From positions 558,001 to 622,000 of the forward strand of contig NZ_CANLGX010000002.1 in NCBI RefSeq assembly GCF_947490415.1: DNA of 64,000 nt, read 5' to 3'. Shown piece by piece: positions 1-64,000 of the stretch; position 1 is the first letter of the stretch, and each line of letters begins with the position of its first letter. The DNA is from an uncultured Eudoraea sp. Its GTDB lineage: Bacteria; Bacteroidota; Bacteroidia; Flavobacteriales; Flavobacteriaceae. The position numbers and the translations under genes were made by a program. The notes beneath the pieces are model-generated. The model was not told where the DNA came from. It saw only the letters and a list, made by a program, of their open reading frames with translations, and searched no databases.

Positions 1-630
1 CGTCTTAGCCTAAATGCCTTGAATGCCAGTGTTACTAATGCGAAGTCTAACTTTTTTACAGGTAAAAACAACGAAAATGTAGTTTTTACCGATTTCCGCA
101 TTTCAATCCGTGATGTAGTTTTCAAGAACGATGACGACCCTAATAGTAATCTAGATACTGACGAAATTCAATTTAGGGGCCCTTACCAAATAGATTTGTT
201 GAGTGATGGTAATGCATTGTCGCAAACTATTGGTGATGTAGTGGTCCCGGATGGCATGTATAAAGAACTTCGTTTCAAATTTCACAAGGATGAAGATTTG
301 CCAGCAACTGATAAATTATTCGACAAATCAATTTATATAGAAGGAACAATAGACGGTCAGCCATTTGTCTTCTGGCATGATACCAGTGAAAACCTGGATG
401 TAGGCAGAAGCACTGGTGTTAAAGTTGCAGGAACGGTGATAAACTTCGCTGTAGAGTTTGATATGTCACAATTCTTAAGTTCGTTAAAACAAATAGATTT
501 AAACCAGGCCTTAGACGGTAATAAAAATGGTATTATTGAAATTTTTCCAAATGATGAAGATGGCAATCGGGATATTGCCGATGACCTAAAGGACAATATC
601 AAAGAAACTGCTGATTTAATCAATGAGTAA
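1..630 (+). CDS. Hypothetical protein, 5' end cut by the window (DUF4382-like)
   Basis: The frame is open from base 1, so the start lies upstream and only the last 210 residues are seen. The visible part is acidic and predicted beta-rich. It contains a phrase of the type 'VPDGMYKELRFKFHK' and then a Ca-type acidic tail (NKNGIIEIFPNDEDGN). The layout recalls DUF4382-type secreted lipoproteins of Bacteroidetes, where a beta-sandwich follows a lipobox, but I cannot confirm the family without the N-terminus. A strong terminator follows directly, so this is the last gene of its transcript. Function unknown. Confidence 0.6.
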   Translation, partial: RLSLNALNASVTNAKSNFFTGKNNENVVFTDFRISIRDVVFKNDDDPNSNLDTDEIQFRGPYQIDLLSDGNALSQTIGDVVVPDGMYKELRFKFHKDEDLPATDKLFDKSIYIEGTIDGQPFVFWHDTSENLDVGRSTGVKVAGTVINFAVEFDMSQFLSSLKQIDLNQALDGNKNGIIEIFPNDEDGNRDIADDLKDNIKETADLINE

Positions 631-652
631 CGGCAAATTTTTGCATTCAAAA

Positions 653-690
653 AACATCCTTGAGAATTATCTCAAGGATGTTTTTATTTT
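653..690 (+). terminator. Rho-independent terminator after the first gene
   Basis: A 12-bp perfect stem (653-664 with 671-682) closes a 6-nt AATTAT loop and runs into a T-rich tract (681-690). It lies 23 bases after the stop codon at 630. The flanking A-tract also allows some function in the opposite direction, but the minus-strand gene that ends at 819 is more than 120 bases away. Confidence 0.9.
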
Positions 691-818
691 ATAAACCATA
701 TTATTTTCTGATAATCGAAAAAGAAGTCTTTTTGCATTAGCAAATATCAATTTGAATAAAGTCCATTATTATTCAAATTATGATGGCAAATTTGGAAACC
801 TAAGAGTTGATTATTGGT

Positions 819-2231
819 TTATTCTCCGTTGTGAGGTATGTACCATACATCCTTTTCCAGATCCACGCCTCCACCCATTTCTTCCTGAACTACCCTATCA
901 ATGATATAAATGCCTTTTTTAGCCATTTCATCAAAAGTATCTAAACCATCATTTGGAAAGTTAACCCGGGTTCTATGGATATTGAATTTATCAGAAAATT
1001 TACGTCCGAAAGCCTCCTCTACACCTTCTTTCCCAAGCATAAAGCCCAAAAGCCCACCCCAGGTGGCGGTGGGGTTATCAGAATCCCATCCGGCCAGTGC
1101 TCCAATCTTAATTGTCTCTTTAATGTCCCCTTCTCCGTAAAAAAGACTCACTATGCTTGCCCCAAAATTAATGCCTGCAGCGAAACAACCATTACAGAAA
1201 ATATTTTTTGAGGTTATGGTATACCCATCTTCCTGGTTTACCTGATAGCGCTCATATAAATCATCACGGGCTTTCTCCCATGGGATGTTTGCATCGTATT
1301 TGCCTTTTACAAAGTCGTACATTTTCGCGGCATATGAATCATTGGGAAGGTGCTCTCTGGCTTGCACGGCCATCCACGCTATTTGTTCTTTTTGGCTCAG
1401 GCTTTTATCAACCTCTGAGGCCAATGAATACATGATGACATAGAATTCAGAAATCCATTGAGCGTTTTCACGAGCAGTTGTTTGTATGGGTAAATTTGCC
1501 ATTTTTAGAGCAATATCGGGCCGGGCAGGCGCAAAAAGGCCAAATATCTCAGTAGTCAGCTGGGCATCAATCATCTCATGGTAATTGTCATAGATACTGT
1601 CTTTAGTAATTTGTGGGTCACTTGTTTCAGGGGGTACCGCACCATTGAGCATCATATCAAGTGCTTTTTGATTCGAGACCCATAAGAAGTTTTCCTCTTC
1701 ATGTTTTATATGCTTCAGCCATCCTTCCTTAATTTGCTTTCCGCTTAACATGCTGGTCTTATTCGTATACAACAAATGCTGATACATATATTCAATATCT
1801 GTATCATCATCTGCACCCCAAATCTCATCTTCATCTCTAAAGACAAAGTCTATGTTATCTGATAATTCACTTGGCAGACCCTCACCCCAAATACTTGGCT
1901 GGTCTGGCTTTCCCCAATCTTCCCTGGTGTAGAAGGGTCCTGTTTTTATTTCACCAATATTTCCAATTTTATCCATTTCGGTTACCAAACCGGTCCAATT
2001 GGCAATGCACTGACCCAACCAAAAGCCATATAGTTTGTTTGAATAGTCTGCACGAGAAATAACCATGTCCGTTACTTCTGGAGCATAGGCACTATATTCA
2101 AGTCCAGGATCGGTCAAGGCATTTTTAACCTGTTTTACCTCTTCCTTATGGGCATCCTTACAGGACAAAACCATTAAAACAAATACAAGGGTAGTTCCCG
2201 TTAAACATAGAGTTTTAAGTGCGTTCTTCAT
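819..2231 (-). CDS. ADP-ribosylglycohydrolase family lipoprotein
   Basis: About 470 residues from the ATG at 2231, which I prefer to the TTG at 2258 because it puts a lipoprotein signal at the N-terminus (hydrophobic stretch ending LMVLSC, lipid Cys about residue 24). The family motifs are present: an acidic DDDTD cluster near residue 141-145 that would bind the two Mg ions, and a C-terminal GWDSDNPTATWGG motif. Family members hydrolyse ADP-ribosyl or related N-glycosidic bonds. Secreted versions are common in Bacteroidetes sugar loci, where the substrate is probably a sugar derivative (inference). It lies 44 bases downstream of the ThuA gene on the same strand, probably in one operon. Confidence 0.85.
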   Translation of the reverse strand: MKNALKTLCLTGTTLVFVLMVLSCKDAHKEEVKQVKNALTDPGLEYSAYAPEVTDMVISRADYSNKLYGFWLGQCIANWTGLVTEMDKIGNIGEIKTGPFYTREDWGKPDQPSIWGEGLPSELSDNIDFVFRDEDEIWGADDDTDIEYMYQHLLYTNKTSMLSGKQIKEGWLKHIKHEEENFLWVSNQKALDMMLNGAVPPETSDPQITKDSIYDNYHEMIDAQLTTEIFGLFAPARPDIALKMANLPIQTTARENAQWISEFYVIMYSLASEVDKSLSQKEQIAWMAVQAREHLPNDSYAAKMYDFVKGKYDANIPWEKARDDLYERYQVNQEDGYTITSKNIFCNGCFAAGINFGASIVSLFYGEGDIKETIKIGALAGWDSDNPTATWGGLLGFMLGKEGVEEAFGRKFSDKFNIHRTRVNFPNDGLDTFDEMAKKGIYIIDRVVQEEMGGGVDLEKDVWYIPHNGE

Positions 2232-2275
2232 TTTAAACTGTTTTTCATCTGTTAACAAATCTAAGTAGATAAATT

Positions 2276-3388
2276 TTAATCAAAATCTTCAACTTTTAAC
2301 TGTTTTTCAAGCCAGTATCTATCATCTCTGAATTCATAGGCTGTGGGGTTAAAATCCCCAACAAGTTCTACATCTGCCTTTTCAGGAACAGGCATATTCA
2401 AACTCCAGAATACGCTATTAACTAATAACCTTCGTGTGCCTTCGTTCAACATATCACTTGCTGAACCTATAGTCGATGTAAATACTTTCCCTTTTTTTCC
2501 ATCTGGAATTTGATAGCTTTTGGTCCACGCTATGGGCATCAGAATATCATTAACCTTAACCCCTTTGTCATTCTCTGTAGCGGCTTTACTATCCGTGGGC
2601 CTCATTCCATAAAAAAGATCTTCTTCATTAAAGGCTCCTTCACGTTCTATGACTTCTCCGAGAATAATGGGTTGTGAATCGCCCGGAAGCGGCAACCTAA
2701 CTCCATAAACATCTGTGGGCCCCCAGATATCACCATCTTTAATCCCGTGAGTGATAGGGTGGTTTTTGCCAGTTTCAGCTACAATTCCCCTGGTACTTTG
2801 ATGCTTGTGGTGTCCGTGATGAGAAATCCATTTCTCACCTAAAACCAGGCGCCCAAAACCGTCTGCCCATTCTTTTTTATCACCGGCATACCCGTTGCTG
2901 TAATGTTTGAAATTAGACTTGGATTCCGAATCAAAATTAAAGGCGTGGGTAGCTGTTCGGATACCAATGACCGGCCTGCCACTTTTCAAATAATTATCTA
3001 TGAGTTGCATTTGTTCGTCCGGTAGTGCCCTAAATCTGGTGAAGATCACCATCAAATCTGCTGTATTCAAGGCATCCAGCCCGGGAATGTTTTTGACATA
3101 ATTTGAATTTATAATTCCTGGTTTGGAAGGATCCTGCGCAAATAACACTGTGCACTTAAAACCGTGTTTGGCCGATAAAATTTTGGCCAGCTGTGGTAAA
3201 GCCTCCTCAGATCGGTATTCCTCATCTCCCGAAATTAAAACGACATGCTTTGCCTTGTTGGCTTCGGCGTTAAATGTGAGCCATTCTTTAGGACCTGGTT
3301 CTGACTCTTCTGAAGTTTTTTTATCTGTTTTTTGCCCGCAAGCCGTTATCAAGAGACAACCAATAAATAGGACTAATGCTTTTTTCAT
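2276..3388 (-). CDS. ThuA-domain lipoprotein
   Basis: 370 residues. The N-terminus is a lipoprotein signal with lipobox LITAC (Cys17). From about residue 45 to 330 the protein follows the ThuA / trehalose-utilisation fold, a class I glutamine-amidotransferase-like alpha/beta domain: HVVLISGDEEYRSEEALPQLA, then FTRFRALPDEQ and a His-rich HHGHHKH segment. ThuA works beside a Gfo/Idh dehydrogenase in the 3-keto-disaccharide route of rhizobia, and ThuA-like proteins recur in Bacteroidetes sugar clusters. Here it sits between an ADP-ribosylglycohydrolase and a TIM-barrel isomerase on the same strand. The exact substrate cannot be read from the sequence. Confidence 0.88.
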   Translation of the reverse strand: MKKALVLFIGCLLITACGQKTDKKTSEESEPGPKEWLTFNAEANKAKHVVLISGDEEYRSEEALPQLAKILSAKHGFKCTVLFAQDPSKPGIINSNYVKNIPGLDALNTADLMVIFTRFRALPDEQMQLIDNYLKSGRPVIGIRTATHAFNFDSESKSNFKHYSNGYAGDKKEWADGFGRLVLGEKWISHHGHHKHQSTRGIVAETGKNHPITHGIKDGDIWGPTDVYGVRLPLPGDSQPIILGEVIEREGAFNEEDLFYGMRPTDSKAATENDKGVKVNDILMPIAWTKSYQIPDGKKGKVFTSTIGSASDMLNEGTRRLLVNSVFWSLNMPVPEKADVELVGDFNPTAYEFRDDRYWLEKQLKVEDFD

Positions 3389-3415
3389 GAGTAAGGTTTA
3401 ATTGCGGGCTAATTA

Positions 3416-4255
3416 TCAGATTTCCATGCCTTTTTTTATAAAAGCATATCCCCGGGTGTACACTTCCTCCATTGGTGAATAATCGCGCCAGACATTAATT
3501 GCATTGGCAAATTCAGGAATAATTGTACTAAAAGCCTCAATAGTAAGCCAGCCCTTATAATCGATTTCCTTTAAGGTACTGAACACTTCATCCCAGTTCA
3601 CTTGTCCGCTTCCGGGGGTGCCCCGGTCATTCTCACTAATATGTACATGCTTTAAATAGGGAGCTATGGTCTTAATTGCTTCGGCCTGACTTTTCTCTTC
3701 AATGTTTCCGTGGTGTGTATCGTACATGGCACCAAGACTCGGATGATTTACTTGCTCGGCTAAAGTCTTTAAATCGGTCATCGTGTTGTAGAGGTAACAT
3801 TCAAACCTGTTTAATGCCTCAGGTGCAAGAATAATATTGGCCTCACTGGCAAGTTCAGCCGCTTTTTGCAGCATCTCAATACTCCATTGCCTTTCTTCCT
3901 CCTTAGGGGGCTGACGTGTGAAATACGCAAAGCTGGAATGGAATGGGCCACAAATTACCTCTGCATTTAGAGCTGCTCCCATATCAATAGACCATTTTAG
4001 CTTCTCTAAGCCAGCCAGGCGGGTATTTTTATCAGGACTGGCAATATTTTCTTCCGGTGCCAGAGAGGCAACGCAAGTAATTCCCATTGCTATATCGGAG
4101 AAATACCTGCCAAGCCTGGAATAGTGTTGTTCATTACCTTCACCCAAAAATAATTCAATCCCGTCGTATCCGGTTTGTTTTAAGGTATCTACAATGCCAT
4201 AGTGTTGCTCCGTAACATGATTGGTCCAGAGCAACATATTCATTCCAATTTTCAT
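3416..4255 (-). CDS. Sugar phosphate isomerase/epimerase family protein (TIM barrel)
   Basis: 279 residues without a signal peptide, so cytoplasmic. It has the xylose-isomerase-like (AP endonuclease 2) barrel. The expected divalent-metal ligands appear in order: Glu in APEALNRFE, Asp in YDTHH, His in HVHISEND and Glu near the end in TIEAF. The NRFE and HISENDRGTPGSG segments resemble the D-tagatose/D-psicose 3-epimerase branch, so it probably epimerises or isomerises a ketose or keto-sugar (inference). It follows the MFS transporter gene after a 93-base gap containing a hairpin. Confidence 0.87.
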   Translation of the reverse strand: MKIGMNMLLWTNHVTEQHYGIVDTLKQTGYDGIELFLGEGNEQHYSRLGRYFSDIAMGITCVASLAPEENIASPDKNTRLAGLEKLKWSIDMGAALNAEVICGPFHSSFAYFTRQPPKEEERQWSIEMLQKAAELASEANIILAPEALNRFECYLYNTMTDLKTLAEQVNHPSLGAMYDTHHGNIEEKSQAEAIKTIAPYLKHVHISENDRGTPGSGQVNWDEVFSTLKEIDYKGWLTIEAFSTIIPEFANAINVWRDYSPMEEVYTRGYAFIKKGMEI

Positions 4256-4287
4256 TTCAAAATTTTATAAGTGTGAAATAGAAAGAA

Positions 4288-4316
4288 AACCGCTGTCAAG
4301 CTATATGACAGCAGTT
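4288..4316 (-). terminator. Hairpin between transporter and isomerase genes, possible partial terminator
   Basis: Two 11-nt arms (4288-4298 and 4306-4316) pair with one G-U wobble around a 7-nt loop. On the minus strand the arm is followed by the T-rich TTCTTTC. It stands between the MFS gene and the downstream isomerase, so it could lower expression of the distal genes or stabilise a processed 3' end. Confidence 0.55.
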
Positions 4317-4348
4317 CTATTTATATTGTATCAACAAATTATTAAAGA

Positions 4349-5587
4349 CTAGGCTGCCACAGGTTCCGCCTTACGATTTTTAATCCAGAACCAGAGAATA
4401 ATAAACAGTACAATTAAGATGCCGGGGAATAAGACCATAGTTCCAAGGGTTTCCTGTCCGGCCACCAATTCCAGTTCATCTCCTGTAAGCCCCATGGCAG
4501 CTGCTTCGGCTTTATCAGAATCAATCCATTTACCTATAATAGGTTGAAATATGGAAGTTGAAAACATGCCAACAGCGCCAATAACAGACATTCCCAGTGC
4601 TCCACTTTTCGGAATTTTATCCGCAGTAAAACCTATCATATTCGGCCAGAAATAAGCGATTCCCAGGGCAAATATTACGGCTGCTACATAAGCCATTCCA
4701 CCGGTTTGTGTGCTAAAAAGATAGATGCCGATAGTTGCCAAAATTGATGACCCCAGCAATACACCGGTCTGGTCAAATTTTTTCACCACAACGCCTCCAA
4801 AATATCTTGCTACGGCCATTAAACCTGTTACCAGTGCTAAAATTAGCATAGGCTGTGCACCACTTTTGGACAAGATAAGCCCAACCCATTGTTGCGGACC
4901 AAATTCAGTTATTGCCGTTAAAGCCATACAAACCATCATAAATATAAATAATGGAGAGAACATCGATTTAAAGTTGCTTCCAATTGAAGCCGCCTCCTCA
5001 ATTTTTGCTTTGGGCCAGGGTTGTCCAAAAAACATATAAGCATATATCAAAGTGGGCACCAAAATAACCCAAATTTGAGATTCCCATCCAAACCCGGCAT
5101 CTGTCATAAATTTAGAAACCAGACTTCCAATAACTATTCCTCCTGGAAACCACATATGGAATCTGTTCAACATTTTGCTCATCCTGTTGCCCTGATAGGC
5201 ATCGGCAATCATCGGGTTACATGCGGCCTCTGTACAGCCGTTGCCCAGGCCTATGAGCAAAGTTGAAATCAGTAACCCTACATAACTGCCCGAATAAATG
5301 GTCATTATAATACCAACGGCATGAGCGAAAAAAGCGAATTGCATAATTCTTTTACCACCAACTGTGTGATATATCAATCCACCTATGACCATAGATATAG
5401 GAAATCCTAAGAACCACATCGAATTAATAAAACCTAATTGTTCTGCAGATAGACTTAGTTCTTCTCCCAGCTGAGGAAGAATACCGGCCCGTATACTAAA
5501 AGATAAAGCGGTAGTGATTAAGGCAAAACAACTACCGTAAAAAAGTCGTTGAGAATTAATTTTGGGGGCGTTTGTTGTGTTTTCCAT
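4349..5587 (-). CDS. MFS sugar transporter
   Basis: 412 residues with about twelve hydrophobic segments and an MFS-style layout. A short cytoplasmic N-terminus is followed by a motif-A-like loop after the second helix (GGLIYHTVGGKRIMQ). A polar loop near residue 190-205 links the two halves. It most likely imports a small sugar or sugar derivative for the enzymes around it (inference from context). It is the first gene of the minus-strand sugar operon and is divergent from the plus-strand isomerase/dehydrogenase operon. Confidence 0.85.
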   Translation of the reverse strand: MENTTNAPKINSQRLFYGSCFALITTALSFSIRAGILPQLGEELSLSAEQLGFINSMWFLGFPISMVIGGLIYHTVGGKRIMQFAFFAHAVGIIMTIYSGSYVGLLISTLLIGLGNGCTEAACNPMIADAYQGNRMSKMLNRFHMWFPGGIVIGSLVSKFMTDAGFGWESQIWVILVPTLIYAYMFFGQPWPKAKIEEAASIGSNFKSMFSPLFIFMMVCMALTAITEFGPQQWVGLILSKSGAQPMLILALVTGLMAVARYFGGVVVKKFDQTGVLLGSSILATIGIYLFSTQTGGMAYVAAVIFALGIAYFWPNMIGFTADKIPKSGALGMSVIGAVGMFSTSIFQPIIGKWIDSDKAEAAAMGLTGDELELVAGQETLGTMVLFPGILIVLFIILWFWIKNRKAEPVAA

Positions 5588-5783
5588 TTGTTTAGTTTTG
5601 GTTGATTTACAAACTCATATCAGTGAAAAAGAGTTATTTTGAAAATATAAGTTTAATGTCTTTTTTGCTAAAATCATAATTAATTTTCAATTGTCTTATC
5701 TCATATTTGAAAAATACCTTAAATTTTTGTCTAACTGATAAATTTTATTGATAATTGATTTTTAGCTAATTTAGAACAAAATA

Positions 5784-5793
5784 CGGTCGACCG
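5784..5793. promoter_or_regulatory. Perfect 10-bp palindrome CGGTCGACCG in the divergent promoter region
   Basis: The palindrome is unusually GC-rich for this AT-rich 250-bp intergenic stretch. It lies 46 bases before the preferred start at 5839 and about 200 bases before the divergent MFS start at 5587. Its position fits an operator for a sugar-responsive LacI- or GntR-type regulator. No regulator gene lies nearby, so this is a weak call. Confidence 0.3.
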
Positions 5794-5838
5794 CAGTTAA
5801 GAATGCGGAAATTACACACAGCACAAATAAGCAGAAGT

Positions 5839-6888
5839 ATGCAACAAAACAACTATCCAAAATTACATAACGCATCCTGGCCAGGAGTAGTAGGCAAAGG
5901 CCCGGATTCTGAACCCCCTATCTCTATCGATACAATGATAGACCTTACTGCGAATGCAGAGGTAGATGGAATTAAATTTGACGGATTTGACCTTTTTCTC
6001 TTTGATCCTCATATGAATATTGACGCATCTGATGATGAAATTAAAGTAATGGCCGATAAAGCCAGGGCCAAAAATCTGCAAATAGGGAGTTTGGTTGCGC
6101 CCGTCTGGACTCCCACAGGTGGAGGTTCAGCAATGGGCACTAAAGACGAAAGGGCTCAATTCGTGACTCAAGTGCGAAAGTCATGTGTCATTGGCCAAAA
6201 ACTAAGAGAGATTGGAGTTAGACCTAATGGTATTATTAGAATAGATTCATCTGTTGATCCCGAGACCTGGGCTACAGATCCTGTGGGCAATACCAAGCTA
6301 ATTGCAGAGACATTTCGTGAGGCCTGTGATGTGGCAGCAGACTATGGGGAATCTCTTGCCGCAGAAGGTGAGATTTGCTGGGGTGGAATGCATGGCTGGA
6401 AATCTATGTTAAATACGCTGGAGGCCGTTAACAGGCCTAATATTGGATTTCAGGCAGATATGGCGCATACCCTATTGTATCTTTTAGGGTATAATAAGCC
6501 CGACGAAAGAATATTGCCCAAGGACTTTAAATGGGAAGACAGAGATACTTTAACTCAAGGGCTTAAAACACTTACGGCTGCCCTCAGACCCTGGACCATA
6601 GATTTTCATGTTGCCCAAAATGATGGTACTGTTTTTGGTGCAGGCTCTCATGATAAAACCGGAAGGCACTGTCAGGCTTCTGATCCAAATGGGAAATTAA
6701 ATATTCCTGTTGATGCAGGACACTGGCTTAGAAATGAAGATGGAAGTCTAACTAAAAAAATTAGACATATATGTTGGGATGGTTGCATGTTTCCTAATGA
6801 TGTGATGATACAGCCTAAAACATGGAATGATGTTTTGGGTGCTATGATTAAGGTTCGCGAACAGCATGGCTGGTATGAATCAGTTTAA
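5839..6888 (+). CDS. Sugar phosphate isomerase/epimerase family protein
   Basis: About 349 residues from the ATG at 5839; an in-frame ATG at 5803 would add twelve residues. It is a cytoplasmic TIM-barrel protein larger than the usual 280-residue members. Likely metal ligands are Glu in AEGEICWGG, Asp in QADMAHT and His in FHVAQND. An insertion with His and Cys ([15 protein letters not shown]) near residue 265-280 lies over the active-site face. It opens a six-gene plus-strand run with two Gfo/Idh dehydrogenases, where such barrels often isomerise, epimerise or cleave keto-sugars (inference). The substrate is unknown. Confidence 0.82.
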
Positions 6889-6916
6889 TTGCTAATCTAA
6901 TACTACATTACTACAA

Positions 6917-8071
6917 ATGGGAACTAAGAAACAAATAAGAATTGGATTAATCGGTTACGGATTTATGGGAAGAACCCATTCCAATGCCTATAAAAGAATG
7001 GGGGATTTCTTTCCTGAATTAGAATATCGTCCTGTTCTCAAAGCGGTCTGTGCCCGCAACAAGGAGCGCGTAAAAGCATTTGCTGAACAATGGGGTTACG
7101 AATCTTTCGAAACAGATTGGAAAACTTTAATTGCAAGGGATGATATTGATGCTGTGGATATCTGCACGCCAAACAATATGCATGCCCAAATAGCTATAGC
7201 CGCTGCAGAGGCAGGAAAGATGGTGCTATGTGAAAAGCCGCTGGCGAGAACAGTAGCAGAGGCACAACCCATGGTGGACGCAGTTGAAAAAGCAGGGGTC
7301 AACAGTACAGTTTGGTATAATTACCGTCGGATTCCGGCTGTAACCCTGGCCAAGCAACTTATTGATGCAGGTAAGCTGGGCAAAATATTTCATTATCGGG
7401 CTAATTTCTTGCAGGATTGGACCATCAGTCCGGAACTACCCCAAGGAGGAGAAGGCTTATGGCGATTAGACAATGATGCTGCGGGCTCCGGAGTAACTGG
7501 TGACCTTTTGGCTCATTGTATAGATACGGCTATGTGGCTTAATGGGGGAATAAAAGATGTATCCGCGGTAACTGAAACTTTTATAAAGGAAAGGGTACAT
7601 ACCGCTTCAGGAGAGGTTCAAAAAGTGGATATTGACGATGCATGTATTTTTCATTGTCATTTTGATAATGGTTCCCTCGGCCTTTTTGAATCTACCCGTT
7701 ACGCCAGGGGCCATAAAGCGCTTTACACCTTCGAGATTAATGGGGAACATGCTTCTATAAAATGGAATCTTCATGATCTGAACCGTCTGGAGTACTTTGA
7801 TCACCGGGATGAATCAATAGAACGTGGTTGGCGTTCTATCCATGTTACGGATGGAGATCAGCCTTATATGGATAAATGGTGGGTACCCGGTTTGTCTATA
7901 GGCTATGAACATAGCTTTGTACACCAGGTAGCTGACTTCTTTAAAAGTATTGAAACGGGGACGCCCTGTTCGCCAACTTTCAGGGAAGCGCAGGAAACAC
8001 AAAAGGTATGTGAAGCCGTCCTTGAATCCGCCAAATCCAGAAGCTGGAAAGATACGGGTGTCTCCTGGTAA
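6917..8071 (+). CDS. Gfo/Idh/MocA family oxidoreductase
   Basis: 384 residues. The N-terminal Rossmann fold carries [16 protein letters not shown], and the family Lys is in the CEKPLA motif (about residue 101). The catalytic Asp/His pair is in [13 protein letters not shown] (about residue 198-202). These enzymes oxidise a sugar hydroxyl with NAD(P) bound at the N-terminus. There is no signal peptide, so it is cytoplasmic. It follows the isomerase gene by 28 bases and precedes the zinc dehydrogenase gene by 31 bases, which supports an operon. Confidence 0.92.
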
Positions 8072-8102
8072 TCAATCAGTAAAACTCAAATAAGCTAAAA
8101 TA

Positions 8103-9215
8103 ATGAGTGAATCAATTAAAGGTTTTTGCCTTCATGGAAGAGAAAAAATTTTACCTGACTCAGGGGTTAAGGTAACAAGTAATACCTCTGTTGTAGCCAT
8201 GGAAATGCCAGAATTGAAAGAAGGGGAAATCCGTGCCAGGACATTATATACCGGTATTTGTGGTTCTGATAATAGTGCCAGTCTGGGTAAACCAAACTTT
8301 GATTGGGTGGAACGCCCCAGGATTATTGGACATGAATTTAGTGCGGAGGTATTAGAGTTGGGCCCGGGGGATCATGGCGATCTCATGGTAGGAGATGTAT
8401 TTACACCATTGGCAATGTTGGGTTGCCAGGATGAGGATTGTCCGGCGTGCAGTGTGGCTAAATGGAATTTATGTCCGTCAAAACAAATCATCGGATTTCA
8501 TAGAAATGGAGGCTTTGGACAACAGGTGGTTTTGGAATCAGATCGGGTGGTACCCTTAATGAAAGGTTTGACGCCGGAACAAGGTGCCTTGGTTGAACCA
8601 TTATCTGTTATAGTCAATGCGTTGCACAATAAGTGTAATATCAAACCCGGACAGGATGTAGTGGTTACCGGCTGCGGAATAATAGGATTAATGTCTGCCG
8701 AGTTGGCCAGGGCCGCAGGTGCCAGGGTTGCAGTTACGGGGATAGAACATGATGTGAATATGCGTTTAAAGAAGGCCGCTGAAAGGGGATTTATTACTAT
8801 AGTTGTTTCTCCGGAGAATTCATTAAATGCTCAATTAACCAAGGGACTAACAGATAATAATGGTATTCCTTTTGGAGCTAATGGGAAAGTAGATTTACTC
8901 ATTGAGTGCTCAGGGGTACCACAAGTACTTACAGAAGCGATTTCTGTGGTCAGGCCGGAAGGTGATATCTGTGTAATTGCGACATACCCCAGAGATGTGG
9001 AAATAAATGCTACACATCTCACTCGTACCTCATTGAATATGCGCGGCTCCATGGGGTCATGCCGCGACGATTATATGGTGGCACAAAAGCTGATGGTAAC
9101 GGGGATATTTCCTTCAGAACATTATATTAACCGCTATGAGTTTAATGATATCAGTCAAGCTTTTGAAGATTCCATCCTGGCGAATAATGTGAAAGCGGTA
9201 ATAAAAATGAATTGA
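8103..9215 (+). CDS. Zinc-dependent alcohol dehydrogenase (MDR superfamily)
   Basis: 370 residues. The catalytic-zinc region has TGICGSD and GHEF. A structural-zinc Cys cluster follows (C-Q-D-E-D-C-P-A-C-x7-C, about residue 104-120). The Rossmann motif is VVTGCGIIGLMSAE. The relatives are sorbitol/threonine/glucose dehydrogenase-like MDR enzymes that oxidise secondary alcohols with NAD(P). In this operon it probably oxidises a polyol, sugar or sugar acid intermediate. I cannot read its substrate from the sequence. Confidence 0.9.
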   Translation: MSESIKGFCLHGREKILPDSGVKVTSNTSVVAMEMPELKEGEIRARTLYTGICGSDNSASLGKPNFDWVERPRIIGHEFSAEVLELGPGDHGDLMVGDVFTPLAMLGCQDEDCPACSVAKWNLCPSKQIIGFHRNGGFGQQVVLESDRVVPLMKGLTPEQGALVEPLSVIVNALHNKCNIKPGQDVVVTGCGIIGLMSAELARAAGARVAVTGIEHDVNMRLKKAAERGFITIVVSPENSLNAQLTKGLTDNNGIPFGANGKVDLLIECSGVPQVLTEAISVVRPEGDICVIATYPRDVEINATHLTRTSLNMRGSMGSCRDDYMVAQKLMVTGIFPSEHYINRYEFNDISQAFEDSILANNVKAVIKMN

Positions 9216-9261
9216 TTTAAACAGTAATAAAGTATTAGTTCAACAAATTGGAAAATAATAT

Positions 9262-10281
9262 ATGCATACAATTTTCATAACCGGGGGTACAGGTTGCATT
9301 GGTTCCGTAACTATTTATAAACTGTTACAATCGGAGGAAGTTGGGAAAATTGTGGTTGCAGCCCGAACTGGCAATCTGGAGACTTTGAAATTATGGCTGG
9401 GTGATGAACTCGATGCCCGTTTGGAGTTTGTTACCCTGGATGTAGCCGATTACAAAGCAATATCTGAAATACTAACTAAGGTTAACCCAACACATATTAT
9501 ACATTTGGGTGCTTATCAGAGCCCGGACTGTTCCAAAGCTCATATTCGTGGAATGGAAATAAATACAGGAGGCACCATGGCCCTTTTTGACGCCGCAGAA
9601 AAGTTGCCTAACCTCAAAAAATTTGTATTTGCAAGTTCCGCTGCCGTTTACGGGATGAGAGCCAAGTATCCGGAAGCCACTATTAATGAAGAAGCACCAT
9701 TGGCACCGCCAAATCATTACGGGATCTGGAAACTGGCCGGGGAACATCTGGCTCGTTTGTTTTATGACAATACACAGGTGCCCACCGTATGCCTGAGAAT
9801 TAATACAACCTATGGTAAAGGACGGGATAAAGGAAAAACTTCGGCACCTACAAATGCATTAAAGGCTATTGCCATGGGATCAGTTACGGGGGAATTAGTG
9901 CCTTTTAAAATGCCTTATGACGGAAGGGAAAATTACCATTTTGTAGAAGATGTTGGAGCCCATTTTTCAGAAAGTACCTTACAGGATTTTGACGGTTTCG
10001 GGGCATTCAATATAAAAGGAAAAACTATTGAGGTTGAAGAGTTTTTAGACATTGTTACGGAACAGGCAAATAATATGGGAATAGGGCAGTATGCCGAACT
10101 TTCCGTGGCTGATGGAGCAACGCCTAATTTGTTTGTTTCCGATTTGAGTCATGAGAAAATTGAAAAGACATTTAATAATTTGCCTTTGACCTCAATTGCC
10201 AAAGGGGTTCGGATTTCTCTTGAGGAATTCCAGAAGATGGCGCGTAAAGGAGTTTTGAAATATTCAGTAGAAAGCACATGA
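9262..10281 (+). CDS. NAD-dependent epimerase/dehydratase (extended SDR)
   Basis: 339 residues. It opens with the Rossmann motif FITGGTGCIGS and has the active-site YGIWK (YxxxK, about residue 153-157) preceded by FASSAAVYG with the catalytic Ser. It acts on a nucleotide sugar or a free sugar or sugar acid; related enzymes include uronate dehydrogenases and UDP-sugar epimerases. Its stop overlaps the next start by 4 bases (ATGA), so the two are translationally coupled. Confidence 0.88.
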   Translation: MHTIFITGGTGCIGSVTIYKLLQSEEVGKIVVAARTGNLETLKLWLGDELDARLEFVTLDVADYKAISEILTKVNPTHIIHLGAYQSPDCSKAHIRGMEINTGGTMALFDAAEKLPNLKKFVFASSAAVYGMRAKYPEATINEEAPLAPPNHYGIWKLAGEHLARLFYDNTQVPTVCLRINTTYGKGRDKGKTSAPTNALKAIAMGSVTGELVPFKMPYDGRENYHFVEDVGAHFSESTLQDFDGFGAFNIKGKTIEVEEFLDIVTEQANNMGIGQYAELSVADGATPNLFVSDLSHEKIEKTFNNLPLTSIAKGVRISLEEFQKMARKGVLKYSVEST

Positions 10282-11246
10282 ACACAATAAGAATTGGATT
10301 AATTGGAGCAGGAGATATTGCCGATCTGCATGCTGAGGCCATAAACGGCCTTCAGGGGGCGGAGTTAGCCGGACTATGGAACAGAACTTCGAAAAAAGGC
10401 AAAATGAAGGCTGCACAATACGGATGCATGGCCTATGAAAGTGTTGATGAATTGCTCAATGACCCTAAAATAGATGCGGTTTTTATCCTTACCAACATGG
10501 AAACGCATTGTGAATATACCGTAAAGGCAGCCATGGCAGGGAAACATGTATTGGTTGAAAAACCGGCCGCATCAAGTATAGCGGAGTTGGAAAAAATGCA
10601 AAAAGCTGTACTGGAGGCTGGGGTAAAATGTATGCCGGTACATAATTACATATATGAATCGGGGATCTTAAGAACCAAATCCATGATTGAGAATGGCAGC
10701 CTTGGAGATATCACCCAATTTTATATGATGTATAATATTCACCATTCAGATGATATCAGGGCACGTTATCCGGGGGTAATCAGGCAGATATTAACACATC
10801 ATTGTTATACCATGTTATATCTGGCAGGAAAACCCAAAACCATATCTTGTATGAAGCATACCGTAGACAGCACAATTGCCCCGCAGGAAAATGTGGCCAT
10901 GGCGAATATTCAAATGGAGAATGGCACACTAAGCCATTTATCGGCAAGTTTTGCAAATGACGACCATGCCGGGGATCCTTGGACATGCATAATCAAGGTA
11001 ATTGGAACAAAAGGAAGCACCAGATACAGCTATCGCGATTGGGTTATTAATGAACGAAAAGGGGCGCATTCTCAGACGTATTACAGCTATCCTGAATCCA
11101 TTAAAAATACAGCTACACATTTTATAAATAAGGTATTGCGATTCGGAGAGGAACCTCTTTCAACATTGGAAGATGCCATTAGTTGTCAGCGAATTATAGA
11201 AGCTTGTGAGCGCTCTGAAAAAGAAGGGATTCATGTAAAGTATTAA
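10278..11246 (+). CDS. Gfo/Idh/MocA family oxidoreductase, second copy
   Basis: 322 residues. The N-terminus has GLIGAGDIADLHAEAI, and the family Lys is in VEKPAAS (about residue 94). At the usual GxxxDxxxH position the sequence reads RQILTHHCYTMLYL, so the His is kept but the Asp is not obvious. This suggests an altered active site or different chemistry from the copy at 6917. It is coupled to the preceding epimerase gene by an ATGA overlap. Confidence 0.88.
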   Translation: MNTIRIGLIGAGDIADLHAEAINGLQGAELAGLWNRTSKKGKMKAAQYGCMAYESVDELLNDPKIDAVFILTNMETHCEYTVKAAMAGKHVLVEKPAASSIAELEKMQKAVLEAGVKCMPVHNYIYESGILRTKSMIENGSLGDITQFYMMYNIHHSDDIRARYPGVIRQILTHHCYTMLYLAGKPKTISCMKHTVDSTIAPQENVAMANIQMENGTLSHLSASFANDDHAGDPWTCIIKVIGTKGSTRYSYRDWVINERKGAHSQTYYSYPESIKNTATHFINKVLRFGEEPLSTLEDAISCQRIIEACERSEKEGIHVKY

Positions 11247-11281
11247 TAAAAGAACATTTGAATTTTTGATATGAAGTTATT

Positions 11282-14200
11282 ATGAGTACTAAGAAATTAA
11301 TTGATATAAGAAGAATATACTTAATGCTCATCATAGCACTTATTATCACATCCTGTAGTGAAAAAGGCAATTTCCTGGCACTGAATAAGGGGAATCATAT
11401 TGTCCTTATCGGTAATAATCTGGGTTCCCGGATGTTGAATTTTGGTCACTTTGAAACAGAGATGCAGTTGCGCTACCCGGATAGTTTACTATTCATTCGC
11501 AATATGTGTGATGGAGGTAACACTCCCGGATTCAGGCCCCACTCGGCACGAAATTCACCCTGGGCATTTCCTGGAGCTGAAAAATTTCAGACAGAATATG
11601 CCCAGAAATCAGGAAGTATCGGGCATTATGAAACACCCGATGAATGGTTAAGCAGGCTTAATGCAGATATTATCATAGCATTTTTTGGATATAACGAATC
11701 CTTTCAGGGTAAGGAAGGTTTGGAGAATTACAAAGCCGAGTTACATGCTTTTATTCAGCATACCAAGGCACAAAAATACAATGGTACGAAACCGCCTCAG
11801 CTGGCACTGGTTTCCCCCATCGCATTTGCAAACTTATCTACCAAAAAAGACTTGCCGGACGGTGTTAACGAGAATCAAAATTTGTCGCTATATACCGAAG
11901 CTATGAGGGAAATAGCCAAAGCAGATAGTATTCTATTTGTAGATGCATTTAACCCAAGTTCGGAATGGTTCAGCAAGGAGGCTGAGAAACTTACTTCAGA
12001 CGGATTTCAATTAAATGATTTGGGCTATCAAAAGTTTGGAAAGTTACTGGCTGACCAAATATTTGGGAAAAACAAAAGCAAGGCTGAGGAGAATCGGAAT
12101 TTGGTACATGAAGCTGTAATGGATAAAAACTGGTACTGGCACAACGATTATAAAATGCCCAATGGTGTGCATGCCTTTGGCAGGCGTTATGATCCTTTTG
12201 GACCCGCTAACTACCCCTTTGAAATAGAAAAAATACGTGAAATGACAGCCATTCGCGATTCCGCAATTTGGGCTGCAGCAAAGGGTAAAAAGACAGATGT
12301 AGCAGCGGCCGACGCCAAAACTAAAAAACTTCCGCCTGTAGAAACTAATTATGACCCAGGTCAGGGAGATGTTGAGGCAGGTTATTTGTATGGAAAAGAT
12401 GCGTTAGACAAGATCAAAGTAGCTAAGGGTTATAAATTGGAATTATTTGCTTCTGAAAAAGAATTTGGCGACCTCGCTAACCCTGTACAGCTATCCTTTG
12501 ATAACCGGGGAAGACTTTGGGTGGGAGTAATGCCCAGCTATCCGCATTACAGACCTGGTGACAGTAAACCTAATGATAAGCTATTAATTTTAGAAGATAC
12601 AGATAATGATGGCAAAGCCGATAAGCAAACTACCTTTGCGGATGGACTGCACCTGACAATTGGTTTTGAATTTGCCCCCGAAGGAGTTTACATATCCCAG
12701 GGCACCAACCTGGTGTTGTTAAAAGATACGGATGGCGACGACAAGGCAGATGTGAAAGAAATTATTTTAAGCGGATTTGATGACCATGATACGCACCATA
12801 CAACCAGTGCGTTCACAGCAGATCCATCAGGAGCTATCTATATGGGAGAAGGTGTATTCTTGCATACTAATGTAGAAACCGCGTATGGTCCGGTTCGGGC
12901 TACCAATGGTGGGTTTTATCGCTACAGTCCACAAAGGCACCACCTGGAACGGACTGCACAATTGCCAATTCCTAACCCCTGGGGTATTGCTTTTGATGAA
13001 TGGGGACAAAATTTCTTTGCGCATACTTCCGGCCCGGATGTTACCTGGATGATGCCCGGAACTATTAGACCAAGATATGGTCAGGCTTCCCCATTACCTG
13101 CAAACCTGATTCAGGAGGAACACCGGGTTCGGCCTACTTCGGGATTGGAATTTATTTCGAGCAGGCATTTTCCTGATGAGGTTCAGGGTGATTTGATTAT
13201 CAATAACACTATCGGATTCCTGGGTACCAAACAGCACACCATGAAAGACGATCCTGAATCAGCCGGATATATCAGCAAACATAGGCTGGATTTGGTAACA
13301 TCGGACGATACTAATTTCCGGCCGGTGGATATGGAGTTTGCCCCTGATGGGTCATTGTATTTAATAGATTGGCACAACGTATTGGTTGGGCATATGCAGC
13401 ACAATGCCCGTGATCCATTACGTGATCATGTTCATGGCAGAATATATAGGATAACTTATCCATCCAGGCCCCTGGTAGCGCCGGCAAAGGTTTTTGATGC
13501 AAGAATTGATGAACTGCTGGATAATTTGAAACTTCCCGAATACCGTTCAAGATATCGCACAAAAAGAGAGTTACGTTCAAGGGATAAATCTGAGGTGATA
13601 AATAAGTTGCGGGAATGGGTCAATAAATTGGATAGGAATGATGAAAGATATGAACACCATGTATTGGAAGCCTTATGGGTAAGTTGGGGGTTAAACCAAA
13701 TTGATGATGCTCTTTTAAGGCAACTTTTAAACGCAGAGGATTACAGAGCGAGGGCTGCTGCAGTGAGGGTTTTGAGGTATTCCGGCCATCAAATACCTGA
13801 CCAGGCGGAACTTTTAATGACTGCGGCTGTTGATGATAATCCACGTGTACGACTGGAGGCCTTTGTGGCGGCTTCATGGTTAGAAAAGGAATCCGGACTG
13901 GCTGTACTTGAAGCTGCGGGCCAAAAACCTCTGGATGATTGGATGAAGCTTCCCCATGAGGCCGCGATGGCACATTTAAATGGCCATAATATGGGACAGG
14001 ACCCGGAAACAAAAGGTATAAAAACAGATCTTGAAGGAAAAGAGCGCGAACTGTTTGTTAAAGGGGAAGAGATCTACAAAAGGGAAGGATTTTGCATTAC
14101 CTGCCATCAACCGGATGGAAGAGGTTTAAGTGCGTCTCAATTTCCACCATTGGCCGGGGTTGAATGGGTTACCGGAAGTGAGGAGCGTCTTATTAAATTA

Positions 14201-14452
14201 ACACTCAAAGGAATTATGGGCCCGATTGATGTAAAAGGGAAAACATATCCCGGGCAGGTTCCTATGACTCCATTTGGTGGTATGCTAAACGATGAAGAGA
14301 TAGCCTCGGTACTTACATTTGTTAGAAATGCTTTCGGTAATAAGGCACCTGCCATTTCAGCTGAAAAAGTGAAGGCAGTAAGAGATGATATTAAAGATAA
14401 AGAAGGCTTTTACTCTGCGGAAGAGCTTTTAAAGGAACATCCAATGAATTAA
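11282..14452 (+). CDS. Lipoprotein with SGNH-like domain, dehydrogenase-type propeller, HEAT region and cytochrome c
   Basis: 1056 residues. A lipobox ITSC (Cys25) anchors the protein outside the inner membrane. Residues about 35-270 look like an SGNH hydrolase domain but lack the nucleophile Ser (GNNLGS in place of GDS) and the block V His. Residues about 375-740 match the 'membrane-bound dehydrogenase' propeller of heme-binding proteins first described in PVC bacteria. About 750-880 is HEAT-like, and a class I cytochrome c with CITCH and a likely Met ligand (VPMTPFGG) follows. It probably passes electrons from sugar oxidation to the respiratory chain (inference). It ends the operon, and its stop overlaps the convergent mutarotase stop. 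Confidence 0.85.
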   Translation: MSTKKLIDIRRIYLMLIIALIITSCSEKGNFLALNKGNHIVLIGNNLGSRMLNFGHFETEMQLRYPDSLLFIRNMCDGGNTPGFRPHSARNSPWAFPGAEKFQTEYAQKSGSIGHYETPDEWLSRLNADIIIAFFGYNESFQGKEGLENYKAELHAFIQHTKAQKYNGTKPPQLALVSPIAFANLSTKKDLPDGVNENQNLSLYTEAMREIAKADSILFVDAFNPSSEWFSKEAEKLTSDGFQLNDLGYQKFGKLLADQIFGKNKSKAEENRNLVHEAVMDKNWYWHNDYKMPNGVHAFGRRYDPFGPANYPFEIEKIREMTAIRDSAIWAAAKGKKTDVAAADAKTKKLPPVETNYDPGQGDVEAGYLYGKDALDKIKVAKGYKLELFASEKEFGDLANPVQLSFDNRGRLWVGVMPSYPHYRPGDSKPNDKLLILEDTDNDGKADKQTTFADGLHLTIGFEFAPEGVYISQGTNLVLLKDTDGDDKADVKEIILSGFDDHDTHHTTSAFTADPSGAIYMGEGVFLHTNVETAYGPVRATNGGFYRYSPQRHHLERTAQLPIPNPWGIAFDEWGQNFFAHTSGPDVTWMMPGTIRPRYGQASPLPANLIQEEHRVRPTSGLEFISSRHFPDEVQGDLIINNTIGFLGTKQHTMKDDPESAGYISKHRLDLVTSDDTNFRPVDMEFAPDGSLYLIDWHNVLVGHMQHNARDPLRDHVHGRIYRITYPSRPLVAPAKVFDARIDELLDNLKLPEYRSRYRTKRELRSRDKSEVINKLREWVNKLDRNDERYEHHVLEALWVSWGLNQIDDALLRQLLNAEDYRARAAAVRVLRYSGHQIPDQAELLMTAAVDDNPRVRLEAFVAASWLEKESGLAVLEAAGQKPLDDWMKLPHEAAMAHLNGHNMGQDPETKGIKTDLEGKERELFVKGEEIYKREGFCITCHQPDGRGLSASQFPPLAGVEWVTGSEERLIKLTLKGIMGPIDVKGKTYPGQVPMTPFGGMLNDEEIASVLTFVRNAFGNKAPAISAEKVKAVRDDIKDKEGFYSAEELLKEHPMN

Positions 14453-14790
14453 ATAGGGGGTCCAAATTCAAAGATTTTATTCATTGGCAACCACTTTTCA
14501 CCAGGTTTAGCGAAGGGTAGAGCCTGTTGATAATTCCACATTAAAACCTCCCAATCCTGTACTCTGTCGTTATCGGCATCCATCTTGGCCTTTTTGTCGA
14601 ATGAAAAATGATCCTCTACTTCAATAATCATAAATAAACGGTTTCCAACACGATAGATTTCCATGTGGTTAATGCCGGAATTTGAAAGACTTTCCAAAAC
14701 CTCGGGCCATACATTATTATGATACTCCTCATACTTGGCAATCAGTGCATCGTCATCTTTAAGATCCAATGCCAGACAATGTTTTTTCAT
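14449..14790 (-). CDS. rhaM: L-rhamnose mutarotase family protein
   Basis: 113 residues, the usual length. The family pattern is clear: YEEYHNNVWPEVLESL with the catalytic-type His at about residue 23, GINHMEIYRVGNRLFMIIE, and a C-terminal KPGEKWLPMNKIFEF. It interconverts alpha and beta anomers of L-rhamnose or a related 6-deoxy sugar. No rhamnose isomerase, kinase or aldolase is in the window, so it may serve the oxidative route encoded around it. It lies 29 bases downstream of the 14820-17363 gene and shares a TTAA stop overlap with the opposing gene. Confidence 0.9.
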   Translation of the reverse strand: MKKHCLALDLKDDDALIAKYEEYHNNVWPEVLESLSNSGINHMEIYRVGNRLFMIIEVEDHFSFDKKAKMDADNDRVQDWEVLMWNYQQALPFAKPGEKWLPMNKIFEFGPPI

Positions 14791-14819
14791 ATCTTAATTT
14801 TGATTAATTCCTTTCAAAT

Positions 14820-17363
14820 TCAGAGCTCTGAATCAAATACCAGTGTATCTAATTCAGTTGCCTGCCAAGGCGTAATTTTCCCTTGTGTACGAAATCTTAT
14901 TCTGCCAACAGTACCATTGGAGATAGCCTCCGAAGAATTCCCCCAGCTATTTCTTATATAGGTAGAAATGGCTGCAATGTCTTCATTCTGCAGTGTTGAA
15001 AATGAAGGCATATTAGGTAATATATCCGGAATCCCATATTCCTTGCCATTAACTACAACGGGCCCTTCCATACCATGCAATAAAATCATAGCAAGTTTTT
15101 CTTTATCACCGGTAACCCATTCAGAACTTTTTAATGGTGGCGCAAATCTGGCCATACCCTCTCCCTGAGTACCATGGCAATTGGCGCAAAGGTTTAAAAA
15201 TTTTTGTCTTCCGGTAGCCATAACCAACGGATCAACTTCAATCGAATTCTGTTTGCTATCAGGTACTTCAATTGGTTTACCTGGCCAGACGAATAATTTT
15301 TCTAAGTTGGCCAACATATTTTCATCTGTCTTTTCAAAGGATTTTAGGTTTTGGAAAACAGGAGGTGCATGTGTAAGTTCAATTTTGGCATTGTCTTGCG
15401 AGGCTGAACTGTTGAGGATTCCATTTATAATTGCATTGGTCACCCATTGTGTTTTTTGGGTTTGAGGGGAATTCAATTTATTCAAAATAGGTAGAATTTC
15501 TTCTTCCGCTCCCTTTGTTGCAACTGCTGCAACCAGCATTTCAATAAATATTTCGCGATTCTGATCATAGGTATACCATTCCTCGTCCGACATCAGGTTG
15601 TTGAAAAATGCAGCTTCCCTATTTTCCATACTACTCATAACAACATCACGCGCTACAGGATTCTGATTGTATTCATTAAGGAATTTCTTTGCAATACTAA
15701 AGGCATATTCCGGTTCCAATAAATCAGTTGTCAATACCATTTGCATCTGAAAAATGGGGTCTGCATGATCATAAGCATCTGAAATAAATTGTTGTATTTC
15801 TTCAAGAACCTGTGGTTGTTTATCTAATATCCCAACAGAAAGGCGCAAGGCGGCCTGGGCTACTTTTGGATCTGCAGCATGCAGGGCAGAGAGATAAGGC
15901 TTGGAATCTGTATTTCCTAATCCCTCAAGGGTCCATAAGGCATGAAGTTGTCCTAAGGGGTTTTCTGAAGCAAGCATGTTTTCTAATTCAGGAACAATTG
16001 TCAGGTCACTACTTTCCACCAGTAGGCGTTGGGCCATATCCCTGGTCCAACCATTCGGATGCTTTAATAATTTAACTAATTCTACTGGTTCTAATTTGGA
16101 AAGATCCTCTGCTTTTTCTGTTGTATTTTTCTTTGAAGTAATGCGCCATATGCGACCCATATTAATAGGTTTGTCGAGTTTCCGATTTAAGGTCACTTCC
16201 CGCAGATAGTCTGTCATATAAGGTCCATGCTGAATTATACCTTTGTACATATCTACCACATAGAGTGCTCCATCTGGTCCTGAAGCCAGAGAAATGGGTC
16301 GAAATCGCTCATCTGTTGAAGCAAGAAATTCACGATTCTCATAAACCCCTGAAGCGCTTAACATAAATCCATCTTCAAGTACTGAATTTCTTTTGATCAG
16401 GTTACCGGTAGGTTCACAAACAAAGGCATTTCCCATATATGAATCAGGAAGGACATCCCCACGGTAGATTAAAGGGCCACAAGCTGATGCGAATTCCAGT
16501 AATTTTCCCTCTTCATCCAGGGTTCCAGGAACATAACCGCGGTTAACAGCCGTATTACTTCTTATAGGATAAATTTTGCGATCGAGTGTCAATCCATGAT
16601 CTATACCACTGCTGCTTTTATGATGTTTATTTCTTTGGAGCGCATTTGGCGGGACAAGATCTGCATGTAATTGTGACCAGTTATAGTTGTAAAACAATCG
16701 GCCCGCATTATCATGACAAATGCCCCATTGCCCCCTGAATTCGGTTTCTTCTTTAATCCATTTAGAATTTATTTTCCGGTAACGGCTTTTAGATTTGGCA
16801 TTGTAATACCAATTGTCCATTCCTCTCCAAAGCGCATTGGCAGAATGTTCCGGCATTCCTTGGCCGCCGTAGGTAGGATCAATCAATGTTTTTGTATCTG
16901 CTTTAAAATCCCCATCCGTGTCTTCTGCAAACCAAAGAGGAATATTTTCGGCAACGAGGACTCCGCCATTGACCACCGCAATGGCTCGTGGAAGTACAAG
17001 GCTATCCAAAAATATGATGCTCTTGTCCATTTGCCCGTCCCCATCATTATCAAATAATACGCTAACTCTTCCTACAGGATCTTTTTCCCCGGTTCCATCA
17101 ATATCGCGCATAAAACCGATCATTTCTACAACCCACAACCTGCCAGCCTCGTCAAAAGAAATTGCCACAGGGTCTTGCACAAGAGGCTCAGCAGCTACCA
17201 GTTGAATTTCAAGATCCGGGTCTGCCAGTTCAAAAGACTCAAGGGCCTGTGAAGGTGATAAAGGAGGGGAAGGCTCTTTTTTACAAGCCTGAAGAAATAT
17301 CAGTACCGCAAGGAAGATAAATAGCGGGCGTATACGAAAGATTAATTCATTTTCTCTAGACAT
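14820..17363 (-). CDS. Propeller-HEAT-cytochrome c lipoprotein (PVC-type heme-binding dehydrogenase family)
   Basis: 847 residues. It starts with a lipoprotein signal (LIFLQAC, Cys27). The propeller domain has the family's repeated 'FDEAGRLWVVEM' and 'DNDGDGQMD' segments and a 'GPDGALYVVDMYKG' repeat. HEAT-like helices span about 410-640. A cytochrome c domain (CANCHGTQGEG, about residue 710-800) has a possible axial Met in ILPNMPSF. It belongs to the same family as the protein at 11282 but without the SGNH part. Likely role: extracytoplasmic oxidation of a sugar or polyol with electron transfer through heme c (inference). Confidence 0.86.
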   Translation of the reverse strand: MSRENELIFRIRPLFIFLAVLIFLQACKKEPSPPLSPSQALESFELADPDLEIQLVAAEPLVQDPVAISFDEAGRLWVVEMIGFMRDIDGTGEKDPVGRVSVLFDNDGDGQMDKSIIFLDSLVLPRAIAVVNGGVLVAENIPLWFAEDTDGDFKADTKTLIDPTYGGQGMPEHSANALWRGMDNWYYNAKSKSRYRKINSKWIKEETEFRGQWGICHDNAGRLFYNYNWSQLHADLVPPNALQRNKHHKSSSGIDHGLTLDRKIYPIRSNTAVNRGYVPGTLDEEGKLLEFASACGPLIYRGDVLPDSYMGNAFVCEPTGNLIKRNSVLEDGFMLSASGVYENREFLASTDERFRPISLASGPDGALYVVDMYKGIIQHGPYMTDYLREVTLNRKLDKPINMGRIWRITSKKNTTEKAEDLSKLEPVELVKLLKHPNGWTRDMAQRLLVESSDLTIVPELENMLASENPLGQLHALWTLEGLGNTDSKPYLSALHAADPKVAQAALRLSVGILDKQPQVLEEIQQFISDAYDHADPIFQMQMVLTTDLLEPEYAFSIAKKFLNEYNQNPVARDVVMSSMENREAAFFNNLMSDEEWYTYDQNREIFIEMLVAAVATKGAEEEILPILNKLNSPQTQKTQWVTNAIINGILNSSASQDNAKIELTHAPPVFQNLKSFEKTDENMLANLEKLFVWPGKPIEVPDSKQNSIEVDPLVMATGRQKFLNLCANCHGTQGEGMARFAPPLKSSEWVTGDKEKLAMILLHGMEGPVVVNGKEYGIPDILPNMPSFSTLQNEDIAAISTYIRNSWGNSSEAISNGTVGRIRFRTQGKITPWQATELDTLVFDSEL

Positions 17364-17427
17364 AGCCCTCTAAAATACGAATTTTATACTTTTATAAGTA
17401 CTGACAAACATTTGAGAAGCTCTTGAA

Positions 17428-18765
17428 TTATACAATAAATGTGGCTACATATACCAGTAAAGCTGCAAATGATCCAACGATCAATGTACCCAGAGTATAT
17501 ACTCTATAACCGGTTTTCACATCTATCCCTGAAAATTGTGTAAGAATCCAAAATCCGCTGTCGTTTGCATGTGAAACTACCATAGCACCTGCGCCTATAG
17601 CCGAAACAACCAAAGCCTTGTCTATCTCAGTTTCAAATCCCATAGAAAGCAATAATGGAGCAATGATTGACGCTGTGGTAATTAACGCAACTGTAGAGGA
17701 TCCTTGAGCGGTTTTAATCGCCGCACATAACATAAATGGTAACCAAATTCCGAGATTGGCTGTGGCGAGGGTATCTGCCAAAGTAGTGGCAATGCCGCTA
17801 TTCTGCAAGATCGTACCAAAAATTCCACCGGCACCAGTAATAAGAATTATGTTTGAGGCATCGGTAAGGGCATTCCCAACCCAACCTGTAGTAGATAAAA
17901 TAGTCTTATCCCACTTTCTGGGAAGCAGAAAAGCGAATAACATACCAATTATCAATGCAATAACGGGAGAACCAATAAAGGAAATTAATTTCATCCACGC
18001 GGTCTCTGCCTGGCCTTCAACTAAATTAAATTCGACAAGAGATTTCCCTACAATAAGTAAAATGGGAATTAATATGGGTAAGAACGACTTAAAAGCACTA
18101 GGGGCTTGTTTTATTTTTTCCTGAATTTCTTCTTCAGTAATATCCGGATTAGGATCTATATAGTTCCTGGCTCCCATTTTTTTGCAATAAATAACTGCGA
18201 CCACCAGCGAAAGAAGGCCAATAACTAAACCTACCAACATTACCAGACCCACATCTGCGCCAATTATTCCCGCAGCCGCAATAGGCCCCGGGGTAGGAGG
18301 TACCAATACATGCGTGATCATAAGCCCCAGAATTAAAGCCGTGGCGGTTCCAACAATCGATAAACCGGCCCTTTTTGAAAGACTTTTATTTAATGGGTTG
18401 AGAATAATGAATCCGCTATCCGCAAATACCGGGATAGAGACCACAAAACCAACTAATCCCATAGCCTCATGAACGCGGTTTTTACCAATAATTTTAAGGA
18501 TTATTTCAGCGAGTTTATAGGCACCTCCTGAATGCTCAAGAAAGGCGCCAATTATTACACCCAGAACAATGACCACGCCTATTTTACCCAGAGTAATCCC
18601 GAATCCGTCGTTGATAGATTGTACAATCATATTCAGATCCATACCTGAAAGCAGTCCAAAGAAAAGAGCGGCACCCAGTAGTGCTAAAAATGGATGGACA
18701 TTTAATTTTGCCGTGAGTAATACAATAATTACCACGCTTAAAAGGAGTAATAAAATAGTTGTCAT
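17428..18765 (-). CDS. GntP family permease (gluconate-type H+ symporter)
   Basis: 445 residues, almost all hydrophobic, with about twelve to fourteen helices. Family motifs are present: the N-terminal NVHPFLALLGAALFFGL, GAFLEHSGGA, VFADSGFIILNPL, LVPPTPGPIAAAG and the C-terminal SHANDSGFWI. GntP proteins import gluconate and related aldonates or hydroxy acids with protons. Its neighbour is a sugar-acid dehydratase 12 bases away on the same strand, which strongly suggests uptake of the dehydratase substrate. Confidence 0.93.
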   Translation of the reverse strand: MTTILLLLLSVVIIVLLTAKLNVHPFLALLGAALFFGLLSGMDLNMIVQSINDGFGITLGKIGVVIVLGVIIGAFLEHSGGAYKLAEIILKIIGKNRVHEAMGLVGFVVSIPVFADSGFIILNPLNKSLSKRAGLSIVGTATALILGLMITHVLVPPTPGPIAAAGIIGADVGLVMLVGLVIGLLSLVVAVIYCKKMGARNYIDPNPDITEEEIQEKIKQAPSAFKSFLPILIPILLIVGKSLVEFNLVEGQAETAWMKLISFIGSPVIALIIGMLFAFLLPRKWDKTILSTTGWVGNALTDASNIILITGAGGIFGTILQNSGIATTLADTLATANLGIWLPFMLCAAIKTAQGSSTVALITTASIIAPLLLSMGFETEIDKALVVSAIGAGAMVVSHANDSGFWILTQFSGIDVKTGYRVYTLGTLIVGSFAALLVYVATFIV

Positions 18766-18777
18766 AAAGTGATTGGT

Positions 18778-20508
18778 TTAGTGTGCATCCCGTTTTACTA
18801 CAGAACTCGATTTTCCTACTAAAAAATCAAAATCTGCCCCCAGATGGGCCTGTTGCACGGTTCTAGTATATAGGTTGGTATATCCTCTGTCTGCAGCTGG
18901 TTCAGGGGGCGTCCAGGCAGCTTTTCGCTTTTCAAGTTCAGACTGTTCCACCTCCAAATGCAACTTCCTGTTAGGAACGTCCAGGACAATATAGTCTCCT
19001 GTTTGCACCAATCCCAAAACCCCACCAATAGATGATTCAGGTGAAACATGTAACACCACCGTGCCAAAGGCAGTACCACTCATTCTTCCGTCTGAGATGC
19101 GCACCATATCTTTTATCCCTTTTTTTAATAGCTTTTCAGGCAAATCCACATTACCTACCTCAGGCATACCGGGATAACCAACAGGTCCGGCCCCCTTAAG
19201 GACAATTACACTATTTTCATCAATATCCAAATCCGGCCTGTCTATATTGGCATGGCAATCCTCAATATTCTCAAATACCACGGCCTTGCCTCTATGTGAC
19301 ATAAGTTCCGGGGTGGCAGCAGAAGGTTTAATGACAGCCCCATCTTCGCATAAATTACCATATAATACGGCAATCCCTGCTTCTTCAATAAAAGGCTGAT
19401 CAATTGCTGCAATTACTTCAGAATTATAACATTCCGCTTTTTTATTATTCTCTCCTATTGGCTTTCCATTAACTGTTAAGGCATCGTTGTGGAGGTGATC
19501 TTTCATTTGATTGATAACTACGGGTAAACCACCGGCATCAAAAAAGTCCTCCATCAGGAATTTACCTGAAGGCATTAGATTTACCAGCAATGGTATTTTA
19601 CTACCAAGGGTGTCAAATTCCTTTAAGTGAAGAGGAACCCCAATTCTTCCCGCAATAGCTTGCAGGTGAATTATAAAATTAGTGGAACCTCCTACGGCAG
19701 CATTTAATTTTATGGCATTTTCAAAGGCCTCACGAGTGAGGATTTTAGACAACTTCAGGTCTTCTTTTACCATTTCAACTATCCGCCTTCCAGATAGTTG
19801 TGCCATCACCTTTTTACGGGAGTCTACAGCAGGTATAGCAGCAGCACCCGGTAAGGTAAGTCCAAGAGATTCAACCATGCAAGCCATGGTGGAGGCTGTT
19901 CCCATAGTCATACAATGCCCAGCGCTTCGTGCAGAGCATATCTCTGCTTCAATCTGATCTTCCGCTGTAAACCCCTCATTTTTGATCTTGTCTTTTAAAG
20001 TCCATACAAATGTGCCGGATCCTATGCGTTCTCCTTTGTACTTTCCATTTAGCATGGGCCCTCCGGGGACAACTATTGTTGGAAGGTCAACACTGCAGGC
20101 TCCCATTACGGTAGATGGTGTGGTCTTGTCGCACCCTGTTAGAAGAACAACTCCATCAAGAGGGTTTGCGCGTATACATTCCTCAGTATCCATACTTGCC
20201 AGGTTTCTGAAAAGCATTGCTGTGGGTCGCATTAAAATCTCCCCCATACTGGTGACCGGGAATTCAAAAGGGACACCACCGGCTTCAAGAACCCCCTTTT
20301 TTACAAATTCCGCAAAGTCTCTTAAATGGCCATTGCATGGGGTTAATTCGGACCAGGTATTACAAATACCAATTACAGGTCTTTTATTAAAGTAGTCATT
20401 TGGATAACCCTGATTTCGGAGCCATGACCTGTGAATAAATGCGGATTTTGGATCTCCGGGATTAAACCAATCCTCACTTCTCAATCTATCTTGCTTATCT
20501 TTTTCCAT
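18778..20508 (-). CDS. IlvD/Edd family dehydratase, probably a sugar-acid dehydratase
   Basis: About 576 residues from the ATG at 20508; an upstream start at 20535 adds nine. Three Cys in the contexts LTPCNGH, LTGCDKTTP and AGHCMTM (about 58, 126 and 199 from the preferred start) would hold the Fe-S cluster, with spacing like the L-arabinonate dehydratase branch. The active-site Ser is in GRMSGTAFG. The branch dehydrates aldonates to 2-keto-3-deoxy acids. Being paired with GntP rather than with ilv genes argues against branched-chain amino-acid synthesis. No KDG kinase or aldolase is present here. Confidence 0.88.
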   Translation of the reverse strand: MEKDKQDRLRSEDWFNPGDPKSAFIHRSWLRNQGYPNDYFNKRPVIGICNTWSELTPCNGHLRDFAEFVKKGVLEAGGVPFEFPVTSMGEILMRPTAMLFRNLASMDTEECIRANPLDGVVLLTGCDKTTPSTVMGACSVDLPTIVVPGGPMLNGKYKGERIGSGTFVWTLKDKIKNEGFTAEDQIEAEICSARSAGHCMTMGTASTMACMVESLGLTLPGAAAIPAVDSRKKVMAQLSGRRIVEMVKEDLKLSKILTREAFENAIKLNAAVGGSTNFIIHLQAIAGRIGVPLHLKEFDTLGSKIPLLVNLMPSGKFLMEDFFDAGGLPVVINQMKDHLHNDALTVNGKPIGENNKKAECYNSEVIAAIDQPFIEEAGIAVLYGNLCEDGAVIKPSAATPELMSHRGKAVVFENIEDCHANIDRPDLDIDENSVIVLKGAGPVGYPGMPEVGNVDLPEKLLKKGIKDMVRISDGRMSGTAFGTVVLHVSPESSIGGVLGLVQTGDYIVLDVPNRKLHLEVEQSELEKRKAAWTPPEPAADRGYTNLYTRTVQQAHLGADFDFLVGKSSSVVKRDAH

Positions 20509-20835
20509 TAACTGATACTTCTTATGTGGAAACAACTAATATTTTAGATGAACCTTAATCATCCATACGGAAATCAAGGTATCATCTTTAACGCAGTTAA
20601 CAAAATGGATTGCGCATTTATTTCTGTTCTAAGGTCTTTTTTAGTAAATATTTGCAGGGACTGAAAATCTTTTGTTACTTTTAATTAAATGGTTTTATGT
20701 TGTCATTGGAGACCGTTCGAGTATGCCTGACGAATTAGTTTTTGTAATGGTATCAGTTATTTTTTAGCAAATAGTGGGGTTTCTTTCTGAAGGGATTTTA
20801 GATTCTATTGCCAGGACACGAGATAATTTAAACTT
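20509..20835. other. Divergent intergenic region, no gene seen
   Basis: About 327 bases separate the divergent dehydratase and isomerase genes. I see no open frame of note, no stable hairpin and no copy of the palindromes found elsewhere in the window. It must hold the promoters of both directions, but I could not place a convincing -7/-33 pair. Confidence 0.5.
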
Positions 20836-21906
20836 ATGAAACGAAGGAATTTTATTAAAAAAAGTGGTTCTGCGGGATTATTGGCTATGGCCATGCCGGT
20901 AATTCCTGCCTTTTCGCCATTAGTTGCCGAAATGCGTTTTGGGATTGCGGAAGCTTCCTATGTTCAGCGCAGGTATGCGAAGCTAGAGAGCAAAATCTAT
21001 CCTCCTTTCACAGACTCCCTACAAATGATCGAACACTGCAGTTCTGCTGGATTTGGAGGGGTTCAGTTCAGCGTAAGTGGCTGGGATACGGCCTATGCCA
21101 AAAAGGTAAAAACAAGAGTTGAAGAATTGGAGCTCTTTCTGGAAGGTCAGATTAGGCTACCAAAAGACGATTCGGATCTTCAAAGGTTCACTGCTGAGGT
21201 ATCAGCTGCAAAAGAAGCAGGGGTAGATATTCTTCGGACAGCTTGCTTATCCGGTCGCAGATACGAGACATTTGATACCATGAGTGCTTTTAAGGATTTC
21301 AGGGCAAAATCAATTGATTCCTTAAAACTGGCAGAACCCGTAGTTCGTAAATTGGGCGTTAAGCTTGCAGTTGAGAATCATAAGGATTGGCGGATTTCGG
21401 AAATGATAGAGATACTAAATATGATTGAAAGTGAGTGGGTAGGGGTCACCCTGGATACCGGCAATAACATCTCTTTGCTGGAGGATCCTATGGAAGTTGT
21501 TGAAGCTCTCGCTCCTTATGCATTTACTGTACATTTAAAGGATATGGCTGTTGAGGAATATGAAGATGGATTTTTATTAGCTGAAATTAATTTAGGGGAA
21601 GGGTTTTTGGATGTGGAAAGAATGATCACGGTAATTAAAAGCCATAATCCGGATATCCGGTTTAACCTGGAAATGATCACCAGAGATCCCTTGAAAATCC
21701 CATGTTTAACTGAGGGTTATTGGGCAACGTTTGATGAGGTTTCTGCCAGTGAATTGGCCGGGTTTCTCCATAAGATTAAAAAGGGAAAAAGTGCATCCCC
21801 CTTAACCGTGATATCCAAAAACTCAGCCGATGACAGACTGGCTCTGGAAATAGAGAACAATAAAGCCTCACTTAAATACGCCAGGCAACGTTTGGGCTTT
21901 ATTTAA
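20836..21906 (+). CDS. Secreted sugar phosphate isomerase/epimerase family protein
   Basis: 356 residues. The N-terminus (MKRRNFIKKSGSAGLLAMA) is a Tat-like or Sec signal with a positively charged n-region, so the protein probably acts outside the cytoplasm. The body is a xylose-isomerase-like barrel: AVENHKDWR carries the Glu ligand, VTLDTGNN the Asp, VHLKDM the His and LEMITRD the last Glu. It is followed 18 bases later by an SDR gene. A periplasmic barrel is consistent with keto-sugar processing after extracytoplasmic oxidation (inference). Confidence 0.83.
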   Translation: MKRRNFIKKSGSAGLLAMAMPVIPAFSPLVAEMRFGIAEASYVQRRYAKLESKIYPPFTDSLQMIEHCSSAGFGGVQFSVSGWDTAYAKKVKTRVEELELFLEGQIRLPKDDSDLQRFTAEVSAAKEAGVDILRTACLSGRRYETFDTMSAFKDFRAKSIDSLKLAEPVVRKLGVKLAVENHKDWRISEMIEILNMIESEWVGVTLDTGNNISLLEDPMEVVEALAPYAFTVHLKDMAVEEYEDGFLLAEINLGEGFLDVERMITVIKSHNPDIRFNLEMITRDPLKIPCLTEGYWATFDEVSASELAGFLHKIKKGKSASPLTVISKNSADDRLALEIENNKASLKYARQRLGFI

Positions 21907-21924
21907 AAATAAAAATATAAGTAT

Positions 21925-22710
21925 ATGAAAGATAATCGCTTACCTGGAATAAAACAATTTGATATGAAAGGGCGAACAGCCATGATTACAGGAGGTTCCA
22001 AAGGTCTTGGGCTGGCAATGGCCGCCGGTCTTGCATCCGCAGGTTGTTCAACAGCATTAGTGAATAGAAATTTTGAAGAAGGAATAAGTGCAGCGGAAGA
22101 ACTACATAAGGATTTTGGGGTAATGGCTAAGGCTTACTCTGCTGATGTTACGAATTTAAAACAGGTAGAGTCTGTTGTAAAGGAGATTGAAAATGATTTT
22201 GGTAAAATAGATATATTAATTAACAGTGCGGGGATTAATATCAGAGGGGCTATAGATGAATTAAGTCCCGAAGATTTTAACCAGGTGATGAAGGTTAATG
22301 TAGAAGGTACCTGGAACACCTCCCGTGCCGTTACGCCTCAGATGAAAAAAAACAACTACGGAAGAATTATAAATATGGCAAGTACTCTGGGACTGGTAGG
22401 GTTGGCTAATCGTACCCCCTATGCCACAAGTAAAGGGGCTGTTGTGCAAATGACCAGGGCACTGGGGTTAGAGCTGGCACCTTTTAACATTACTGTAAAT
22501 GCTATTTGTCCCGGTCCTTTTTTAACGGAAATGAATATCCCGATTGCCAATACAGAAGAGGCAAAGAATTTCATAGTTGGAGCTACAGCGGTCGCTCGCT
22601 GGGGGGAATTAAGAGAAATACAGGGCGCTGCGATTTTTTTAGCCAGTGATGCAGGCAGCTACATGGTAGGTTCTATGCTTACCGTAGATGGTGGCTGGAC
22701 AGCAAAATAA
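21925..22710 (+). CDS. SDR family oxidoreductase (gluconate/sugar dehydrogenase-like)
   Basis: 261 residues, the classical SDR length. It has the nucleotide motif TGGSKGLGLAMA, NSAGINIRG, the catalytic Ser in NMASTLG, YATSKGA (YxxxK) and the C-terminal VDGGWTAK. The closest style is gluconate 5-dehydrogenase or glucose 1-dehydrogenase. It probably reduces or oxidises a sugar or keto-acid in the cytoplasm. It forms a two-gene unit with the preceding isomerase and closes the sugar island. Confidence 0.9.
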   Translation: MKDNRLPGIKQFDMKGRTAMITGGSKGLGLAMAAGLASAGCSTALVNRNFEEGISAAEELHKDFGVMAKAYSADVTNLKQVESVVKEIENDFGKIDILINSAGINIRGAIDELSPEDFNQVMKVNVEGTWNTSRAVTPQMKKNNYGRIINMASTLGLVGLANRTPYATSKGAVVQMTRALGLELAPFNITVNAICPGPFLTEMNIPIANTEEAKNFIVGATAVARWGELREIQGAAIFLASDAGSYMVGSMLTVDGGWTAK

Positions 22711-22780
22711 ACAAATCTAAATATTCAGCACGCTAATACAGAGGTAAGTGGAGTTAAAACTTGCTTTCTTTCACAGTTAA

Positions 22781-22794
22781 GTAACTGTTGTTAC
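22781..22794. promoter_or_regulatory. GTAAC-N4-GTTAC palindrome upstream of the SQR operon
   Basis: GTAAC TGTT GTTAC is one of seven such palindromes in the window. It lies 113 bases before the SQR start and 27 bp (centre to centre) upstream of the ATGAC-N4-GTCAT palindrome that lies next to the promoter. The 5+4+5 geometry is that of Crp/FNR-family sites. The regulator is not encoded in the window. Confidence 0.65.
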
Positions 22795-22807
22795 ACAAGG
22801 CGTATTT

Positions 22808-22821
22808 ATGACTTATGTCAT
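22808..22821 (+). promoter_or_regulatory. ATGAC-N4-GTCAT activator-like site of the SQR promoter
   Basis: ATGAC TTAT GTCAT is a perfect palindrome (extended by flanking T/A to 22807-22822). Its centre (22814.5) is 36.5 bp from the end of a -7 like element, TAATTTTA at 22844-22851, one mismatch from TAnnTTTG. There is no good -33 TTG, which fits activator dependence. The same arrangement recurs at 31231, 31486 and 38632. Confidence 0.65.
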
Positions 22822-22907
22822 ATTTTACAGTACATCCTATAATTAATTTTACATCATTAAAATACAGGTCAAAAAATCCCTGTAATTCATACTAAATAAG
22901 GTAAATA

Positions 22908-24155
22908 ATGATGAAAAATTTAGTGATATTAGGTGCAGGAACTTCCGGAACTATGATGGCCAATCATCTGGTATCCAGTCTGCCTAAAAAAGAGTGGAAG
23001 ATTTCCATAGTAGATCAATACAAAACCCATTATTACCAGCCCGGGTTCTTATTTCTTCCTTTTGATATTTATACTACAAAACAGGTTAAGAAAAAAGGAT
23101 CCAAGTTTTTACCTAAAGATGTTAACTATATCCAGGAAAAAATAGATCTTATTGAACCTGAAAATAATAAGGTATGCCTTGCAAATGGCAAGGAGCTATC
23201 TTATGATGTTTTAATTGTAGCCACGGGGACAAAAACCGTACCGGAAGAAATTGAAGGTATGAAAGGACCAAAATGGTATAAAAACATCTTTGATTTCTAT
23301 ACCTATGAAGGTGCCAAAGCATTAAGAGATAAATTTAGAACCTGGGAAGGCGGAAAACTGGTAGTTCATATAACGGAAATGCCTATAAAATGTCCGGTAG
23401 CCCCTTTGGAATTTGCATTTTTGGCAGATTCCTATTTCAAAAACAAGGGGATGAGGGATAAAGTAGATATTACCTTTGTAACACCGCTGGACGGCGCTTT
23501 TACTAAGCCAAGAGCTACGGAAGCCCTTCATTATTTGTTAGAAGAAAAAAATATTAAAGAAGTTACAAGTTTTAATATAGAGCGGGTTGATTACGAGAAT
23601 AATAAAATTATAGATTACGGGGATACTGAGGTGGAATACGACCTTTTGGTCACCGTTCCAACGAATATGGGCGATCCATTGCTAGAACGCTCCGGCCTTG
23701 GAGATGATCTTAATTACATTCCAACAAATAAAGCAACGTTGCAATCCATAGACCATGAGAATATATTTGCTATTGGTGATGCTACTAATATACCCGCTTC
23801 AAAAGCAGGTTCTGTGGCTCATTTTGAAGCTGAAATTCTGACGGAAAATATATTGCGATATATCAATAATGAAGAATTAAAAGAGGACTTTGATGGTCAT
23901 GCCAATTGTTTTATAGAAACCGGAGGCGGCAAGGCATTGTTGATTGATTTTAACTACACCACAGAACCGGTTGAAGGAACATTTCCCTTTCCTGGTGTAG
24001 GTCCATTAAGGCTTTTAAAAGAGAGCAGGATGAATCATATGGGCAAACTAGCTTTTCGCTGGATATATTGGAATATGCTATTAAAGGGTGTTCCTATTCC
24101 ATTTGTTGATGCTAAAATGTCTGAAAAGGGAAAACAATTAGAAAAAACTCAATAA
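22908..24155 (+). CDS. sqr: Sulfide:quinone oxidoreductase-type flavoprotein
   Basis: 415 residues. The N-terminal FAD motif is VILGAGTSGTMMANHL, with ATGTKTVPE at the second nucleotide segment and FAIGDATNIP at the third. The two redox cysteines expected in SQR are at Cys162 (PIKCPVAP) and Cys334 (HANCFIE), and a hydrophobic/aromatic C-terminal helix region would hold it on the membrane. It oxidises sulfide to sulfane sulfur or polysulfide and reduces quinone. It leads a three-gene operon with a TusE/DsrC-like protein and DsrE2, which would accept the sulfane sulfur. A start one codon later (second Met) is possible. Confidence 0.9.
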   Translation: MMKNLVILGAGTSGTMMANHLVSSLPKKEWKISIVDQYKTHYYQPGFLFLPFDIYTTKQVKKKGSKFLPKDVNYIQEKIDLIEPENNKVCLANGKELSYDVLIVATGTKTVPEEIEGMKGPKWYKNIFDFYTYEGAKALRDKFRTWEGGKLVVHITEMPIKCPVAPLEFAFLADSYFKNKGMRDKVDITFVTPLDGAFTKPRATEALHYLLEEKNIKEVTSFNIERVDYENNKIIDYGDTEVEYDLLVTVPTNMGDPLLERSGLGDDLNYIPTNKATLQSIDHENIFAIGDATNIPASKAGSVAHFEAEILTENILRYINNEELKEDFDGHANCFIETGGGKALLIDFNYTTEPVEGTFPFPGVGPLRLLKESRMNHMGKLAFRWIYWNMLLKGVPIPFVDAKMSEKGKQLEKTQ

Positions 24156-24176
24156 TATAACTTTAAATTAAATAAC

Positions 24177-24485
24177 ATGAAAAAAATTATAGCAGATCGG
24201 GAAATTGATGTAAACGAAGAAGGGTATCTAGTCGATTTTAATCAGTGGGATAAGGACGTTTGCGCTTATTTGGCAGAGGAACAGGGTATTTCCATGACAG
24301 AAAAGCATTGGGAAGTTGTAGAATACTTACAGGATAAGTTTCAAAAAGAAGAACCTTTATCAATCCGTGGTATTAAGAAGAGCGGTGTCATAAACATTAA
24401 AGAGTTCTACAGTTTATTTCCCGGAGGACCTCTTAAAAAGTCTACTTTGATAGCAGGGATTCCTAAACCAAAGAGTTGTATCTAA
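24177..24485 (+). CDS. TusE/DsrC family sulfur carrier protein
   Basis: 102 residues, ending AGIPKPKSCI as in the DsrC/TusE C-terminal arm. The penultimate Cys101 is the persulfide-carrying cysteine. The second arm cysteine of true DsrC, eleven residues upstream, is replaced by Thr90, so it should act like TusE as a single-cysteine carrier. There are no dsrAB genes here. Its place between SQR and DsrE2 suggests it receives sulfur from DsrE2 or SQR in the cytoplasm (inference). Confidence 0.9.
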   Translation: MKKIIADREIDVNEEGYLVDFNQWDKDVCAYLAEEQGISMTEKHWEVVEYLQDKFQKEEPLSIRGIKKSGVINIKEFYSLFPGGPLKKSTLIAGIPKPKSCI

Positions 24486-24535
24486 CGAATTAAAAGGTAA
24501 TCTAAGATTTTAATAAAATCATAAAAAAGATAGAG

Positions 24536-25060
24536 ATGAGCGAAACTAGCGTAAAAGAGAAGAGCGAAACTAAAGTAAAAGAAATGAGCAAAACCAAAGT
24601 AAAAAAGATGCTTTTTATTCTTTCCAAAGGCACCATTGAAAATGCATATGCAGCTTTTGTTATGGCGAACGGGGCACGGATGGAAGGTATTGAATCGGAA
24701 ATATTTTTTACATTTTTTGGACTGGAAGCAATTCAAAAGAAAAAATTGGAACACTTACGTGTTGCAACCGTAGGTAATCCGGCTTTACATATGCCAACAA
24801 TGCTTGGTGGACTGCCAGGTGTTGAAGCACTGGCCACGAAGATGATGAAGAAGGAAATGGAAAAATTAGATATGCCTCCCATTGGAGAGTTCCTTGAAAT
24901 TTTGTCAGACTCTGGTTGTAAACTATGGGGTTGTAAACTGGCCATAGACATGTTCCACCTGGAAAGAGAAGATTTAATTGATGAATTGGATGGGATATTA
25001 ACTATTGGTGATTTTTACGGCAGAGCTAATGAAGAAGGCACCCATTTATTATTTATATAA
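24536..25060 (+). CDS. DsrE2-type DsrE/DsrF family sulfurtransferase
   Basis: 174 residues. After a Lys/Glu/Thr-rich N-terminal extension (1-24) built of three 8-residue repeats, the DsrE fold begins at KKMLFILSKGTIENAYAAF. The conserved DsrE2 cysteine pair is Cys128 and Cys133 (GCKLWGC, CxxxxC). DsrE2 proteins take up persulfide sulfur and hand it to TusA or related carriers. It is the last gene of the SQR operon and is followed by a terminator. A start at the internal Met17 or Met25 would remove most of the repeats. Confidence 0.88.
   Translation: MSETSVKEKSETKVKEMSKTKVKKMLFILSKGTIENAYAAFVMANGARMEGIESEIFFTFFGLEAIQKKKLEHLRVATVGNPALHMPTMLGGLPGVEALATKMMKKEMEKLDMPPIGEFLEILSDSGCKLWGCKLAIDMFHLEREDLIDELDGILTIGDFYGRANEEGTHLLFI
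24538..24609 (+). repeat. Three 24-bp tandem repeats inside the DsrE2 gene
   Basis: Units 24538-24561, 24562-24585 and 24586-24609 are near identical, each starting GAGC(G/A)AAAC. They encode three charged octapeptides of the form S(E/K)T(S/K)VK(E/K)(K/M). The repeat length is a multiple of three, so copy-number change by slippage would keep the frame. Confidence 0.85.
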
Positions 25061-25108
25061 ATAAGCTGAGCTAGTCAAATAATATAAGTTCCATTGATAG
25101 ATTGTTTT

Positions 25109-25145
25109 AAACCCTGCTGAACTTATTTGGCAGGGTTTTCTTTTG
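25109..25145 (+). terminator. Terminator of the SQR operon
   Basis: A 9-bp stem AAACCCTGC/GCAGGGTTT (25109-25117 with 25130-25138) with a 12-nt loop runs into TTTTCTTTTG. It lies 49 bases after the DsrE2 stop. Confidence 0.85.
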
Positions 25146-25224
25146 TGAAATACTTAATTTAGTGTTTGATATTAAATTCAGACATGATTAACTTCATGTA
25201 ATAGCCCGGGTAAAGTGATACAAA

Positions 25225-25250
25225 AAAAGGCACCAATTATGGTGCCTTTT
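25225..25250 (-). terminator. Terminator of the DUF3604 gene
   Basis: A 10-bp perfect stem (25225-25234 with 25241-25250) and AATTAT loop, flanked by A and T tracts on both sides. It lies 17 bases beyond the minus-strand stop at 25267, and the minus-strand product ends in a run of T. It could also back up the plus-strand terminator. Confidence 0.85.
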
Positions 25251-25266
25251 ATAAATTCAATTCCTT

Positions 25267-27273
25267 CTAATTTGGTGTATACCAAATCGGACTGGTATAA
25301 GCACGCTCCTGCTGGCTTGTTGGAGCACCTTCAGGTATTTCTAACCCAAAACGGAAGGCATCATATAAATACCATGGTGGTGTTGGTATTTCCATTACTC
25401 TTACATAATAGAAGGCCCTCTCAGAGGGGTCAAAATCCGGGTCTGTCCAAACTGTAGCCAGTTCAGATGCCCCTATGGTATTGGTCCAGCTCGCCGTGGC
25501 AATGTCTACAGTATTACCCACTGCCGGCACCTTACCATCACGGCCTGGTTTTCGATCTCCGGACCAGACCACGTCATAGACTTTTTCATGGGTTTCACCA
25601 TCAGCGTCAAGCCATCCTTTAATGATTTGTATACGATCCAGATTGGCCCCAATGGCATCTCGTATAGCATAGACCATAAAATTCGGCGATTTGCCAGAAG
25701 GAGCATTTACCAGATCACCTCCCATAGGTACACCTTTGGCATAACCCGCGAAGGCTGGTTCCCGACTTTGTATGTCTTCTTCTGTATATTCCCATCCACC
25801 AAAGAAACGCACCATCATGCGTGGCCCGGTAGTGGCATAAACTTCTTTACGATGCATGGCATCCCAGATAGACTCCCTCGTATTTTCTTTTGCCCAAACT
25901 CCTGTAATCCCTGCCGCAAGTTGTGACCAGCCCAATATTTCCCCATTTTCATTTTTCATAAAGGGGTGTGTCATTCTTTCCGGTGAAGGTTCGTAACCGG
26001 TGTGTTTTCCAAAAAAATTATTTTCCTCGGATGTTGTCAATGAGGTATGGCTATCTGTAGCACCCTGCAATCCAAATTTATAAGGGTTTGTGCCAAATTT
26101 TTCCTCCAGGACCAGTCCATTTTTAAGAGCTTCACGGGTATACTCATACTGGAGCATATCATCTGTTTTTGCCTCGGAGAGATCCAAATTACCTATATCC
26201 CATTTATAGTAGTCCGCAAATTCATCATTTACCGAAAGGAAAGGATGCGTTTCGCCATCTCCTTTTATCTGGGTTACTTCATAAGTACGTTCCCATTTGG
26301 CACGCTGCTCTACATAAAATTTGTCGAGTTTTTTACCCGTATACTGTGCATCAATAGGAAACATAATACCATTGGAGAGGTTTCCATTATGAGCTAATGT
26401 CTGCACCTGTCCCCCGGTTTTTGCCACATAGTCTTCCAGATACTTATATAGATCAAGAGGATCAGTACTTCCAATTGGGGCCTGAGTAGTAAAAGGCACT
26501 ACTTGGCCTGCCTTTTCCGCCCCATCACGAAAAATCACGTTTCGATGCATGTTTCCACCTCTTACCAAAGAAGTCCATTCAAAACCAATAAATGCTGTAA
26601 AATGCCCTGGATCATTAAATTCCTCTGCCGCGGCAATTACATCTTCCCATATAGTTTCGTACCTTTTTGCACCGGGTGAATAATTCCCTAGAAGTTCAGG
26701 ATCTACTTCTCCCTGTGAAAAGGTAGTTATCAGGTTCAAAGTTGCCTCAACAGCCTCCTGACCTCCTGCATTAAAACCTTTAGACCAGCGTTCGCCCTGT
26801 TCATATTTCATCACAAATGGCTCTGCCGCTAAAAGATCTGTAATGAATCCCAAACCATCTGAATGATCTGCTATAACCAGCCAATCTAATGGCCTGGCCA
26901 ATCTGGCCTGCTGGCCAGAAGAAGCAGTTACTTCTTCACCTCTGGCAAATCGATAGGCATCACGTACACCCAACCGGTTTCCAAATCCACCGGCATCCAT
27001 GGATAGTCCTGTATGCAAATGGGTTTCTCCAAATAAGGGTAAGGTTGCAAATTCGCGTTTAGCATATGGTGAGTATGTTTCACCGGTATATTTGGTAGAA
27101 AGTATTCGGCGCAAATCTTCATCAGAATTGGTAGTTTCACCCACCTTTAAAGGTTCCTGTGAGCCAATCACGGTCTGAGATTCTGTCTTGGATTCATCTG
27201 TTTTATTTTCGGTACAGGAAAAAGTAAGTGCAAACGAAAGTATCAGGATCAATAATACGGATAGAGATTTCAT
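25267..27273 (-). CDS. DUF3604 lipoprotein
   Basis: 668 residues with lipobox TFSC (Cys20). The DUF3604 signature is clear: [20 protein letters not shown] with PHP-like His residues, [27 protein letters not shown] and a C-terminal [18 protein letters not shown]. The PHP-like His/Asp set suggests a metal-dependent hydrolase outside the cytoplasm, but no reaction is established for the family as far as I know. It is divergent from the PpiC-HupE genes. That trio recurs in marine bacteria, from general knowledge. Confidence 0.9.
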
Positions 27274-27639
27274 AAATTATATTTTAGTTAAAGATAATCA
27301 ATTTACAAAATTTTTAAGTCTCAGTAATCTGATCTTTTTGTTAAGTCAAGATACCTATAGATCTACCATGGAAATCGCCCTTTAATTCTTCACCTAAAAA
27401 CCTCTTTTTTATGGGTATTCATATCAAGAAATTAAAAGTTGTTCCTGATTGATAATCTATGTGTCAATTAAATGAAATACCTATATTTAAATATTATTTA
27501 AAATATGTTTGGCCTTAAGGTTTATCTAAAACATATGACTTAAGCAGGTATTGACTTAACTGCGCTGAGTTTTATAAAGAGTGATTTGTATTGTGCATTT
27601 TATCATTAATCTTATAGGAAGAAAATAAACTAAAGTATT
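27274..27639. other. Divergent intergenic region between DUF3604 and PpiC genes
   Basis: 366 bases, very AT-rich, no convincing gene. It contains one ATGAC half-site near 27536 (in ATATGACTTAAG) without a matching GTCAT arm, so I do not count it as a regulon site. No stable hairpin or clear -7/-33 pair was found. Confidence 0.5.
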
Positions 27640-28551
27640 ATGAAATCGTTTATTAAGCAGCCCTTGGTTCATTTCCTTTTAATCGGACTTGGATTTTTTA
27701 TAATCTTTAATTTTTTTGGCTCTGGAGATGAATTGGATTCCAAAACCATTGTTGTTGATAAGGAATCTTTGATGACTTATTTTCAATACCGTTCCAAAGC
27801 ATTTAACACCCAGGTCTTTGAGGATAAACTGGCTTCAATGACAAAAGAAGAACAAAAAAATCTTATTAAAGAATACGTAAGGGAGGAAGTCCTATATCGG
27901 GAAGCCATGGCTATGGGACTCGACAGGGAAGATTATATTATTAAAAGGAGAATGATCCAAAAAGTAGAATTTATTTCACAGGGAATAGCAGAGGCAGTTA
28001 CCGATATGACTGATGAGCATATTAAAACATATTATGAAGAAAACAAGGAAGACTATTATATTGAGCCTATAGTTACTTTCACCCATGTTTTCTTTGATTC
28101 TCAGAAATGGTCACCAATGGAAGCCAAGAAAAAGGCCGAGGCCGAGGTACAGTATTTAAACAGTCATAATATTACATTCAGCGAGGCACCCGGCAGAGGA
28201 GACCGGTTTTTTTATCATACCAACTATGTAGAACGAAACCTGGAATATGTGGAAAACCATTTTGGGTCAACAATGGCTAAGAGCATTTTCGAATCTACTT
28301 CTTCCGATAAAAAATGGCTCGGCCCATTTCAATCTCAATACGGCTTTCATATAGTGATGCTTACAAAAAATGAACCGGGCAGATACCCTGACCTGGATGA
28401 TGTAACAGACAGGGTAATAGATGATGCCAGAAGGGAATATACGCGTAAGAGAAGCGATGAAAACATTCAAGGAATTATTGATGAATATGAAGTAAAACTT
28501 GCATATGATCTCCATTCAAAGGCTGAAACAAAGCTTAATGATAAAGATTAA
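27640..28551 (+). CDS. Membrane-anchored PpiC-type peptidyl-prolyl isomerase
   Basis: 303 residues. A single hydrophobic anchor (about 10-28) is followed by a SurA/PrsA-like helical N-domain and a parvulin-type domain from about 145 to 255 (TFTHVFFDSQKW... WLGPFQSQYGFHIVML). It should assist folding of proteins outside the cytoplasm. It is followed 49 bases later by HupE/UreJ and is divergent from DUF3604, so its client may be one of these partners (inference). Confidence 0.88.
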   Translation: MKSFIKQPLVHFLLIGLGFFIIFNFFGSGDELDSKTIVVDKESLMTYFQYRSKAFNTQVFEDKLASMTKEEQKNLIKEYVREEVLYREAMAMGLDREDYIIKRRMIQKVEFISQGIAEAVTDMTDEHIKTYYEENKEDYYIEPIVTFTHVFFDSQKWSPMEAKKKAEAEVQYLNSHNITFSEAPGRGDRFFYHTNYVERNLEYVENHFGSTMAKSIFESTSSDKKWLGPFQSQYGFHIVMLTKNEPGRYPDLDDVTDRVIDDARREYTRKRSDENIQGIIDEYEVKLAYDLHSKAETKLNDKD

Positions 28552-28600
28552 TTCTAATCTGGTGAACTAAATTTAAGACCTAAAATTCTTTAGATTGAAG

Positions 28601-29623
28601 ATGGCTCCATTAATAAAAAAAATCATTACCGTTAGCATTTTTCTTATCCTTACCACGGTTAGTTGGGCTCACGAATCACGTCCTTTATTCGTAGAAGTTT
28701 ACGAAAAGGAGCCAGGTGTTTATGAACTGCAATATAAAATTCCCCCTACCATACCTGAGTTTAATCTACCTGAGATATCCCTTTCCGATTCTTACAAAGC
28801 ATTAGATCGATTAGCTGTGTATCAAACAGAAGGCGGATTCATTAAAAAGCAGACTTTTAAATCAACTATAGCACTCAACGGTGCTCTGATAAGTATTAAG
28901 TACCCGGTAATGAATCCTTCGGTGGCTTCTATTATTAAAGTCAGCTTGTTGAATGGACAGAAATTCACTAAACTTTTGGGACCTGACGAATTGATATGGC
29001 GAGTACCTCAAGAGGAAAGCTTTGCCGCTGTGGCCCGGCAATACAGCATTCTAGGCATCAAACACATACTTGAAGGCTGGGATCATCTGTTATTTTTAAT
29101 TTGCCTTATGCTGGTGGCAGGAATAGGTAAAAAACTGTGGATCACCATTACCGGATTTACCATTGCACATTCCATAACCCTTGCCTTGTCTGCATTAGAT
29201 GTAGTGCGTTTACCTATCCCTCCTGTAGAGGCTGTAATTGCGCTTAGTGTAGTTTATCTTGCAGTGGAGATTGCACTACAGAAAAAGGATTCCCTTACTT
29301 ATAGATATCCTATAGCGGTATCTTCATCTTTTGGGCTCCTGCATGGTTTTGGTTTTGCCGCTGTTCTGTCTGATATAGGGCTTCCTCAAATAGAGGTAGT
29401 TACCAGTCTGTTGTTCTTTAATGTGGGGGTAGAATTGGGACAGATCATTTTTGTTCTTGGTATTTTGTTATTATGGCTGTTCATCCGTAAAATATCTTTT
29501 GATAAAAATTTGAATTCCAAATTTAAATTCAAAAGGGTTACTTTGGAAAAGTCAGTAGCGTATTTCTGCGGTTGCCTCGCTAGTTTCTGGATGATTGAAC
29601 GATTGTATGGTTTTTTGCTTTGA
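28601..29623 (+). CDS. HupE/UreJ family membrane protein
   Basis: About 340 residues from the ATG at 28601 (a TTG lies two codons earlier). A signal peptide ends near SWAHES. An extracytoplasmic domain of about 120 residues is followed by six or seven helices from about 145 on, with the family's EGWDHLLFLICLML, TIAHSITLALSAL and SFGLLHGFGFA motifs carrying conserved His and Asp. HupE/UreJ proteins are nickel or other metal permeases or hydrogenase/urease accessories. No hydrogenase or urease is here, so the role is open. Confidence 0.86.
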   Translation: MAPLIKKIITVSIFLILTTVSWAHESRPLFVEVYEKEPGVYELQYKIPPTIPEFNLPEISLSDSYKALDRLAVYQTEGGFIKKQTFKSTIALNGALISIKYPVMNPSVASIIKVSLLNGQKFTKLLGPDELIWRVPQEESFAAVARQYSILGIKHILEGWDHLLFLICLMLVAGIGKKLWITITGFTIAHSITLALSALDVVRLPIPPVEAVIALSVVYLAVEIALQKKDSLTYRYPIAVSSSFGLLHGFGFAAVLSDIGLPQIEVVTSLLFFNVGVELGQIIFVLGILLLWLFIRKISFDKNLNSKFKFKRVTLEKSVAYFCGCLASFWMIERLYGFLL

Positions 29624-29735
29624 TGTATAATTTCATAAATTCCATCCCAAAATAGTTCTCTGACATTGCAGAATAAAGGTAATCATGATAATATTTTAAT
29701 AAATCATTTCTCTAAAAGCCAAATCATATTCATAA

Positions 29736-29767
29736 AAAACGGCGCCAAATATGGCGCCGTTTTCATT
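29736..29767. terminator. Bidirectional terminator between HupE and the FadL-like gene
   Basis: An 11-bp GC-rich perfect stem (29736-29746 with 29753-29763) with a 6-nt AAATAT loop and A/T tracts on both sides lies between convergent genes ending at 29623 and 29791. It is 24 bases from the minus-strand stop. Confidence 0.9.
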
Positions 29768-29790
29768 TAAGACTATTCTTCGTTATTGAA

Positions 29791-31104
29791 CTAGTTTTTA
29801 AGGAATTTATAACTCGCTCCAACCATTATCATGGAAGTTGTCATATCATAAGAAACTTCACTGCCAGGAATTGCTCCATAAGGAGGGAAGCTAGATATAA
29901 ACTGAGGGTTTAACAATGGCCCAGAAGTGGCTTTTCCACTAAAGCCCATATGGTAAACACCGTCGATAGCCCAACGGTCGCTTATTTCATAACTCAAACC
30001 TAATTGGAATGCGTTTTTGATGATGGCTGTTGCGGGTACGTTAAAGAACGCTACATCACTGCCAATTGGATTGGAACTATAGGTATACCCAAGTCTTAAG
30101 GGTAATCTGTCAACACCTTTGTATTGAATACCAGCTGAAACAATACTAATGTTATCCCAGCCAAAACCTGCAACAGAGGCGGTTGGTGTCCAGCCTACAG
30201 ATGAAAAACCTGCTGTCTTATCATATTGAACATACCTGTAATCTAAAGCCAGATCAAATTGGCCAGGAGAAAAACCGAGGCCTAAGGACCAGATAGCCGG
30301 GTAATCCATTTTGAATTCATTTTCACCGGTACTTGAATCCAGATAGGTGTTATCAAATTTAAAATCTCCAAATGATTGCTTGGTTTTATAAGAAGCTCCT
30401 GCAGAGAATCCTGCCCCGGAATCATAATATACTCCCAATTGTCCTCCGAAACCTAGTGCTGTTGCCTTGTCGGCTGAAGGATAACCAGCTAGTGTAGGAT
30501 TTGCGGTAGGGTTGGGCATTAATTCAAGAGTTGCATAATTAAAAGTGGGTTGAAGTCCTATTGAGAATTTATCTGATAATTGATAGGCATAAGTAAAACC
30601 TAATTGCAGTAAACTATAATCAGATTCTATTCGGCCAAATCCTCCCATGCTTTGAGGCATATTAATAGGGTTGGTAGTACTTTCAGGAAATGTAACCCCA
30701 AATCCGCTGATACCAAAAGCGGAAGCACCAAAAGTGTGCTTGCTACCTTCTTTTCCCCAAACCATTGCTAAAGCTGGTAAAGGTGAAACCCCCCTGTCGT
30801 CTTCAGTTGTGCCGCTAAAAAAGTTCCCCGTTGGATTACCACCGCTGTCAAATTCTGGGACAGTAGAACTCAGTTCAGGTGAGGAGAAGAATAGACCAAG
30901 GTCAAACTTTATGATCTTCTCATCAAATGTGGAAATAGAAGCAGGGTTCCATTGTATTGCACCTGAAATATCCAAAGGCTGACCAGTTGAGGCACCACCC
31001 ATTGACATATTTACAGCGCCCACACCCTGCATGATATGGCCTGCTTGTGAATATGCAGCAGTTGCAAATAATAGAAAACAAAGTTTTAAAAAATATGCTT
31101 TCAT
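29791..31104 (-). CDS. OmpP1/FadL/TodX family outer-membrane transport protein
   Basis: About 437 residues from the ATG at 31104. The longer frame to 31224 lacks a signal, whereas this start gives MKAYFLKLCFLLFATAAYS followed by the family-typical QAGHIMQGVGAVNMSMGGAS. The rest is beta-barrel with repeated aromatic/Gly strands and a C-terminal ASYKFLKN. FadL-type proteins admit hydrophobic compounds through the outer membrane. Its promoter region has an ATGAT-N4-GTCAT palindrome at the same spacing as the sulfur genes, so it may belong to that regulon and admit a sulfur compound or quinone-like molecule (inference). Confidence 0.88.
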   Translation of the reverse strand: MKAYFLKLCFLLFATAAYSQAGHIMQGVGAVNMSMGGASTGQPLDISGAIQWNPASISTFDEKIIKFDLGLFFSSPELSSTVPEFDSGGNPTGNFFSGTTEDDRGVSPLPALAMVWGKEGSKHTFGASAFGISGFGVTFPESTTNPINMPQSMGGFGRIESDYSLLQLGFTYAYQLSDKFSIGLQPTFNYATLELMPNPTANPTLAGYPSADKATALGFGGQLGVYYDSGAGFSAGASYKTKQSFGDFKFDNTYLDSSTGENEFKMDYPAIWSLGLGFSPGQFDLALDYRYVQYDKTAGFSSVGWTPTASVAGFGWDNISIVSAGIQYKGVDRLPLRLGYTYSSNPIGSDVAFFNVPATAIIKNAFQLGLSYEISDRWAIDGVYHMGFSGKATSGPLLNPQFISSFPPYGAIPGSEVSYDMTTSMIMVGASYKFLKN

Positions 31105-31230
31105 GTTTAAGTAATTTGTGCAACTAAAAACAAATCCTAACCGCTTCAATTCAGGGTTAATTATTATTGATAATTGCTGGTTAATAACTGAATTATAGTG
31201 CGAAGTTAAATTCAAGATATTCAATTAATT

Positions 31231-31244
31231 ATGACAATTATCAT
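31231..31244 (-). promoter_or_regulatory. ATGAT-N4-GTCAT site (minus strand) of the FadL-like gene
   Basis: On the minus strand it reads ATGAT AATT GTCAT. Its centre is 36.5 bp from the end of TAACTTCG (31208 down to 31201 on the minus strand), one mismatch from TAnnTTTG. The gene starts at 31104. Confidence 0.55.
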
Positions 31245-31383
31245 AGTTTGAATTCATGCATAAAACGGCCATTTTAAGCATAAAGTAAGTGACGGTTTTG
31301 CAAGGATAAAAACCGGGAAAAGGCCCGTATTAGCCTTGGTTTAGGACTTTAAACTCTTTGGTTTATTCTAAGAAGATAGTTGT

Positions 31384-31397
31384 GTAACTCATGTTAC
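31384..31397. promoter_or_regulatory. GTAAC-N4-GTTAC palindrome, distal
   Basis: GTAAC TCAT GTTAC, perfect. It does not stand at the fixed spacing from a -7 element on either strand, so it may be a distal or cooperative site between the two divergent promoters. Confidence 0.55.
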
Positions 31398-31485
31398 ATT
31401 CACCCAAAATTTACAGAGACAATGTTAATTCATCTAAAATAGCATTGTTGGACAAATGGAGCTTTTTTGGCTATTACAGTGCACA

Positions 31486-31499
31486 ATGATAAAAGTCAT
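31486..31499 (+). promoter_or_regulatory. ATGAT-N4-GTCAT site, upstream promoter of PDO-rhodanese
   Basis: ATGAT AAAA GTCAT. Its centre (31492.5) is 36.5 bp from the end of GAGCTTTG (31522-31529), one mismatch from TAnnTTTG. The next palindrome starts on the last base of that element. Confidence 0.55.
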
Positions 31500-31528
31500 T
31501 CTTTTTTAGTTCGTAAAAAGTGAGCTTT

Positions 31529-31572
31529 GTAACCTAAGTTACTGTAAAAGTGCCGATTGCTTAATACTTTTA
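31529..31572 (+). promoter_or_regulatory. GTAAC-N4-GTTAC site and -7 element, proximal promoter of PDO-rhodanese
   Basis: GTAAC CTAA GTTAC at 31529-31542, centre 31535.5. TACTTTTA, one mismatch from TAnnTTTG, ends at 31572, again 36.5 bp from the centre. The start codon at 31597 follows 25 bases later. Confidence 0.65.
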
Positions 31573-31596
31573 TTACATAAAATCTAAAATTAAAAA

Positions 31597-33012
31597 ATGA
31601 ATATAGAACAGATTTATACGGGATGTTTAGCCCATGCAGCTTATTATTTGGAGAGTAAAGGTGAAGCCGCAATATTTGATCCATTAAGGGAAGTTGAGCC
31701 CTATATTGCAAGGGCCAAGAAAGATAATGCAACAATAAAGTATGTTTTTGAAACACATTTTCATGCAGATTTTGTTAGTGGTCATTTAGATCTAAAGAAA
31801 AAAACCGGTGCGGAAATTGTATTTGGTCCAACCGCTAAACCTGGATACGAAGCTACTGTTGCAAAGGATAATCAGATTTTTAAAGTTGGGGATTATCAGG
31901 TTAAAGTAATTCACACTCCAGGTCATACAATGGAGAGTACTACTTATTTGTTACTAGACGAGAATGGAAAGGAACATGGTCTAATAACCGGTGATACATT
32001 ATTTATTGGAGATGTGGGCAGACCAGATCTTGCCCAACATGTAATTTCTGAACTTACTGAGGAAAAATTGGCCGGATATTTATTTGATTCACTTCGTAAT
32101 AAAATCATGCCGTTAGATGATAATTTGATTGTTTACCCCAATCATGGTGCAGGTTCCGCTTGCGGAAAAATGATGAGTAAGGAAACGACAGACACTCTGG
32201 GGCATCAGAAAAAAGTAAATTATGCGCTAAGGCCGAATATGACCAAAGACGAATTTATAAAAGAACTGCTTACTGGTTTAACAGCACCTCCGGGATATTT
32301 CCCGCAGAATGTCTTGATGAATATTAAGGGGTATGAGAGTCTGGACACCATCAAAGAAAGGGGGGAAAGGCCTTTATCACCGGCTGCTTTTGAAGTAGCT
32401 GCGAATGAAACGAATGCGCTAATGTTGGACACGCGCAAGCCTGAAGATTTTGCAAAAGGGCATATTCCCAATAGTATAAATATTGGTCTTGATGGCAATT
32501 TCGCCCAATGGGTTGGAGAAATGATACCAGACGTAAAACAGGATATTTTGCTAATAACCTATCCGAATAAAGAAGAAGAAGCTATTACCAGACTTTCAAG
32601 AGTAGGTTATGACCATGCAATTGGTTTCTTAGATGGTGGATTTGATGCCTGGCAAAAGGAGAAGAGGCAAGTTGAAAGAATTAATAGAATTACGGCAAGT
32701 CAGTTTGAAAAGGCATATTTTGGGGAAGGACCACTTGTTTTTGATATAAGGAAAAAAAGTGAATTTGATTCTGAACATGTTATTGGAGCGATTAATATTC
32801 CTTTAAATGAATTAAATCAGCATCTTTCACAATTTCCAAAAGATAAACCCTTTGTGCTGTACTGTGAAGGAGGTTACAGAAGTATGATCGCTGCATCTAT
32901 CTTAATGCAGAGAGGTTGGGAAGATTTCGTTGATGTCTCGGATGGTTTTGATGAAATCAAAAAAACAAAGGTTGAAAAATCGGATTATATATGTCCGACT
33001 ACCATGTTGTAG
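31597..33012 (+). CDS. Persulfide-dioxygenase-type MBL-fold protein fused to two rhodanese domains
   Basis: 471 residues. Residues 1-245 are a metallo-beta-lactamase domain with ETHFHADFVSGH (His54, His56, Asp58), HTPGHT (His110) and TGDTLF (Asp133), the pattern of ETHE1/CstB-like persulfide dioxygenases. The first rhodanese domain (about 265-355) has no cysteine at the active loop (ITYPNKEEE). The second (about 365-455) has Cys423 in YCEGGYRS. It would oxidise glutathione- or low-molecular-weight persulfide to sulfite and/or transfer the sulfane sulfur. It heads a four-gene sulfur operon and complements the SQR. Confidence 0.9.
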   Translation: MNIEQIYTGCLAHAAYYLESKGEAAIFDPLREVEPYIARAKKDNATIKYVFETHFHADFVSGHLDLKKKTGAEIVFGPTAKPGYEATVAKDNQIFKVGDYQVKVIHTPGHTMESTTYLLLDENGKEHGLITGDTLFIGDVGRPDLAQHVISELTEEKLAGYLFDSLRNKIMPLDDNLIVYPNHGAGSACGKMMSKETTDTLGHQKKVNYALRPNMTKDEFIKELLTGLTAPPGYFPQNVLMNIKGYESLDTIKERGERPLSPAAFEVAANETNALMLDTRKPEDFAKGHIPNSINIGLDGNFAQWVGEMIPDVKQDILLITYPNKEEEAITRLSRVGYDHAIGFLDGGFDAWQKEKRQVERINRITASQFEKAYFGEGPLVFDIRKKSEFDSEHVIGAINIPLNELNQHLSQFPKDKPFVLYCEGGYRSMIAASILMQRGWEDFVDVSDGFDEIKKTKVEKSDYICPTTML

Positions 33013-33110
33013 AAATTTGTTTTGGTTGATTGTTACGGGAATGGCCAGATTAATTTTTGGTTGTTCCCTTTCCTGCCGAAATTTTATTAATTATTTATAG
33101 AGAAATAGCA

Positions 33111-33455
33111 ATGTCATTATTTAAAACATTATTCGGGTTAAATACCTTACAATCAGATAAATTTGAGATTTTAGAAGTTTCAAAATATAAAGAGGCTATT
33201 AAAGACCCGAAAGTTCAGTTGGTCGATGTTAGGACAGCCAAAGAATATAAACGGGGGCACATTGGGAAAGCCATTAATATTGATTTATTTAATTCAGTTG
33301 ACTTTCAAAAATCATTTGAAAAATTGCAAAAGGACAAGCCTGTTTATCTCTATTGCCAGTCCGGAAACAGAAGTCAAAAGGCAGCAAGAAGACTTATCCA
33401 GATGGGATTTGAAAAGATTTATGATCTAAAAGGAGGAATAATAAGATGGGAATAG
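33111..33455 (+). CDS. Single-domain rhodanese sulfurtransferase
   Basis: About 114 residues from the ATG at 33111, which removes a poorly fitting 18-residue extension. It is a single rhodanese domain with LVDVRTAKEYKRGHI and active-site Cys82 in YCQSGNRS. There is no signal peptide, so it acts in the cytoplasm. It accepts sulfane sulfur and passes it to a thiol acceptor. It lies 98 bases after the PDO-rhodanese gene and is probably cotranscribed. Confidence 0.9.
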   Translation: MSLFKTLFGLNTLQSDKFEILEVSKYKEAIKDPKVQLVDVRTAKEYKRGHIGKAINIDLFNSVDFQKSFEKLQKDKPVYLYCQSGNRSQKAARRLIQMGFEKIYDLKGGIIRWE

Positions 33456-33492
33456 TGATCTAGATATTCATACAAACAAAATAATATAAATT

Positions 33493-33762
33493 ATGAAGGC
33501 CTCAGTAATAGTTCAAAACCTCAAATGTGGTGGTTGTGCAAAAACCATCACTAGTAAATTATCAGAAATGGACCGTCTTTCAGACATTGATGTGGATACA
33601 GAAACGGCCACAGTTCATTTTACCTATGAAAATATTGATGATGCCATTTTAGTCAAGGATAAACTAAAAGAACTTGGATATCCTTCCATTGAGTATAGAA
33701 ATAGTACATCCGCTAAAGCACGCTCATTTTTGAGTTGTGCAAGTGGGAAAATGTCGAAATAA
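33493..33762 (+). CDS. Heavy-metal-associated (HMA) domain protein
   Basis: 89 residues. The HMA ferredoxin-like fold carries the metal-binding pair in CGGC (Cys12, Cys15), and a C-terminal tail has one more Cys (FLSCASGK). It probably binds Cu(I) or a similar soft metal. Its stop overlaps the start of the diheme lipoprotein (TAATG), so the two are translationally coupled. A metal chaperone beside persulfide enzymes would help where reactive sulfur and copper interact (inference). Confidence 0.88.
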   Translation: MKASVIVQNLKCGGCAKTITSKLSEMDRLSDIDVDTETATVHFTYENIDDAILVKDKLKELGYPSIEYRNSTSAKARSFLSCASGKMSK

Positions 33763-34817
33763 TGAAGTTCCAATTATTCTTTTTGGCACTGATATTCTTG
33801 GTGTCTTGTAGGGAATCACCCAAAACCAGCCTTCAGGTCATTAATGAGAATTCTCCAAGTATCCCGTCGGCTGATAACACTCATCCGGGAAAAATTTTAT
33901 TGGAAAAACAATGCTACACCTGTCATAATCCTGAGACTGCGCAGAACGAAATGATAGCACCCCCAATGATCGCAGTTAAGAAACACTATCTCAAAGCAAC
34001 AACTTCAAGAGACCAATTTGTTAAGGACATCATGTCCTGGGTGAAAGATCCCAGTGAGAAAAATTCGAGAATGCCAGGGGCCTTAAGAAAATTTGGAATA
34101 ATGCCATATCAATCCTTTCCGGAAGAGACAATTACACAAATTGCGGAATATCTATATGATAATGAGATAGATACACCGGATTGGTTCCAATCCCATACAG
34201 GTAAAGGTCAGGGTAAAGGAAAGGGAATGGGGAAAAGAAAGGTAATGGGTGAATGCTCCGGAAATTGTATGGGCAAAGATCAGGGGCAGTGTAAACATAT
34301 GGGAAAAGCATCCATAGACACCCTTAATAAATATAAGAAGTTAGGTCAGAAGTACGCGGCTGAAGCAAAGGGTGCATTAGGTAAGAAATTAGTGCAGGCT
34401 ATTACTGAAAAAGGTCCGGATGGCGCAGTTGAATTTTGTAATATAAATGCACTTCCACTAACAGACAGTATATCTTTAGCGAAAGGGGCTACAATAAGGC
34501 GTGTTACTGATAAGCCCAGAAACCCTTTAAACAGAGCCAATGAAAAGGAGTTAACTTTTATAGCGGACTTTAAAGAAAAGCTGGTGTCAGGTAAGGCTGT
34601 AGATCCAATTTTGGACATAAGGGATGGTCAGATAGACTTTTATTATCCAATTACAACAAACGCCATGTGCCTTCAGTGCCATGGAGTGTCAGAAGAGCAG
34701 ATCGCAACATCTACTTTAGCCATCCTGGATAAACTCTATCCAAAAGATATGGCCCGGGATTATCATGACAACGAGGTCAGAGGAATCTGGGCCATAAGTT
34801 TTAAAGAAAATAATTAA
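33762..34817 (+). CDS. Diheme c-type lipoprotein with Tll0287-like domain
   Basis: 351 residues from the ATG at 33762. The longer frame from 33735 overlaps the HMA gene and spoils the lipobox VSC (Cys16). The first heme domain has CYTCH (Cys51-His55). A stretch rich in Gly, Lys, Met and Cys (about 147-182, with ECSGNC and QCKHM) separates it from a Tll0287-like/DUF3365 heme domain with CLQCH (Cys303-His307). Tll0287-like domains occur as heme redox sensors or electron carriers. In this operon it may accept electrons from sulfite or sulfur oxidation or sense the redox state (inference). Confidence 0.85.
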   Translation: MKFQLFFLALIFLVSCRESPKTSLQVINENSPSIPSADNTHPGKILLEKQCYTCHNPETAQNEMIAPPMIAVKKHYLKATTSRDQFVKDIMSWVKDPSEKNSRMPGALRKFGIMPYQSFPEETITQIAEYLYDNEIDTPDWFQSHTGKGQGKGKGMGKRKVMGECSGNCMGKDQGQCKHMGKASIDTLNKYKKLGQKYAAEAKGALGKKLVQAITEKGPDGAVEFCNINALPLTDSISLAKGATIRRVTDKPRNPLNRANEKELTFIADFKEKLVSGKAVDPILDIRDGQIDFYYPITTNAMCLQCHGVSEEQIATSTLAILDKLYPKDMARDYHDNEVRGIWAISFKENN

Positions 34818-34829
34818 ATGAAATTTTCC

Positions 34830-35711
34830 TTATTGGTCATCCTTAGGTTTCCCAAAGCCATATAATTCCTGATGCACAAAATCATGTGGAAATTTTTCAT
34901 CTCCGGGGAAACCAAGTTCTATCGTTCCGCTGTCTTCTGGAACATAATTGGTTTTAAAAATATAATCCCAGAGACTTAAACTGATTCCAAAATTAATACC
35001 ATATCTCCCTTCAGGTAAAGCCTTTACATGATGGTAAAGATGCATAACCGGATTATTTAAAATATACTTCAATGGGCCATAGGTAATTTTAATATTGGAG
35101 TGATTTAAATGACCAATGGCAATAGCAAGAAAATGAACCACATATGCCTGCTCTGGTTCAAATCCGCCCAGAATCATTACCCCGAAAACTTTTAGGGGCT
35201 TGTATAAGATATTCTCCATCCAATGATAGCGCAGATGGGCGGCAAAGCCCATTTCCTTCACAGAATGATGCACTTTATGAAAATTCCATAAGAAATGATA
35301 CTTGTGAAGCAGGATATGAGTAAACCATTGAACAAAATCTAAAACAATAAAAAACAAAAGTAATTGTAGCCACATGGGATATAGGGAAATATCTACTATA
35401 GCAAGACTTTTAGATGTAATTCCAAGATCGCTGAATAATGCTTCTAATAAATTATAGAATCCGCTAATCGCAATAGCGAACATGAAAAAATTAAAGAACA
35501 TATAAAAAGCATCCAACCAAAAGTCTTTTCTAAAAATAGATTGGTCCTTCCGCCATGGAAAAAGAATTTCCAGAATCCAAACTGCTAATGAAATTACCAC
35601 CAGTCCCCAAAAATAGTTCGTATACCAGGGAACATCAAAAATAATAGACTTCCAGGTCCAATTTACACTCCCCGAAAAAGCCGAAACAAATGCATCAATA
35701 TATTTTTCCAT
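34830..35711 (-). CDS. Sterol desaturase / fatty acid hydroxylase family protein
   Basis: 293 residues, membrane-embedded, with about four helices. The three di-iron His motifs are seen: HILLHKYH, FHKVHHS and HLYHHVKALPEGRYG. These enzymes hydroxylate or desaturate lipids with O2. It is convergent with the diheme gene, 12 bases away, and 12 bases downstream of the sulfurtransferase gene on the same strand, so it probably belongs to the sulfite dehydrogenase transcript. The reason for this association is unknown. Confidence 0.9.
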   Translation of the reverse strand: MEKYIDAFVSAFSGSVNWTWKSIIFDVPWYTNYFWGLVVISLAVWILEILFPWRKDQSIFRKDFWLDAFYMFFNFFMFAIAISGFYNLLEALFSDLGITSKSLAIVDISLYPMWLQLLLFFIVLDFVQWFTHILLHKYHFLWNFHKVHHSVKEMGFAAHLRYHWMENILYKPLKVFGVMILGGFEPEQAYVVHFLAIAIGHLNHSNIKITYGPLKYILNNPVMHLYHHVKALPEGRYGINFGISLSLWDYIFKTNYVPEDSGTIELGFPGDEKFPHDFVHQELYGFGKPKDDQ

Positions 35712-35723
35712 AATTATTTAGTT

Positions 35724-36665
35724 TTATAATATTATACTATCTTTTTCATAAGGTAATTCGTCAAAATAACTCCATTCCACCCAGGATCCATCATAGTTCC
35801 AGACATTTTCAAATCCCATCAATTCTCTTAATACAAAGGTAGTCAAAGATGATCTGTAACCAGTATGACAATAAACAATAATCGTATCTTTTAAACCCAT
35901 TTCCAAACCCTTGTAAATCTTTTGCAATTCCTCAATGGACCTGAACTTTTTACTGCCCTCGAGATCAACCGAATCTGCCCAATCTATGTGGATACTTTTT
36001 GGAATTCTTCCTCCTTTTGAGGCTCCTTTTTTTATATGGATTCCTTTGTATTCTTCAGAACTACGGGTATCAATAAGAATAACATTTTTACTATCATCGC
36101 TTATTAAATCCATTAGTTCGTCTTTATCAATCCACAAATTTTTACTACTTTTTTCAGGAAGATAAAATTGGGTAGGGTTATATGAGAAGGGATCTGTTGT
36201 AAGTTTTCCACCCACACTTTCCCAGCTCTTTAATCCACCATTTAATATCTTCACCGAATCAAAATCATAGTTTTTTAATAAACACCATAAACGCATAGCA
36301 TCAGGTGAGCCCTTATCATCATAGACCACAATAAGATCATTATTATCAATTCCTAATTCGCCGAAAAGAAGTTCAATATTTTTCTTACCGGCTCGCATTC
36401 CTATATATGGAAATGAACTATCAGAAACATCTGTTCGCCATATATTTAAAGAACCATAAATATGTCCTGTCTTATAATCCTCAGGATTTCTGAAATCAAC
36501 TATTTTTATATTTTCGTCGTTCAAAATTTTTATTAATTCTTTTGCTTCAATAAGATGTTCCGTGGAAGCATAATTTGTAATGACAAGGTTTTGTTTTTCA
36601 TTGATTCCCTTGCAGGATAGTAGCAAAATAAACAAAACCGCATATATACTAATCTTTGAGCTCAT
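35724..36665 (-). CDS. Tandem rhodanese sulfurtransferase lipoprotein
   Basis: About 313 residues from the ATG at 36665. This start gives a clean lipoprotein signal (LFILLLSC, Cys18); an upstream ATG at 36692 is possible. Two rhodanese domains are present. The N-terminal one lacks the Cys (VVYDDKGSPDA), while the C-terminal one has Cys266 in YCHTGYRSS. The layout is that of thiosulfate or mercaptopyruvate sulfurtransferases, but exported. The start lies inside the last codons of the cytochrome gene (17-base overlap). It may act on thiosulfate in the periplasm and release sulfite for the neighbouring dehydrogenase (inference). Confidence 0.87.
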   Translation of the reverse strand: MSSKISIYAVLFILLLSCKGINEKQNLVITNYASTEHLIEAKELIKILNDENIKIVDFRNPEDYKTGHIYGSLNIWRTDVSDSSFPYIGMRAGKKNIELLFGELGIDNNDLIVVYDDKGSPDAMRLWCLLKNYDFDSVKILNGGLKSWESVGGKLTTDPFSYNPTQFYLPEKSSKNLWIDKDELMDLISDDSKNVILIDTRSSEEYKGIHIKKGASKGGRIPKSIHIDWADSVDLEGSKKFRSIEELQKIYKGLEMGLKDTIIVYCHTGYRSSLTTFVLRELMGFENVWNYDGSWVEWSYFDELPYEKDSIIL

Positions 36666-37128
36666 ACCATTCAATATCTGACAATACTTCACGTCTTCCT
36701 TTTTTCTGAGGCGGGTAATTAGTCACCAGATAGTTTACAATTATTGCTTCATTATTTCCCAAATCCCATAAATTTTGTGTTTCCTGCATCCACCTGATGG
36801 TCGCAATCCAGCGTTCCTCATTCATTCTATTTTGGGTGACTAGTTTTGCAGAATGGCAATTTGTACAATTATTCACCACTGTCATTAAGCCATCAGCTTC
36901 TATAAGACCGGTTCTGACATGTATGCCATTTTCAATCTTGTCAAAATCATCTGATTCCTGGATAGAAACATATTCCGGCTCAACTTCTGTTGCCTTTTTC
37001 CTGGTCCAATCAGGGTTAGATAACAAAAACAGGATTCCGATTGCAGCTACAATGAATAAGCCGAATAAGCCCGCCATAAGTCTATAGATGGCTTTTACTT
37101 GTTGTTTGAACTTAGAGTGCTCCTGCAT
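36649..37128 (-). CDS. Membrane-anchored monoheme cytochrome c of the sulfite dehydrogenase
   Basis: 159 residues. An N-terminal helix (about 15-37) anchors a small domain with one CTNCH heme site (Cys88-His92) and a likely axial Met at M114 in RWMQ. It starts on the base next to the sulfite dehydrogenase stop, as in SorA-SorB type pairs. It should take electrons from the molybdenum subunit and pass them to the respiratory chain. Confidence 0.88.
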   Translation of the reverse strand: MQEHSKFKQQVKAIYRLMAGLFGLFIVAAIGILFLLSNPDWTRKKATEVEPEYVSIQESDDFDKIENGIHVRTGLIEADGLMTVVNNCTNCHSAKLVTQNRMNEERWIATIRWMQETQNLWDLGNNEAIIVNYLVTNYPPQKKGRREVLSDIEWYELKD

Positions 37129-38349
37129 TTATGTAACCTTTACTGCAATTCTATGGCATGCGTTATTAAGGTAACCCTTTGGATTCCAGCCTGGTAATAG
37201 CATGGGTTGACTTATACCGTTGGAATCCGTGGCCCGAGCCCAAACTTCATAATAACCTTCTTTTGGAAAGTCTATTGAAGCATTAAAATGTTGCCACGCC
37301 AATCTGTTTGCCGGTTTTTCTATTGGACAGGGCTGCCAGGTGGAACCAAAATCTATGGAATATTCCATTTTTACTACTTCAAGCTCTCCGGCCCAGGCAT
37401 GTCCCCGGATGTCCAGTTTTTTACCTTTATTAATCATAGCCCCCGATTTCGGATAGGTTATTAATGATTTTACAGGCATAGATTCAATAATGCACATATC
37501 CTCTTCTTTAACCTTTTCGCCCGGAGCTACAGGATTACAAGGCACCCTATACGCATCGCCGGTCATTTTGGTGCCATCATGTACCTTATTTCGAATACTT
37601 ATTCTATTTACCCATTTCCCGGAAACTGAAGCCGGCCAGCCCCCGGCAATCAGCCTTAAAGGGTAACCATGGGCTAAAGGAATGTCCTCGTTGTTCATTT
37701 TAAAAGCCAGTAAGGTTTCCTCCTGCAGAGCCTTTATCATCGGGGCGCCACGGGAAATTGGCTCTTTCCCCGGATCCCTGCTTAAATGTAAATCCGCAGC
37801 GTGATATCCAATGTAAACTGCGTCATCTTTTATTCCAACATCTTCCAAAACATCTTTTAGCCTTATTCCGGTCCAGGTAGCACAGGAAACCGCCCCAATT
37901 GTCCATTGATTTCCTTTTGCGGGCGGGTCAAATTCACTTCGGCCATTACCGCCACATTCCAGGGTTAATTGGTAGGTATACTGCGGAAATTTTGATTTTA
38001 ACTCTGCCAGGGTATAGGTTTTCTCTTGCCTTACGGACTCTCCATCGAATGTTAAGGTCCAACTGTTAGCATCTATGTTTTCCGGGATTAATCCATTGTT
38101 TCGAATAAACATAAACTTGTTAGGCGTTATTTTATCATCCAAAAGGTGAGCCTTTGCTTCAATATTCCAGGGTTTGTCGTTTAGCACGACCATCCCTTTA
38201 TCCTTGTCAAACATTTTGAAGGGGTCGGGGTCCTGGAAGGCTAGTGGTTTGTAGCCTTCGGGCATAACCGAACCAAATACAATATCCGCTCCTATTACAG
38301 AGGCCATGGTGCCTATAGTCGCCTTTTTAACAAAGTTTCGTCTTTTCAT
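37129..38349 (-). CDS. Sulfite dehydrogenase, molybdopterin subunit (sulfite oxidase family)
   Basis: 406 residues. The N-terminus MKRRNFVKKATIG is a Tat-type signal, so the enzyme is periplasmic. The Moco domain has ECGGNGRSEF and the molybdenum-ligand Cys156 in VSCATWTGIRL, and later HGYPLRLI. The C-terminal half (about 275-405) is the Ig-like dimerisation domain. It oxidises sulfite to sulfate. It has no heme domain of its own and is followed by a cytochrome c gene. The promoter has a GTAAC-N4-GTTAC site. Confidence 0.92.
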   Translation of the reverse strand: MKRRNFVKKATIGTMASVIGADIVFGSVMPEGYKPLAFQDPDPFKMFDKDKGMVVLNDKPWNIEAKAHLLDDKITPNKFMFIRNNGLIPENIDANSWTLTFDGESVRQEKTYTLAELKSKFPQYTYQLTLECGGNGRSEFDPPAKGNQWTIGAVSCATWTGIRLKDVLEDVGIKDDAVYIGYHAADLHLSRDPGKEPISRGAPMIKALQEETLLAFKMNNEDIPLAHGYPLRLIAGGWPASVSGKWVNRISIRNKVHDGTKMTGDAYRVPCNPVAPGEKVKEEDMCIIESMPVKSLITYPKSGAMINKGKKLDIRGHAWAGELEVVKMEYSIDFGSTWQPCPIEKPANRLAWQHFNASIDFPKEGYYEVWARATDSNGISQPMLLPGWNPKGYLNNACHRIAVKVT

Positions 38350-38372
38350 TATTCAGTTTATTTCTAAAGATT

Positions 38373-38417
38373 CTAAATTAAGAATTTATTTAATAACGTA
38401 AGTGTAACAAATGTTAC
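38373..38417 (-). promoter_or_regulatory. GTAAC-N4-GTTAC site and -7 like element of the sulfite dehydrogenase promoter
   Basis: The palindrome GTAAC AAAT GTTAC is at 38404-38417. On the minus strand a TAATTTAG element (38380-38373), one mismatch from TAnnTTTG, ends 37.5 bp from the palindrome centre and 24 bases before the start codon at 38349. Confidence 0.55.
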
Positions 38418-38589
38418 TATACTTCAAATATTAGTAAAATATATTTAAGGAATCATGTAATTTTTGAGGAAAATAGGAGCATGGTTAATGCACATAAAGA
38501 ACTCGAATCTTTTTAAAATAAGATATATGGAATCCGTAAATATCCGAAATTTGATACTTCCTAAATTTTATAGAAAAATTTTTCTGAAT
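38418..38589. other. Central part of the divergent region, nothing further seen
   Basis: AT-rich stretch between the two divergent promoters of the sulfite dehydrogenase and the DUF6799 gene. It contains no open frame of note, no hairpin and no further copy of the palindromes. Confidence 0.5.
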
Positions 38590-38603
38590 GTAACATATGT
38601 TGC
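38590..38603. promoter_or_regulatory. GTAAC-N4-GTTGC palindrome, one mismatch
   Basis: GTAAC ATAT GTTGC, a one-base variant of the family. It lies 42 bp (centre to centre, about four helical turns) upstream of the ATGAC-N4-GTCAT site at 38632. Confidence 0.5.
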
Positions 38604-38631
38604 ACAAAACCCCTGTATTTATTAAGGTTGC

Positions 38632-38675
38632 ATGACTATGGTCATTGCCCTGGTTGTTTTAGTCTTATAAGTTTG
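38632..38675 (+). promoter_or_regulatory. ATGAC-N4-GTCAT site with a full promoter of the DUF6799 gene
   Basis: The palindrome ATGAC TATG GTCAT is at 38632-38645 and overlaps an ATTG -33 element (38644-38647). After 20 bases follows a perfect TAnnTTTG -7 element, TAAGTTTG at 38668-38675. Palindrome centre to -7 end is 36.5 bp. This is the clearest promoter in the window. Confidence 0.7.
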
Positions 38676-38708
38676 TAACATTATTTATTAATATTAAATC
38701 TCAATACC

Positions 38709-39386
38709 ATGAAAAGAAATTTAGTTTTATTGGCGCTTATAGTTTTAGGATCTATGGCGCTCACGGCCCAGGAAAGAGATCAGGATAGAATTCAGGATCA
38801 AGACCGTACCAAATTGGTTATGGTTAATGGCGAAATGTTAGAATTAAGAGATAGGGCAGAAATGCGCCTTAAAGATAGACAGACCTTAGCAGACGGATCT
38901 GTGGTGTCTCCAGACGGCACCTATGAAACCGCGGATGGTGACCGCCTGAAACTGAAAAATGGGGAATGTTTAGATGGTGATGGTATCAAATATCGGAATG
39001 AATATCAATACCGCTATAAAGTAGGTCAGGAGAATAAAGGTTTAACCCAGGATCAAATTCGGGAACGAAATCAAAATAGAGTCCAATATACTTTGGTTGA
39101 CGGAGATATGTATGTGGTAAGAAATCAGACGCAGCAACGTTTACAAGAAAGTCTGGACCTTGGAAATGGAGTTGTAGTGAACCCTGATGGAAGTTTTCAA
39201 ACAAGAGATCAAAAAAGATTACAACTGAAGGATGGAGAATGCCTGAATGCTGATGGTCAAATGTTTAGTAATATGTATCAGTATCGAAAAATGATCATCC
39301 AAAAAAATATGGCCCCTCAAAAAAAGATGATAAAAAAAGGTGTAAATAAGCCTACTGCGAAAAAGAAAAAAATAAGCAAAAAATAA
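38709..39386 (+). CDS. Secreted protein with two DUF6799-like repeats
   Basis: 225 residues. A signal peptide ends about at LTAQ, followed by a charged segment rich in DQDR. Two similar repeats of about 70 residues follow (roughly 35-103 and 115-185). Each has the pattern 'LVxGxMxxxRxxxxxRLxxxxxLxxGxVVxPDGxxxTxDxxRLxLKxGECLxxDG'. The C-terminus is Lys-rich. DUF6799 has no known function; it is a periplasmic domain of Bacteroidetes. The strong promoter with the ATGAC site links it to the sulfur genes. Confidence 0.8.
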   Translation: MKRNLVLLALIVLGSMALTAQERDQDRIQDQDRTKLVMVNGEMLELRDRAEMRLKDRQTLADGSVVSPDGTYETADGDRLKLKNGECLDGDGIKYRNEYQYRYKVGQENKGLTQDQIRERNQNRVQYTLVDGDMYVVRNQTQQRLQESLDLGNGVVVNPDGSFQTRDQKRLQLKDGECLNADGQMFSNMYQYRKMIIQKNMAPQKKMIKKGVNKPTAKKKKISKK

Positions 39387-39395
39387 ACATTATAG

Positions 39396-39429
39396 AGGGC
39401 TCCTGTTCAATTCGGGGGCCCTTTATTTA
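39396..39429 (+). terminator. Terminator after the DUF6799 gene
   Basis: A 10-bp stem (39396-39405 with 39413-39422, two G-U pairs) is followed by TTATTT. It lies 10 bases after the stop and just before the next gene's start at 39442. Confidence 0.65.
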
Positions 39430-39441
39430 AAGTAATCCAAA

Positions 39442-40332
39442 ATGAAGATTCGACTTATTTTGAATTTTTTTTTATTTTCAATTATCCCTATAGTTCTTAT
39501 AGGGCAAGACCCTGTTAAAACCACTAATGATATTGTTAATGAGGATTTTTCCTATTTTTTGGCAGATGTTAGTTATGTTAATGATTATGTTTTTATGGGC
39601 AGGCGCGATTCTATTGCCGCCCCTTATCTGTTCCCTTCTCTGGGGTATTATAATAAATCAGGCTTTTTCGCTGATGCGTCCTTATCCTTCCTTACAGGAT
39701 CTCAAGCCAGTGGGGTTGACCTTATTTTATTCAGTGCGGGTTACATCTTCAATTCAAACAACTTTAGCGGCGGTATTTCAGGGACGGCTTACTTTTTCAA
39801 TGCGGAAAGTAACAATGTGATGTCATCAGTAACCGGCAGTCTGACAGGTATTGTAGGCTATGATTTCGGGATGCTGGAAACCACACTCTCTTTAAGTAGT
39901 TATTTCAATGATGGCAGTTCCACAGATTTTATTACCGGGTTGATGATCAACCGTATTTTTTACACTAAGAATAAAAATCTAATGATTAACCCCAGTATTT
40001 CTTTGTATGCCGGAACACAATATTTTTATCAGCAGTACTATAATAGCAGTCGCCTGGGAAACAGAAAAGGCAAAGGCATGGCTAATACAGGTTCCGGAAC
40101 GGTAGATTCCAATATGATTAATATTGAACAAGTTCAAAAATTTAATGTTCTGAATATGGAGATAGAGATTCCATTACATTACAATTTCAAACATTTTATC
40201 TTTTCATTCTACCCCATGATGGCATTCCCTCAAAGCAGCGCTACTATAATCAATGAAGATACTATAGTGACAGAAGATCTTAAGCCGGTTTTCTATTGGT
40301 CAGCCGGGATAAGTTACTGGTTTAAATCCTAA
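39442..40332 (+). CDS. Putative outer-membrane beta-barrel protein
   Basis: 296 residues. A signal peptide (MKIRLILNFFLFSIIPIVLI) is followed by alternating aromatic/hydrophobic strands, with an N-terminal 'DVSYVNDYVFMGRRDS' and a C-terminal 'AGISYWFKS' ending on an aromatic-rich strand, as in Bacteroidetes outer-membrane proteins. I do not recognise a family. It sits between the DUF6799 gene and upp, and could be read through the terminator before it. Function unknown. Confidence 0.65.
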   Translation: MKIRLILNFFLFSIIPIVLIGQDPVKTTNDIVNEDFSYFLADVSYVNDYVFMGRRDSIAAPYLFPSLGYYNKSGFFADASLSFLTGSQASGVDLILFSAGYIFNSNNFSGGISGTAYFFNAESNNVMSSVTGSLTGIVGYDFGMLETTLSLSSYFNDGSSTDFITGLMINRIFYTKNKNLMINPSISLYAGTQYFYQQYYNSSRLGNRKGKGMANTGSGTVDSNMINIEQVQKFNVLNMEIEIPLHYNFKHFIFSFYPMMAFPQSSATIINEDTIVTEDLKPVFYWSAGISYWFKS

Positions 40333-40364
40333 AAAATGTATCTTTAAGGTAAATCATAAAATGA

Positions 40365-41018
40365 ATGATCATTCATAATTTTGGAGCTGAAAACTCCTTG
40401 CTAAATCAATTCGTCGCAGAACTTAGGGATATAAAAATTCAAAAGGATTCCATGCGTTTTCGAAGGAATATTGAACGGATTGGTGAAATCCTTTGTTATG
40501 AATTAAGCAAAACTCTAAATTATAAGGTAAGTACAGTTCAAACACCCTTTGGCCATAAAGCCATGGCATTGCCATTAGACAACCTGGTTTTGTGTTCTGT
40601 TTTAAGGGCGGGTTTGCCCTTACATCGTGGACTTTTGAATTATTTTGACAAAGCTGAGAACGCTTTTATTTCTGCCTACAGGCATCATCCGGCAGGAGGC
40701 AACGAATTTGATGTAATCGTTAAATATTTTGCTGCTCCGGCTTTGGGGGGTAAAACACTCATATTAACAGACCCTATGCTGGCAACCGGTAAGACTCTAG
40801 AGAATGTATTAAATGCCTTAAAAAACCATGGTCAACCTAAACAGATACATATTATTTCTGTTATTGGTTCTAAAGTAGGGATAGAATATGTGAAAAGTGT
40901 TTTCCCGGATAATACGCACTTGTGGATTGCTACTATTGATGATGAATTGACCGCCAAAGGATATATCATTCCCGGATTGGGCGATGCCGGGGATCTTGCT
41001 TACGGAACCAAACTTTAA
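40365..41018 (+). CDS. upp: Uracil phosphoribosyltransferase
   Basis: 217 residues. The PRPP-binding loop LILTDPMLATGKTL and the uracil-site region near IPGLGDAGDLAYG at the C-terminus are clear. It converts uracil and PRPP to UMP in the pyrimidine salvage pathway, in the cytoplasm. The first residues (MIIHNF) start at the ATG at 40365; an in-frame alternative close by is not needed. It seems unrelated to its sulfur and efflux neighbours. Confidence 0.95.
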   Translation: MIIHNFGAENSLLNQFVAELRDIKIQKDSMRFRRNIERIGEILCYELSKTLNYKVSTVQTPFGHKAMALPLDNLVLCSVLRAGLPLHRGLLNYFDKAENAFISAYRHHPAGGNEFDVIVKYFAAPALGGKTLILTDPMLATGKTLENVLNALKNHGQPKQIHIISVIGSKVGIEYVKSVFPDNTHLWIATIDDELTAKGYIIPGLGDAGDLAYGTKL

Positions 41019-41059
41019 TTTCTTTTTAATCATCTCAGGATAATCTGCTTGCATACTCT

Positions 41060-41126
41060 GTAACATAAGTTACCATATTTCAGTAACATAGGTTACCGTT
41101 TGCACTTTCTTCTAAGCTTAATTTTG
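41060..41126 (+). promoter_or_regulatory. Tandem GTAAC-N4-GTTAC sites with a perfect -7 element of the RND efflux operon
   Basis: GTAAC ATAA GTTAC (41060-41073) and GTAAC ATAG GTTAC (41083-41096) lie 23 bp apart, about two helical turns. A perfect TAnnTTTG element, TAATTTTG (41119-41126), ends 36.5 bp from the centre of the second site. A TTTG at 41099-41102 may serve as -33. The TolC gene starts at 41142. Confidence 0.7.
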
Positions 41127-41141
41127 CTTCAAAATAATTAG

Positions 41142-42446
41142 TTGATGAAGAATACACTACAAATACTGATCATGTTGAGCGTTTTTTTTATAAATGCTCA
41201 AAAAGACGTACTTATTACCAAGGGGGAGGTAATGAACAGGGTGATGGAGTACAATTCAACCTTAAAAATCACAGAAAAAGATATTATGGCTGCTGAGGGT
41301 GATTTTAGGCAAACCAATGCCGTACTATTGCCCAATATTAGTCTTTCACATACAGGCATAGCCACTAACAATCCGTTGATGGCTTTTGGTGTTAAATTAA
41401 ATCAGCAAATTGTAACACAAGCCGATTTTAATCCGGACCGCCTGAATAACCCAAGTCAAATTGAAGATTATGCAACCCGGTTTGAGATTCAACAACCCCT
41501 GTTGAATTTTGATGGTTTCTACCAGCGCAAAGCAGCAAAAGCCAAATTGACAGCCTCGGAATACCAATCGGGGCGCACGCGGGATTACATGATGCTAGAG
41601 GTTGAAAAAGCATACATGCAGTTACAGCTGGCATACAAAACAGTAGAAGTTTTGGAACAAACAAAAGTGGCTGCTATGGAAAACAAAAGGCTTGCAGACA
41701 ACAGTTTCAAACAGGGATACCTTCAACGATCTGATGTACTGGCGGTGGAAGTGCGAGTTACAGAAATTGATAATCAACTGCAATATGCAAAGAGTAATAT
41801 TCAAAATGCCTCCAATTACTTGTCGGTTATGATGAATGACTCCACCTACCAGATAATGGTCCCAGCCGATTCACTCAAGGTTTTTGCAAACCAATTTTCT
41901 TTGGAAAATGTATCGGAGAATAGAAAGGATATTTTGGCAATGGAATCAGCTAAAGAGGCCTATTACCAAACATATAGGTCGGATAAAATGAGTTTTTTAC
42001 CAAAATTGAATGCCTTTGGGACCTACGAATTACATGATGAACAGGTGTTTCGCGGAAGTGCCAGCGGCTATCTTTTTGGGGCGGAATTGAGATGGGACAT
42101 CCTGAACGGGACTAAACGGTTTGGTAAAGCCCATAAAAGTAAAGCAGAGTTTGAAAAAGCCACATTGGAATTAGAGCAATACAAATCAGAAAGTCAGCTA
42201 GAACTCAACAAAGCGAGACGGATGCTTCAGGATACCAAAAATAATCTGGAGCTTACCACCCTGGCTTTAAATCAATCCAAAGAAGCACTCAGAATTCGCA
42301 GCAATCGTTTTGCACAAGGTTTGGAAAAAACGACGGATCTGCTCTTAGCTGAAACGCAATATGCTCAGAAACAACTGGAATATTATTTTACCATTTTTCA
42401 GCATAATTCTGCTGTGGCCTACATGGAATTTTTAACAAAGGAATAA
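41142..42446 (+). CDS. TolC family outer-membrane efflux protein
   Basis: 434 residues. A signal peptide (LQILIMLSVFFINAQ) is followed by the two long helical halves of the TolC fold, with KEEIL-like coiled segments and the conserved 'QPLLNFDGFYQRKAAKAKL' region. It forms the outer-membrane channel of the efflux system whose adaptor gene starts 7 bases downstream. Its promoter carries tandem GTAAC palindromes, so the pump is probably induced with the sulfur genes. Confidence 0.92.
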   Translation: MMKNTLQILIMLSVFFINAQKDVLITKGEVMNRVMEYNSTLKITEKDIMAAEGDFRQTNAVLLPNISLSHTGIATNNPLMAFGVKLNQQIVTQADFNPDRLNNPSQIEDYATRFEIQQPLLNFDGFYQRKAAKAKLTASEYQSGRTRDYMMLEVEKAYMQLQLAYKTVEVLEQTKVAAMENKRLADNSFKQGYLQRSDVLAVEVRVTEIDNQLQYAKSNIQNASNYLSVMMNDSTYQIMVPADSLKVFANQFSLENVSENRKDILAMESAKEAYYQTYRSDKMSFLPKLNAFGTYELHDEQVFRGSASGYLFGAELRWDILNGTKRFGKAHKSKAEFEKATLELEQYKSESQLELNKARRMLQDTKNNLELTTLALNQSKEALRIRSNRFAQGLEKTTDLLLAETQYAQKQLEYYFTIFQHNSAVAYMEFLTKE

Positions 42447-42453
42447 TTAAATA

Positions 42454-43542
42454 ATGAAGAATAAAAACCGAAATATGCAAAAATTATACGTGATACTTCT
42501 GATACTTCTTGTCTGGAGTTGCAGTACTAAAGAGAAGAAAGAGCAACAGGCAAATGAGCTTGTTATTCCTGTAACCGTAAGAATGGTTGGTGAGATTGAT
42601 GGCCCGAATATGATTTCCACCAGTGGAACGATAGAAGCCGTCAAAAGTGCCAACTTAAGCACCCGTATCATGGGCCATGTAGACAAGATTCATGTCAGGA
42701 TAGGGGATAAGGTTACTAAAGGACAACTTTTGTTGAGCATCAACAACACGGAACTGTCTGCGAAGCTTGCCCAGGTAAATGCCGGAATTGCTGAAGCTAC
42801 AGCAGCCTATAACAATTCAGAAAAAGACCTGAAAAGGTTTACCGCTTTGTTTAACGAAAATAGCGCTTCACAAAAGGAGCTGGATGATATAACTGCTAAT
42901 TTCAATATGGCCAAAGCGAGACTGGAGGGCGCAAGGCAAATGAAAAATGAAGTAAATGCACAATTTTCTTATGCAGATATTCGCGCTCCTTTTAACGGAG
43001 TAGTAACCAATAAGTTCATAAACCCCGGTGATATGGCAAATCCTGGAAAGCCTCTTCTTGAAGTAGAAGCTCCCGGGAAATATCAGGTACTCACTTTAGT
43101 TCCCGAATCTGAAATAACAAAAATCAAACAGGGCATGGAAGTGCAGGTAAGTTTAAATACTTTGAATGAGAATGTCCCGGGTGAAGTTATTGAGGTAAGT
43201 AGCTCATCTAAAAACACAGGTGGTCAGTATCATGTTAAAGTGTCCTTATCGGAAACAAGCGCGCCTATCCTATCCGGGATGTATGCCACAGTCAAATTTC
43301 CTATAGCAGGCGAAAATCAATCAGGAGCAACTTTAATACCACTTGAGGCAGTTGTTCAAAAAGGTCAATTATCCGGAGTATATACCGTAAGCGAGAGTAA
43401 CACCGCCCTTCTCAGATGGCTTCGTTTAGGACGGACCTATGGTGATAAGGTTGAGGTTTTATCCGGCTTAACAGCAGATGAAAGTTTTATTGTTTCAGCA
43501 AATGGAAAATTATATAACGGGGCTAAAATATCTATACAATAG
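42454..43542 (+). CDS. RND efflux periplasmic adaptor (membrane fusion lipoprotein)
   Basis: 362 residues. Lipobox VWSC (Cys23) anchors it; a start at the ATG 42475 is also possible. The lipoyl-like halves are seen (GHVDKIHVRIGDKVTKGQLL and FSYADIRAPFNGVVTNKFINPGDMA) around a short coiled coil, followed by the beta-barrel and MP domains. It couples the TolC channel to the inner-membrane pump encoded next. Confidence 0.93.
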   Translation: MKNKNRNMQKLYVILLILLVWSCSTKEKKEQQANELVIPVTVRMVGEIDGPNMISTSGTIEAVKSANLSTRIMGHVDKIHVRIGDKVTKGQLLLSINNTELSAKLAQVNAGIAEATAAYNNSEKDLKRFTALFNENSASQKELDDITANFNMAKARLEGARQMKNEVNAQFSYADIRAPFNGVVTNKFINPGDMANPGKPLLEVEAPGKYQVLTLVPESEITKIKQGMEVQVSLNTLNENVPGEVIEVSSSSKNTGGQYHVKVSLSETSAPILSGMYATVKFPIAGENQSGATLIPLEAVVQKGQLSGVYTVSESNTALLRWLRLGRTYGDKVEVLSGLTADESFIVSANGKLYNGAKISIQ

Positions 43543-43604
43543 ATCCGGGTTAGGTTTATTTACCACCCACCAAGAAAAGAAGTTCATAAAGCAATAATAA
43601 AAAT

Positions 43605-46600
43605 ATGAAAGAAGGATTAGCAGGGAAAATTGCAAAGTCATTTATAGGATCAAAGTTAACAGTGCTCCTAATGATAGTTTTTATGATCATTGGAGTATAC
43701 AGCTCCTTTTTAATTCCAAGGGAGGAAGAACCTCAGATTGATGTTCCCATTGCTGATATTTTTGTGGGATACCCGGGAGCCAGCCCTACCGAAGTTGAGT
43801 CAAGGGTGGTAAAGCCTCTGGAAAAACTTATCTCCAATATCAAAGGGGTTGAATATGTTTATTCTACTTCCATGAATGAACAGGCCATGGTTATTGTGCA
43901 GTTTTATGTGGGGGAGGATATTGAGCGGTCTTTTGTTAAACTCTATAATGAGATTAATAAGCATATGGATATCATGCCACAGGGCGTGACTTTTCCTTTG
44001 GTGAAAACCAGGGCCATTGATGACGTGCCAATGCTGGGGTTAACCTTGTGGAGTGAGAGTTACGATGATTACCAATTGAAGCAGATTGCACAGGAGGTTA
44101 CTGACGAAATTGAAAAGATAAATGATGTTTCAGCTATCCAAAAAATTGGTGGCAGGAACAGGCAATTAAGGGTAGTACTCGACAAAAACAAGATGGCAGA
44201 AAGCGGCCTTGATTTTCTTTCTGTTGCCCAGATGATAAAGGCCAACAATAGCCAGCTAAACAGTGGTAGTTTTGATAAATATGATACAGAGTTCACCGTA
44301 ACCACCGGAAGATTTTTGGAGACTACAGAGGATGTTGAAAATTTGGTAGTAGGCGTTCAACAAAATAAACCAATATACCTTAAACAAATTGCGGCAATAC
44401 ATGATGGAGCTGAATTGCCCAAAAATTATGTCTCTCTTGGTTTTGGCCAGGCAAGCGAAAATGCCCGACTGTATAATTCTGAATATCCGGCTGTTACCAT
44501 TTCCATAGCCAAACGAAAGGGAGCAGATGCAATGAAGATTTCGGATGTTATCCTGAAAAAAGTAGATCATCTGAAACAAAATCTGATTCCGTCAGATGTA
44601 CATGTGGAAGTTACCCGAAATTATGGAGAAACTGCTTCTCAAAAAGTATCAGAATTACTTATGCACCTTATAGGCGCAATCATTGCGGTCACATTTGTGG
44701 TTATGTTAGCCATGGGTTGGCGAGGTGGTTTGGTGGTGTTTTTATCAGTCCCAATTACATTTGCCCTTACATTACTCAGCTATTATATGCTGGACTATAC
44801 GCTTAATAGAATAACTCTTTTCGCTCTGGTGTTTGTAACAGGAATAGTGGTTGATGATTCCATAATTATTGCAGAGAACATGCACCGGCATTTTAAAATG
44901 AAGCGTTTGCCGTTCAAACAAGCTGCACTTTACGCCATAAATGAAGTTGGAAACCCAACAATTCTGGCAACTTTTACGGTAATTGCATCGGTTTTACCAA
45001 TGGCTTTTGTTTCAGGATTAATGGGCCCATATATGTCCCCAATGCCAATTGGAGCATCGATAGCAATGATATTGTCCTTGTTTGTGGCACTTACAATTAC
45101 TCCTTACCTCGGTTTTATTTTTCTGCGTGAAAAGGAAAAAAAGGGAAAGAAAAAAGAAGAGAAACAACTAGAGGAAACTTTTATATATAGGATCTACGAG
45201 AGATTTGAAAAACCTTTGTTGGAAAATAAAAAAATACGCTGGATATTTCTGGGAATAACTTTCATTTTGTTATTGGCTTCGGTAGCCATGTTCTTTACCA
45301 AAACGGTTGCTGTAAAAATGCTGCCTTTCGATAATAAAAACGAATTTCAGGTGGTCATAGACATGCCTGAAGGTACAACACTTGAAAGGACTGCTGTTGT
45401 TGCAAAAGAAATTTCCCAGTATTTATCTACCCGTCCTGAGGTTATTAATTATCAAAGTTATGTAGGAACTTCAGCCCCTATCACCTTTAATGGACTGGTA
45501 AGACACTATGATCTCAGGAGCGGTAGCAATGTTGCTGATATCCAGGTAAACTTAGTAGATAAACACGAAAGAAGTGCTCAAAGTCATCAGATTGCAAGCC
45601 TTCTGCGCCCTGAAATTAGAAAAATCGGACTAAAATATAATGCGAACGTAAAAGTGGTGGAAGTACCACCGGGACCACCTGTTTTATCAACCATCGTAGG
45701 AGAAATTTATGGACCGGATTATGAAGAGCAGATTGCTGTCGCCAATCAGGTACGGAGCCTGTTAAACAATACCAAAGATGTGGTGGATGTGGATTGGATG
45801 GTAGAAGCAGACCAAACCGAGTATGAATTCATCATAGATAAGCAAAAGGCTATGCTTTATGGTGTGACACCACAGCAAATTACGCAAACATTAAATTTGG
45901 CCCTTTCTGAAAGAGCCATAACCAACTTGTATGATGAAGATGCATCCAACCAGGTAGACCTGATACTTGCCCTGGACGAAAAAGAGAAATCCACCATCAA
46001 TGATATTTCTCAACTCAAGGTTAAATCAAAAATGGCAACTATGAATACCATAGGGGATTTAACGGATATTAATAAAACCTTTACTGCCAAAAGCATTTAT
46101 AGAAAAAATCAAAAACGGGTGGTTTATGTGGTTGCTGATATGGCTGGGGAATTGGAGAGCCCGGTTTATGCTATCCTGGGAATGAGTGATAAATTAAAGG
46201 AAATAGATATTCCGGAAGGATATAAGCTTGAAGAACTATACATTAAACAACCAGATTTTGAAGATGATTACACTATAAAATGGGATGGAGAGTGGCAAGT
46301 TACATTGGAGGTATTCAGGGATTTGGGAATTGCATTTCTTGGGGTTATTGTCATTATCTATATTTTAATAGTAGGGTGGTTTCAAAATTTTAAGGCACCC
46401 ATAGTGATGATGGTGGCAATTCCACTTTCTTTGGTGGGAATTGTTCTGGGCCATTGGTTGTTAGATGCATTTTTTACAGCTACTTCTTTTATTGGAATGA
46501 TAGCATTGGCGGGAATAATGGTAAGAAATTCCGTACTGCTTATAGACTTTATAAACCTTCGTGTGGCAGAAGGTATTCCTTTAAAACAAGCGGTTATTGA

Positions 46601-46799
46601 CGCAGGCGCAGTTCGTACAACTCCCATACTCTTAACCGCCGGTACTGTCGTAATTGGTGCCTTTGTCATTCTTTTTGACCCTATTTTTCAGGGCTTGGCA
46701 ATTTCATTAATGGGAGGAACTATTGCTTCAACAGTACTTACGCTGCTGGTTGTACCACTCGTATATTATTTGATAGAACGTAAAAATCACAAAATATGA
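43605..46799 (+). CDS. RND family efflux transporter, inner-membrane permease
   Basis: 1064 residues with the 1+5+1+5 helix layout. The second-helix region has RITLFALVFVTGIVVDDSIIIAEN, with the two Asp of the proton relay. Porter domains hold 'YPGASPTEVESRVVKPLEKLISNIKGVEYVYSTS'. It resembles the AcrB/CzcA superfamily but does not fit the best-known metal-specific branch clearly, so the substrate is open. It is coupled by an ATGA overlap to a PII-like gene, an arrangement often seen with metal or toxic-ion pumps. Confidence 0.92.
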   Translation: MKEGLAGKIAKSFIGSKLTVLLMIVFMIIGVYSSFLIPREEEPQIDVPIADIFVGYPGASPTEVESRVVKPLEKLISNIKGVEYVYSTSMNEQAMVIVQFYVGEDIERSFVKLYNEINKHMDIMPQGVTFPLVKTRAIDDVPMLGLTLWSESYDDYQLKQIAQEVTDEIEKINDVSAIQKIGGRNRQLRVVLDKNKMAESGLDFLSVAQMIKANNSQLNSGSFDKYDTEFTVTTGRFLETTEDVENLVVGVQQNKPIYLKQIAAIHDGAELPKNYVSLGFGQASENARLYNSEYPAVTISIAKRKGADAMKISDVILKKVDHLKQNLIPSDVHVEVTRNYGETASQKVSELLMHLIGAIIAVTFVVMLAMGWRGGLVVFLSVPITFALTLLSYYMLDYTLNRITLFALVFVTGIVVDDSIIIAENMHRHFKMKRLPFKQAALYAINEVGNPTILATFTVIASVLPMAFVSGLMGPYMSPMPIGASIAMILSLFVALTITPYLGFIFLREKEKKGKKKEEKQLEETFIYRIYERFEKPLLENKKIRWIFLGITFILLLASVAMFFTKTVAVKMLPFDNKNEFQVVIDMPEGTTLERTAVVAKEISQYLSTRPEVINYQSYVGTSAPITFNGLVRHYDLRSGSNVADIQVNLVDKHERSAQSHQIASLLRPEIRKIGLKYNANVKVVEVPPGPPVLSTIVGEIYGPDYEEQIAVANQVRSLLNNTKDVVDVDWMVEADQTEYEFIIDKQKAMLYGVTPQQITQTLNLALSERAITNLYDEDASNQVDLILALDEKEKSTINDISQLKVKSKMATMNTIGDLTDINKTFTAKSIYRKNQKRVVYVVADMAGELESPVYAILGMSDKLKEIDIPEGYKLEELYIKQPDFEDDYTIKWDGEWQVTLEVFRDLGIAFLGVIVIIYILIVGWFQNFKAPIVMMVAIPLSLVGIVLGHWLLDAFFTATSFIGMIALAGIMVRNSVLLIDFINLRVAEGIPLKQAVIDAGAVRTTPILLTAGTVVIGAFVILFDPIFQGLAISLMGGTIASTVLTLLVVPLVYYLIERKNHKI

Positions 46800-47101
46800 A
46801 ATTACTAATCGTTACCGTTGTAGATCAGTTTGATGAAGACATTCTGCGGCTTTTTAAAAAAGCCAAAATAGAGAGTTTTAGCGGTTCGGAAATAGATGGA
46901 TATAAACAACAGGCATCCCTGTTAATGAGCTCAAAATGGTTTCCGACAGTTAAGGGGGGGGTAGAGTCCAGTCTTTTTTTCTCTTTTACAGAAGATGATA
47001 AAATAGATGTTATCTTTAGTTTGATTGAAGAGTTTAATAAAAATCTGGTAACCAACAATCCCATAAAAGCGATTGTAGTTCCCATAGAAAGATCAATATA
47101 A
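46796..47101 (+). CDS. PII-like small protein coupled to the RND pump
   Basis: 101 residues. It begins MKLLIVTVVDQFDEDILRLFKKA and ends NNPIKAIVVPIERSI, the strand order expected of a PII/DUF3240-like ferredoxin fold, although the homology is weak. PII-like partners of RND pumps are thought to sense metals or nucleotides. Its start overlaps the pump stop by 4 bases, so the two are made together. It may regulate the pump (inference). Confidence 0.65.
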   Translation: MKLLIVTVVDQFDEDILRLFKKAKIESFSGSEIDGYKQQASLLMSSKWFPTVKGGVESSLFFSFTEDDKIDVIFSLIEEFNKNLVTNNPIKAIVVPIERSI

Positions 47102-47113
47102 AATATAATAAGT

Positions 47114-47299
47114 ATGAAAAACAGAATTGTTAGGGCTGTAGCCGGAACCTTTGTTCTAATTAGCTTAATGCTGGCCATTTACGTAAACATTAATTGGTTA
47201 TGGTTTACTGCCTTCGTTGGTGTAAACCTCTTACAGTCATCATTCACAAAATGGTGTTTAATGGAAGATATTTTATCCAAATTTGGTATAAAGGATTAG
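47114..47299 (+). CDS. DUF2892 (YgaP-like) membrane protein
   Basis: 61 residues with two helices: MKNRIVRAVAGTFVLISLML and a second near NINWLWFTAFVGVNLLQSS, followed by a short Cys-containing FTKWCLMEDILSKFGI. This is the membrane half of YgaP-type rhodanese proteins without the rhodanese. Single DUF2892 proteins often accompany rhodanese and sulfur genes, so it fits the sulfur theme of the window. It is the last gene of the RND operon, 12 bases after the PII-like gene. Confidence 0.85.
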   Translation: MKNRIVRAVAGTFVLISLMLAIYVNINWLWFTAFVGVNLLQSSFTKWCLMEDILSKFGIKD

Positions 47300-47460
47300 G
47301 TAAATACTTTGATTATTATTCAAAAGTTGATTTGAATTATATGAGAAAGACAGCAATGATAAACTTTAATAATTATAATAACTTTTTATAACTTTTAAAG
47401 TAAGGTTTATCTTGAAAATCCTACTTTTATGGCATAATAATTATAGTTTAATATTTAATC

Positions 47461-48426
47461 ATGTCAGAAAAAATTGAACGTGTAAAAACACTTATACTTG
47501 GTTCAGGTCCTGCAGGTTATACGGCTGCTATTTATGCAGCCAGAGCAGATCTGAAACCAATTATGTATACCGGGATGGAGCCCGGAGGGCAATTAACAAC
47601 CACCACGGAAGTGGATAATTTCCCCGGTTACCCTGAAGGGATAGACGGACCTACAATGATGGTGCAGTTGCAGCAACAGGCAGAACGCTTTGGAACAGAA
47701 GTCCGAATAGGAATGGCTACTGCGGTTGATTTCAGTAATGAAGTTGGCGGGATTCACAAAGTAACCATAGATGATTCTAAAGTAATTGAGGCAGAAACCG
47801 TTATTATTTCTACAGGTGCAACTGCAAAATATTTAAATATTCCCAGTGAGCAGCGTTTGCGCGGAGGCGGTGTATCGGCCTGTGCGGTTTGCGATGGATT
47901 TTTTTACAAAGGACAAGATGTAGCAATAGTAGGAGGTGGTGATACAGCCGCTGAGGAGGCTTCATATCTTGCAAACATTTGTAATAAAGTTACCATGTTG
48001 GTTCGAAAGGATTTTATGAGAGCCTCTAAGGCTATGCAACATAGAGTAAACAGTTTGCCAAACATTGATCTGCGATATAATTCGGAAGTGGATGAAGTAT
48101 TGGGCGAGCAGGTTGTTGAAGGTTTACGTATCGTGAATAATAAAACAGGTGAAAAAGAAGAAATTCCTATTACAGGATTCTTTGTTGCCATAGGTCATAA
48201 ACCCAATACAGAAATTTTCAAGGGTCAGTTAGAGATGGATGAAACAGGCTATCTAATAACACATGGTAAATCTACTAAAACCAGCAGGCCAGGAGTCTTT
48301 GCCAGTGGTGATGTTCAGGATAAGGAATACAGACAAGCGGTGACAGCAGCAGGAACGGGTTGTATGGCAGCATTGGATGCGGAACGTTATTTGGCAACCA
48401 TTGAAACTCCTCAGGAAGTATCCTGA
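47461..48426 (+). CDS. trxB: Thioredoxin-disulfide reductase
   Basis: 321 residues. FAD motif LILGSGPAGYTAAIYAARA, redox-active pair Cys141-Cys144 in CAVCDG, NADPH motif VGGGDTAAEEASYL, and the C-terminal FASGDVQDKEYRQAVTAAGTG. It reduces thioredoxin with NADPH in the cytoplasm. A -7 like TACTTTTA lies at 47422-47429. It may also support thiol repair for persulfide metabolism, but this is a general housekeeping gene. Confidence 0.96.
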   Translation: MSEKIERVKTLILGSGPAGYTAAIYAARADLKPIMYTGMEPGGQLTTTTEVDNFPGYPEGIDGPTMMVQLQQQAERFGTEVRIGMATAVDFSNEVGGIHKVTIDDSKVIEAETVIISTGATAKYLNIPSEQRLRGGGVSACAVCDGFFYKGQDVAIVGGGDTAAEEASYLANICNKVTMLVRKDFMRASKAMQHRVNSLPNIDLRYNSEVDEVLGEQVVEGLRIVNNKTGEKEEIPITGFFVAIGHKPNTEIFKGQLEMDETGYLITHGKSTKTSRPGVFASGDVQDKEYRQAVTAAGTGCMAALDAERYLATIETPQEVS

Positions 48427-48456
48427 TTTAACAGGCAATCCATTTGCTTTTAAAAT

Positions 48457-48488
48457 AAAAAGACCGCTAAAACATAGCGGTCTTTTTA
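48457..48488. terminator. Bidirectional terminator after trxB
   Basis: A 13-bp perfect stem (48457-48469 with 48475-48487) with a 5-nt AAACA loop and A/T tracts on both sides separates convergent genes ending at 48426 and 48509. Confidence 0.92.
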
Positions 48489-48508
48489 TTTTCCGGAGAA
48501 ACCAGATC

Positions 48509-48955
48509 CTAATTTATTCTTTTGTAATTTTCGGAGAAAGTCCTGTTGCCATCGGCATCAATTGATATCTGACTATAGGTGTTATCCTTCAAAACTAATT
48601 CAAATGTGAATTCGCGTAAAGTATCTAAGGCCTTCATCATGTGATAATCCCCGTATTCAATCGTTTCTATTAAATCGGTGTCAGTTATCCTATAGGAACC
48701 GTAACCAAACCTGCCAATGGTATCGTTCGGATCTGTGCGTGACCACATTACTTTCCCATCATAATACATTTTTACCTGTCTGTAACCTTCTTGTATTTTG
48801 GCAGTATCTGTTACTTCCTGTCCATCATAGTTATAAAAGCTTTGCAGTTCCCAGGTTCCTTCCATGGTATGCATAGTGTTAGGTTTTAAAGATGTGGTTG
48901 AAGTAGCCGTGACCAAAATCATCATCAATAAAACTAATCCAAGAAATTTTTTCAT
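48509..48955 (-). CDS. Secreted lipocalin-like hypothetical protein
   Basis: 148 residues. A signal peptide (MKKFLGLVLLMMILVTATS) is followed by a small beta-rich domain starting MEGTWELQSFYNYDGQEV and ending DADGNRTFSENYKRIN. The 'G-x-W-E-L' opening and the strand pattern recall lipocalin-like DUFs of Bacteroidetes. No catalytic residues are seen. Function unknown; it appears to be monocistronic. Confidence 0.75.
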   Translation of the reverse strand: MKKFLGLVLLMMILVTATSTTSLKPNTMHTMEGTWELQSFYNYDGQEVTDTAKIQEGYRQVKMYYDGKVMWSRTDPNDTIGRFGYGSYRITDTDLIETIEYGDYHMMKALDTLREFTFELVLKDNTYSQISIDADGNRTFSENYKRIN

Positions 48956-49077
48956 GGTTTTGTGTTTTAAATAGTTATTCTTAAAGATATCTTAAAAGTT
49001 ACAAATTTTTTTGTAAAACCAACAGAATATCAGGGATTAAATTATGAATTGTAAATGGCCGGCCTTTAGTCTAAATA

Positions 49078-50127
49078 TTAATCGTAAAAAGAATTAATAA
49101 GTGAGGTAATTTTTATTATGTCTTTCTCAGTATGTAAGGCAGTTAATACTATCCTGCTTTTTAAGCTGGCTTCTTCTGAGGGATAATTGAAATCGGTCAC
49201 AATAATTCCGTTATTGTACAGAAATTTGGTTAATTCAGGATCGGAATAACCAAATACCGGGAATCCTTGTATAAAGGTAAATTTCTTTCGATCATTTATA
49301 AGATTTAAGAAAAAAACCGTAGTACCATCCAATGTCCTTTTTTTAGATTTATATATCTCTTCAGCCTGTATTAGAGTGGCCATACTTGCAGGTGATGGGG
49401 GTGAAGCTCCGGCGTAAAAATCCGTTTTAATTACTTCTTTTAATCTGTGCCTGCAGCCAAAGATTGCGCCTGCATCTATACCTAAGGCTTTACCCAAAGA
49501 ACAACAAATTAATAGCTCTTTGGGTTTGAAATTCGAGAGAATTTGGAAAACACCACTATTGCCGGGGCCTATTTGTCCAATGCCGTGTGAATCATCTGCC
49601 ACTAGTATACATTTATTTAGCGGCAACGATGTTAACCCTTGAAATTGCGGATAGTTGTAGCCTGAGAAATCTATGGTATCTAATAGAATAACTGGTGTTG
49701 CCTCTTTGTTTGATGACAGATGGTCCTTTAAAGCAATATTCAAAGCCGAATAAGTGATATAGGGTTTAATTTTGGATTGGTAAAGGGCAGAATGACTGTT
49801 TGGTGTATAAAACAACTGATATTGCTTTCCACTGAATAAGCTGCAAATTAATTGCCCCGCAAGATATCCTGATGATAGGACTGCACAGTCTTCACTGCCC
49901 ACCCATTTAGAAAGATGAGTTTCCGCTTCTCTATAAATCGATAGCTGAACATTGGACTTTCTGGAAGCACCGTAGCTGATACCATATTTTTTGATGTTTG
50001 CGATAAAAATACTCTGGAATTCCCTATCAGTTTGCAACCCAAAATAGCTGGTTCCACCGAAGTAAAGAAATTTCTTCTGCTCAATTACAATTTCGCGGCC
50101 CGGAAAAGAATGTATATAAGAGGTCAT
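49078..50127 (-). CDS. PLP-dependent aminotransferase class I/II fold enzyme (8-amino-7-oxononanoate-synthase-like)
   Basis: 349 residues. It has the fold-type I pattern: the Lys in CCSLGKALGIDAG, preceded by ILVADDSHGIGQIG with the Asp that holds the PLP nitrogen. It resembles alpha-oxoamine synthases (BioF, Kbl) but is shorter than the usual 390 residues. The N-terminus begins close to 'YFGGTSYFGL', a truncated form of the family N-terminus. It overlaps the epimerase gene by 4 bases. A role in cell-wall or amino-acid chemistry is possible, but I cannot name the substrate. Confidence 0.8.
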   Translation of the reverse strand: MTSYIHSFPGREIVIEQKKFLYFGGTSYFGLQTDREFQSIFIANIKKYGISYGASRKSNVQLSIYREAETHLSKWVGSEDCAVLSSGYLAGQLICSLFSGKQYQLFYTPNSHSALYQSKIKPYITYSALNIALKDHLSSNKEATPVILLDTIDFSGYNYPQFQGLTSLPLNKCILVADDSHGIGQIGPGNSGVFQILSNFKPKELLICCSLGKALGIDAGAIFGCRHRLKEVIKTDFYAGASPPSPASMATLIQAEEIYKSKKRTLDGTTVFFLNLINDRKKFTFIQGFPVFGYSDPELTKFLYNNGIIVTDFNYPSEEASLKSRIVLTALHTEKDIIKITSLINSFYD

Positions 50128-51137
50128 TTGAATAATTCTATTCCGCTGCCATTTATTTCAGGAAAAATAACACGGCCTTTTTCTTTAATTTGAACCCCCG
50201 CTGCAATATCCTCGGCTAATAGCATTGCCCCATCCATATCTACATAATCTAATTTCGGCAATAGCTGGGCAATGGCAGAAATCCCAACGGTAGATTCCGT
50301 CATGCACCCTACCATGACTTTCAAACCTAGTTCCCTGGCTTTATCTATCATTCGCAAAGCCGGCGTCAGTCCCCCGCATTTAGTCAATTTAATATTTATA
50401 CCATTAAAATGGAGCCAGCATTTCCCTACGTCGCCCTCTTCTATGCAACTTTCGTCAGCAATTACCGGAAGAACACTTTGGTGAATTACTTTTTCCATCC
50501 CTTCCCAATCATCGGCCTTTAGAGGCTGTTCTAAAAACTCTACACCCAGGTCTTTTAACAAGGGCGCATTGTGAATAGTCTCGTTCGCGGTCCAGGCACA
50601 ATTGGCATCAATCCTGAAAATAGCATTTGTATGTTTGCGTAACTCTTTAATAATGGCCACATCATTATCCGTTCCTAACTTAATTTTGTAAATGGGCCAG
50701 GGCTTTTCTTTTATTTTTGCGACCATTTTATCTACAGTATCCAGACCAATCGTATAATTGGTAACAGGATAATTTTCAATAGAAGTACCCCAAATCTCAT
50801 ACAGTGGTTTTCCAATGATTTTACCATAGAGGTCATGCGCCGCGAGATCTAAAGCACATAAGGCAAAATTGCTCAATCCCCTAGAAGCAATAAATGAATA
50901 AAAATCTTCAGCATCATGAAAATTGTAGGACTCTATTTCCCGGCGAATTCCCTCTATTTCAGAGATCATACTTTCACAGCTAATACCGTAATACGGATTA
51001 GAAGTTGCTTCACCGTAGCCGGTACAATTTTCAGACGAGAGAGAAACTATTAAAGTATCTTGTGAATCATGAGATTCCCTTGAAATACTAAAGGTATGTT
51101 TTAAGGTTAAAGTGTACTTTTTTAGATTGAGATTCAT
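50124..51137 (-). CDS. Dipeptide epimerase (enolase superfamily, L-Ala-D/L-Glu type)
   Basis: 337 residues. The catalytic barrel has the KxK pair in YKIKLG, metal ligands in FRIDANCAW (Asp), EFLEQPL (Glu) and IADESC (Asp), and the second catalytic Lys in NIKLTKCGG. This is the L-Ala-D/L-Glu epimerase branch that recycles murein peptides, and the C-terminal VDMDGAMLLAED agrees. It is translationally coupled to the PLP enzyme. Confidence 0.88.
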   Translation of the reverse strand: MNLNLKKYTLTLKHTFSISRESHDSQDTLIVSLSSENCTGYGEATSNPYYGISCESMISEIEGIRREIESYNFHDAEDFYSFIASRGLSNFALCALDLAAHDLYGKIIGKPLYEIWGTSIENYPVTNYTIGLDTVDKMVAKIKEKPWPIYKIKLGTDNDVAIIKELRKHTNAIFRIDANCAWTANETIHNAPLLKDLGVEFLEQPLKADDWEGMEKVIHQSVLPVIADESCIEEGDVGKCWLHFNGINIKLTKCGGLTPALRMIDKARELGLKVMVGCMTESTVGISAIAQLLPKLDYVDMDGAMLLAEDIAAGVQIKEKGRVIFPEINGSGIELFK

Positions 51138-51188
51138 TAATCAATTGTTTAATACGAATATAAATAAATCCCATATATGACGAAATAA

Positions 51189-51212
51189 AACCCCGGTAAG
51201 AATACCGGGGTT
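51189..51212 (-). terminator. Terminator of the GIN-domain gene
   Basis: A 10-bp stem AACCCCGGTA/TACCGGGGTT (51189-51198 with 51203-51212), AGAA loop. On the minus strand it ends in TTTTATTT. It lies 53 bases beyond the stop at 51265, in the gap before the epimerase gene. Confidence 0.88.
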
Positions 51213-51264
51213 AAAATAATAATGCTTAAGAAAATGTATGGTGTTTAATACTGACTAACTCGTC

Positions 51265-51987
51265 CTAGTTTTTATGAACGTTTCCGGAAACAGATTTCTT
51301 CATTTGAACTTTTGCTTCTCCGGTATAGGAAATATCAGCACCGCTGCTGGCGTCAGCAGTTAGAGATTCAGATACATTAACAGAAATATCTGCTCCGCTG
51401 CTTGCATCGGCACGGCAGGTTTGTACATTAAAATCTCTGGCTTTAATATCTGAACCACTGCTGGCATTGGCATATAACATATTGGCTTCACCGGATAATC
51501 TAATATCCGCCCCACTACTTGTATTGGCATCAACTTCATCGGCACTTAATTCTACGCGCAGATCCGAGCCACTACTGGCATTCAATGATATTTTATCAGA
51601 TTTAATAACACTCTTCCCAACTAAATCAGCACCGCTTGAAGATTCCAGTCCGGTAATGTCGGGCAAAGAGACATATATTTTTTTTGTTGCTCTGCCAATA
51701 TTTTCAATGGCATGGATTTTTAATTTACCATCCCGGATATCTGTTCCAATAAGGTCAATAATATTTTCGTCGGCTTCTACTGAAATTTCAAATTCCTTAG
51801 CCTGAGTAACATATACGTCCAGGCCTTCTGAGGCAGATACAACGGTAAATTCTTCAGTAACCTCTCTTCGGTCTTTGGCTATAACTCCATTTCCTTTTTT
51901 ACCGTCTCCAAAATTTATGTCAAAGGCACAAGAGGAAAGAAATAGCGCCAGGATAAATGCGATTGTAATTCTTGCTAATGTTGTCAT
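51265..51987 (-). CDS. GIN-domain (DUF2807) lipoprotein
   Basis: 240 residues. Lipobox LSSC (Cys20). The DUF2807 domain (about 40-235) has six SSGAD/SSGSD turns spaced about 15-20 residues apart, the ladder of a right-handed beta-helix. It probably lies on the outer face of a membrane as an adhesin-like or signalling element of the neighbouring PspC system. It lies downstream of the PspC gene on the same strand, separated by 145 bases. Confidence 0.92.
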   Translation of the reverse strand: MTTLARITIAFILALFLSSCAFDINFGDGKKGNGVIAKDRREVTEEFTVVSASEGLDVYVTQAKEFEISVEADENIIDLIGTDIRDGKLKIHAIENIGRATKKIYVSLPDITGLESSSGADLVGKSVIKSDKISLNASSGSDLRVELSADEVDANTSSGADIRLSGEANMLYANASSGSDIKARDFNVQTCRADASSGADISVNVSESLTADASSGADISYTGEAKVQMKKSVSGNVHKN

Positions 51988-52132
51988 GATTGTCGTTTTT
52001 AAGAACCCAAATTTTACGGGTTTTGATTAATTGTTTACTGATTTAATTTGATTGATAAAATTCTATGTTTCTATTAGAAATAACGAAAATGAATTACTCA
52101 ATTGTTGAATTCAAATGATGAATTGTAAGCTT

Positions 52133-53857
52133 CTAGTTATTCTCATTCGTTTTGATCTTTACTCCGTCCTCATCAATTTTCATTTTAAAGGAATCCCCAT
52201 CGTCTTTAATGTCAATATCTACTCCATTCCCATTGATAATTATGCGGCCATTTTCATCATCGTCTTCGTTATCTATATCTTCAGGACAATCCAGGCATTT
52301 TAATACACCGTTCTCCTGCATAAGCCACTGATAATCTATGATATCACTTCTATAAATATCTTTGTCGTAGCGGGTTATTCTTCCAATATGGCGTTTAGCG
52401 GATTCATCCAATTGGATTACACTATTTGCGGGAACAAAAACAGTTAACCTGACTTCCTGGTCCCTAACTTTATTTTTAACATCTGTTGTAAGAAAATTAT
52501 CGAGTAACAGGGTATTAGCCTCAACAGAATAATTGTAATCAATCTTGCTTGCCCGATCTTTCGCGCTTGTAAAAGAACTTCCGTCTGCGTCCTTCCTAAT
52601 ACGGATGTGTGCAAGTGAATCTTCAGATTTTTTGATATCAAATCTTACATCGTCAGAAAATAAAATTTTATCTCCGTTTTCGTTATAGGTAACCGTCATT
52701 CCATTTATTCCTACGTTTTCCTGATTTTCGTATAGGTCACTGGATTGTAGACTAATACGCAAAGTATCAATGGCTTGAGGAAAATACAAATCCTCTGTAA
52801 CTGTGCTTGTTCCATTAAAAGCATGAGCCGATACCTGTTGAATTCCAAGGACACTCAATCCAATAATAGAGAGCAGCCATAATCCCAATAAAGAGAACTT
52901 AGCAATGTTTCCGATAGATTTAAGGTTGTTCACAAGAATTTTTAACCCCAGGTACAGCAGAAAGAAAAATGGTATTCCTATTGCGAAAAAGGAGAGTAGT
53001 GAAACCAACCAAACCGGTGCAACTGTGGAATTCACCATATCGTAAAAATCAACACCTGGGATATGTACGATGTCCAGAATTCCTACCGTGAATAATCCGA
53101 TAAAGAGACCAATTAAAGTTGCGGCACCTATTATGATTAATAATATCCCTATAAATTTTCCGAAAACTTTGAAAAAGAACATGATAATGTCTCCAAGAGC
53201 ATCAAAAAAAGTCCTGCCACTACTTTTTACTCTATTTCCTACTTTTTCATAATCTACACTCTTTACCCTATCTGCGACCTCGTCAAAACCTTCTTTTACT
53301 TTTTTTTCAATATTACTTATGTTAACCGGTTCACCTCTCATATCCAATTTCTGAGAAGTGGTTGCAGCTTCCGGCACTAAGATCCAGAGTAAGATATAGG
53401 CAATAAAACCAAAACCTGTGAAAATACCAAGTACGATGAAAATTAGACGTATCCATAAGACATCGAACCCTAGATAATGTTCAAGCCCGGCACACACACC
53501 ACCAATATATTTGTTGTCAACATCTCTATAGAGTTTTTTAACTCTTGGCCGTGATTCACTACTTTTTCTTGGTTCATCTTCAAAAATGTCTTCATCTACC
53601 ATATAGTCTTCAGGCTGTCCCATGATGTTGATGACTTCATCTACTTCTTTGAGGGTAATAACCTGCCTGTCGTTTTCCATTTTTTCCTGGAAAAGTTCAG
53701 CTACCCTGGCTTCAATATCAGCAATGATTTCATCACTTCCTGCCGTACCGGAAAATGAACGCTTAATTGATTCCAGGTACCGCTGTAATTTGTTGAATGC
53801 TTTTTCATCTATGTGAAAAAGTATATTTGCGAGATTTATATTTACTGTTTTATTCAT
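52133..53857 (-). CDS. PspC domain membrane protein
   Basis: 574 residues. An N-terminal acidic segment (1-100) precedes a PspC domain (about 108-165: KLYRDVDNKYIGGVCAGLEHYLG...). Several further helices follow (about 220-345), then a large C-terminal extracytoplasmic domain rich in Asp and Ser. The protein ends in acidic 'DIDNEDDDENG' and a Lys-containing tail. It belongs to the envelope-stress PadR-PspC systems of Bacteroidetes. It starts 2 bases after the PadR stop, so the two are translated from one message. Confidence 0.92.
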   Translation of the reverse strand: MNKTVNINLANILFHIDEKAFNKLQRYLESIKRSFSGTAGSDEIIADIEARVAELFQEKMENDRQVITLKEVDEVINIMGQPEDYMVDEDIFEDEPRKSSESRPRVKKLYRDVDNKYIGGVCAGLEHYLGFDVLWIRLIFIVLGIFTGFGFIAYILLWILVPEAATTSQKLDMRGEPVNISNIEKKVKEGFDEVADRVKSVDYEKVGNRVKSSGRTFFDALGDIIMFFFKVFGKFIGILLIIIGAATLIGLFIGLFTVGILDIVHIPGVDFYDMVNSTVAPVWLVSLLSFFAIGIPFFFLLYLGLKILVNNLKSIGNIAKFSLLGLWLLSIIGLSVLGIQQVSAHAFNGTSTVTEDLYFPQAIDTLRISLQSSDLYENQENVGINGMTVTYNENGDKILFSDDVRFDIKKSEDSLAHIRIRKDADGSSFTSAKDRASKIDYNYSVEANTLLLDNFLTTDVKNKVRDQEVRLTVFVPANSVIQLDESAKRHIGRITRYDKDIYRSDIIDYQWLMQENGVLKCLDCPEDIDNEDDDENGRIIINGNGVDIDIKDDGDSFKMKIDEDGVKIKTNENN

Positions 53858-53859
53858 TG

Positions 53860-54195
53860 TTAGTTGTTTTTAGTATTGGTAACCAAATTAACTGCTCCTC
53901 TGAGTTCATCCCAGGTAATGTTCAATTCCTTCAGGAACACTTTACCTGTTTCCGTAAGTGCATAATATTTTCTGGGTGGGCCAGAGGTTGATTCCTCCCA
54001 GCGATAATTGAGCAACCCGGCATTCTTTAACCTGGTTAGCAAGGGATAAATTGTACCTTCAACTACCAGCATTTTTGCATCCTTGAGGGTTCCAAGAATT
54101 TCGGAAGCATACTTATCTTCTCCTCGAAGAATGGAGAGTATGCAATATTCCAAAACTCCTTTTCGCATCTGTGCTTTTGTGTTTTCTATGTTCAT
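53860..54195 (-). CDS. PadR family transcriptional regulator
   Basis: 111 residues. The winged-helix domain of the PadR type is visible: ILRGEDKYASEILGTL, then VVEGTIYPLLTRLKNAGLLNYRWEES and PRKYYALTETGK. It most likely represses its own operon (PadR-PspC-GIN), the usual gene order in Bacteroidetes. No operator could be fixed from the sequence. Confidence 0.95.
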   Translation of the reverse strand: MNIENTKAQMRKGVLEYCILSILRGEDKYASEILGTLKDAKMLVVEGTIYPLLTRLKNAGLLNYRWEESTSGPPRKYYALTETGKVFLKELNITWDELRGAVNLVTNTKNN

Positions 54196-54355
54196 AATTT
54201 CATAATTCTGTTTTGTGCTGTTCCTCTTGTCGCGGATTAATTCAGCATCTGGTTAACTGTTCGTTTTTTTGTTTTTCATTTGATGATGATTGATAAATAA
54301 ACTCTTTTTTTATTGATGAATAACTCCTGTTATACAGCTTGATTACTGCTGTTTA

Positions 54356-54838
54356 TTATTTTATGAAATTGATCGTTATTGGATATTTAAAATACTGTCC
54401 TTCATTTGTTCTTAGGGTTGCCAGAATTGTGTAAACTATATTGACAATAAAGAGTGCAACTTGTAACAGACCTGTAATTCCAATAGGCCAAAGCCACCAT
54501 CCTAAATGCAAGTTTTCTCCTATAAAATGAAAATTGATATTATTGAACTCATTGTAATCTCGAATATCCAATAGCCCTCCTTCAAAAATGCTGGGTAAAA
54601 ATCCCAGTACGAAAGGAACCGATATAATTCCCAGAATAATGGAATACAATAAAAGGCTAATTTGGAAATTTAAAGCCTGCTTTCCATTGTAGTCCACGAA
54701 GTTGTGTTCCTTCTTATTTCCAATCCATAAAACCAATGGCAAAAGAAAGTTACCAAAGGGAATAAAGTACTTGCTAAGCGTGGATGCATGAATAACTGCG
54801 GATAAATTTCTTTCGTGTTTTGTCAATGTCTCTGTCAT
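54356..54838 (-). CDS. DUF4870 membrane protein
   Basis: 160 residues with four helices. The family pattern is clear: HASTLSKYFIPFGNFLLPLVLWIGNKKE, then VDYNGKQALNFQIS and the C-terminal FKYPITINFIK. No function is known. It lies upstream of the PadR-PspC operon on the same strand, with a 160-base gap without other features. It may be in the same regulatory group. Confidence 0.92.
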   Translation of the reverse strand: MTETLTKHERNLSAVIHASTLSKYFIPFGNFLLPLVLWIGNKKEHNFVDYNGKQALNFQISLLLYSIILGIISVPFVLGFLPSIFEGGLLDIRDYNEFNNINFHFIGENLHLGWWLWPIGITGLLQVALFIVNIVYTILATLRTNEGQYFKYPITINFIK

Positions 54839-54971
54839 GGCCTATTAGTTTCTTATGCAAATATATGGCTAAAAGAAGGTATTATGCAAAACATAGTACT
54901 AATATTTAACAAATAATTAACATTTATAAGTTAAAATAGAATACTTACTTTTACCATATATTTCTATTTTT

Positions 54972-55427
54972 ATGAGCCTGAGTCCCAGTAAATTCAATGT
55001 CTTTGCTTTTTTTAAATTACCATCGGCCTGGTGGTCCGGTGTTCGGCTTAGATCTTTCGATGAAGAGAAAGCCGTGGTTACCGTAAGACATAAATGGTTT
55101 AATCAGAACCCATTTAAATCTATGTTCTGGGCTGTTCAGGGGATGGCAGCCGAACTTAGTACCGGGATTATGGTTAGTTCACAGATTAGAGAACGCAGTG
55201 AAAGCATTTCCATGCTTGTTGCCGGTAATAATGCTAATTTCTCTAAAAAAGCGACCGGTAAAATTACATTCACCTGCGAGGACGGGCATAAGATAAAAGA
55301 AGCATTAGACCAAACGATTGCTACCGGAGAGGGGCAAACCTTTTGGATGAAATCTGTTGGGATAAATAAAGACGGAATAGTAGTTTCTACCTTTAATTTT
55401 GAATGGACCGTAAAATTGAGAAACTGA
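54972..55427 (+). CDS. DUF4442 family protein (hotdog-fold thioesterase-like)
   Basis: 151 residues. The DUF4442 pattern is seen: SAWWSGVRLRSFDEEKAVVTVRHKWFNQNPFKSMFWAVQGMAAEL. The hotdog fold suggests an acyl-thioester function, but no catalytic assignment is possible. A -7 like TACTTTTA lies about 20 bases upstream of the ATG. It runs in the same direction as the next genes. Confidence 0.88.
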   Translation: MSLSPSKFNVFAFFKLPSAWWSGVRLRSFDEEKAVVTVRHKWFNQNPFKSMFWAVQGMAAELSTGIMVSSQIRERSESISMLVAGNNANFSKKATGKITFTCEDGHKIKEALDQTIATGEGQTFWMKSVGINKDGIVVSTFNFEWTVKLRN

Positions 55428-55503
55428 TATTGTTTTTTTATTATGTTGCTGTAACATTTTGTATTCTGATCCAACTAACTAGTGATAACCTAAAATAATA
55501 AAA

Positions 55504-56304
55504 ATGAACGCACACGAAATAGACTACAAGATTTACGGCGAAGAAATGCAATACGTTGAAATAGAGCTGGATCCACAGGAGGCTGTGGTGGCTGAAGCCG
55601 GCAGTTTCATGATGATGGACACCGACATAAAGATGGATACCATATTTGGCGATGGCTCCAACCAGGATAACAGTGTACTTGGCAAATTATTTTCGGCAGG
55701 AAAACGAATTCTAACCGGTGAGAGCTTGTTTATGACCGCTTTTTTAAATATGGGTCAGGGCAAAAAGGAAGTTAGTTTTGCTTCTCCTTATCCCGGCAAG
55801 ATTTTGCCCATTGATTTATCTGAAAAACATGGAAAATTTATTTGTCAGAAAGATGCCTTTCTCTGCGCGGCTAAAGGAGTTTCTATAGGGATAGAATTCT
55901 CTAAACGACTTGGCAGAGGCCTGTTTGGGGGTGAAGGTTTTATCATGCAGAAACTTGAAGGTGACGGCATGGCCTTTGTTCACGCCGGCGGTACCCTGGC
56001 CAAGAAAGAGCTGGGGCCTGGTGAAATTTTAAAAGTTGATACAGGTTGTATTGTGGGGTTTACAAAGGATATAGACTACGATATTGAGTTTGTTGGAGGA
56101 ATCAGAAATACTGTATTTGGTGGTGAAGGTTTGTTCTTTGCGTCTTTGAGAGGACCTGGAACCGTCTATGTACAATCCCTTCCTTTTAGCAGGCTCGCAG
56201 GCAGAGTTTGGGCTGCAGCGCCAAAAGGGGGAGGAAAGGACAAAGGAGAGGGAAGTATTTTAGGAGGAATAGGAGATCTTCTGGATGGTGATAACCGTTT
56301 CTAA
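55504..56304 (+). CDS. TIGR00266/AIM24 family protein
   Basis: 266 residues. It shows the family start IDYKIYGEEMQYVEIELDPQEAVVAEAGSFMMMD and the characteristic Gly-rich repeats, including FVHAGGTLAKKELGPGEILKVDTGCIVGF and RGPGTVYVQSLPFSRLA. The fold is a double-stranded beta-helix; AIM24 in yeast is mitochondrial. The bacterial function is unknown. Confidence 0.93.
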   Translation: MNAHEIDYKIYGEEMQYVEIELDPQEAVVAEAGSFMMMDTDIKMDTIFGDGSNQDNSVLGKLFSAGKRILTGESLFMTAFLNMGQGKKEVSFASPYPGKILPIDLSEKHGKFICQKDAFLCAAKGVSIGIEFSKRLGRGLFGGEGFIMQKLEGDGMAFVHAGGTLAKKELGPGEILKVDTGCIVGFTKDIDYDIEFVGGIRNTVFGGEGLFFASLRGPGTVYVQSLPFSRLAGRVWAAAPKGGGKDKGEGSILGGIGDLLDGDNRF

Positions 56305-56343
56305 ATTATTCCCTACAAACTTTGAAACCAGATTAATTTCTTT

Positions 56344-56997
56344 ATGAATTTTAATAAACTATTTGACTTTTTAAGTGAATTGGAGAAGAACAATTCCAAG
56401 GTCTGGATGGATAGTAACCGAAAACGGTACAAGGAAATTCGCACAGAATTTATTAACTGGTTAGATGATCTGGATAATACCCTGGCAGATATTGATCAGG
56501 ATTATTACCCCACTCCGGGAAAAAAGGGCATAAACAGGATTAACAATAATCTTATGTTTCACCCGCATAAACCTATTTATAAAGATCACTTTGGCGCAGG
56601 TTTGGATAAGGCACCAGGGGCAGGAGATTTTTATATTCAGATTGGAATAAATGAATCTTTACTTGCCGGTGGAGTTTGGCGACCGGACCCAAAATCACTG
56701 CGAAGTATAAGAGATGCTATAGATTATAACGGGTAAGAACTAATAAAAATAATCAATAAAGATTCATTTAAAAAAACTTTTGGCTCGCTATATATAGACG
56801 AAAAGTTGAAAAGCGCCCCCAAAGGTTTTACAAAGGAGCATCCTCATATTGATTTGTTGAGAAATAAATCCTTTGCGGTAGTCCACCAGCTTTCAAAAGA
56901 TCAGGTAATAAGTGATGATTTTAAAGAAATTGTTATCAAAGTATACCGAGAAATGCTTCCTTTTAGGAGGTATTTAAATAATGCACTTACCGTGTAA
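56344..56997 (+). pseudogene. DUF2461 (TIGR02453) family gene interrupted by an in-frame TAA
   Basis: The frame opens at 56344 (NFNKLFDFLSELEKNNSKVWMDSNRKRY, a DUF2461 start), and the first stop, TAA at 56734-56736, falls after IDYNG. Reading on in the same frame gives ELIKIINKDSFKKTFGS and then the usual C-terminal half (HPHIDLLRNKSFAVVHQLS) to a stop at 56997. If the stop codon is read as GAA, the expected 'NGEEL' sequence results, so a single G-to-T change would explain it. Without the stop the product would be about 217 residues, the family's usual length. This is either a real recent nonsense mutation or a sequencing error. Family function is unknown. Confidence 0.85.
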
Positions 56998-57035
56998 ACC
57001 AATTATATTTAATACTTCAAATAACATAAGCCGCG

Positions 57036-57623
57036 ATGAACGTGACAGAAAGCAGGATTAAAAATATTAGAAAAGAAGTTTTATCAGATAATTGGTACAC
57101 CTTATGCAAGTACACTTATGAATATCAAAAAGAGGATGGAAAGTGGGAAACTCAGATTCGCGAGTCGTATGACCGTGGAAATGGAGCTGCAATCTTGTTG
57201 TATAACAAACAGAAAGGAACAGTTATTCTTACCAAACAATTCAGGATGCCTACCTACGTAAACGGAAACTCCACCGGGATGATGATAGAGGTATGCGCAG
57301 GCTTGTTGGATGGGGCTCATCCGGAAGAATGTATCAAAAAAGAAGTGGAGGAAGAAACCGGGTATCAAATACATCATGTAAAAAAGGTATTTGAATCTTA
57401 TATGTCACCAGGCGCTGTTACTGAAATACTTCACTTTTTTATTGGCGAATACGAAGAGCAAATGAAAGTTGGAGATGGTGGGGGTGCCGAGGATGAGAGT
57501 GAAAATATTGAAGTACTGGAAGTTTTATTTGATACGGCTTTAGACATGATTTCAAACGGGGAAATAAAAGATGCAAAAACTATTATGCTCGTACAATACG
57601 CAAGCATAAATAACATAATTTAA
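57036..57623 (+). CDS. nudK: NudK-type GDP-mannose pyrophosphatase (Nudix hydrolase)
   Basis: 195 residues. The Nudix box is [23 protein letters not shown] (about residue 86-108; Lys replaces the usual Arg, as in NudK). The following [18 protein letters not shown] and [15 protein letters not shown] segments match the NudK branch closely. It hydrolyses GDP-mannose and similar sugar nucleotides. It shares a 4-base overlap at its end with the convergent PBP4 gene. Confidence 0.9.
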
Positions 57624-58894
57624 TAATTGTCCCGTATCCATTCGAACACATACTGCATCTGTTTTTTTATCTCCGAAGCAGGATTCGTAAAATGATTATT
57701 CATAAAACTGAATATTAGCGTTTTCCCGGATTTAGTTATTAAATACCCACTAATATTATGATTGTTACCCAGTGTGCCAGTTTTAGCATAGATATATGGT
57801 TGTGGATTTCCCGGATACCAATCAGATATTGTCCCTGATTCGCCTCCCTCCGCAAAAAGATGGAATAGTCGTTCTTTTGGAACCTCCCTATGAATTGCAC
57901 TTAAAACATATACTATAGCTTCAGGGCTAAAAAGATTATATCTGGAAAGTCCGGAGCCATCTACCCACCTTGGCAATTGTTTTAAATCTTTCAGGTGATT
58001 TTTAAGCATGTACTCTATAGCCGTTCCTGTGTTTAATGTGTCTGATAGGGTAGAGGAGGCCAGTAAGAGTAATTGCTCAGCCAAAAAATTATCACTTTCC
58101 TGCATCATTCTTTTATTTATACTATCGGTAAGAATTCCAGAGAGTATTATTTTTTCTTCACAGGGCATTTTTTGAACCACTGATATTTCTCTACCGAGGG
58201 CTTTTTCCAAAAGTGTCTTAATTACAGTGCTATCTGTTTTAAATGGAATTTCAAGGGTGTCTTTTCTTGTCGGATCGAAATAAAAAGTATTCGTTTCGTT
58301 CTCACGATTAATTGTATTTTTTACCAGTGCTACATTCGGCATAAAATAGTTTGGAATCACGTGTAAGCTATCCGAATTAAAGATAGTTACTACATTGCCA
58401 TATATTGGCAAGGCACTGCGTTCGGCAGAATAATACCCGTCATAGTCTTCCCATGCCCAGCCAGGTCCGAATTTGCTATCAGTAAAGTTGTTCTGATGGA
58501 GAGAGATATTTTTAAAGCCCTTTAAAAACCGGGCAACGGAACTATCCTTTAAATATGGATGCAAGAGCGAGGGATTACCAGTACCTTCTATAAACAGGGT
58601 GTCGTTTACATTGCAATATTTCAATGCAGGAATCTGTTTGGGCAGTAGTAATAATGATGTATAAAGGGTGAAAATTTTTGTATTACTTGCCGGTGTAAAA
58701 TACTTATCACTGTTGAGGCGGTACAATGTATCACCAGACATTGGATCGTAAATCATAATTCCTGTAAAATGATTTCTGAAAGTTTTAAGTTTCAATGCCG
58801 TGGTGACAGTTTTGTCTAACTTTTTACCGGACGCGCAGGCCCCAATAATAACTGAGAATAGGATTATACCGCAACTATTTAGGATTTTTTTCAA
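57620..58894 (-). CDS. dacB: D-alanyl-D-alanine carboxypeptidase, PBP4 (peptidase S13)
   Basis: 424 residues. A lipoprotein signal (lipobox IGAC, Cys20) precedes the catalytic domain. The active-site motifs are SNTK (Ser70-Lys73), SDN (Ser267) and KTG (Lys371). The domain inserts typical of PBP4 lie between the first and second motifs. It trims or cleaves peptidoglycan cross-links in the periplasm. Its lipid anchor is common in Bacteroidetes. Its stop codon overlaps the nudK stop. Confidence 0.93.
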
Positions 58895-58989
58895 TTTAAT
58901 ATCATGTACTTGGTTAGGGAAAAATAGATTTTAACATGAAATTATCCAATTTTTAACGGAATGGATACAATAATCTAAAGCTTTTTTTG

Positions 58990-59005
58990 GTTATTTTTGA
59001 ATAAC
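58990..59005 (+). promoter_or_regulatory. -7 element inside a GTTATT-N4-AATAAC palindrome
   Basis: The palindrome GTTATT TTTG AATAAC overlaps a perfect TAnnTTTG element, TATTTTTG at 58992-58999. It lies 25 bases before the start at 59031. No clear -33 TTG was found. A repressor bound here would cover the promoter. Confidence 0.45.
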
Positions 59006-59030
59006 AATCTAATTAAAACAAACTCTCAAT

Positions 59031-59228
59031 ATGGCAAAAGCTATGCTGGAGTATTATAAAACCGTACTCCAAAAAGTAAGTTTTGATGTAAAACTCTTTA
59101 GTAAAGAACTCAAAAAAGCAATAACTAAACTATTGCCTGAAGAAATTGAAGAATTGAAAGCCTGGTTACAAGTTTTTATAACCGATAAACCAGAGTTACA
59201 ACCTACATTGATTTATCTAAAAGTATAA
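59031..59228 (+). CDS. Small conserved-looking hypothetical protein
   Basis: 65 residues, Lys/Glu/Leu-rich, probably all-helical (FSKELKKAITKLLPEEIEELKAWLQ). It has its own -7 element and a terminator, so it is very likely a real gene. No signal peptide and no motif I recognise. Function unknown. Confidence 0.75.
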   Translation: MAKAMLEYYKTVLQKVSFDVKLFSKELKKAITKLLPEEIEELKAWLQVFITDKPELQPTLIYLKV

Positions 59229-59233
59229 CCCAT

Positions 59234-59266
59234 AAGCCACCCAACAAGGTGGCTTTTATTTTTTAT
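59234..59266 (+). terminator. Terminator after the small gene
   Basis: An 8-bp perfect stem (59234-59241 with 59248-59255) is followed by TTATTTTTTA. It lies 6 bases after the stop codon and reaches into the end of the convergent OxyR gene. Confidence 0.88.
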
Positions 59267-60197
59267 GGATTGGACTAATTATTTTTACATCCTGAAAAGC
59301 GATTGCTCCGCGTACAATCCCTGAAATAACTTCTTTCAATGCCTGTGTAATCTGAATTTTAAGTTCGCTTTTGTGATAAATTAGACTTACTTCCCTGGCT
59401 GGTGAGGGATTATTGAAATATTTTAAATTTTTCTGTTTTTCCTCATCCAATTCCAGGGTGTTTAGGTAGGGTAATAAGGTCATTCCCATATCCTGATCAG
59501 CCAGATTTACCAAAGTCTCAAAACTGCCGCTTTGCAACTGAAAATGCTCGTTTTCAAATTTTTTTGGTGTTTTACAAAGATTTATTACTCCATCCCTGAA
59601 ACAATGCCCGTCCTTTAACAGCAATATATCACTAATATCCAGATCACTGGGATTTAGTTTATCTGCTGCTCTAAGTCTATGATTTTTTGGCACATACCCA
59701 ACAAAGGGCTCATAGTATAATGGCCTTTCTATGATATACTCAATTTCCAGTGGAGTGGCGGCAATAGCCCCATCTATATGACCTTCTTGTATATTTTTGA
59801 TGAGGGTTTCTGTGCTTTGTTCTTTTATAATAAGATGTACTTTGGGGTATTTGTTAATAAAGGTTTTAAGAAACATAGGCAGGAGAGTGGGCATAATTGT
59901 TGGGATAATACCCAATGTATATTCACCACCAATAAACCCTTTTTCCTGATCAACAATGTCCTTAATTCGTTCCGCTTCGTTTACAATATTTTTGGCCTGT
60001 GCAACTATTTTTTGACCCGCTTCTGTAATACGGATGGGTTTCTTGCTTCTGTCAAAAATAAGTACGTCCAGTTCGTCCTCAAGTTTTTGCACCTGCATGC
60101 TTAATGTAGGTTGCGTAACAAAACTTTTTTCTGCGGCCAGAGTGAAATTCTGGTATTCTGCAACCGCCAAGACATATTGCAATTGGGTAATGGTCAT
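59256..60197 (-). CDS. oxyR: LysR-type regulator, OxyR
   Basis: 313 residues. The N-terminal winged helix (residues 1-60: ITQLQYVLAVAEYQNFTLAAEKSF) is followed by the LysR effector domain. The redox pair is Cys199 and Cys208, in GHCFRDGVINLC, with the same spacing and almost the same numbering as E. coli OxyR. It should sense H2O2. It is divergent from dps with a 96-base gap, so dps is the likely target. Confidence 0.94.
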   Translation of the reverse strand: MTITQLQYVLAVAEYQNFTLAAEKSFVTQPTLSMQVQKLEDELDVLIFDRSKKPIRITEAGQKIVAQAKNIVNEAERIKDIVDQEKGFIGGEYTLGIIPTIMPTLLPMFLKTFINKYPKVHLIIKEQSTETLIKNIQEGHIDGAIAATPLEIEYIIERPLYYEPFVGYVPKNHRLRAADKLNPSDLDISDILLLKDGHCFRDGVINLCKTPKKFENEHFQLQSGSFETLVNLADQDMGMTLLPYLNTLELDEEKQKNLKYFNNPSPAREVSLIYHKSELKIQITQALKEVISGIVRGAIAFQDVKIISPIHKK

Positions 60198-60230
60198 CTA
60201 TCATAATTTTGAGTAATACAAATATAAAAA

Positions 60231-60277
60231 CTATCAATAAAACTTATACTATAAGAGATAGATATTTAATAACTTTA
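60231..60277 (+). promoter_or_regulatory. Candidate OxyR operator and -7 element of dps
   Basis: CTATC (60231-60235) and GATAG (60257-60261) flank a perfect inverted repeat CTTATA-C-TATAAG (60243-60255), the kind of dyad LysR-type regulators bind. TAACTTTA at 60270-60277 is one mismatch from TAnnTTTG and lies 16 bases before the dps start. Confidence 0.5.
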
Positions 60278-60293
60278 TGCTAAATCAAAAAAT

Positions 60294-60776
60294 ATGATGA
60301 AATTAAATAGTATTGGCCTGAATACGGAGAAATCCAAGGCACTAAGTAAGGATTTGAATAAATTATTAGCAAATTTTCAAACGTACTATCAAAACCTTAG
60401 AGGCATTCACTGGAATATTAAAGGAAAAAGTTTTTTTGATCTACATGTCAAATTTGAAGAATTATACAACGATGCAAACTTAAAAGTAGATGAAATAGCC
60501 GAACGAATACTAACCTTAGGGGAAGTTCCACTTCATACTTTTGAGGATTATTTGAAAAATTCAAATGTTCCGATCGGTAAAAATGTAACTAAGGATGAGG
60601 AAGCAATTAAATTGATCGTTGATTCTTTAAAAGAGCTTCTGCTCATTGAACGCAAAATTCTGGCTGATTCGGATGCGGCTAATGATGAGGGTACCAATTC
60701 TATGATGAGTGGTTTTATTACGGAACAGGAAAAAACGGTTTGGATGATGAAAGCCTGGCTGGCAGAGGAAATATAA
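60294..60776 (+). CDS. dps: Dps family DNA-protecting ferritin
   Basis: 160 residues. The ferroxidase ligands His39, His51, Asp66 and Glu70 (in HWNIKGKSFFDLH and DEIAERI) have the 12-15-4 spacing of Dps proteins. It stores iron with H2O2 as the oxidant and protects DNA. The gene may start at either of two adjacent ATG codons. It is divergent from oxyR. Confidence 0.95.
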   Translation: MMKLNSIGLNTEKSKALSKDLNKLLANFQTYYQNLRGIHWNIKGKSFFDLHVKFEELYNDANLKVDEIAERILTLGEVPLHTFEDYLKNSNVPIGKNVTKDEEAIKLIVDSLKELLLIERKILADSDAANDEGTNSMMSGFITEQEKTVWMMKAWLAEEI

Positions 60777-60850
60777 TACTTTATGCTACAGAATGATAGC
60801 TTTGTCATTCAGGATATAGTTTTTATTTCTTTTAAAAAATACCTATAAAT

Positions 60851-60879
60851 AAAAATGCCCGCTTTTTACGGGCATTTTT
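60851..60879. terminator. Bidirectional terminator after dps
   Basis: An 11-bp perfect stem (60851-60861 with 60869-60879), CTTTTTA loop, with A/T tracts on both sides. It serves dps (ends 60776) and the convergent DUF2141 gene (ends 60895). Confidence 0.9.
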
Positions 60880-60894
60880 ATGTTTTATACTGAT

Positions 60895-61314
60895 TTAAAA
60901 GCGAAGCTTCAATTCAAAATCTTCGTCGTTTACTTCAAACTTTACATCCTTAAAGTTAGGGGGTCCCATGGCCATTTCATTACCGCTCATAGCATATTTT
61001 TCTTTTGGCATACCGCTATCGTGAAAGTCCATTCTTTGATTTTCATTTTCATCGTGTAAGGATGAAATTGCATAGGTGCCCGGCTTTACATTTAGAAAAA
61101 CAAAGGAAATACTCCCGGTCTTTGCTTCAAGCTTAAAATTTTGGATTCCCTGACCTCGCATAAATGTGTCCTGTGTATGTAGTGCTGCCAGGATTTGACC
61201 TTCATCACTTAGAACATTTTCAATAGTGACCTTAAGGGTGATGCCTTTTGTATCCTGCGCATTGGCAATAATCCCCGAAATAAATAAACTTAAAATAAGT
61301 GCTAACGTTTTCAT
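60895..61314 (-). CDS. DUF2141 secreted protein
   Basis: 139 residues. A signal peptide (MKTLALILSLFISGIIANA) is followed by a compact beta-rich domain. The family motifs are TVENVLSDEGQILAALH-like and PGTYAISSLHDENENQRMDFHDSGMPKEKYA. It is probably periplasmic or outer-surface; function unknown. It stands alone. Confidence 0.92.
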   Translation of the reverse strand: MKTLALILSLFISGIIANAQDTKGITLKVTIENVLSDEGQILAALHTQDTFMRGQGIQNFKLEAKTGSISFVFLNVKPGTYAISSLHDENENQRMDFHDSGMPKEKYAMSGNEMAMGPPNFKDVKFEVNDEDFELKLRF

Positions 61315-61499
61315 TTTATTGTTTTTTTAGTTGTTTATGATGGTCCAAAACTCCGAAAACATAAAAACAATAAAAATCATTGTTTACTCAACTGTAGGAA
61401 ATAAGGAATGAATTGTAAACTACATTAAGCTACAATCAAATTTTTGAAAAAGCAGTAAAATAATATACTGATAAGAAACCTAAAACCTGAGATTAACTC

Positions 61500-62852
61500 C
61501 TATGTGATTTGTTTGTTTTCTAAATCAACGGTAACTTCATTGTCCTGGACAAAAACACATAATAAACCAGCTATGATCATTGAAATACCACCAATTATCA
61601 AAGCATAAATAGAAATATTTCCAAAAAAAGATTTTAATAGAAAGCCCAGGATACCTGCCGCTACAATTTGCGGGATAACTATAAAGAAGTTAAAAACTCC
61701 CATATAATAGCCCATTTTATTAGCCGGTAAAATACTGGATAGCATGGCATAGGGCATTGACAAAATGCTTGCCCAGGCAATACCAACTCCTATCATGGAT
61801 ACCAGCAATAAATTTGGATCGGAAATAAAGTAGATAGAAATTAATCCTATTCCTCCTATAACGAGGGCAATTAAATGCGTCATTTTTCTACTTATATGTT
61901 TAGCTATTACAGGCAATAAAAAGGCCACCAGGGCGGCAATACCGTTATATACAGCAAAACAAATTCCAACCCAATCTGCTCCCTCATTGTATAGCACTGA
62001 TGTAGTATCTGAAGTGTCATAAATATGGCTGGTCACGGCTGAAGTAGTATAGATCCACATAGCAAATAATGCAAACCAGGAAAAAAATTGAACAAATGCC
62101 AGCTGAACCATGGTTTTGGGCATTTTAAAAATTCCCATAAAGGATTCTTTGAGTCCGGTGAATACTCCTTTTTCTGCATTTTCACTTTTAAGCTTTTCAA
62201 TATCATCGGGTGGATATTCTTCGGTGTTAAAAACAGTCCACATTACAGCGGCGAAATAGGCTATTCCCCCCAGGTAAAAAGACCATTTTACCGAATCGGG
62301 GATCCCGCCACCGGCCGCTATATTCTCTACGCCAAACCAGTTAGTCATAATATAGGGCAGGGCAGAGGCAATAATAGCTCCTAAACCAATAAAAAAACTC
62401 TGCATTGCAAATCCGCTCGTCCGCTGTTCATTAGGCAACATGTCACCCACAAACGCCCTGAACGGTTCCATACTTATGTTAATTGATGCGTCCATCAGCC
62501 ACAGCATAATTACTGCCATCCAAAGTGCTGTTGAGTTTGGCATTGCAAATAAGGCGATAGTGGCAAGAATTGCTCCAATCGCGAAAAAAGGCCTGCGCCT
62601 TCCCCATTTACGGTGCCAGGTTCTATCGCTGTAGTAACCAATAATGGGCTGTACCAAAAGGCCTGTCACCGGTGCTGCCAGCCATAGAATTGGTAATTCA
62701 TCCTTAGACGCCCCCAGGGTTTCAAAAATCCTGCTTACGTTGGCATTTTGCAGCGCGAACCCAAATTGAATTCCCAGGAAACCGAAACTCATATTCCAGA
62801 TTTGCCAGAAAGTTAATCTTGGTTTGACTGAGCTTATAGAAATTTGAGACAT
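61500..62852 (-). CDS. MFS transporter, SLC45/GPH-like sugar:cation symporter
   Basis: 450 residues with about twelve helices. The N-terminal half shows NMSFGFLGIQFGFALQNANVSRIFETLGAS and QPIIGYYSDRTWHRKWGRRRPFF, with the Arg-rich loop after the second helix that marks the SLC45 or maltose-type transporters of Bacteroidetes. It probably imports a disaccharide or similar sugar. It lies downstream of a TIM-barrel gene on the same strand, with a 167-base gap. Confidence 0.9.
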   Translation of the reverse strand: MSQISISSVKPRLTFWQIWNMSFGFLGIQFGFALQNANVSRIFETLGASKDELPILWLAAPVTGLLVQPIIGYYSDRTWHRKWGRRRPFFAIGAILATIALFAMPNSTALWMAVIMLWLMDASINISMEPFRAFVGDMLPNEQRTSGFAMQSFFIGLGAIIASALPYIMTNWFGVENIAAGGGIPDSVKWSFYLGGIAYFAAVMWTVFNTEEYPPDDIEKLKSENAEKGVFTGLKESFMGIFKMPKTMVQLAFVQFFSWFALFAMWIYTTSAVTSHIYDTSDTTSVLYNEGADWVGICFAVYNGIAALVAFLLPVIAKHISRKMTHLIALVIGGIGLISIYFISDPNLLLVSMIGVGIAWASILSMPYAMLSSILPANKMGYYMGVFNFFIVIPQIVAAGILGFLLKSFFGNISIYALIIGGISMIIAGLLCVFVQDNEVTVDLENKQIT

Positions 62853-63019
62853 ATTAATTGGTTTGGTTTGGATCTGTTTAGTTAGGTATTAAAAATAGAA
62901 TATTTTTGTGAACCTACCGGATTTCAATCTTTATTGATAAATATGTCTTCGATGAACGATAAAAGGGTGAAATAAACAGCACTACTGTTTTTTGGACTAA
63001 TGGAGGGCCATGGCATGAT

Positions 63020-63964
63020 TTAATCCAAATTTTTGAATACTTTTTCAATCAGGGCTTTGGTGGCTTTTATACCTTCTGGTTCACTTAGTTTTTCACCCTC
63101 GTATTCTATGCCTATATAACCGACAAATCCAGAATCTTTTACCGTTTTAAGCAATCTTCCGTAATCCAGAAAAGTTTCATTGCCATTCGCGTCAAAATTG
63201 TAAGATTTTGCACTTACGCCTTTTGCATATGGTAAAAAATCGGCTAGACCCTGATAGGGATCATACATATCTGTGCATTTGTCATTTTGCGTGCTTCCCC
63301 ATTTGACATTTAGGCACCAGTTACCAAAGTCTGGTAAAGTTCCCAAATGCTTATTGTTAACTTCTTTTATTATTGAAGTCATAAACTTACCATCTGAAGT
63401 ATGCAAGCCATGATTTTCAATCAATACATTAATATTTTCTTTAGCACCGTAATCACTTAGCCTTCCCAAACCATCCACTAAGGAATTCTTTAATTCAATC
63501 CTATTTCCCTGTCCGAAAGCATTAACCCGGATGGAGTGACACCCTAATAGTTTTGCCGCGTTGATCCATTTGTAATGATTTTCAATAGCCTGGCTGCGTT
63601 CTTTATTATTGGGGTTTCCCAGTTCTCCTTCATCATCTACCATAATCAGTAGATTTTTAACCCCTGCCGCATTCGCTTTACCTTTGAGTTGATTCCAATA
63701 CTTTTCACTTTTTACGTATTCCTTATAAAATGCATTTACATATTCAACTGCATTAAGGCCAAATGAGTTTTTTGCAATATCCGGAAAGTCAATTGCGTTT
63801 AATTCACCTTTGAAAAAAGCCCTGTTTAATGACCACTGTGCAAGTGATAGTTTTGGTGCTGTAGAGTTCAGTGCTAATTTTGAAGCAAATACATCAATAT
63901 AAGGTGCCGAAAGCGCTACACCACCGAGGACGGTTTTTTTAATAAAGGATCTTCTGGGTTCCAT
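63020..63964 (-). CDS. Secreted TIM-barrel sugar isomerase/epimerase family protein
   Basis: 314 residues. A Tat-type signal (MEPRRSFIKKTVLGGVALSA) shows export. The barrel carries the usual ligands: Glu in VLIENHG, Asp in TLPDFGN, His or Lys near GVSAKSYNFDANGNE and Glu in IGIEYEGE. It resembles hydroxypyruvate isomerase-like exported proteins of Bacteroidetes. It is the fourth member of this superfamily in the window. It was probably transcribed together with the sugar transporter downstream. Confidence 0.85.
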   Translation of the reverse strand: MEPRRSFIKKTVLGGVALSAPYIDVFASKLALNSTAPKLSLAQWSLNRAFFKGELNAIDFPDIAKNSFGLNAVEYVNAFYKEYVKSEKYWNQLKGKANAAGVKNLLIMVDDEGELGNPNNKERSQAIENHYKWINAAKLLGCHSIRVNAFGQGNRIELKNSLVDGLGRLSDYGAKENINVLIENHGLHTSDGKFMTSIIKEVNNKHLGTLPDFGNWCLNVKWGSTQNDKCTDMYDPYQGLADFLPYAKGVSAKSYNFDANGNETFLDYGRLLKTVKDSGFVGYIGIEYEGEKLSEPEGIKATKALIEKVFKNLD

Positions 63965-64000
63965 TGGATAGACTATTCTAATTGATCGTTTTCGCTTCTC

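Follow-up and report, generated by a model that had tools for sequence, protein, structure and literature searches.

Two palindrome families with a fixed spacing to the start signals of sulfur-oxidation genes are likely landing sites for activators

Introduction

In a 64,000-nucleotide stretch of an uncultured Eudoraea sp. genome (the window), palindromes of two kinds, GTAACN4GTTAC and ATGAYN4RTCAT, lie upstream of genes for sulfur oxidation (Table 1). Several of them appear to keep one exact distance from a sequence resembling the -7 box TAnnTTTG, which raises the questions of whether this distance exceeds chance, what it would mean for promoter function and which proteins might read the two words. 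From the sequence we conclude that both palindrome families are likely landing sites for activators, of two related kinds, which probably turn these genes on.

Results

Table 1. Palindromes, -7 elements and genes of the window. Sites and distances are computed; transcription starts, and positions relative to them, are inferred.
Feature	Coordinates	Strand	Remarks
GTAACN4GTTAC site	22781..22794		centre 27 bp upstream of that of the ATGAC site (22808); predicted -68.5 of SQR promoter
ATGACN4GTCAT site	22808..22821		predicted -41.5 of SQR promoter
-7 element TAATTTTA	22844..22851	+	end 36.5 bp from centre of 22808 site; predicted start ~22856
Type III sulfide:quinone reductase (SQR) gene	22908..24155	+	
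DsrC-like gene	24177		follows SQR
DsrE2-like gene	24536		follows DsrC-like gene
-7 element TAACTTCG	31201..31208	-	FadL-like gene (29791-31104 minus)
ATGACN4ATCAT site	31231..31244		predicted -41.5 of FadL-like gene
GTAACN4GTTAC site	31384..31397		upstream site; no -7 element at 36.5
ATGATN4GTCAT site	31486..31499		predicted distal promoter P1 of MBL-rhodanese gene
-7 element GAGCTTTG	31522..31529	+	P1; weakest case
GTAACN4GTTAC site	31529..31542		predicted -41.5 of proximal promoter P2, MBL-rhodanese gene
-7 element TACTTTTA	31565..31572	+	P2; predicted start ~31577; start codon 31597
MBL-fold/rhodanese fusion gene	31597..33012	+	resembles persulfide dioxygenases; scores below curated cut-offs
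Rhodanese, HMA-domain and cytochrome c genes			follow MBL-fold/rhodanese fusion
-7 element TAATTTAG	38373..38380	-	37.5 from centre of 38404 site; sulfite dehydrogenase operon, predicted start ~38368, start codon 38349
GTAACN4GTTAC site	38404..38417		for SorA-like operon (35724-38349 minus)
One-mismatch site GTAACN4GTTGC	38590..38603		centre 42 bp upstream of 38632 site
ATGACN4GTCAT site	38632..38645		predicted -41.5 of DUF6799 gene (38709)
-7 element TAAGTTTG	38668..38675	+	perfect
GTAACN4GTTAC site	41060..41073		23 bp upstream of 41083 site; predicted -64.5
GTAACN4GTTAC site	41083..41096		predicted -41.5 of TolC-HlyD-RND operon
-7 element TAATTTTG	41119..41126	+	perfect; operon 41142-46799

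The original prediction had placed the palindromes at 22808, 31231 (minus), 31486, 31529, 38632 and 41083 with their centres 36.5 bp from the end of a -7 element, and the one at 38404 (minus) at 37.5 bp. All these distances were found to be correct when re-read in the sequence, as were the mismatch counts, with TAAGTTTG and TAATTTTG matching TAnnTTTG perfectly and the others deviating at one base. On the plus strand, the 38404 site has a further element at 36.5, TATATTTA, that was absent from the earlier list. The equal spacings also withstood a check against chance, in which all 11 window palindromes, each read both ways and at offsets from 10.5 to 100.5, were compared with 20,000 random intergenic sets: an element with at least 5 of 6 matches stood at 36.5 in 7 of 22 oriented palindromes, and the random sets held at most 5 at any single offset. 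Perfect elements only gave a weaker signal (2 at 36.5; P(any offset >= 2) = 0.008). Four of the 11 palindromes (22781, 31384, 38590 and 41060) have no element at 36.5; each of these lies upstream of another site, off the class II place.

Outside the window, the same distance recurs. The genome holds 72 ATGAYN4RTCAT sites, of which we looked at 51, including 47 outside the window (94 oriented placements). Here, elements with at least 5 of 6 matches were found at 36.5 in 31 of the 94 placements (other offsets: mean 0.91, maximum 4), and perfect ones in 6 (other offsets: mean 0.06, maximum 2). Only two GTAAC sites of this genome lie outside the window: one (C2:173773) has a perfect element, TATTTTTG, but at 35.5, and the other (C1:213565) is located within an open reading frame (L001 1468-2595) and has no element. 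We also examined 80 loci around orthologues, in other flavobacterial genomes, of a Crp/Fnr regulator encoded at C2:170340-170972. Among the 294 oriented unique GTAACN4GTTAC placements of these loci, 73 had a perfect element at 36.5, compared with 7 and 1 at the two offsets next to it and 0.17 per other offset. In 80 genomes of the family, a composite pattern of ATGAY site and -7 box matched 528 times versus 7 times for the reversed pattern. One might argue that AT-rich intergenic DNA yields -7-like elements everywhere, as one-mismatch elements do occur at other offsets (3.4 per offset, and as many as 16 at 11.5 among the 294 placements) and the perfect elements of the window alone reach just the P value given above. 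However, the peak was reproduced neither by random intergenic positions nor by other offsets, in or out of sample, and composition is almost certainly not its cause. The fixed 36.5-bp spacing is thus confirmed as real and far beyond chance.

Based on mapped starts, the corresponding element of Flavobacterium psychrophilum has been assigned to positions -12 to -5 (PMC9723704). Combined with the 36.5-bp distance, this would put the palindrome centres at -41.5, the class II position. The earlier proposal of sites near -41 is thereby supported, with the spacing recurring in the rest of the genome, the 80 loci, the 80 genomes and SQR promoters. That TAnnTTTG is the -7 element of a Bacteroidota sigma-A promoter is borne out by its perfect copies at 73 of 294 placements and by an information profile of the regulator-orthologue loci, computed without selection, whose four most informative offsets all fall within the -7 box. 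Such promoters also have a TTTG -33 box. In 130 aligned GTAAC promoters, positions -36/-35 are the A-C of the palindrome, fixed by the exact-word search, where a TTTG box would need T-T; at -34/-33, only TG is enriched (T 0.55, G 0.57). The idea that these are weak promoters is in line with this exclusion of the -33 box by the palindrome, and the lack of a TTTG box at its usual place fits dependence on an activator.

The sites might instead be repressor operators that overlap the promoter and are relieved by sulfur or oxygen signals. A protein at -48 to -35 could also stand in the way of polymerase, and members of the Crp/Fnr family are able to act as repressors, as predicted for HcpR at sat and apsAB (PMC545781). 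In the window, moreover, the final base of the P1 element GAGCTTTG is the first base of the P2 palindrome at 31529, so that the two overlap by this base. Yet a repressor would have no need for single-base precision of spacing, as seen in the 73 perfect elements against 7 and 1 at adjacent offsets, and the exclusion of a TTTG -33 box from its usual place fits activator dependence; we regard repression as improbable.

SQR promoters show a two-site arrangement. An ATGAY site with a -7 element at 36.5 was present in 24 of 28 of them (that of the window included) and absent from 4, and in 17 of those 24 a GTAAC site lies upstream of the ATGAY site. The distance between the two amounts to 26-27 bp in 11 of the 17, the others being 22, 22, 32, 34, 38 and 42 bp. 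A common helical phase of tandem sites was considered and dropped, as no single phase holds across these 17 distances; in the regulator loci, close site pairs were too few for phasing.

Which protein would read the GTAAC word? The best candidate is the Crp/Fnr regulator at C2:170340-170972, as GTAAC is the commonest half-site around the orthologues of this putative binder and the targets are mostly sulfur genes. GTAAC ranked first among 1024 half-sites near the orthologues, with 149 hits spread over 66 of the 80 loci, whereas the runner-up TTTTT had 64 hits. The remaining 59 words of GTAAC composition averaged 1.5 hits (maximum 8), and 14 of the 80 loci lacked an exact GTAAC site. Behind 145 oriented GTAAC sites, we found genes for MBL-rhodanese (37), TauE-type exporter (31), rhodanese (15), TolC (9), cytochrome (8), SulP (7) and sulfur transporter (7), where the TauE-type exporter and sulfur transporter clusters were each named after one member. 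Within the regulator loci, the site precedes 37 of 64 MBL-rhodanese homologues and 9 of 9 TolC homologues. GTAAC density was 1.92 per Mb in the 61 genomes with the regulator versus 0.75 in the 19 without (p 1e-6; the 80 loci stem from related genomes, so that p-values overstate independence), but it was also higher in genomes with a receiver-Crp gene (p 3e-4), and the correlation is therefore not specific. In the genome of the window itself, the word is not in excess (8 sites versus 8 for the reversed control); only its clustering is striking.

The structure model of the regulator has the Crp fold of the Crp/Fnr superfamily, with a cNMP-binding-like barrel and a Crp-type helix-turn-helix; the loop that contains the cysteines is modelled least reliably (mean pLDDT 60-63). 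The protein scores far below the curated cut-offs for Crp (cAMP receptor equivalog; 48.7 bits, cut-off 266) and NtcA (40.8 bits, cut-off 244.95). Its recognition helix has Arg-Val where Crp has an Arg-Glu pair, and the invariant residues S181, R182, V183, V184, S186 and R187, like the word enrichment around the orthologues, would fit reading of a palindrome with two 5-bp half-sites and a 4-bp gap by this helix. The residue at Crp position 181 is Val in 23 of 23, 49 of 49 and 80 of 80 sequences, the two larger sets having been chosen in part by a pattern containing this Val. Two Crp-family genes near the window that were also considered as GTAAC binders, L026 and L028, have the key pairs R-A and R-E.

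The GTAAC word itself is already known for HcpR2, whose published motif GTAACnnnnGTTAC is identical and whose core target is hcp (PMC1274295). The sites could accordingly belong to an HcpR2-type nitric oxide regulator, with the sulfur genes as part of a nitrosative stress response. We consider this very improbable, as the hcp family PF03063 (hybrid cluster protein) has no match in the genome, and most genomes encode an HcpR2 with Pro at position 181, three species having Ser or Gln there (PMC1274295), whereas the regulator has Val throughout the sequences compared. Membership in HcpR2 was rejected on these two grounds despite the shared word. At 25 hcp loci, we found no GTAAC site, no Crp-like neighbour within ~1.5 kb (blastp E <= 0.01 against five Crp-family proteins of the Eudoraea genome) and no HcpR2 protein for direct tree comparison.

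The ATGAY word appears to track two Fnr-like regulators, encoded at C6:144 kb and, as a receiver-Crp fusion, at C4:478 kb. Thirteen of the 14 genomes with neither of them contain 0-1 composite ATGAY sites; the exception, G048 (82% complete), has 18. Conversely, composites are lacking in G020 and G026, which have the L024 type, and in G022, which has the L025 type. Presence was called at E <= 1e-30 for the L024 type (52 genomes); 33 of 34 listed genomes were counted for the L025 type, G002 being left out as its match covers the receiver part only. When plain ATGAY density was compared, genomes with and without L025 did not differ (p 0.64) and those with and without L024 differed weakly (p 0.014), and assignment to one regulator by this measure was dropped. 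The composite with the -7 box separates genomes better, without distinguishing which of the two is the binder.

Discussion

Taken together, it is very probable that two kinds of Crp/Fnr-type activators bind the palindromes and act in class II manner. With its centre at -41.5, the activator dimer would overlap the region normally taken by the -33 box and contact RNA polymerase bound at TAnnTTTG, the -7 box recognised by the Bacteroidota housekeeping sigma factor. The word GTAACN4GTTAC would be read by the one conserved regulator at C2:170340-170972, which may control genes for sulfide, thiosulfate and sulfite handling and probably senses sulfur species via conserved cysteines, and ATGAYN4RTCAT by the Fnr-like protein at C6:144 kb, by the receiver-Crp fusion at C4:478 kb or by both. 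At most SQR promoters, the two inputs would come together, the Fnr-like one through the site at -41.5 and the sulfur one through a site that usually lies at ~-68. Binding, activation and sensed signals we infer here from computed sites, spacing, conservation, co-localisation and co-occurrence. A bolder version, which could just as well prove wrong as right, is that Flavobacteriaceae and some related families possess a dedicated sulfur-sensing Crp-fold activator with Cys77/Cys83 as persulfide sensor in the effector loop, which together with an Fnr-like regulator would turn the SQR promoter into a two-input gate for low oxygen (-41.5) and sulfur (~-68).

The arrangement of palindrome, 22 bases and TAnnTTTG may serve as a sequence ruler for predicting activated Bacteroidota promoters, and its occurrence indicates that the class II geometry is kept even where the core promoter is of a very different type. 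The results also provide a candidate regulator, with targets, for how marine heterotrophs detoxify and oxidise sulfide. Such a sulfur regulator was not described among the literature matches listed (titles and abstract starts; for example, the best 10 of 696), and an earlier description may exist.

At E. coli class II promoters dependent on Crp/Fnr, a dimer of Crp-fold proteins is centred at -41.5 and replaces the upstream promoter box. The promoters described here would share all three features, but have TAnnTTTG, the core box of the Bacteroidota sigma factor, at -12 to -5 instead of a -10 hexamer. NtcA, the second-best solved relative of the regulator by profile, likewise has the Arg-Val recognition pair (STRVTVTRLL) and half-sites GTA...TAC, but differs in being a cyanobacterial regulator of nitrogen control that responds to 2-oxoglutarate. 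HcpR2, as described (PMC1274295), shares the word, the Crp/Fnr family and the replacement of Glu-181, yet regulates hcp and has Pro-181 in most members, in contrast to the Val and the sulfur oxidation genes found here. Finally, our system would resemble that of the sulfane-sulfur responsive ArsR-type proteins SoxR and sHdrR (PMC10451225, PMC12423496) in that a sulfur signal governs sulfur oxidation genes; according to these reports, SoxR and sHdrR are repressors of another fold, whereas the regulator proposed here is a Crp-fold candidate activator.

Spacing between Palindromes and −7 Elements

For the window, the original prediction had placed two palindromes, GTAACN4GTTAC (GTAAC) and ATGAYN4RTCAT (ATGAY), at a fixed 36.5 bp from a Bacteroidetes −7 element (palindrome centre to last base of a TAnnTTTG-like element), and the coordinates proved right, with six pairs at 36.5 bp and one at 37.5 bp. 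When the 11 window palindromes (six exact GTAAC, one with one mismatch, four ATGAY) were scored in both orientations, an element of at least 5/6 matches lay at 36.5 bp in 7 of 22 oriented placements. The spacing withstood the proposed comparison with random intergenic positions, sets of 11 never giving more than 5 (20,000 draws, best of 91 offsets per draw); counting perfect elements only, there were two at 36.5 bp (P 0.008 for any offset). At the 38404 site, TATATTTA on the + strand (38440-38447) likewise stands at exactly 36.5 bp, about 260 bp ahead of the next annotated gene start (38709), possibly a second or small-RNA promoter.

Across the 3.89 Mb genome (18 contigs), ATGAY occurs at 72 sites versus 13 for the reversed control. 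The spacing test covered 51 of the 72; for the 47 outside the window (94 oriented placements), elements of at least 5/6 matches were found at 36.5 bp in 31 cases (other offsets: mean 0.91, maximum 4), and perfect ones in 6 versus 0.06. In loci L010, L012 and L014, a single ATGAY palindrome (position 1501 in each) has −7-like elements at 36.5 bp on both strands, so that two divergent promoters may share one site. GTAAC occurs at only 8 places, as does its reversed control; six of the 8 fall within about 18 kb of sulfur locus in the window, the seventh, at C2:173773, precedes a second MBL-fold/rhodanese fusion (MBL-rhodanese) gene by about 50 bp and has a perfect element at 35.5 bp, and the eighth (C1:213565) lies within an ORF.

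The same distance recurs in relatives. For 147 unique GTAAC sites (294 oriented placements) in the loci of the best 80 of 589 orthologues of the GTAAC regulator (see below), perfect TAnnTTTG was counted 73 times at 36.5 bp, 7 times at 35.5, once at 37.5 and on average 0.17 times elsewhere; with one mismatch allowed, 128 stood at 36.5 bp against 3.4 (maximum 16) at other offsets. Information content, calculated with no −7 selection, was highest at offsets 33.5, 34.5, 30.5 and 29.5, all within the −7 box, followed by 7.5 (palindrome flank), 35.5 (box) and 9.5 (flank). In a logo built from 130 placements picked for a −7 element at 36.5 bp, the sequence reads TGTAAC-N4-GTTAC, with TG enriched at −34/−33 and an A-rich start region. 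GTAACN4GTTAC-N22-TAnnTTTG was present in 9/15 same-family, 0/2 same-order and 4/20 other same-class genomes, and in 0/111 genomes from other classes of the phylum.

PMC9723704 places the F. psychrophilum sigma-A box at −12 to −5; on that basis, a 36.5-bp spacing centres the palindrome at −41.5. This position agrees with the original proposal of class II activator sites; class II activation itself, from both words, we infer.

Genes behind the Sites

Predicted targets of the palindromes in the window
Genes	Position	Role
Type III sulfide:quinone reductase (SQR) with DsrC/DsrE2-like genes	SQR, 22908-24155	target
MBL-rhodanese with rhodanese and cytochrome c		target
SorA-like sulfite dehydrogenase (below curated cut-off), weak SorB-like partner, two-domain rhodanese		target
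FadL-like porin		target
DUF6799 gene		target
TolC-HlyD-RND operon	41060-46799 including sites	target

The SQR scores 649.8 bits (cut-off 525) with the NCBIfam type III SQR selenoprotein-subtype model, yet its reading frame runs through uninterrupted by a stop. Behind 145 oriented GTAAC sites with a −7 box in the loci of the best 80 of 589 orthologues, we found MBL-rhodanese (37), a TauE-type exporter cluster (31), rhodanese (15), TolC (9), cytochrome (8), SulP (7), a YeeE-type sulfur transporter cluster (7) and smaller groups, both cluster names being taken from a single member each; 14 sites had no ORF of 80 aa within reach. In these loci (best 80 of 589), all 9 TolC homologues have a GTAAC site, compared with 54 of the 920 ORFs that reach 150 aa and match none of the query genes, a comparison set that itself contains TauE and other likely targets. 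The efflux operon is apparently a conserved sulfur-regulon member, and its substrate may be a sulfur compound.

A Candidate Reader of GTAAC

Among five cNMP-binding-like genes in the genome, the best-assigned reader is C2:170340-170972 (GTAAC regulator), a protein of Crp fold whose gene clusters with a SulP transporter and the second MBL-rhodanese gene. Its recognition helix, TSRVVVSRLL, has Val in place of Crp Glu-181 and shares the Arg-Val recognition pair with NtcA; according to PMC1274295, an altered residue 181 accompanies an altered half-site. When all 1024 half-site words were counted around orthologues from public genome records (the best 80 of 589), GTAAC ranked first (149 matches, 66/80 loci), ahead of TTTTT (64) and of other words of its composition (mean 1.5, maximum 8). 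GTAAC density was 1.92 sites per Mb in 61 genomes carrying the regulator (identity of 44% or more) versus 0.75 in 19 without (p 1e-6); since a receiver-Crp gene likewise goes with raised density (p 3e-4), this correlation alone is not specific for the GTAAC regulator.

All 49 aligned sequences have Cys77 and Cys83, and 90% or more have Cys84; the Cys-x5-Cys pair recurs in 80/80 loci (best 80 of 589), recognised by pattern in 79 and by reading in L149. This pair falls in the region corresponding to the cAMP-binding part of Crp, where the model is uncertain (pLDDT 60-63). That the protein senses persulfide is a guess from gene content. Two more Crp-family genes, L026 (C2:548.8 kb) and L028 (C2:556.8 kb), lie about 10 kb or less left of the window.

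ATGAY and Two Proposed Inputs on One Promoter

ATGAYN4RTCAT-N22-TAnnTTTR occurred 528 times in 80 family genomes versus 7 for the reversed control, shifted spacings being checked within our own genome. Median counts were 5 in 33 genomes having only the C6:144 kb type of Fnr-like regulator, 4 in 14 having only the C4:478 kb type (receiver-Crp fusion) and 13 in 19 having both; of 14 genomes with neither, 13 had 0-1 and one incomplete genome had 18. Exceptions with zero composites are G020 and G026 (C6:144 kb type) and G022 (C4:478 kb type). On these counts, one or both Fnr-like regulators most likely bind ATGAYN4RTCAT. In our genome, the target set is wider than sulfur, including 2-oxoacid:ferredoxin oxidoreductase, FtsH-like and Lon-like proteases and the universal stress protein gene adjoining the receiver-Crp gene.

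Of 199 family genomes, 28 (counting our own) have an SQR at E <= 1e-100, and the SQR promoter was compared across these. ATGAY (up to one mismatch) stands exactly 36.5 bp from an element of at least 5/6 matches in 24/28 loci, and GTAAC (up to one mismatch) lies inside the 320 bp upstream in 20/28; GTAAC is upstream of ATGAY in 17/28, at 26-27 bp in 11 of the 17. GTAAC replaces ATGAY at 36.5 bp in L247, both words are at 36.5 bp from different elements in L230, and in L240, L242 and L250 neither word stands at 36.5 bp. The window MBL-rhodanese gene has two predicted promoters in staggered arrangement, which between them carry both words. At 31486-31572, the last base of the ATGAY promoter's −7 box is also the first of the next promoter's GTAAC site, and because of this overlap the presence of one regulator may exclude the other. 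The analysis directly shows the words, their exact spacing, their conservation, co-localisation and co-occurrence, and the Crp fold; low-oxygen input would enter via the Fnr-like proteins and sulfur input via the GTAAC regulator.

Comparison with Known Systems

Class II promoters are classical, as are Crp/Fnr proteins. The word GTAACnnnnGTTAC was already published for HcpR2 in 2005 (PMC1274295). As far as a limited literature search shows, new are the sulfur regulon of GTAACnnnnGTTAC in Flavobacteriaceae, its regulator in a genome lacking hcp, the 22-base ruler that leads to the Bacteroidota −7 element and the tandem arrangement of the SQR promoter.
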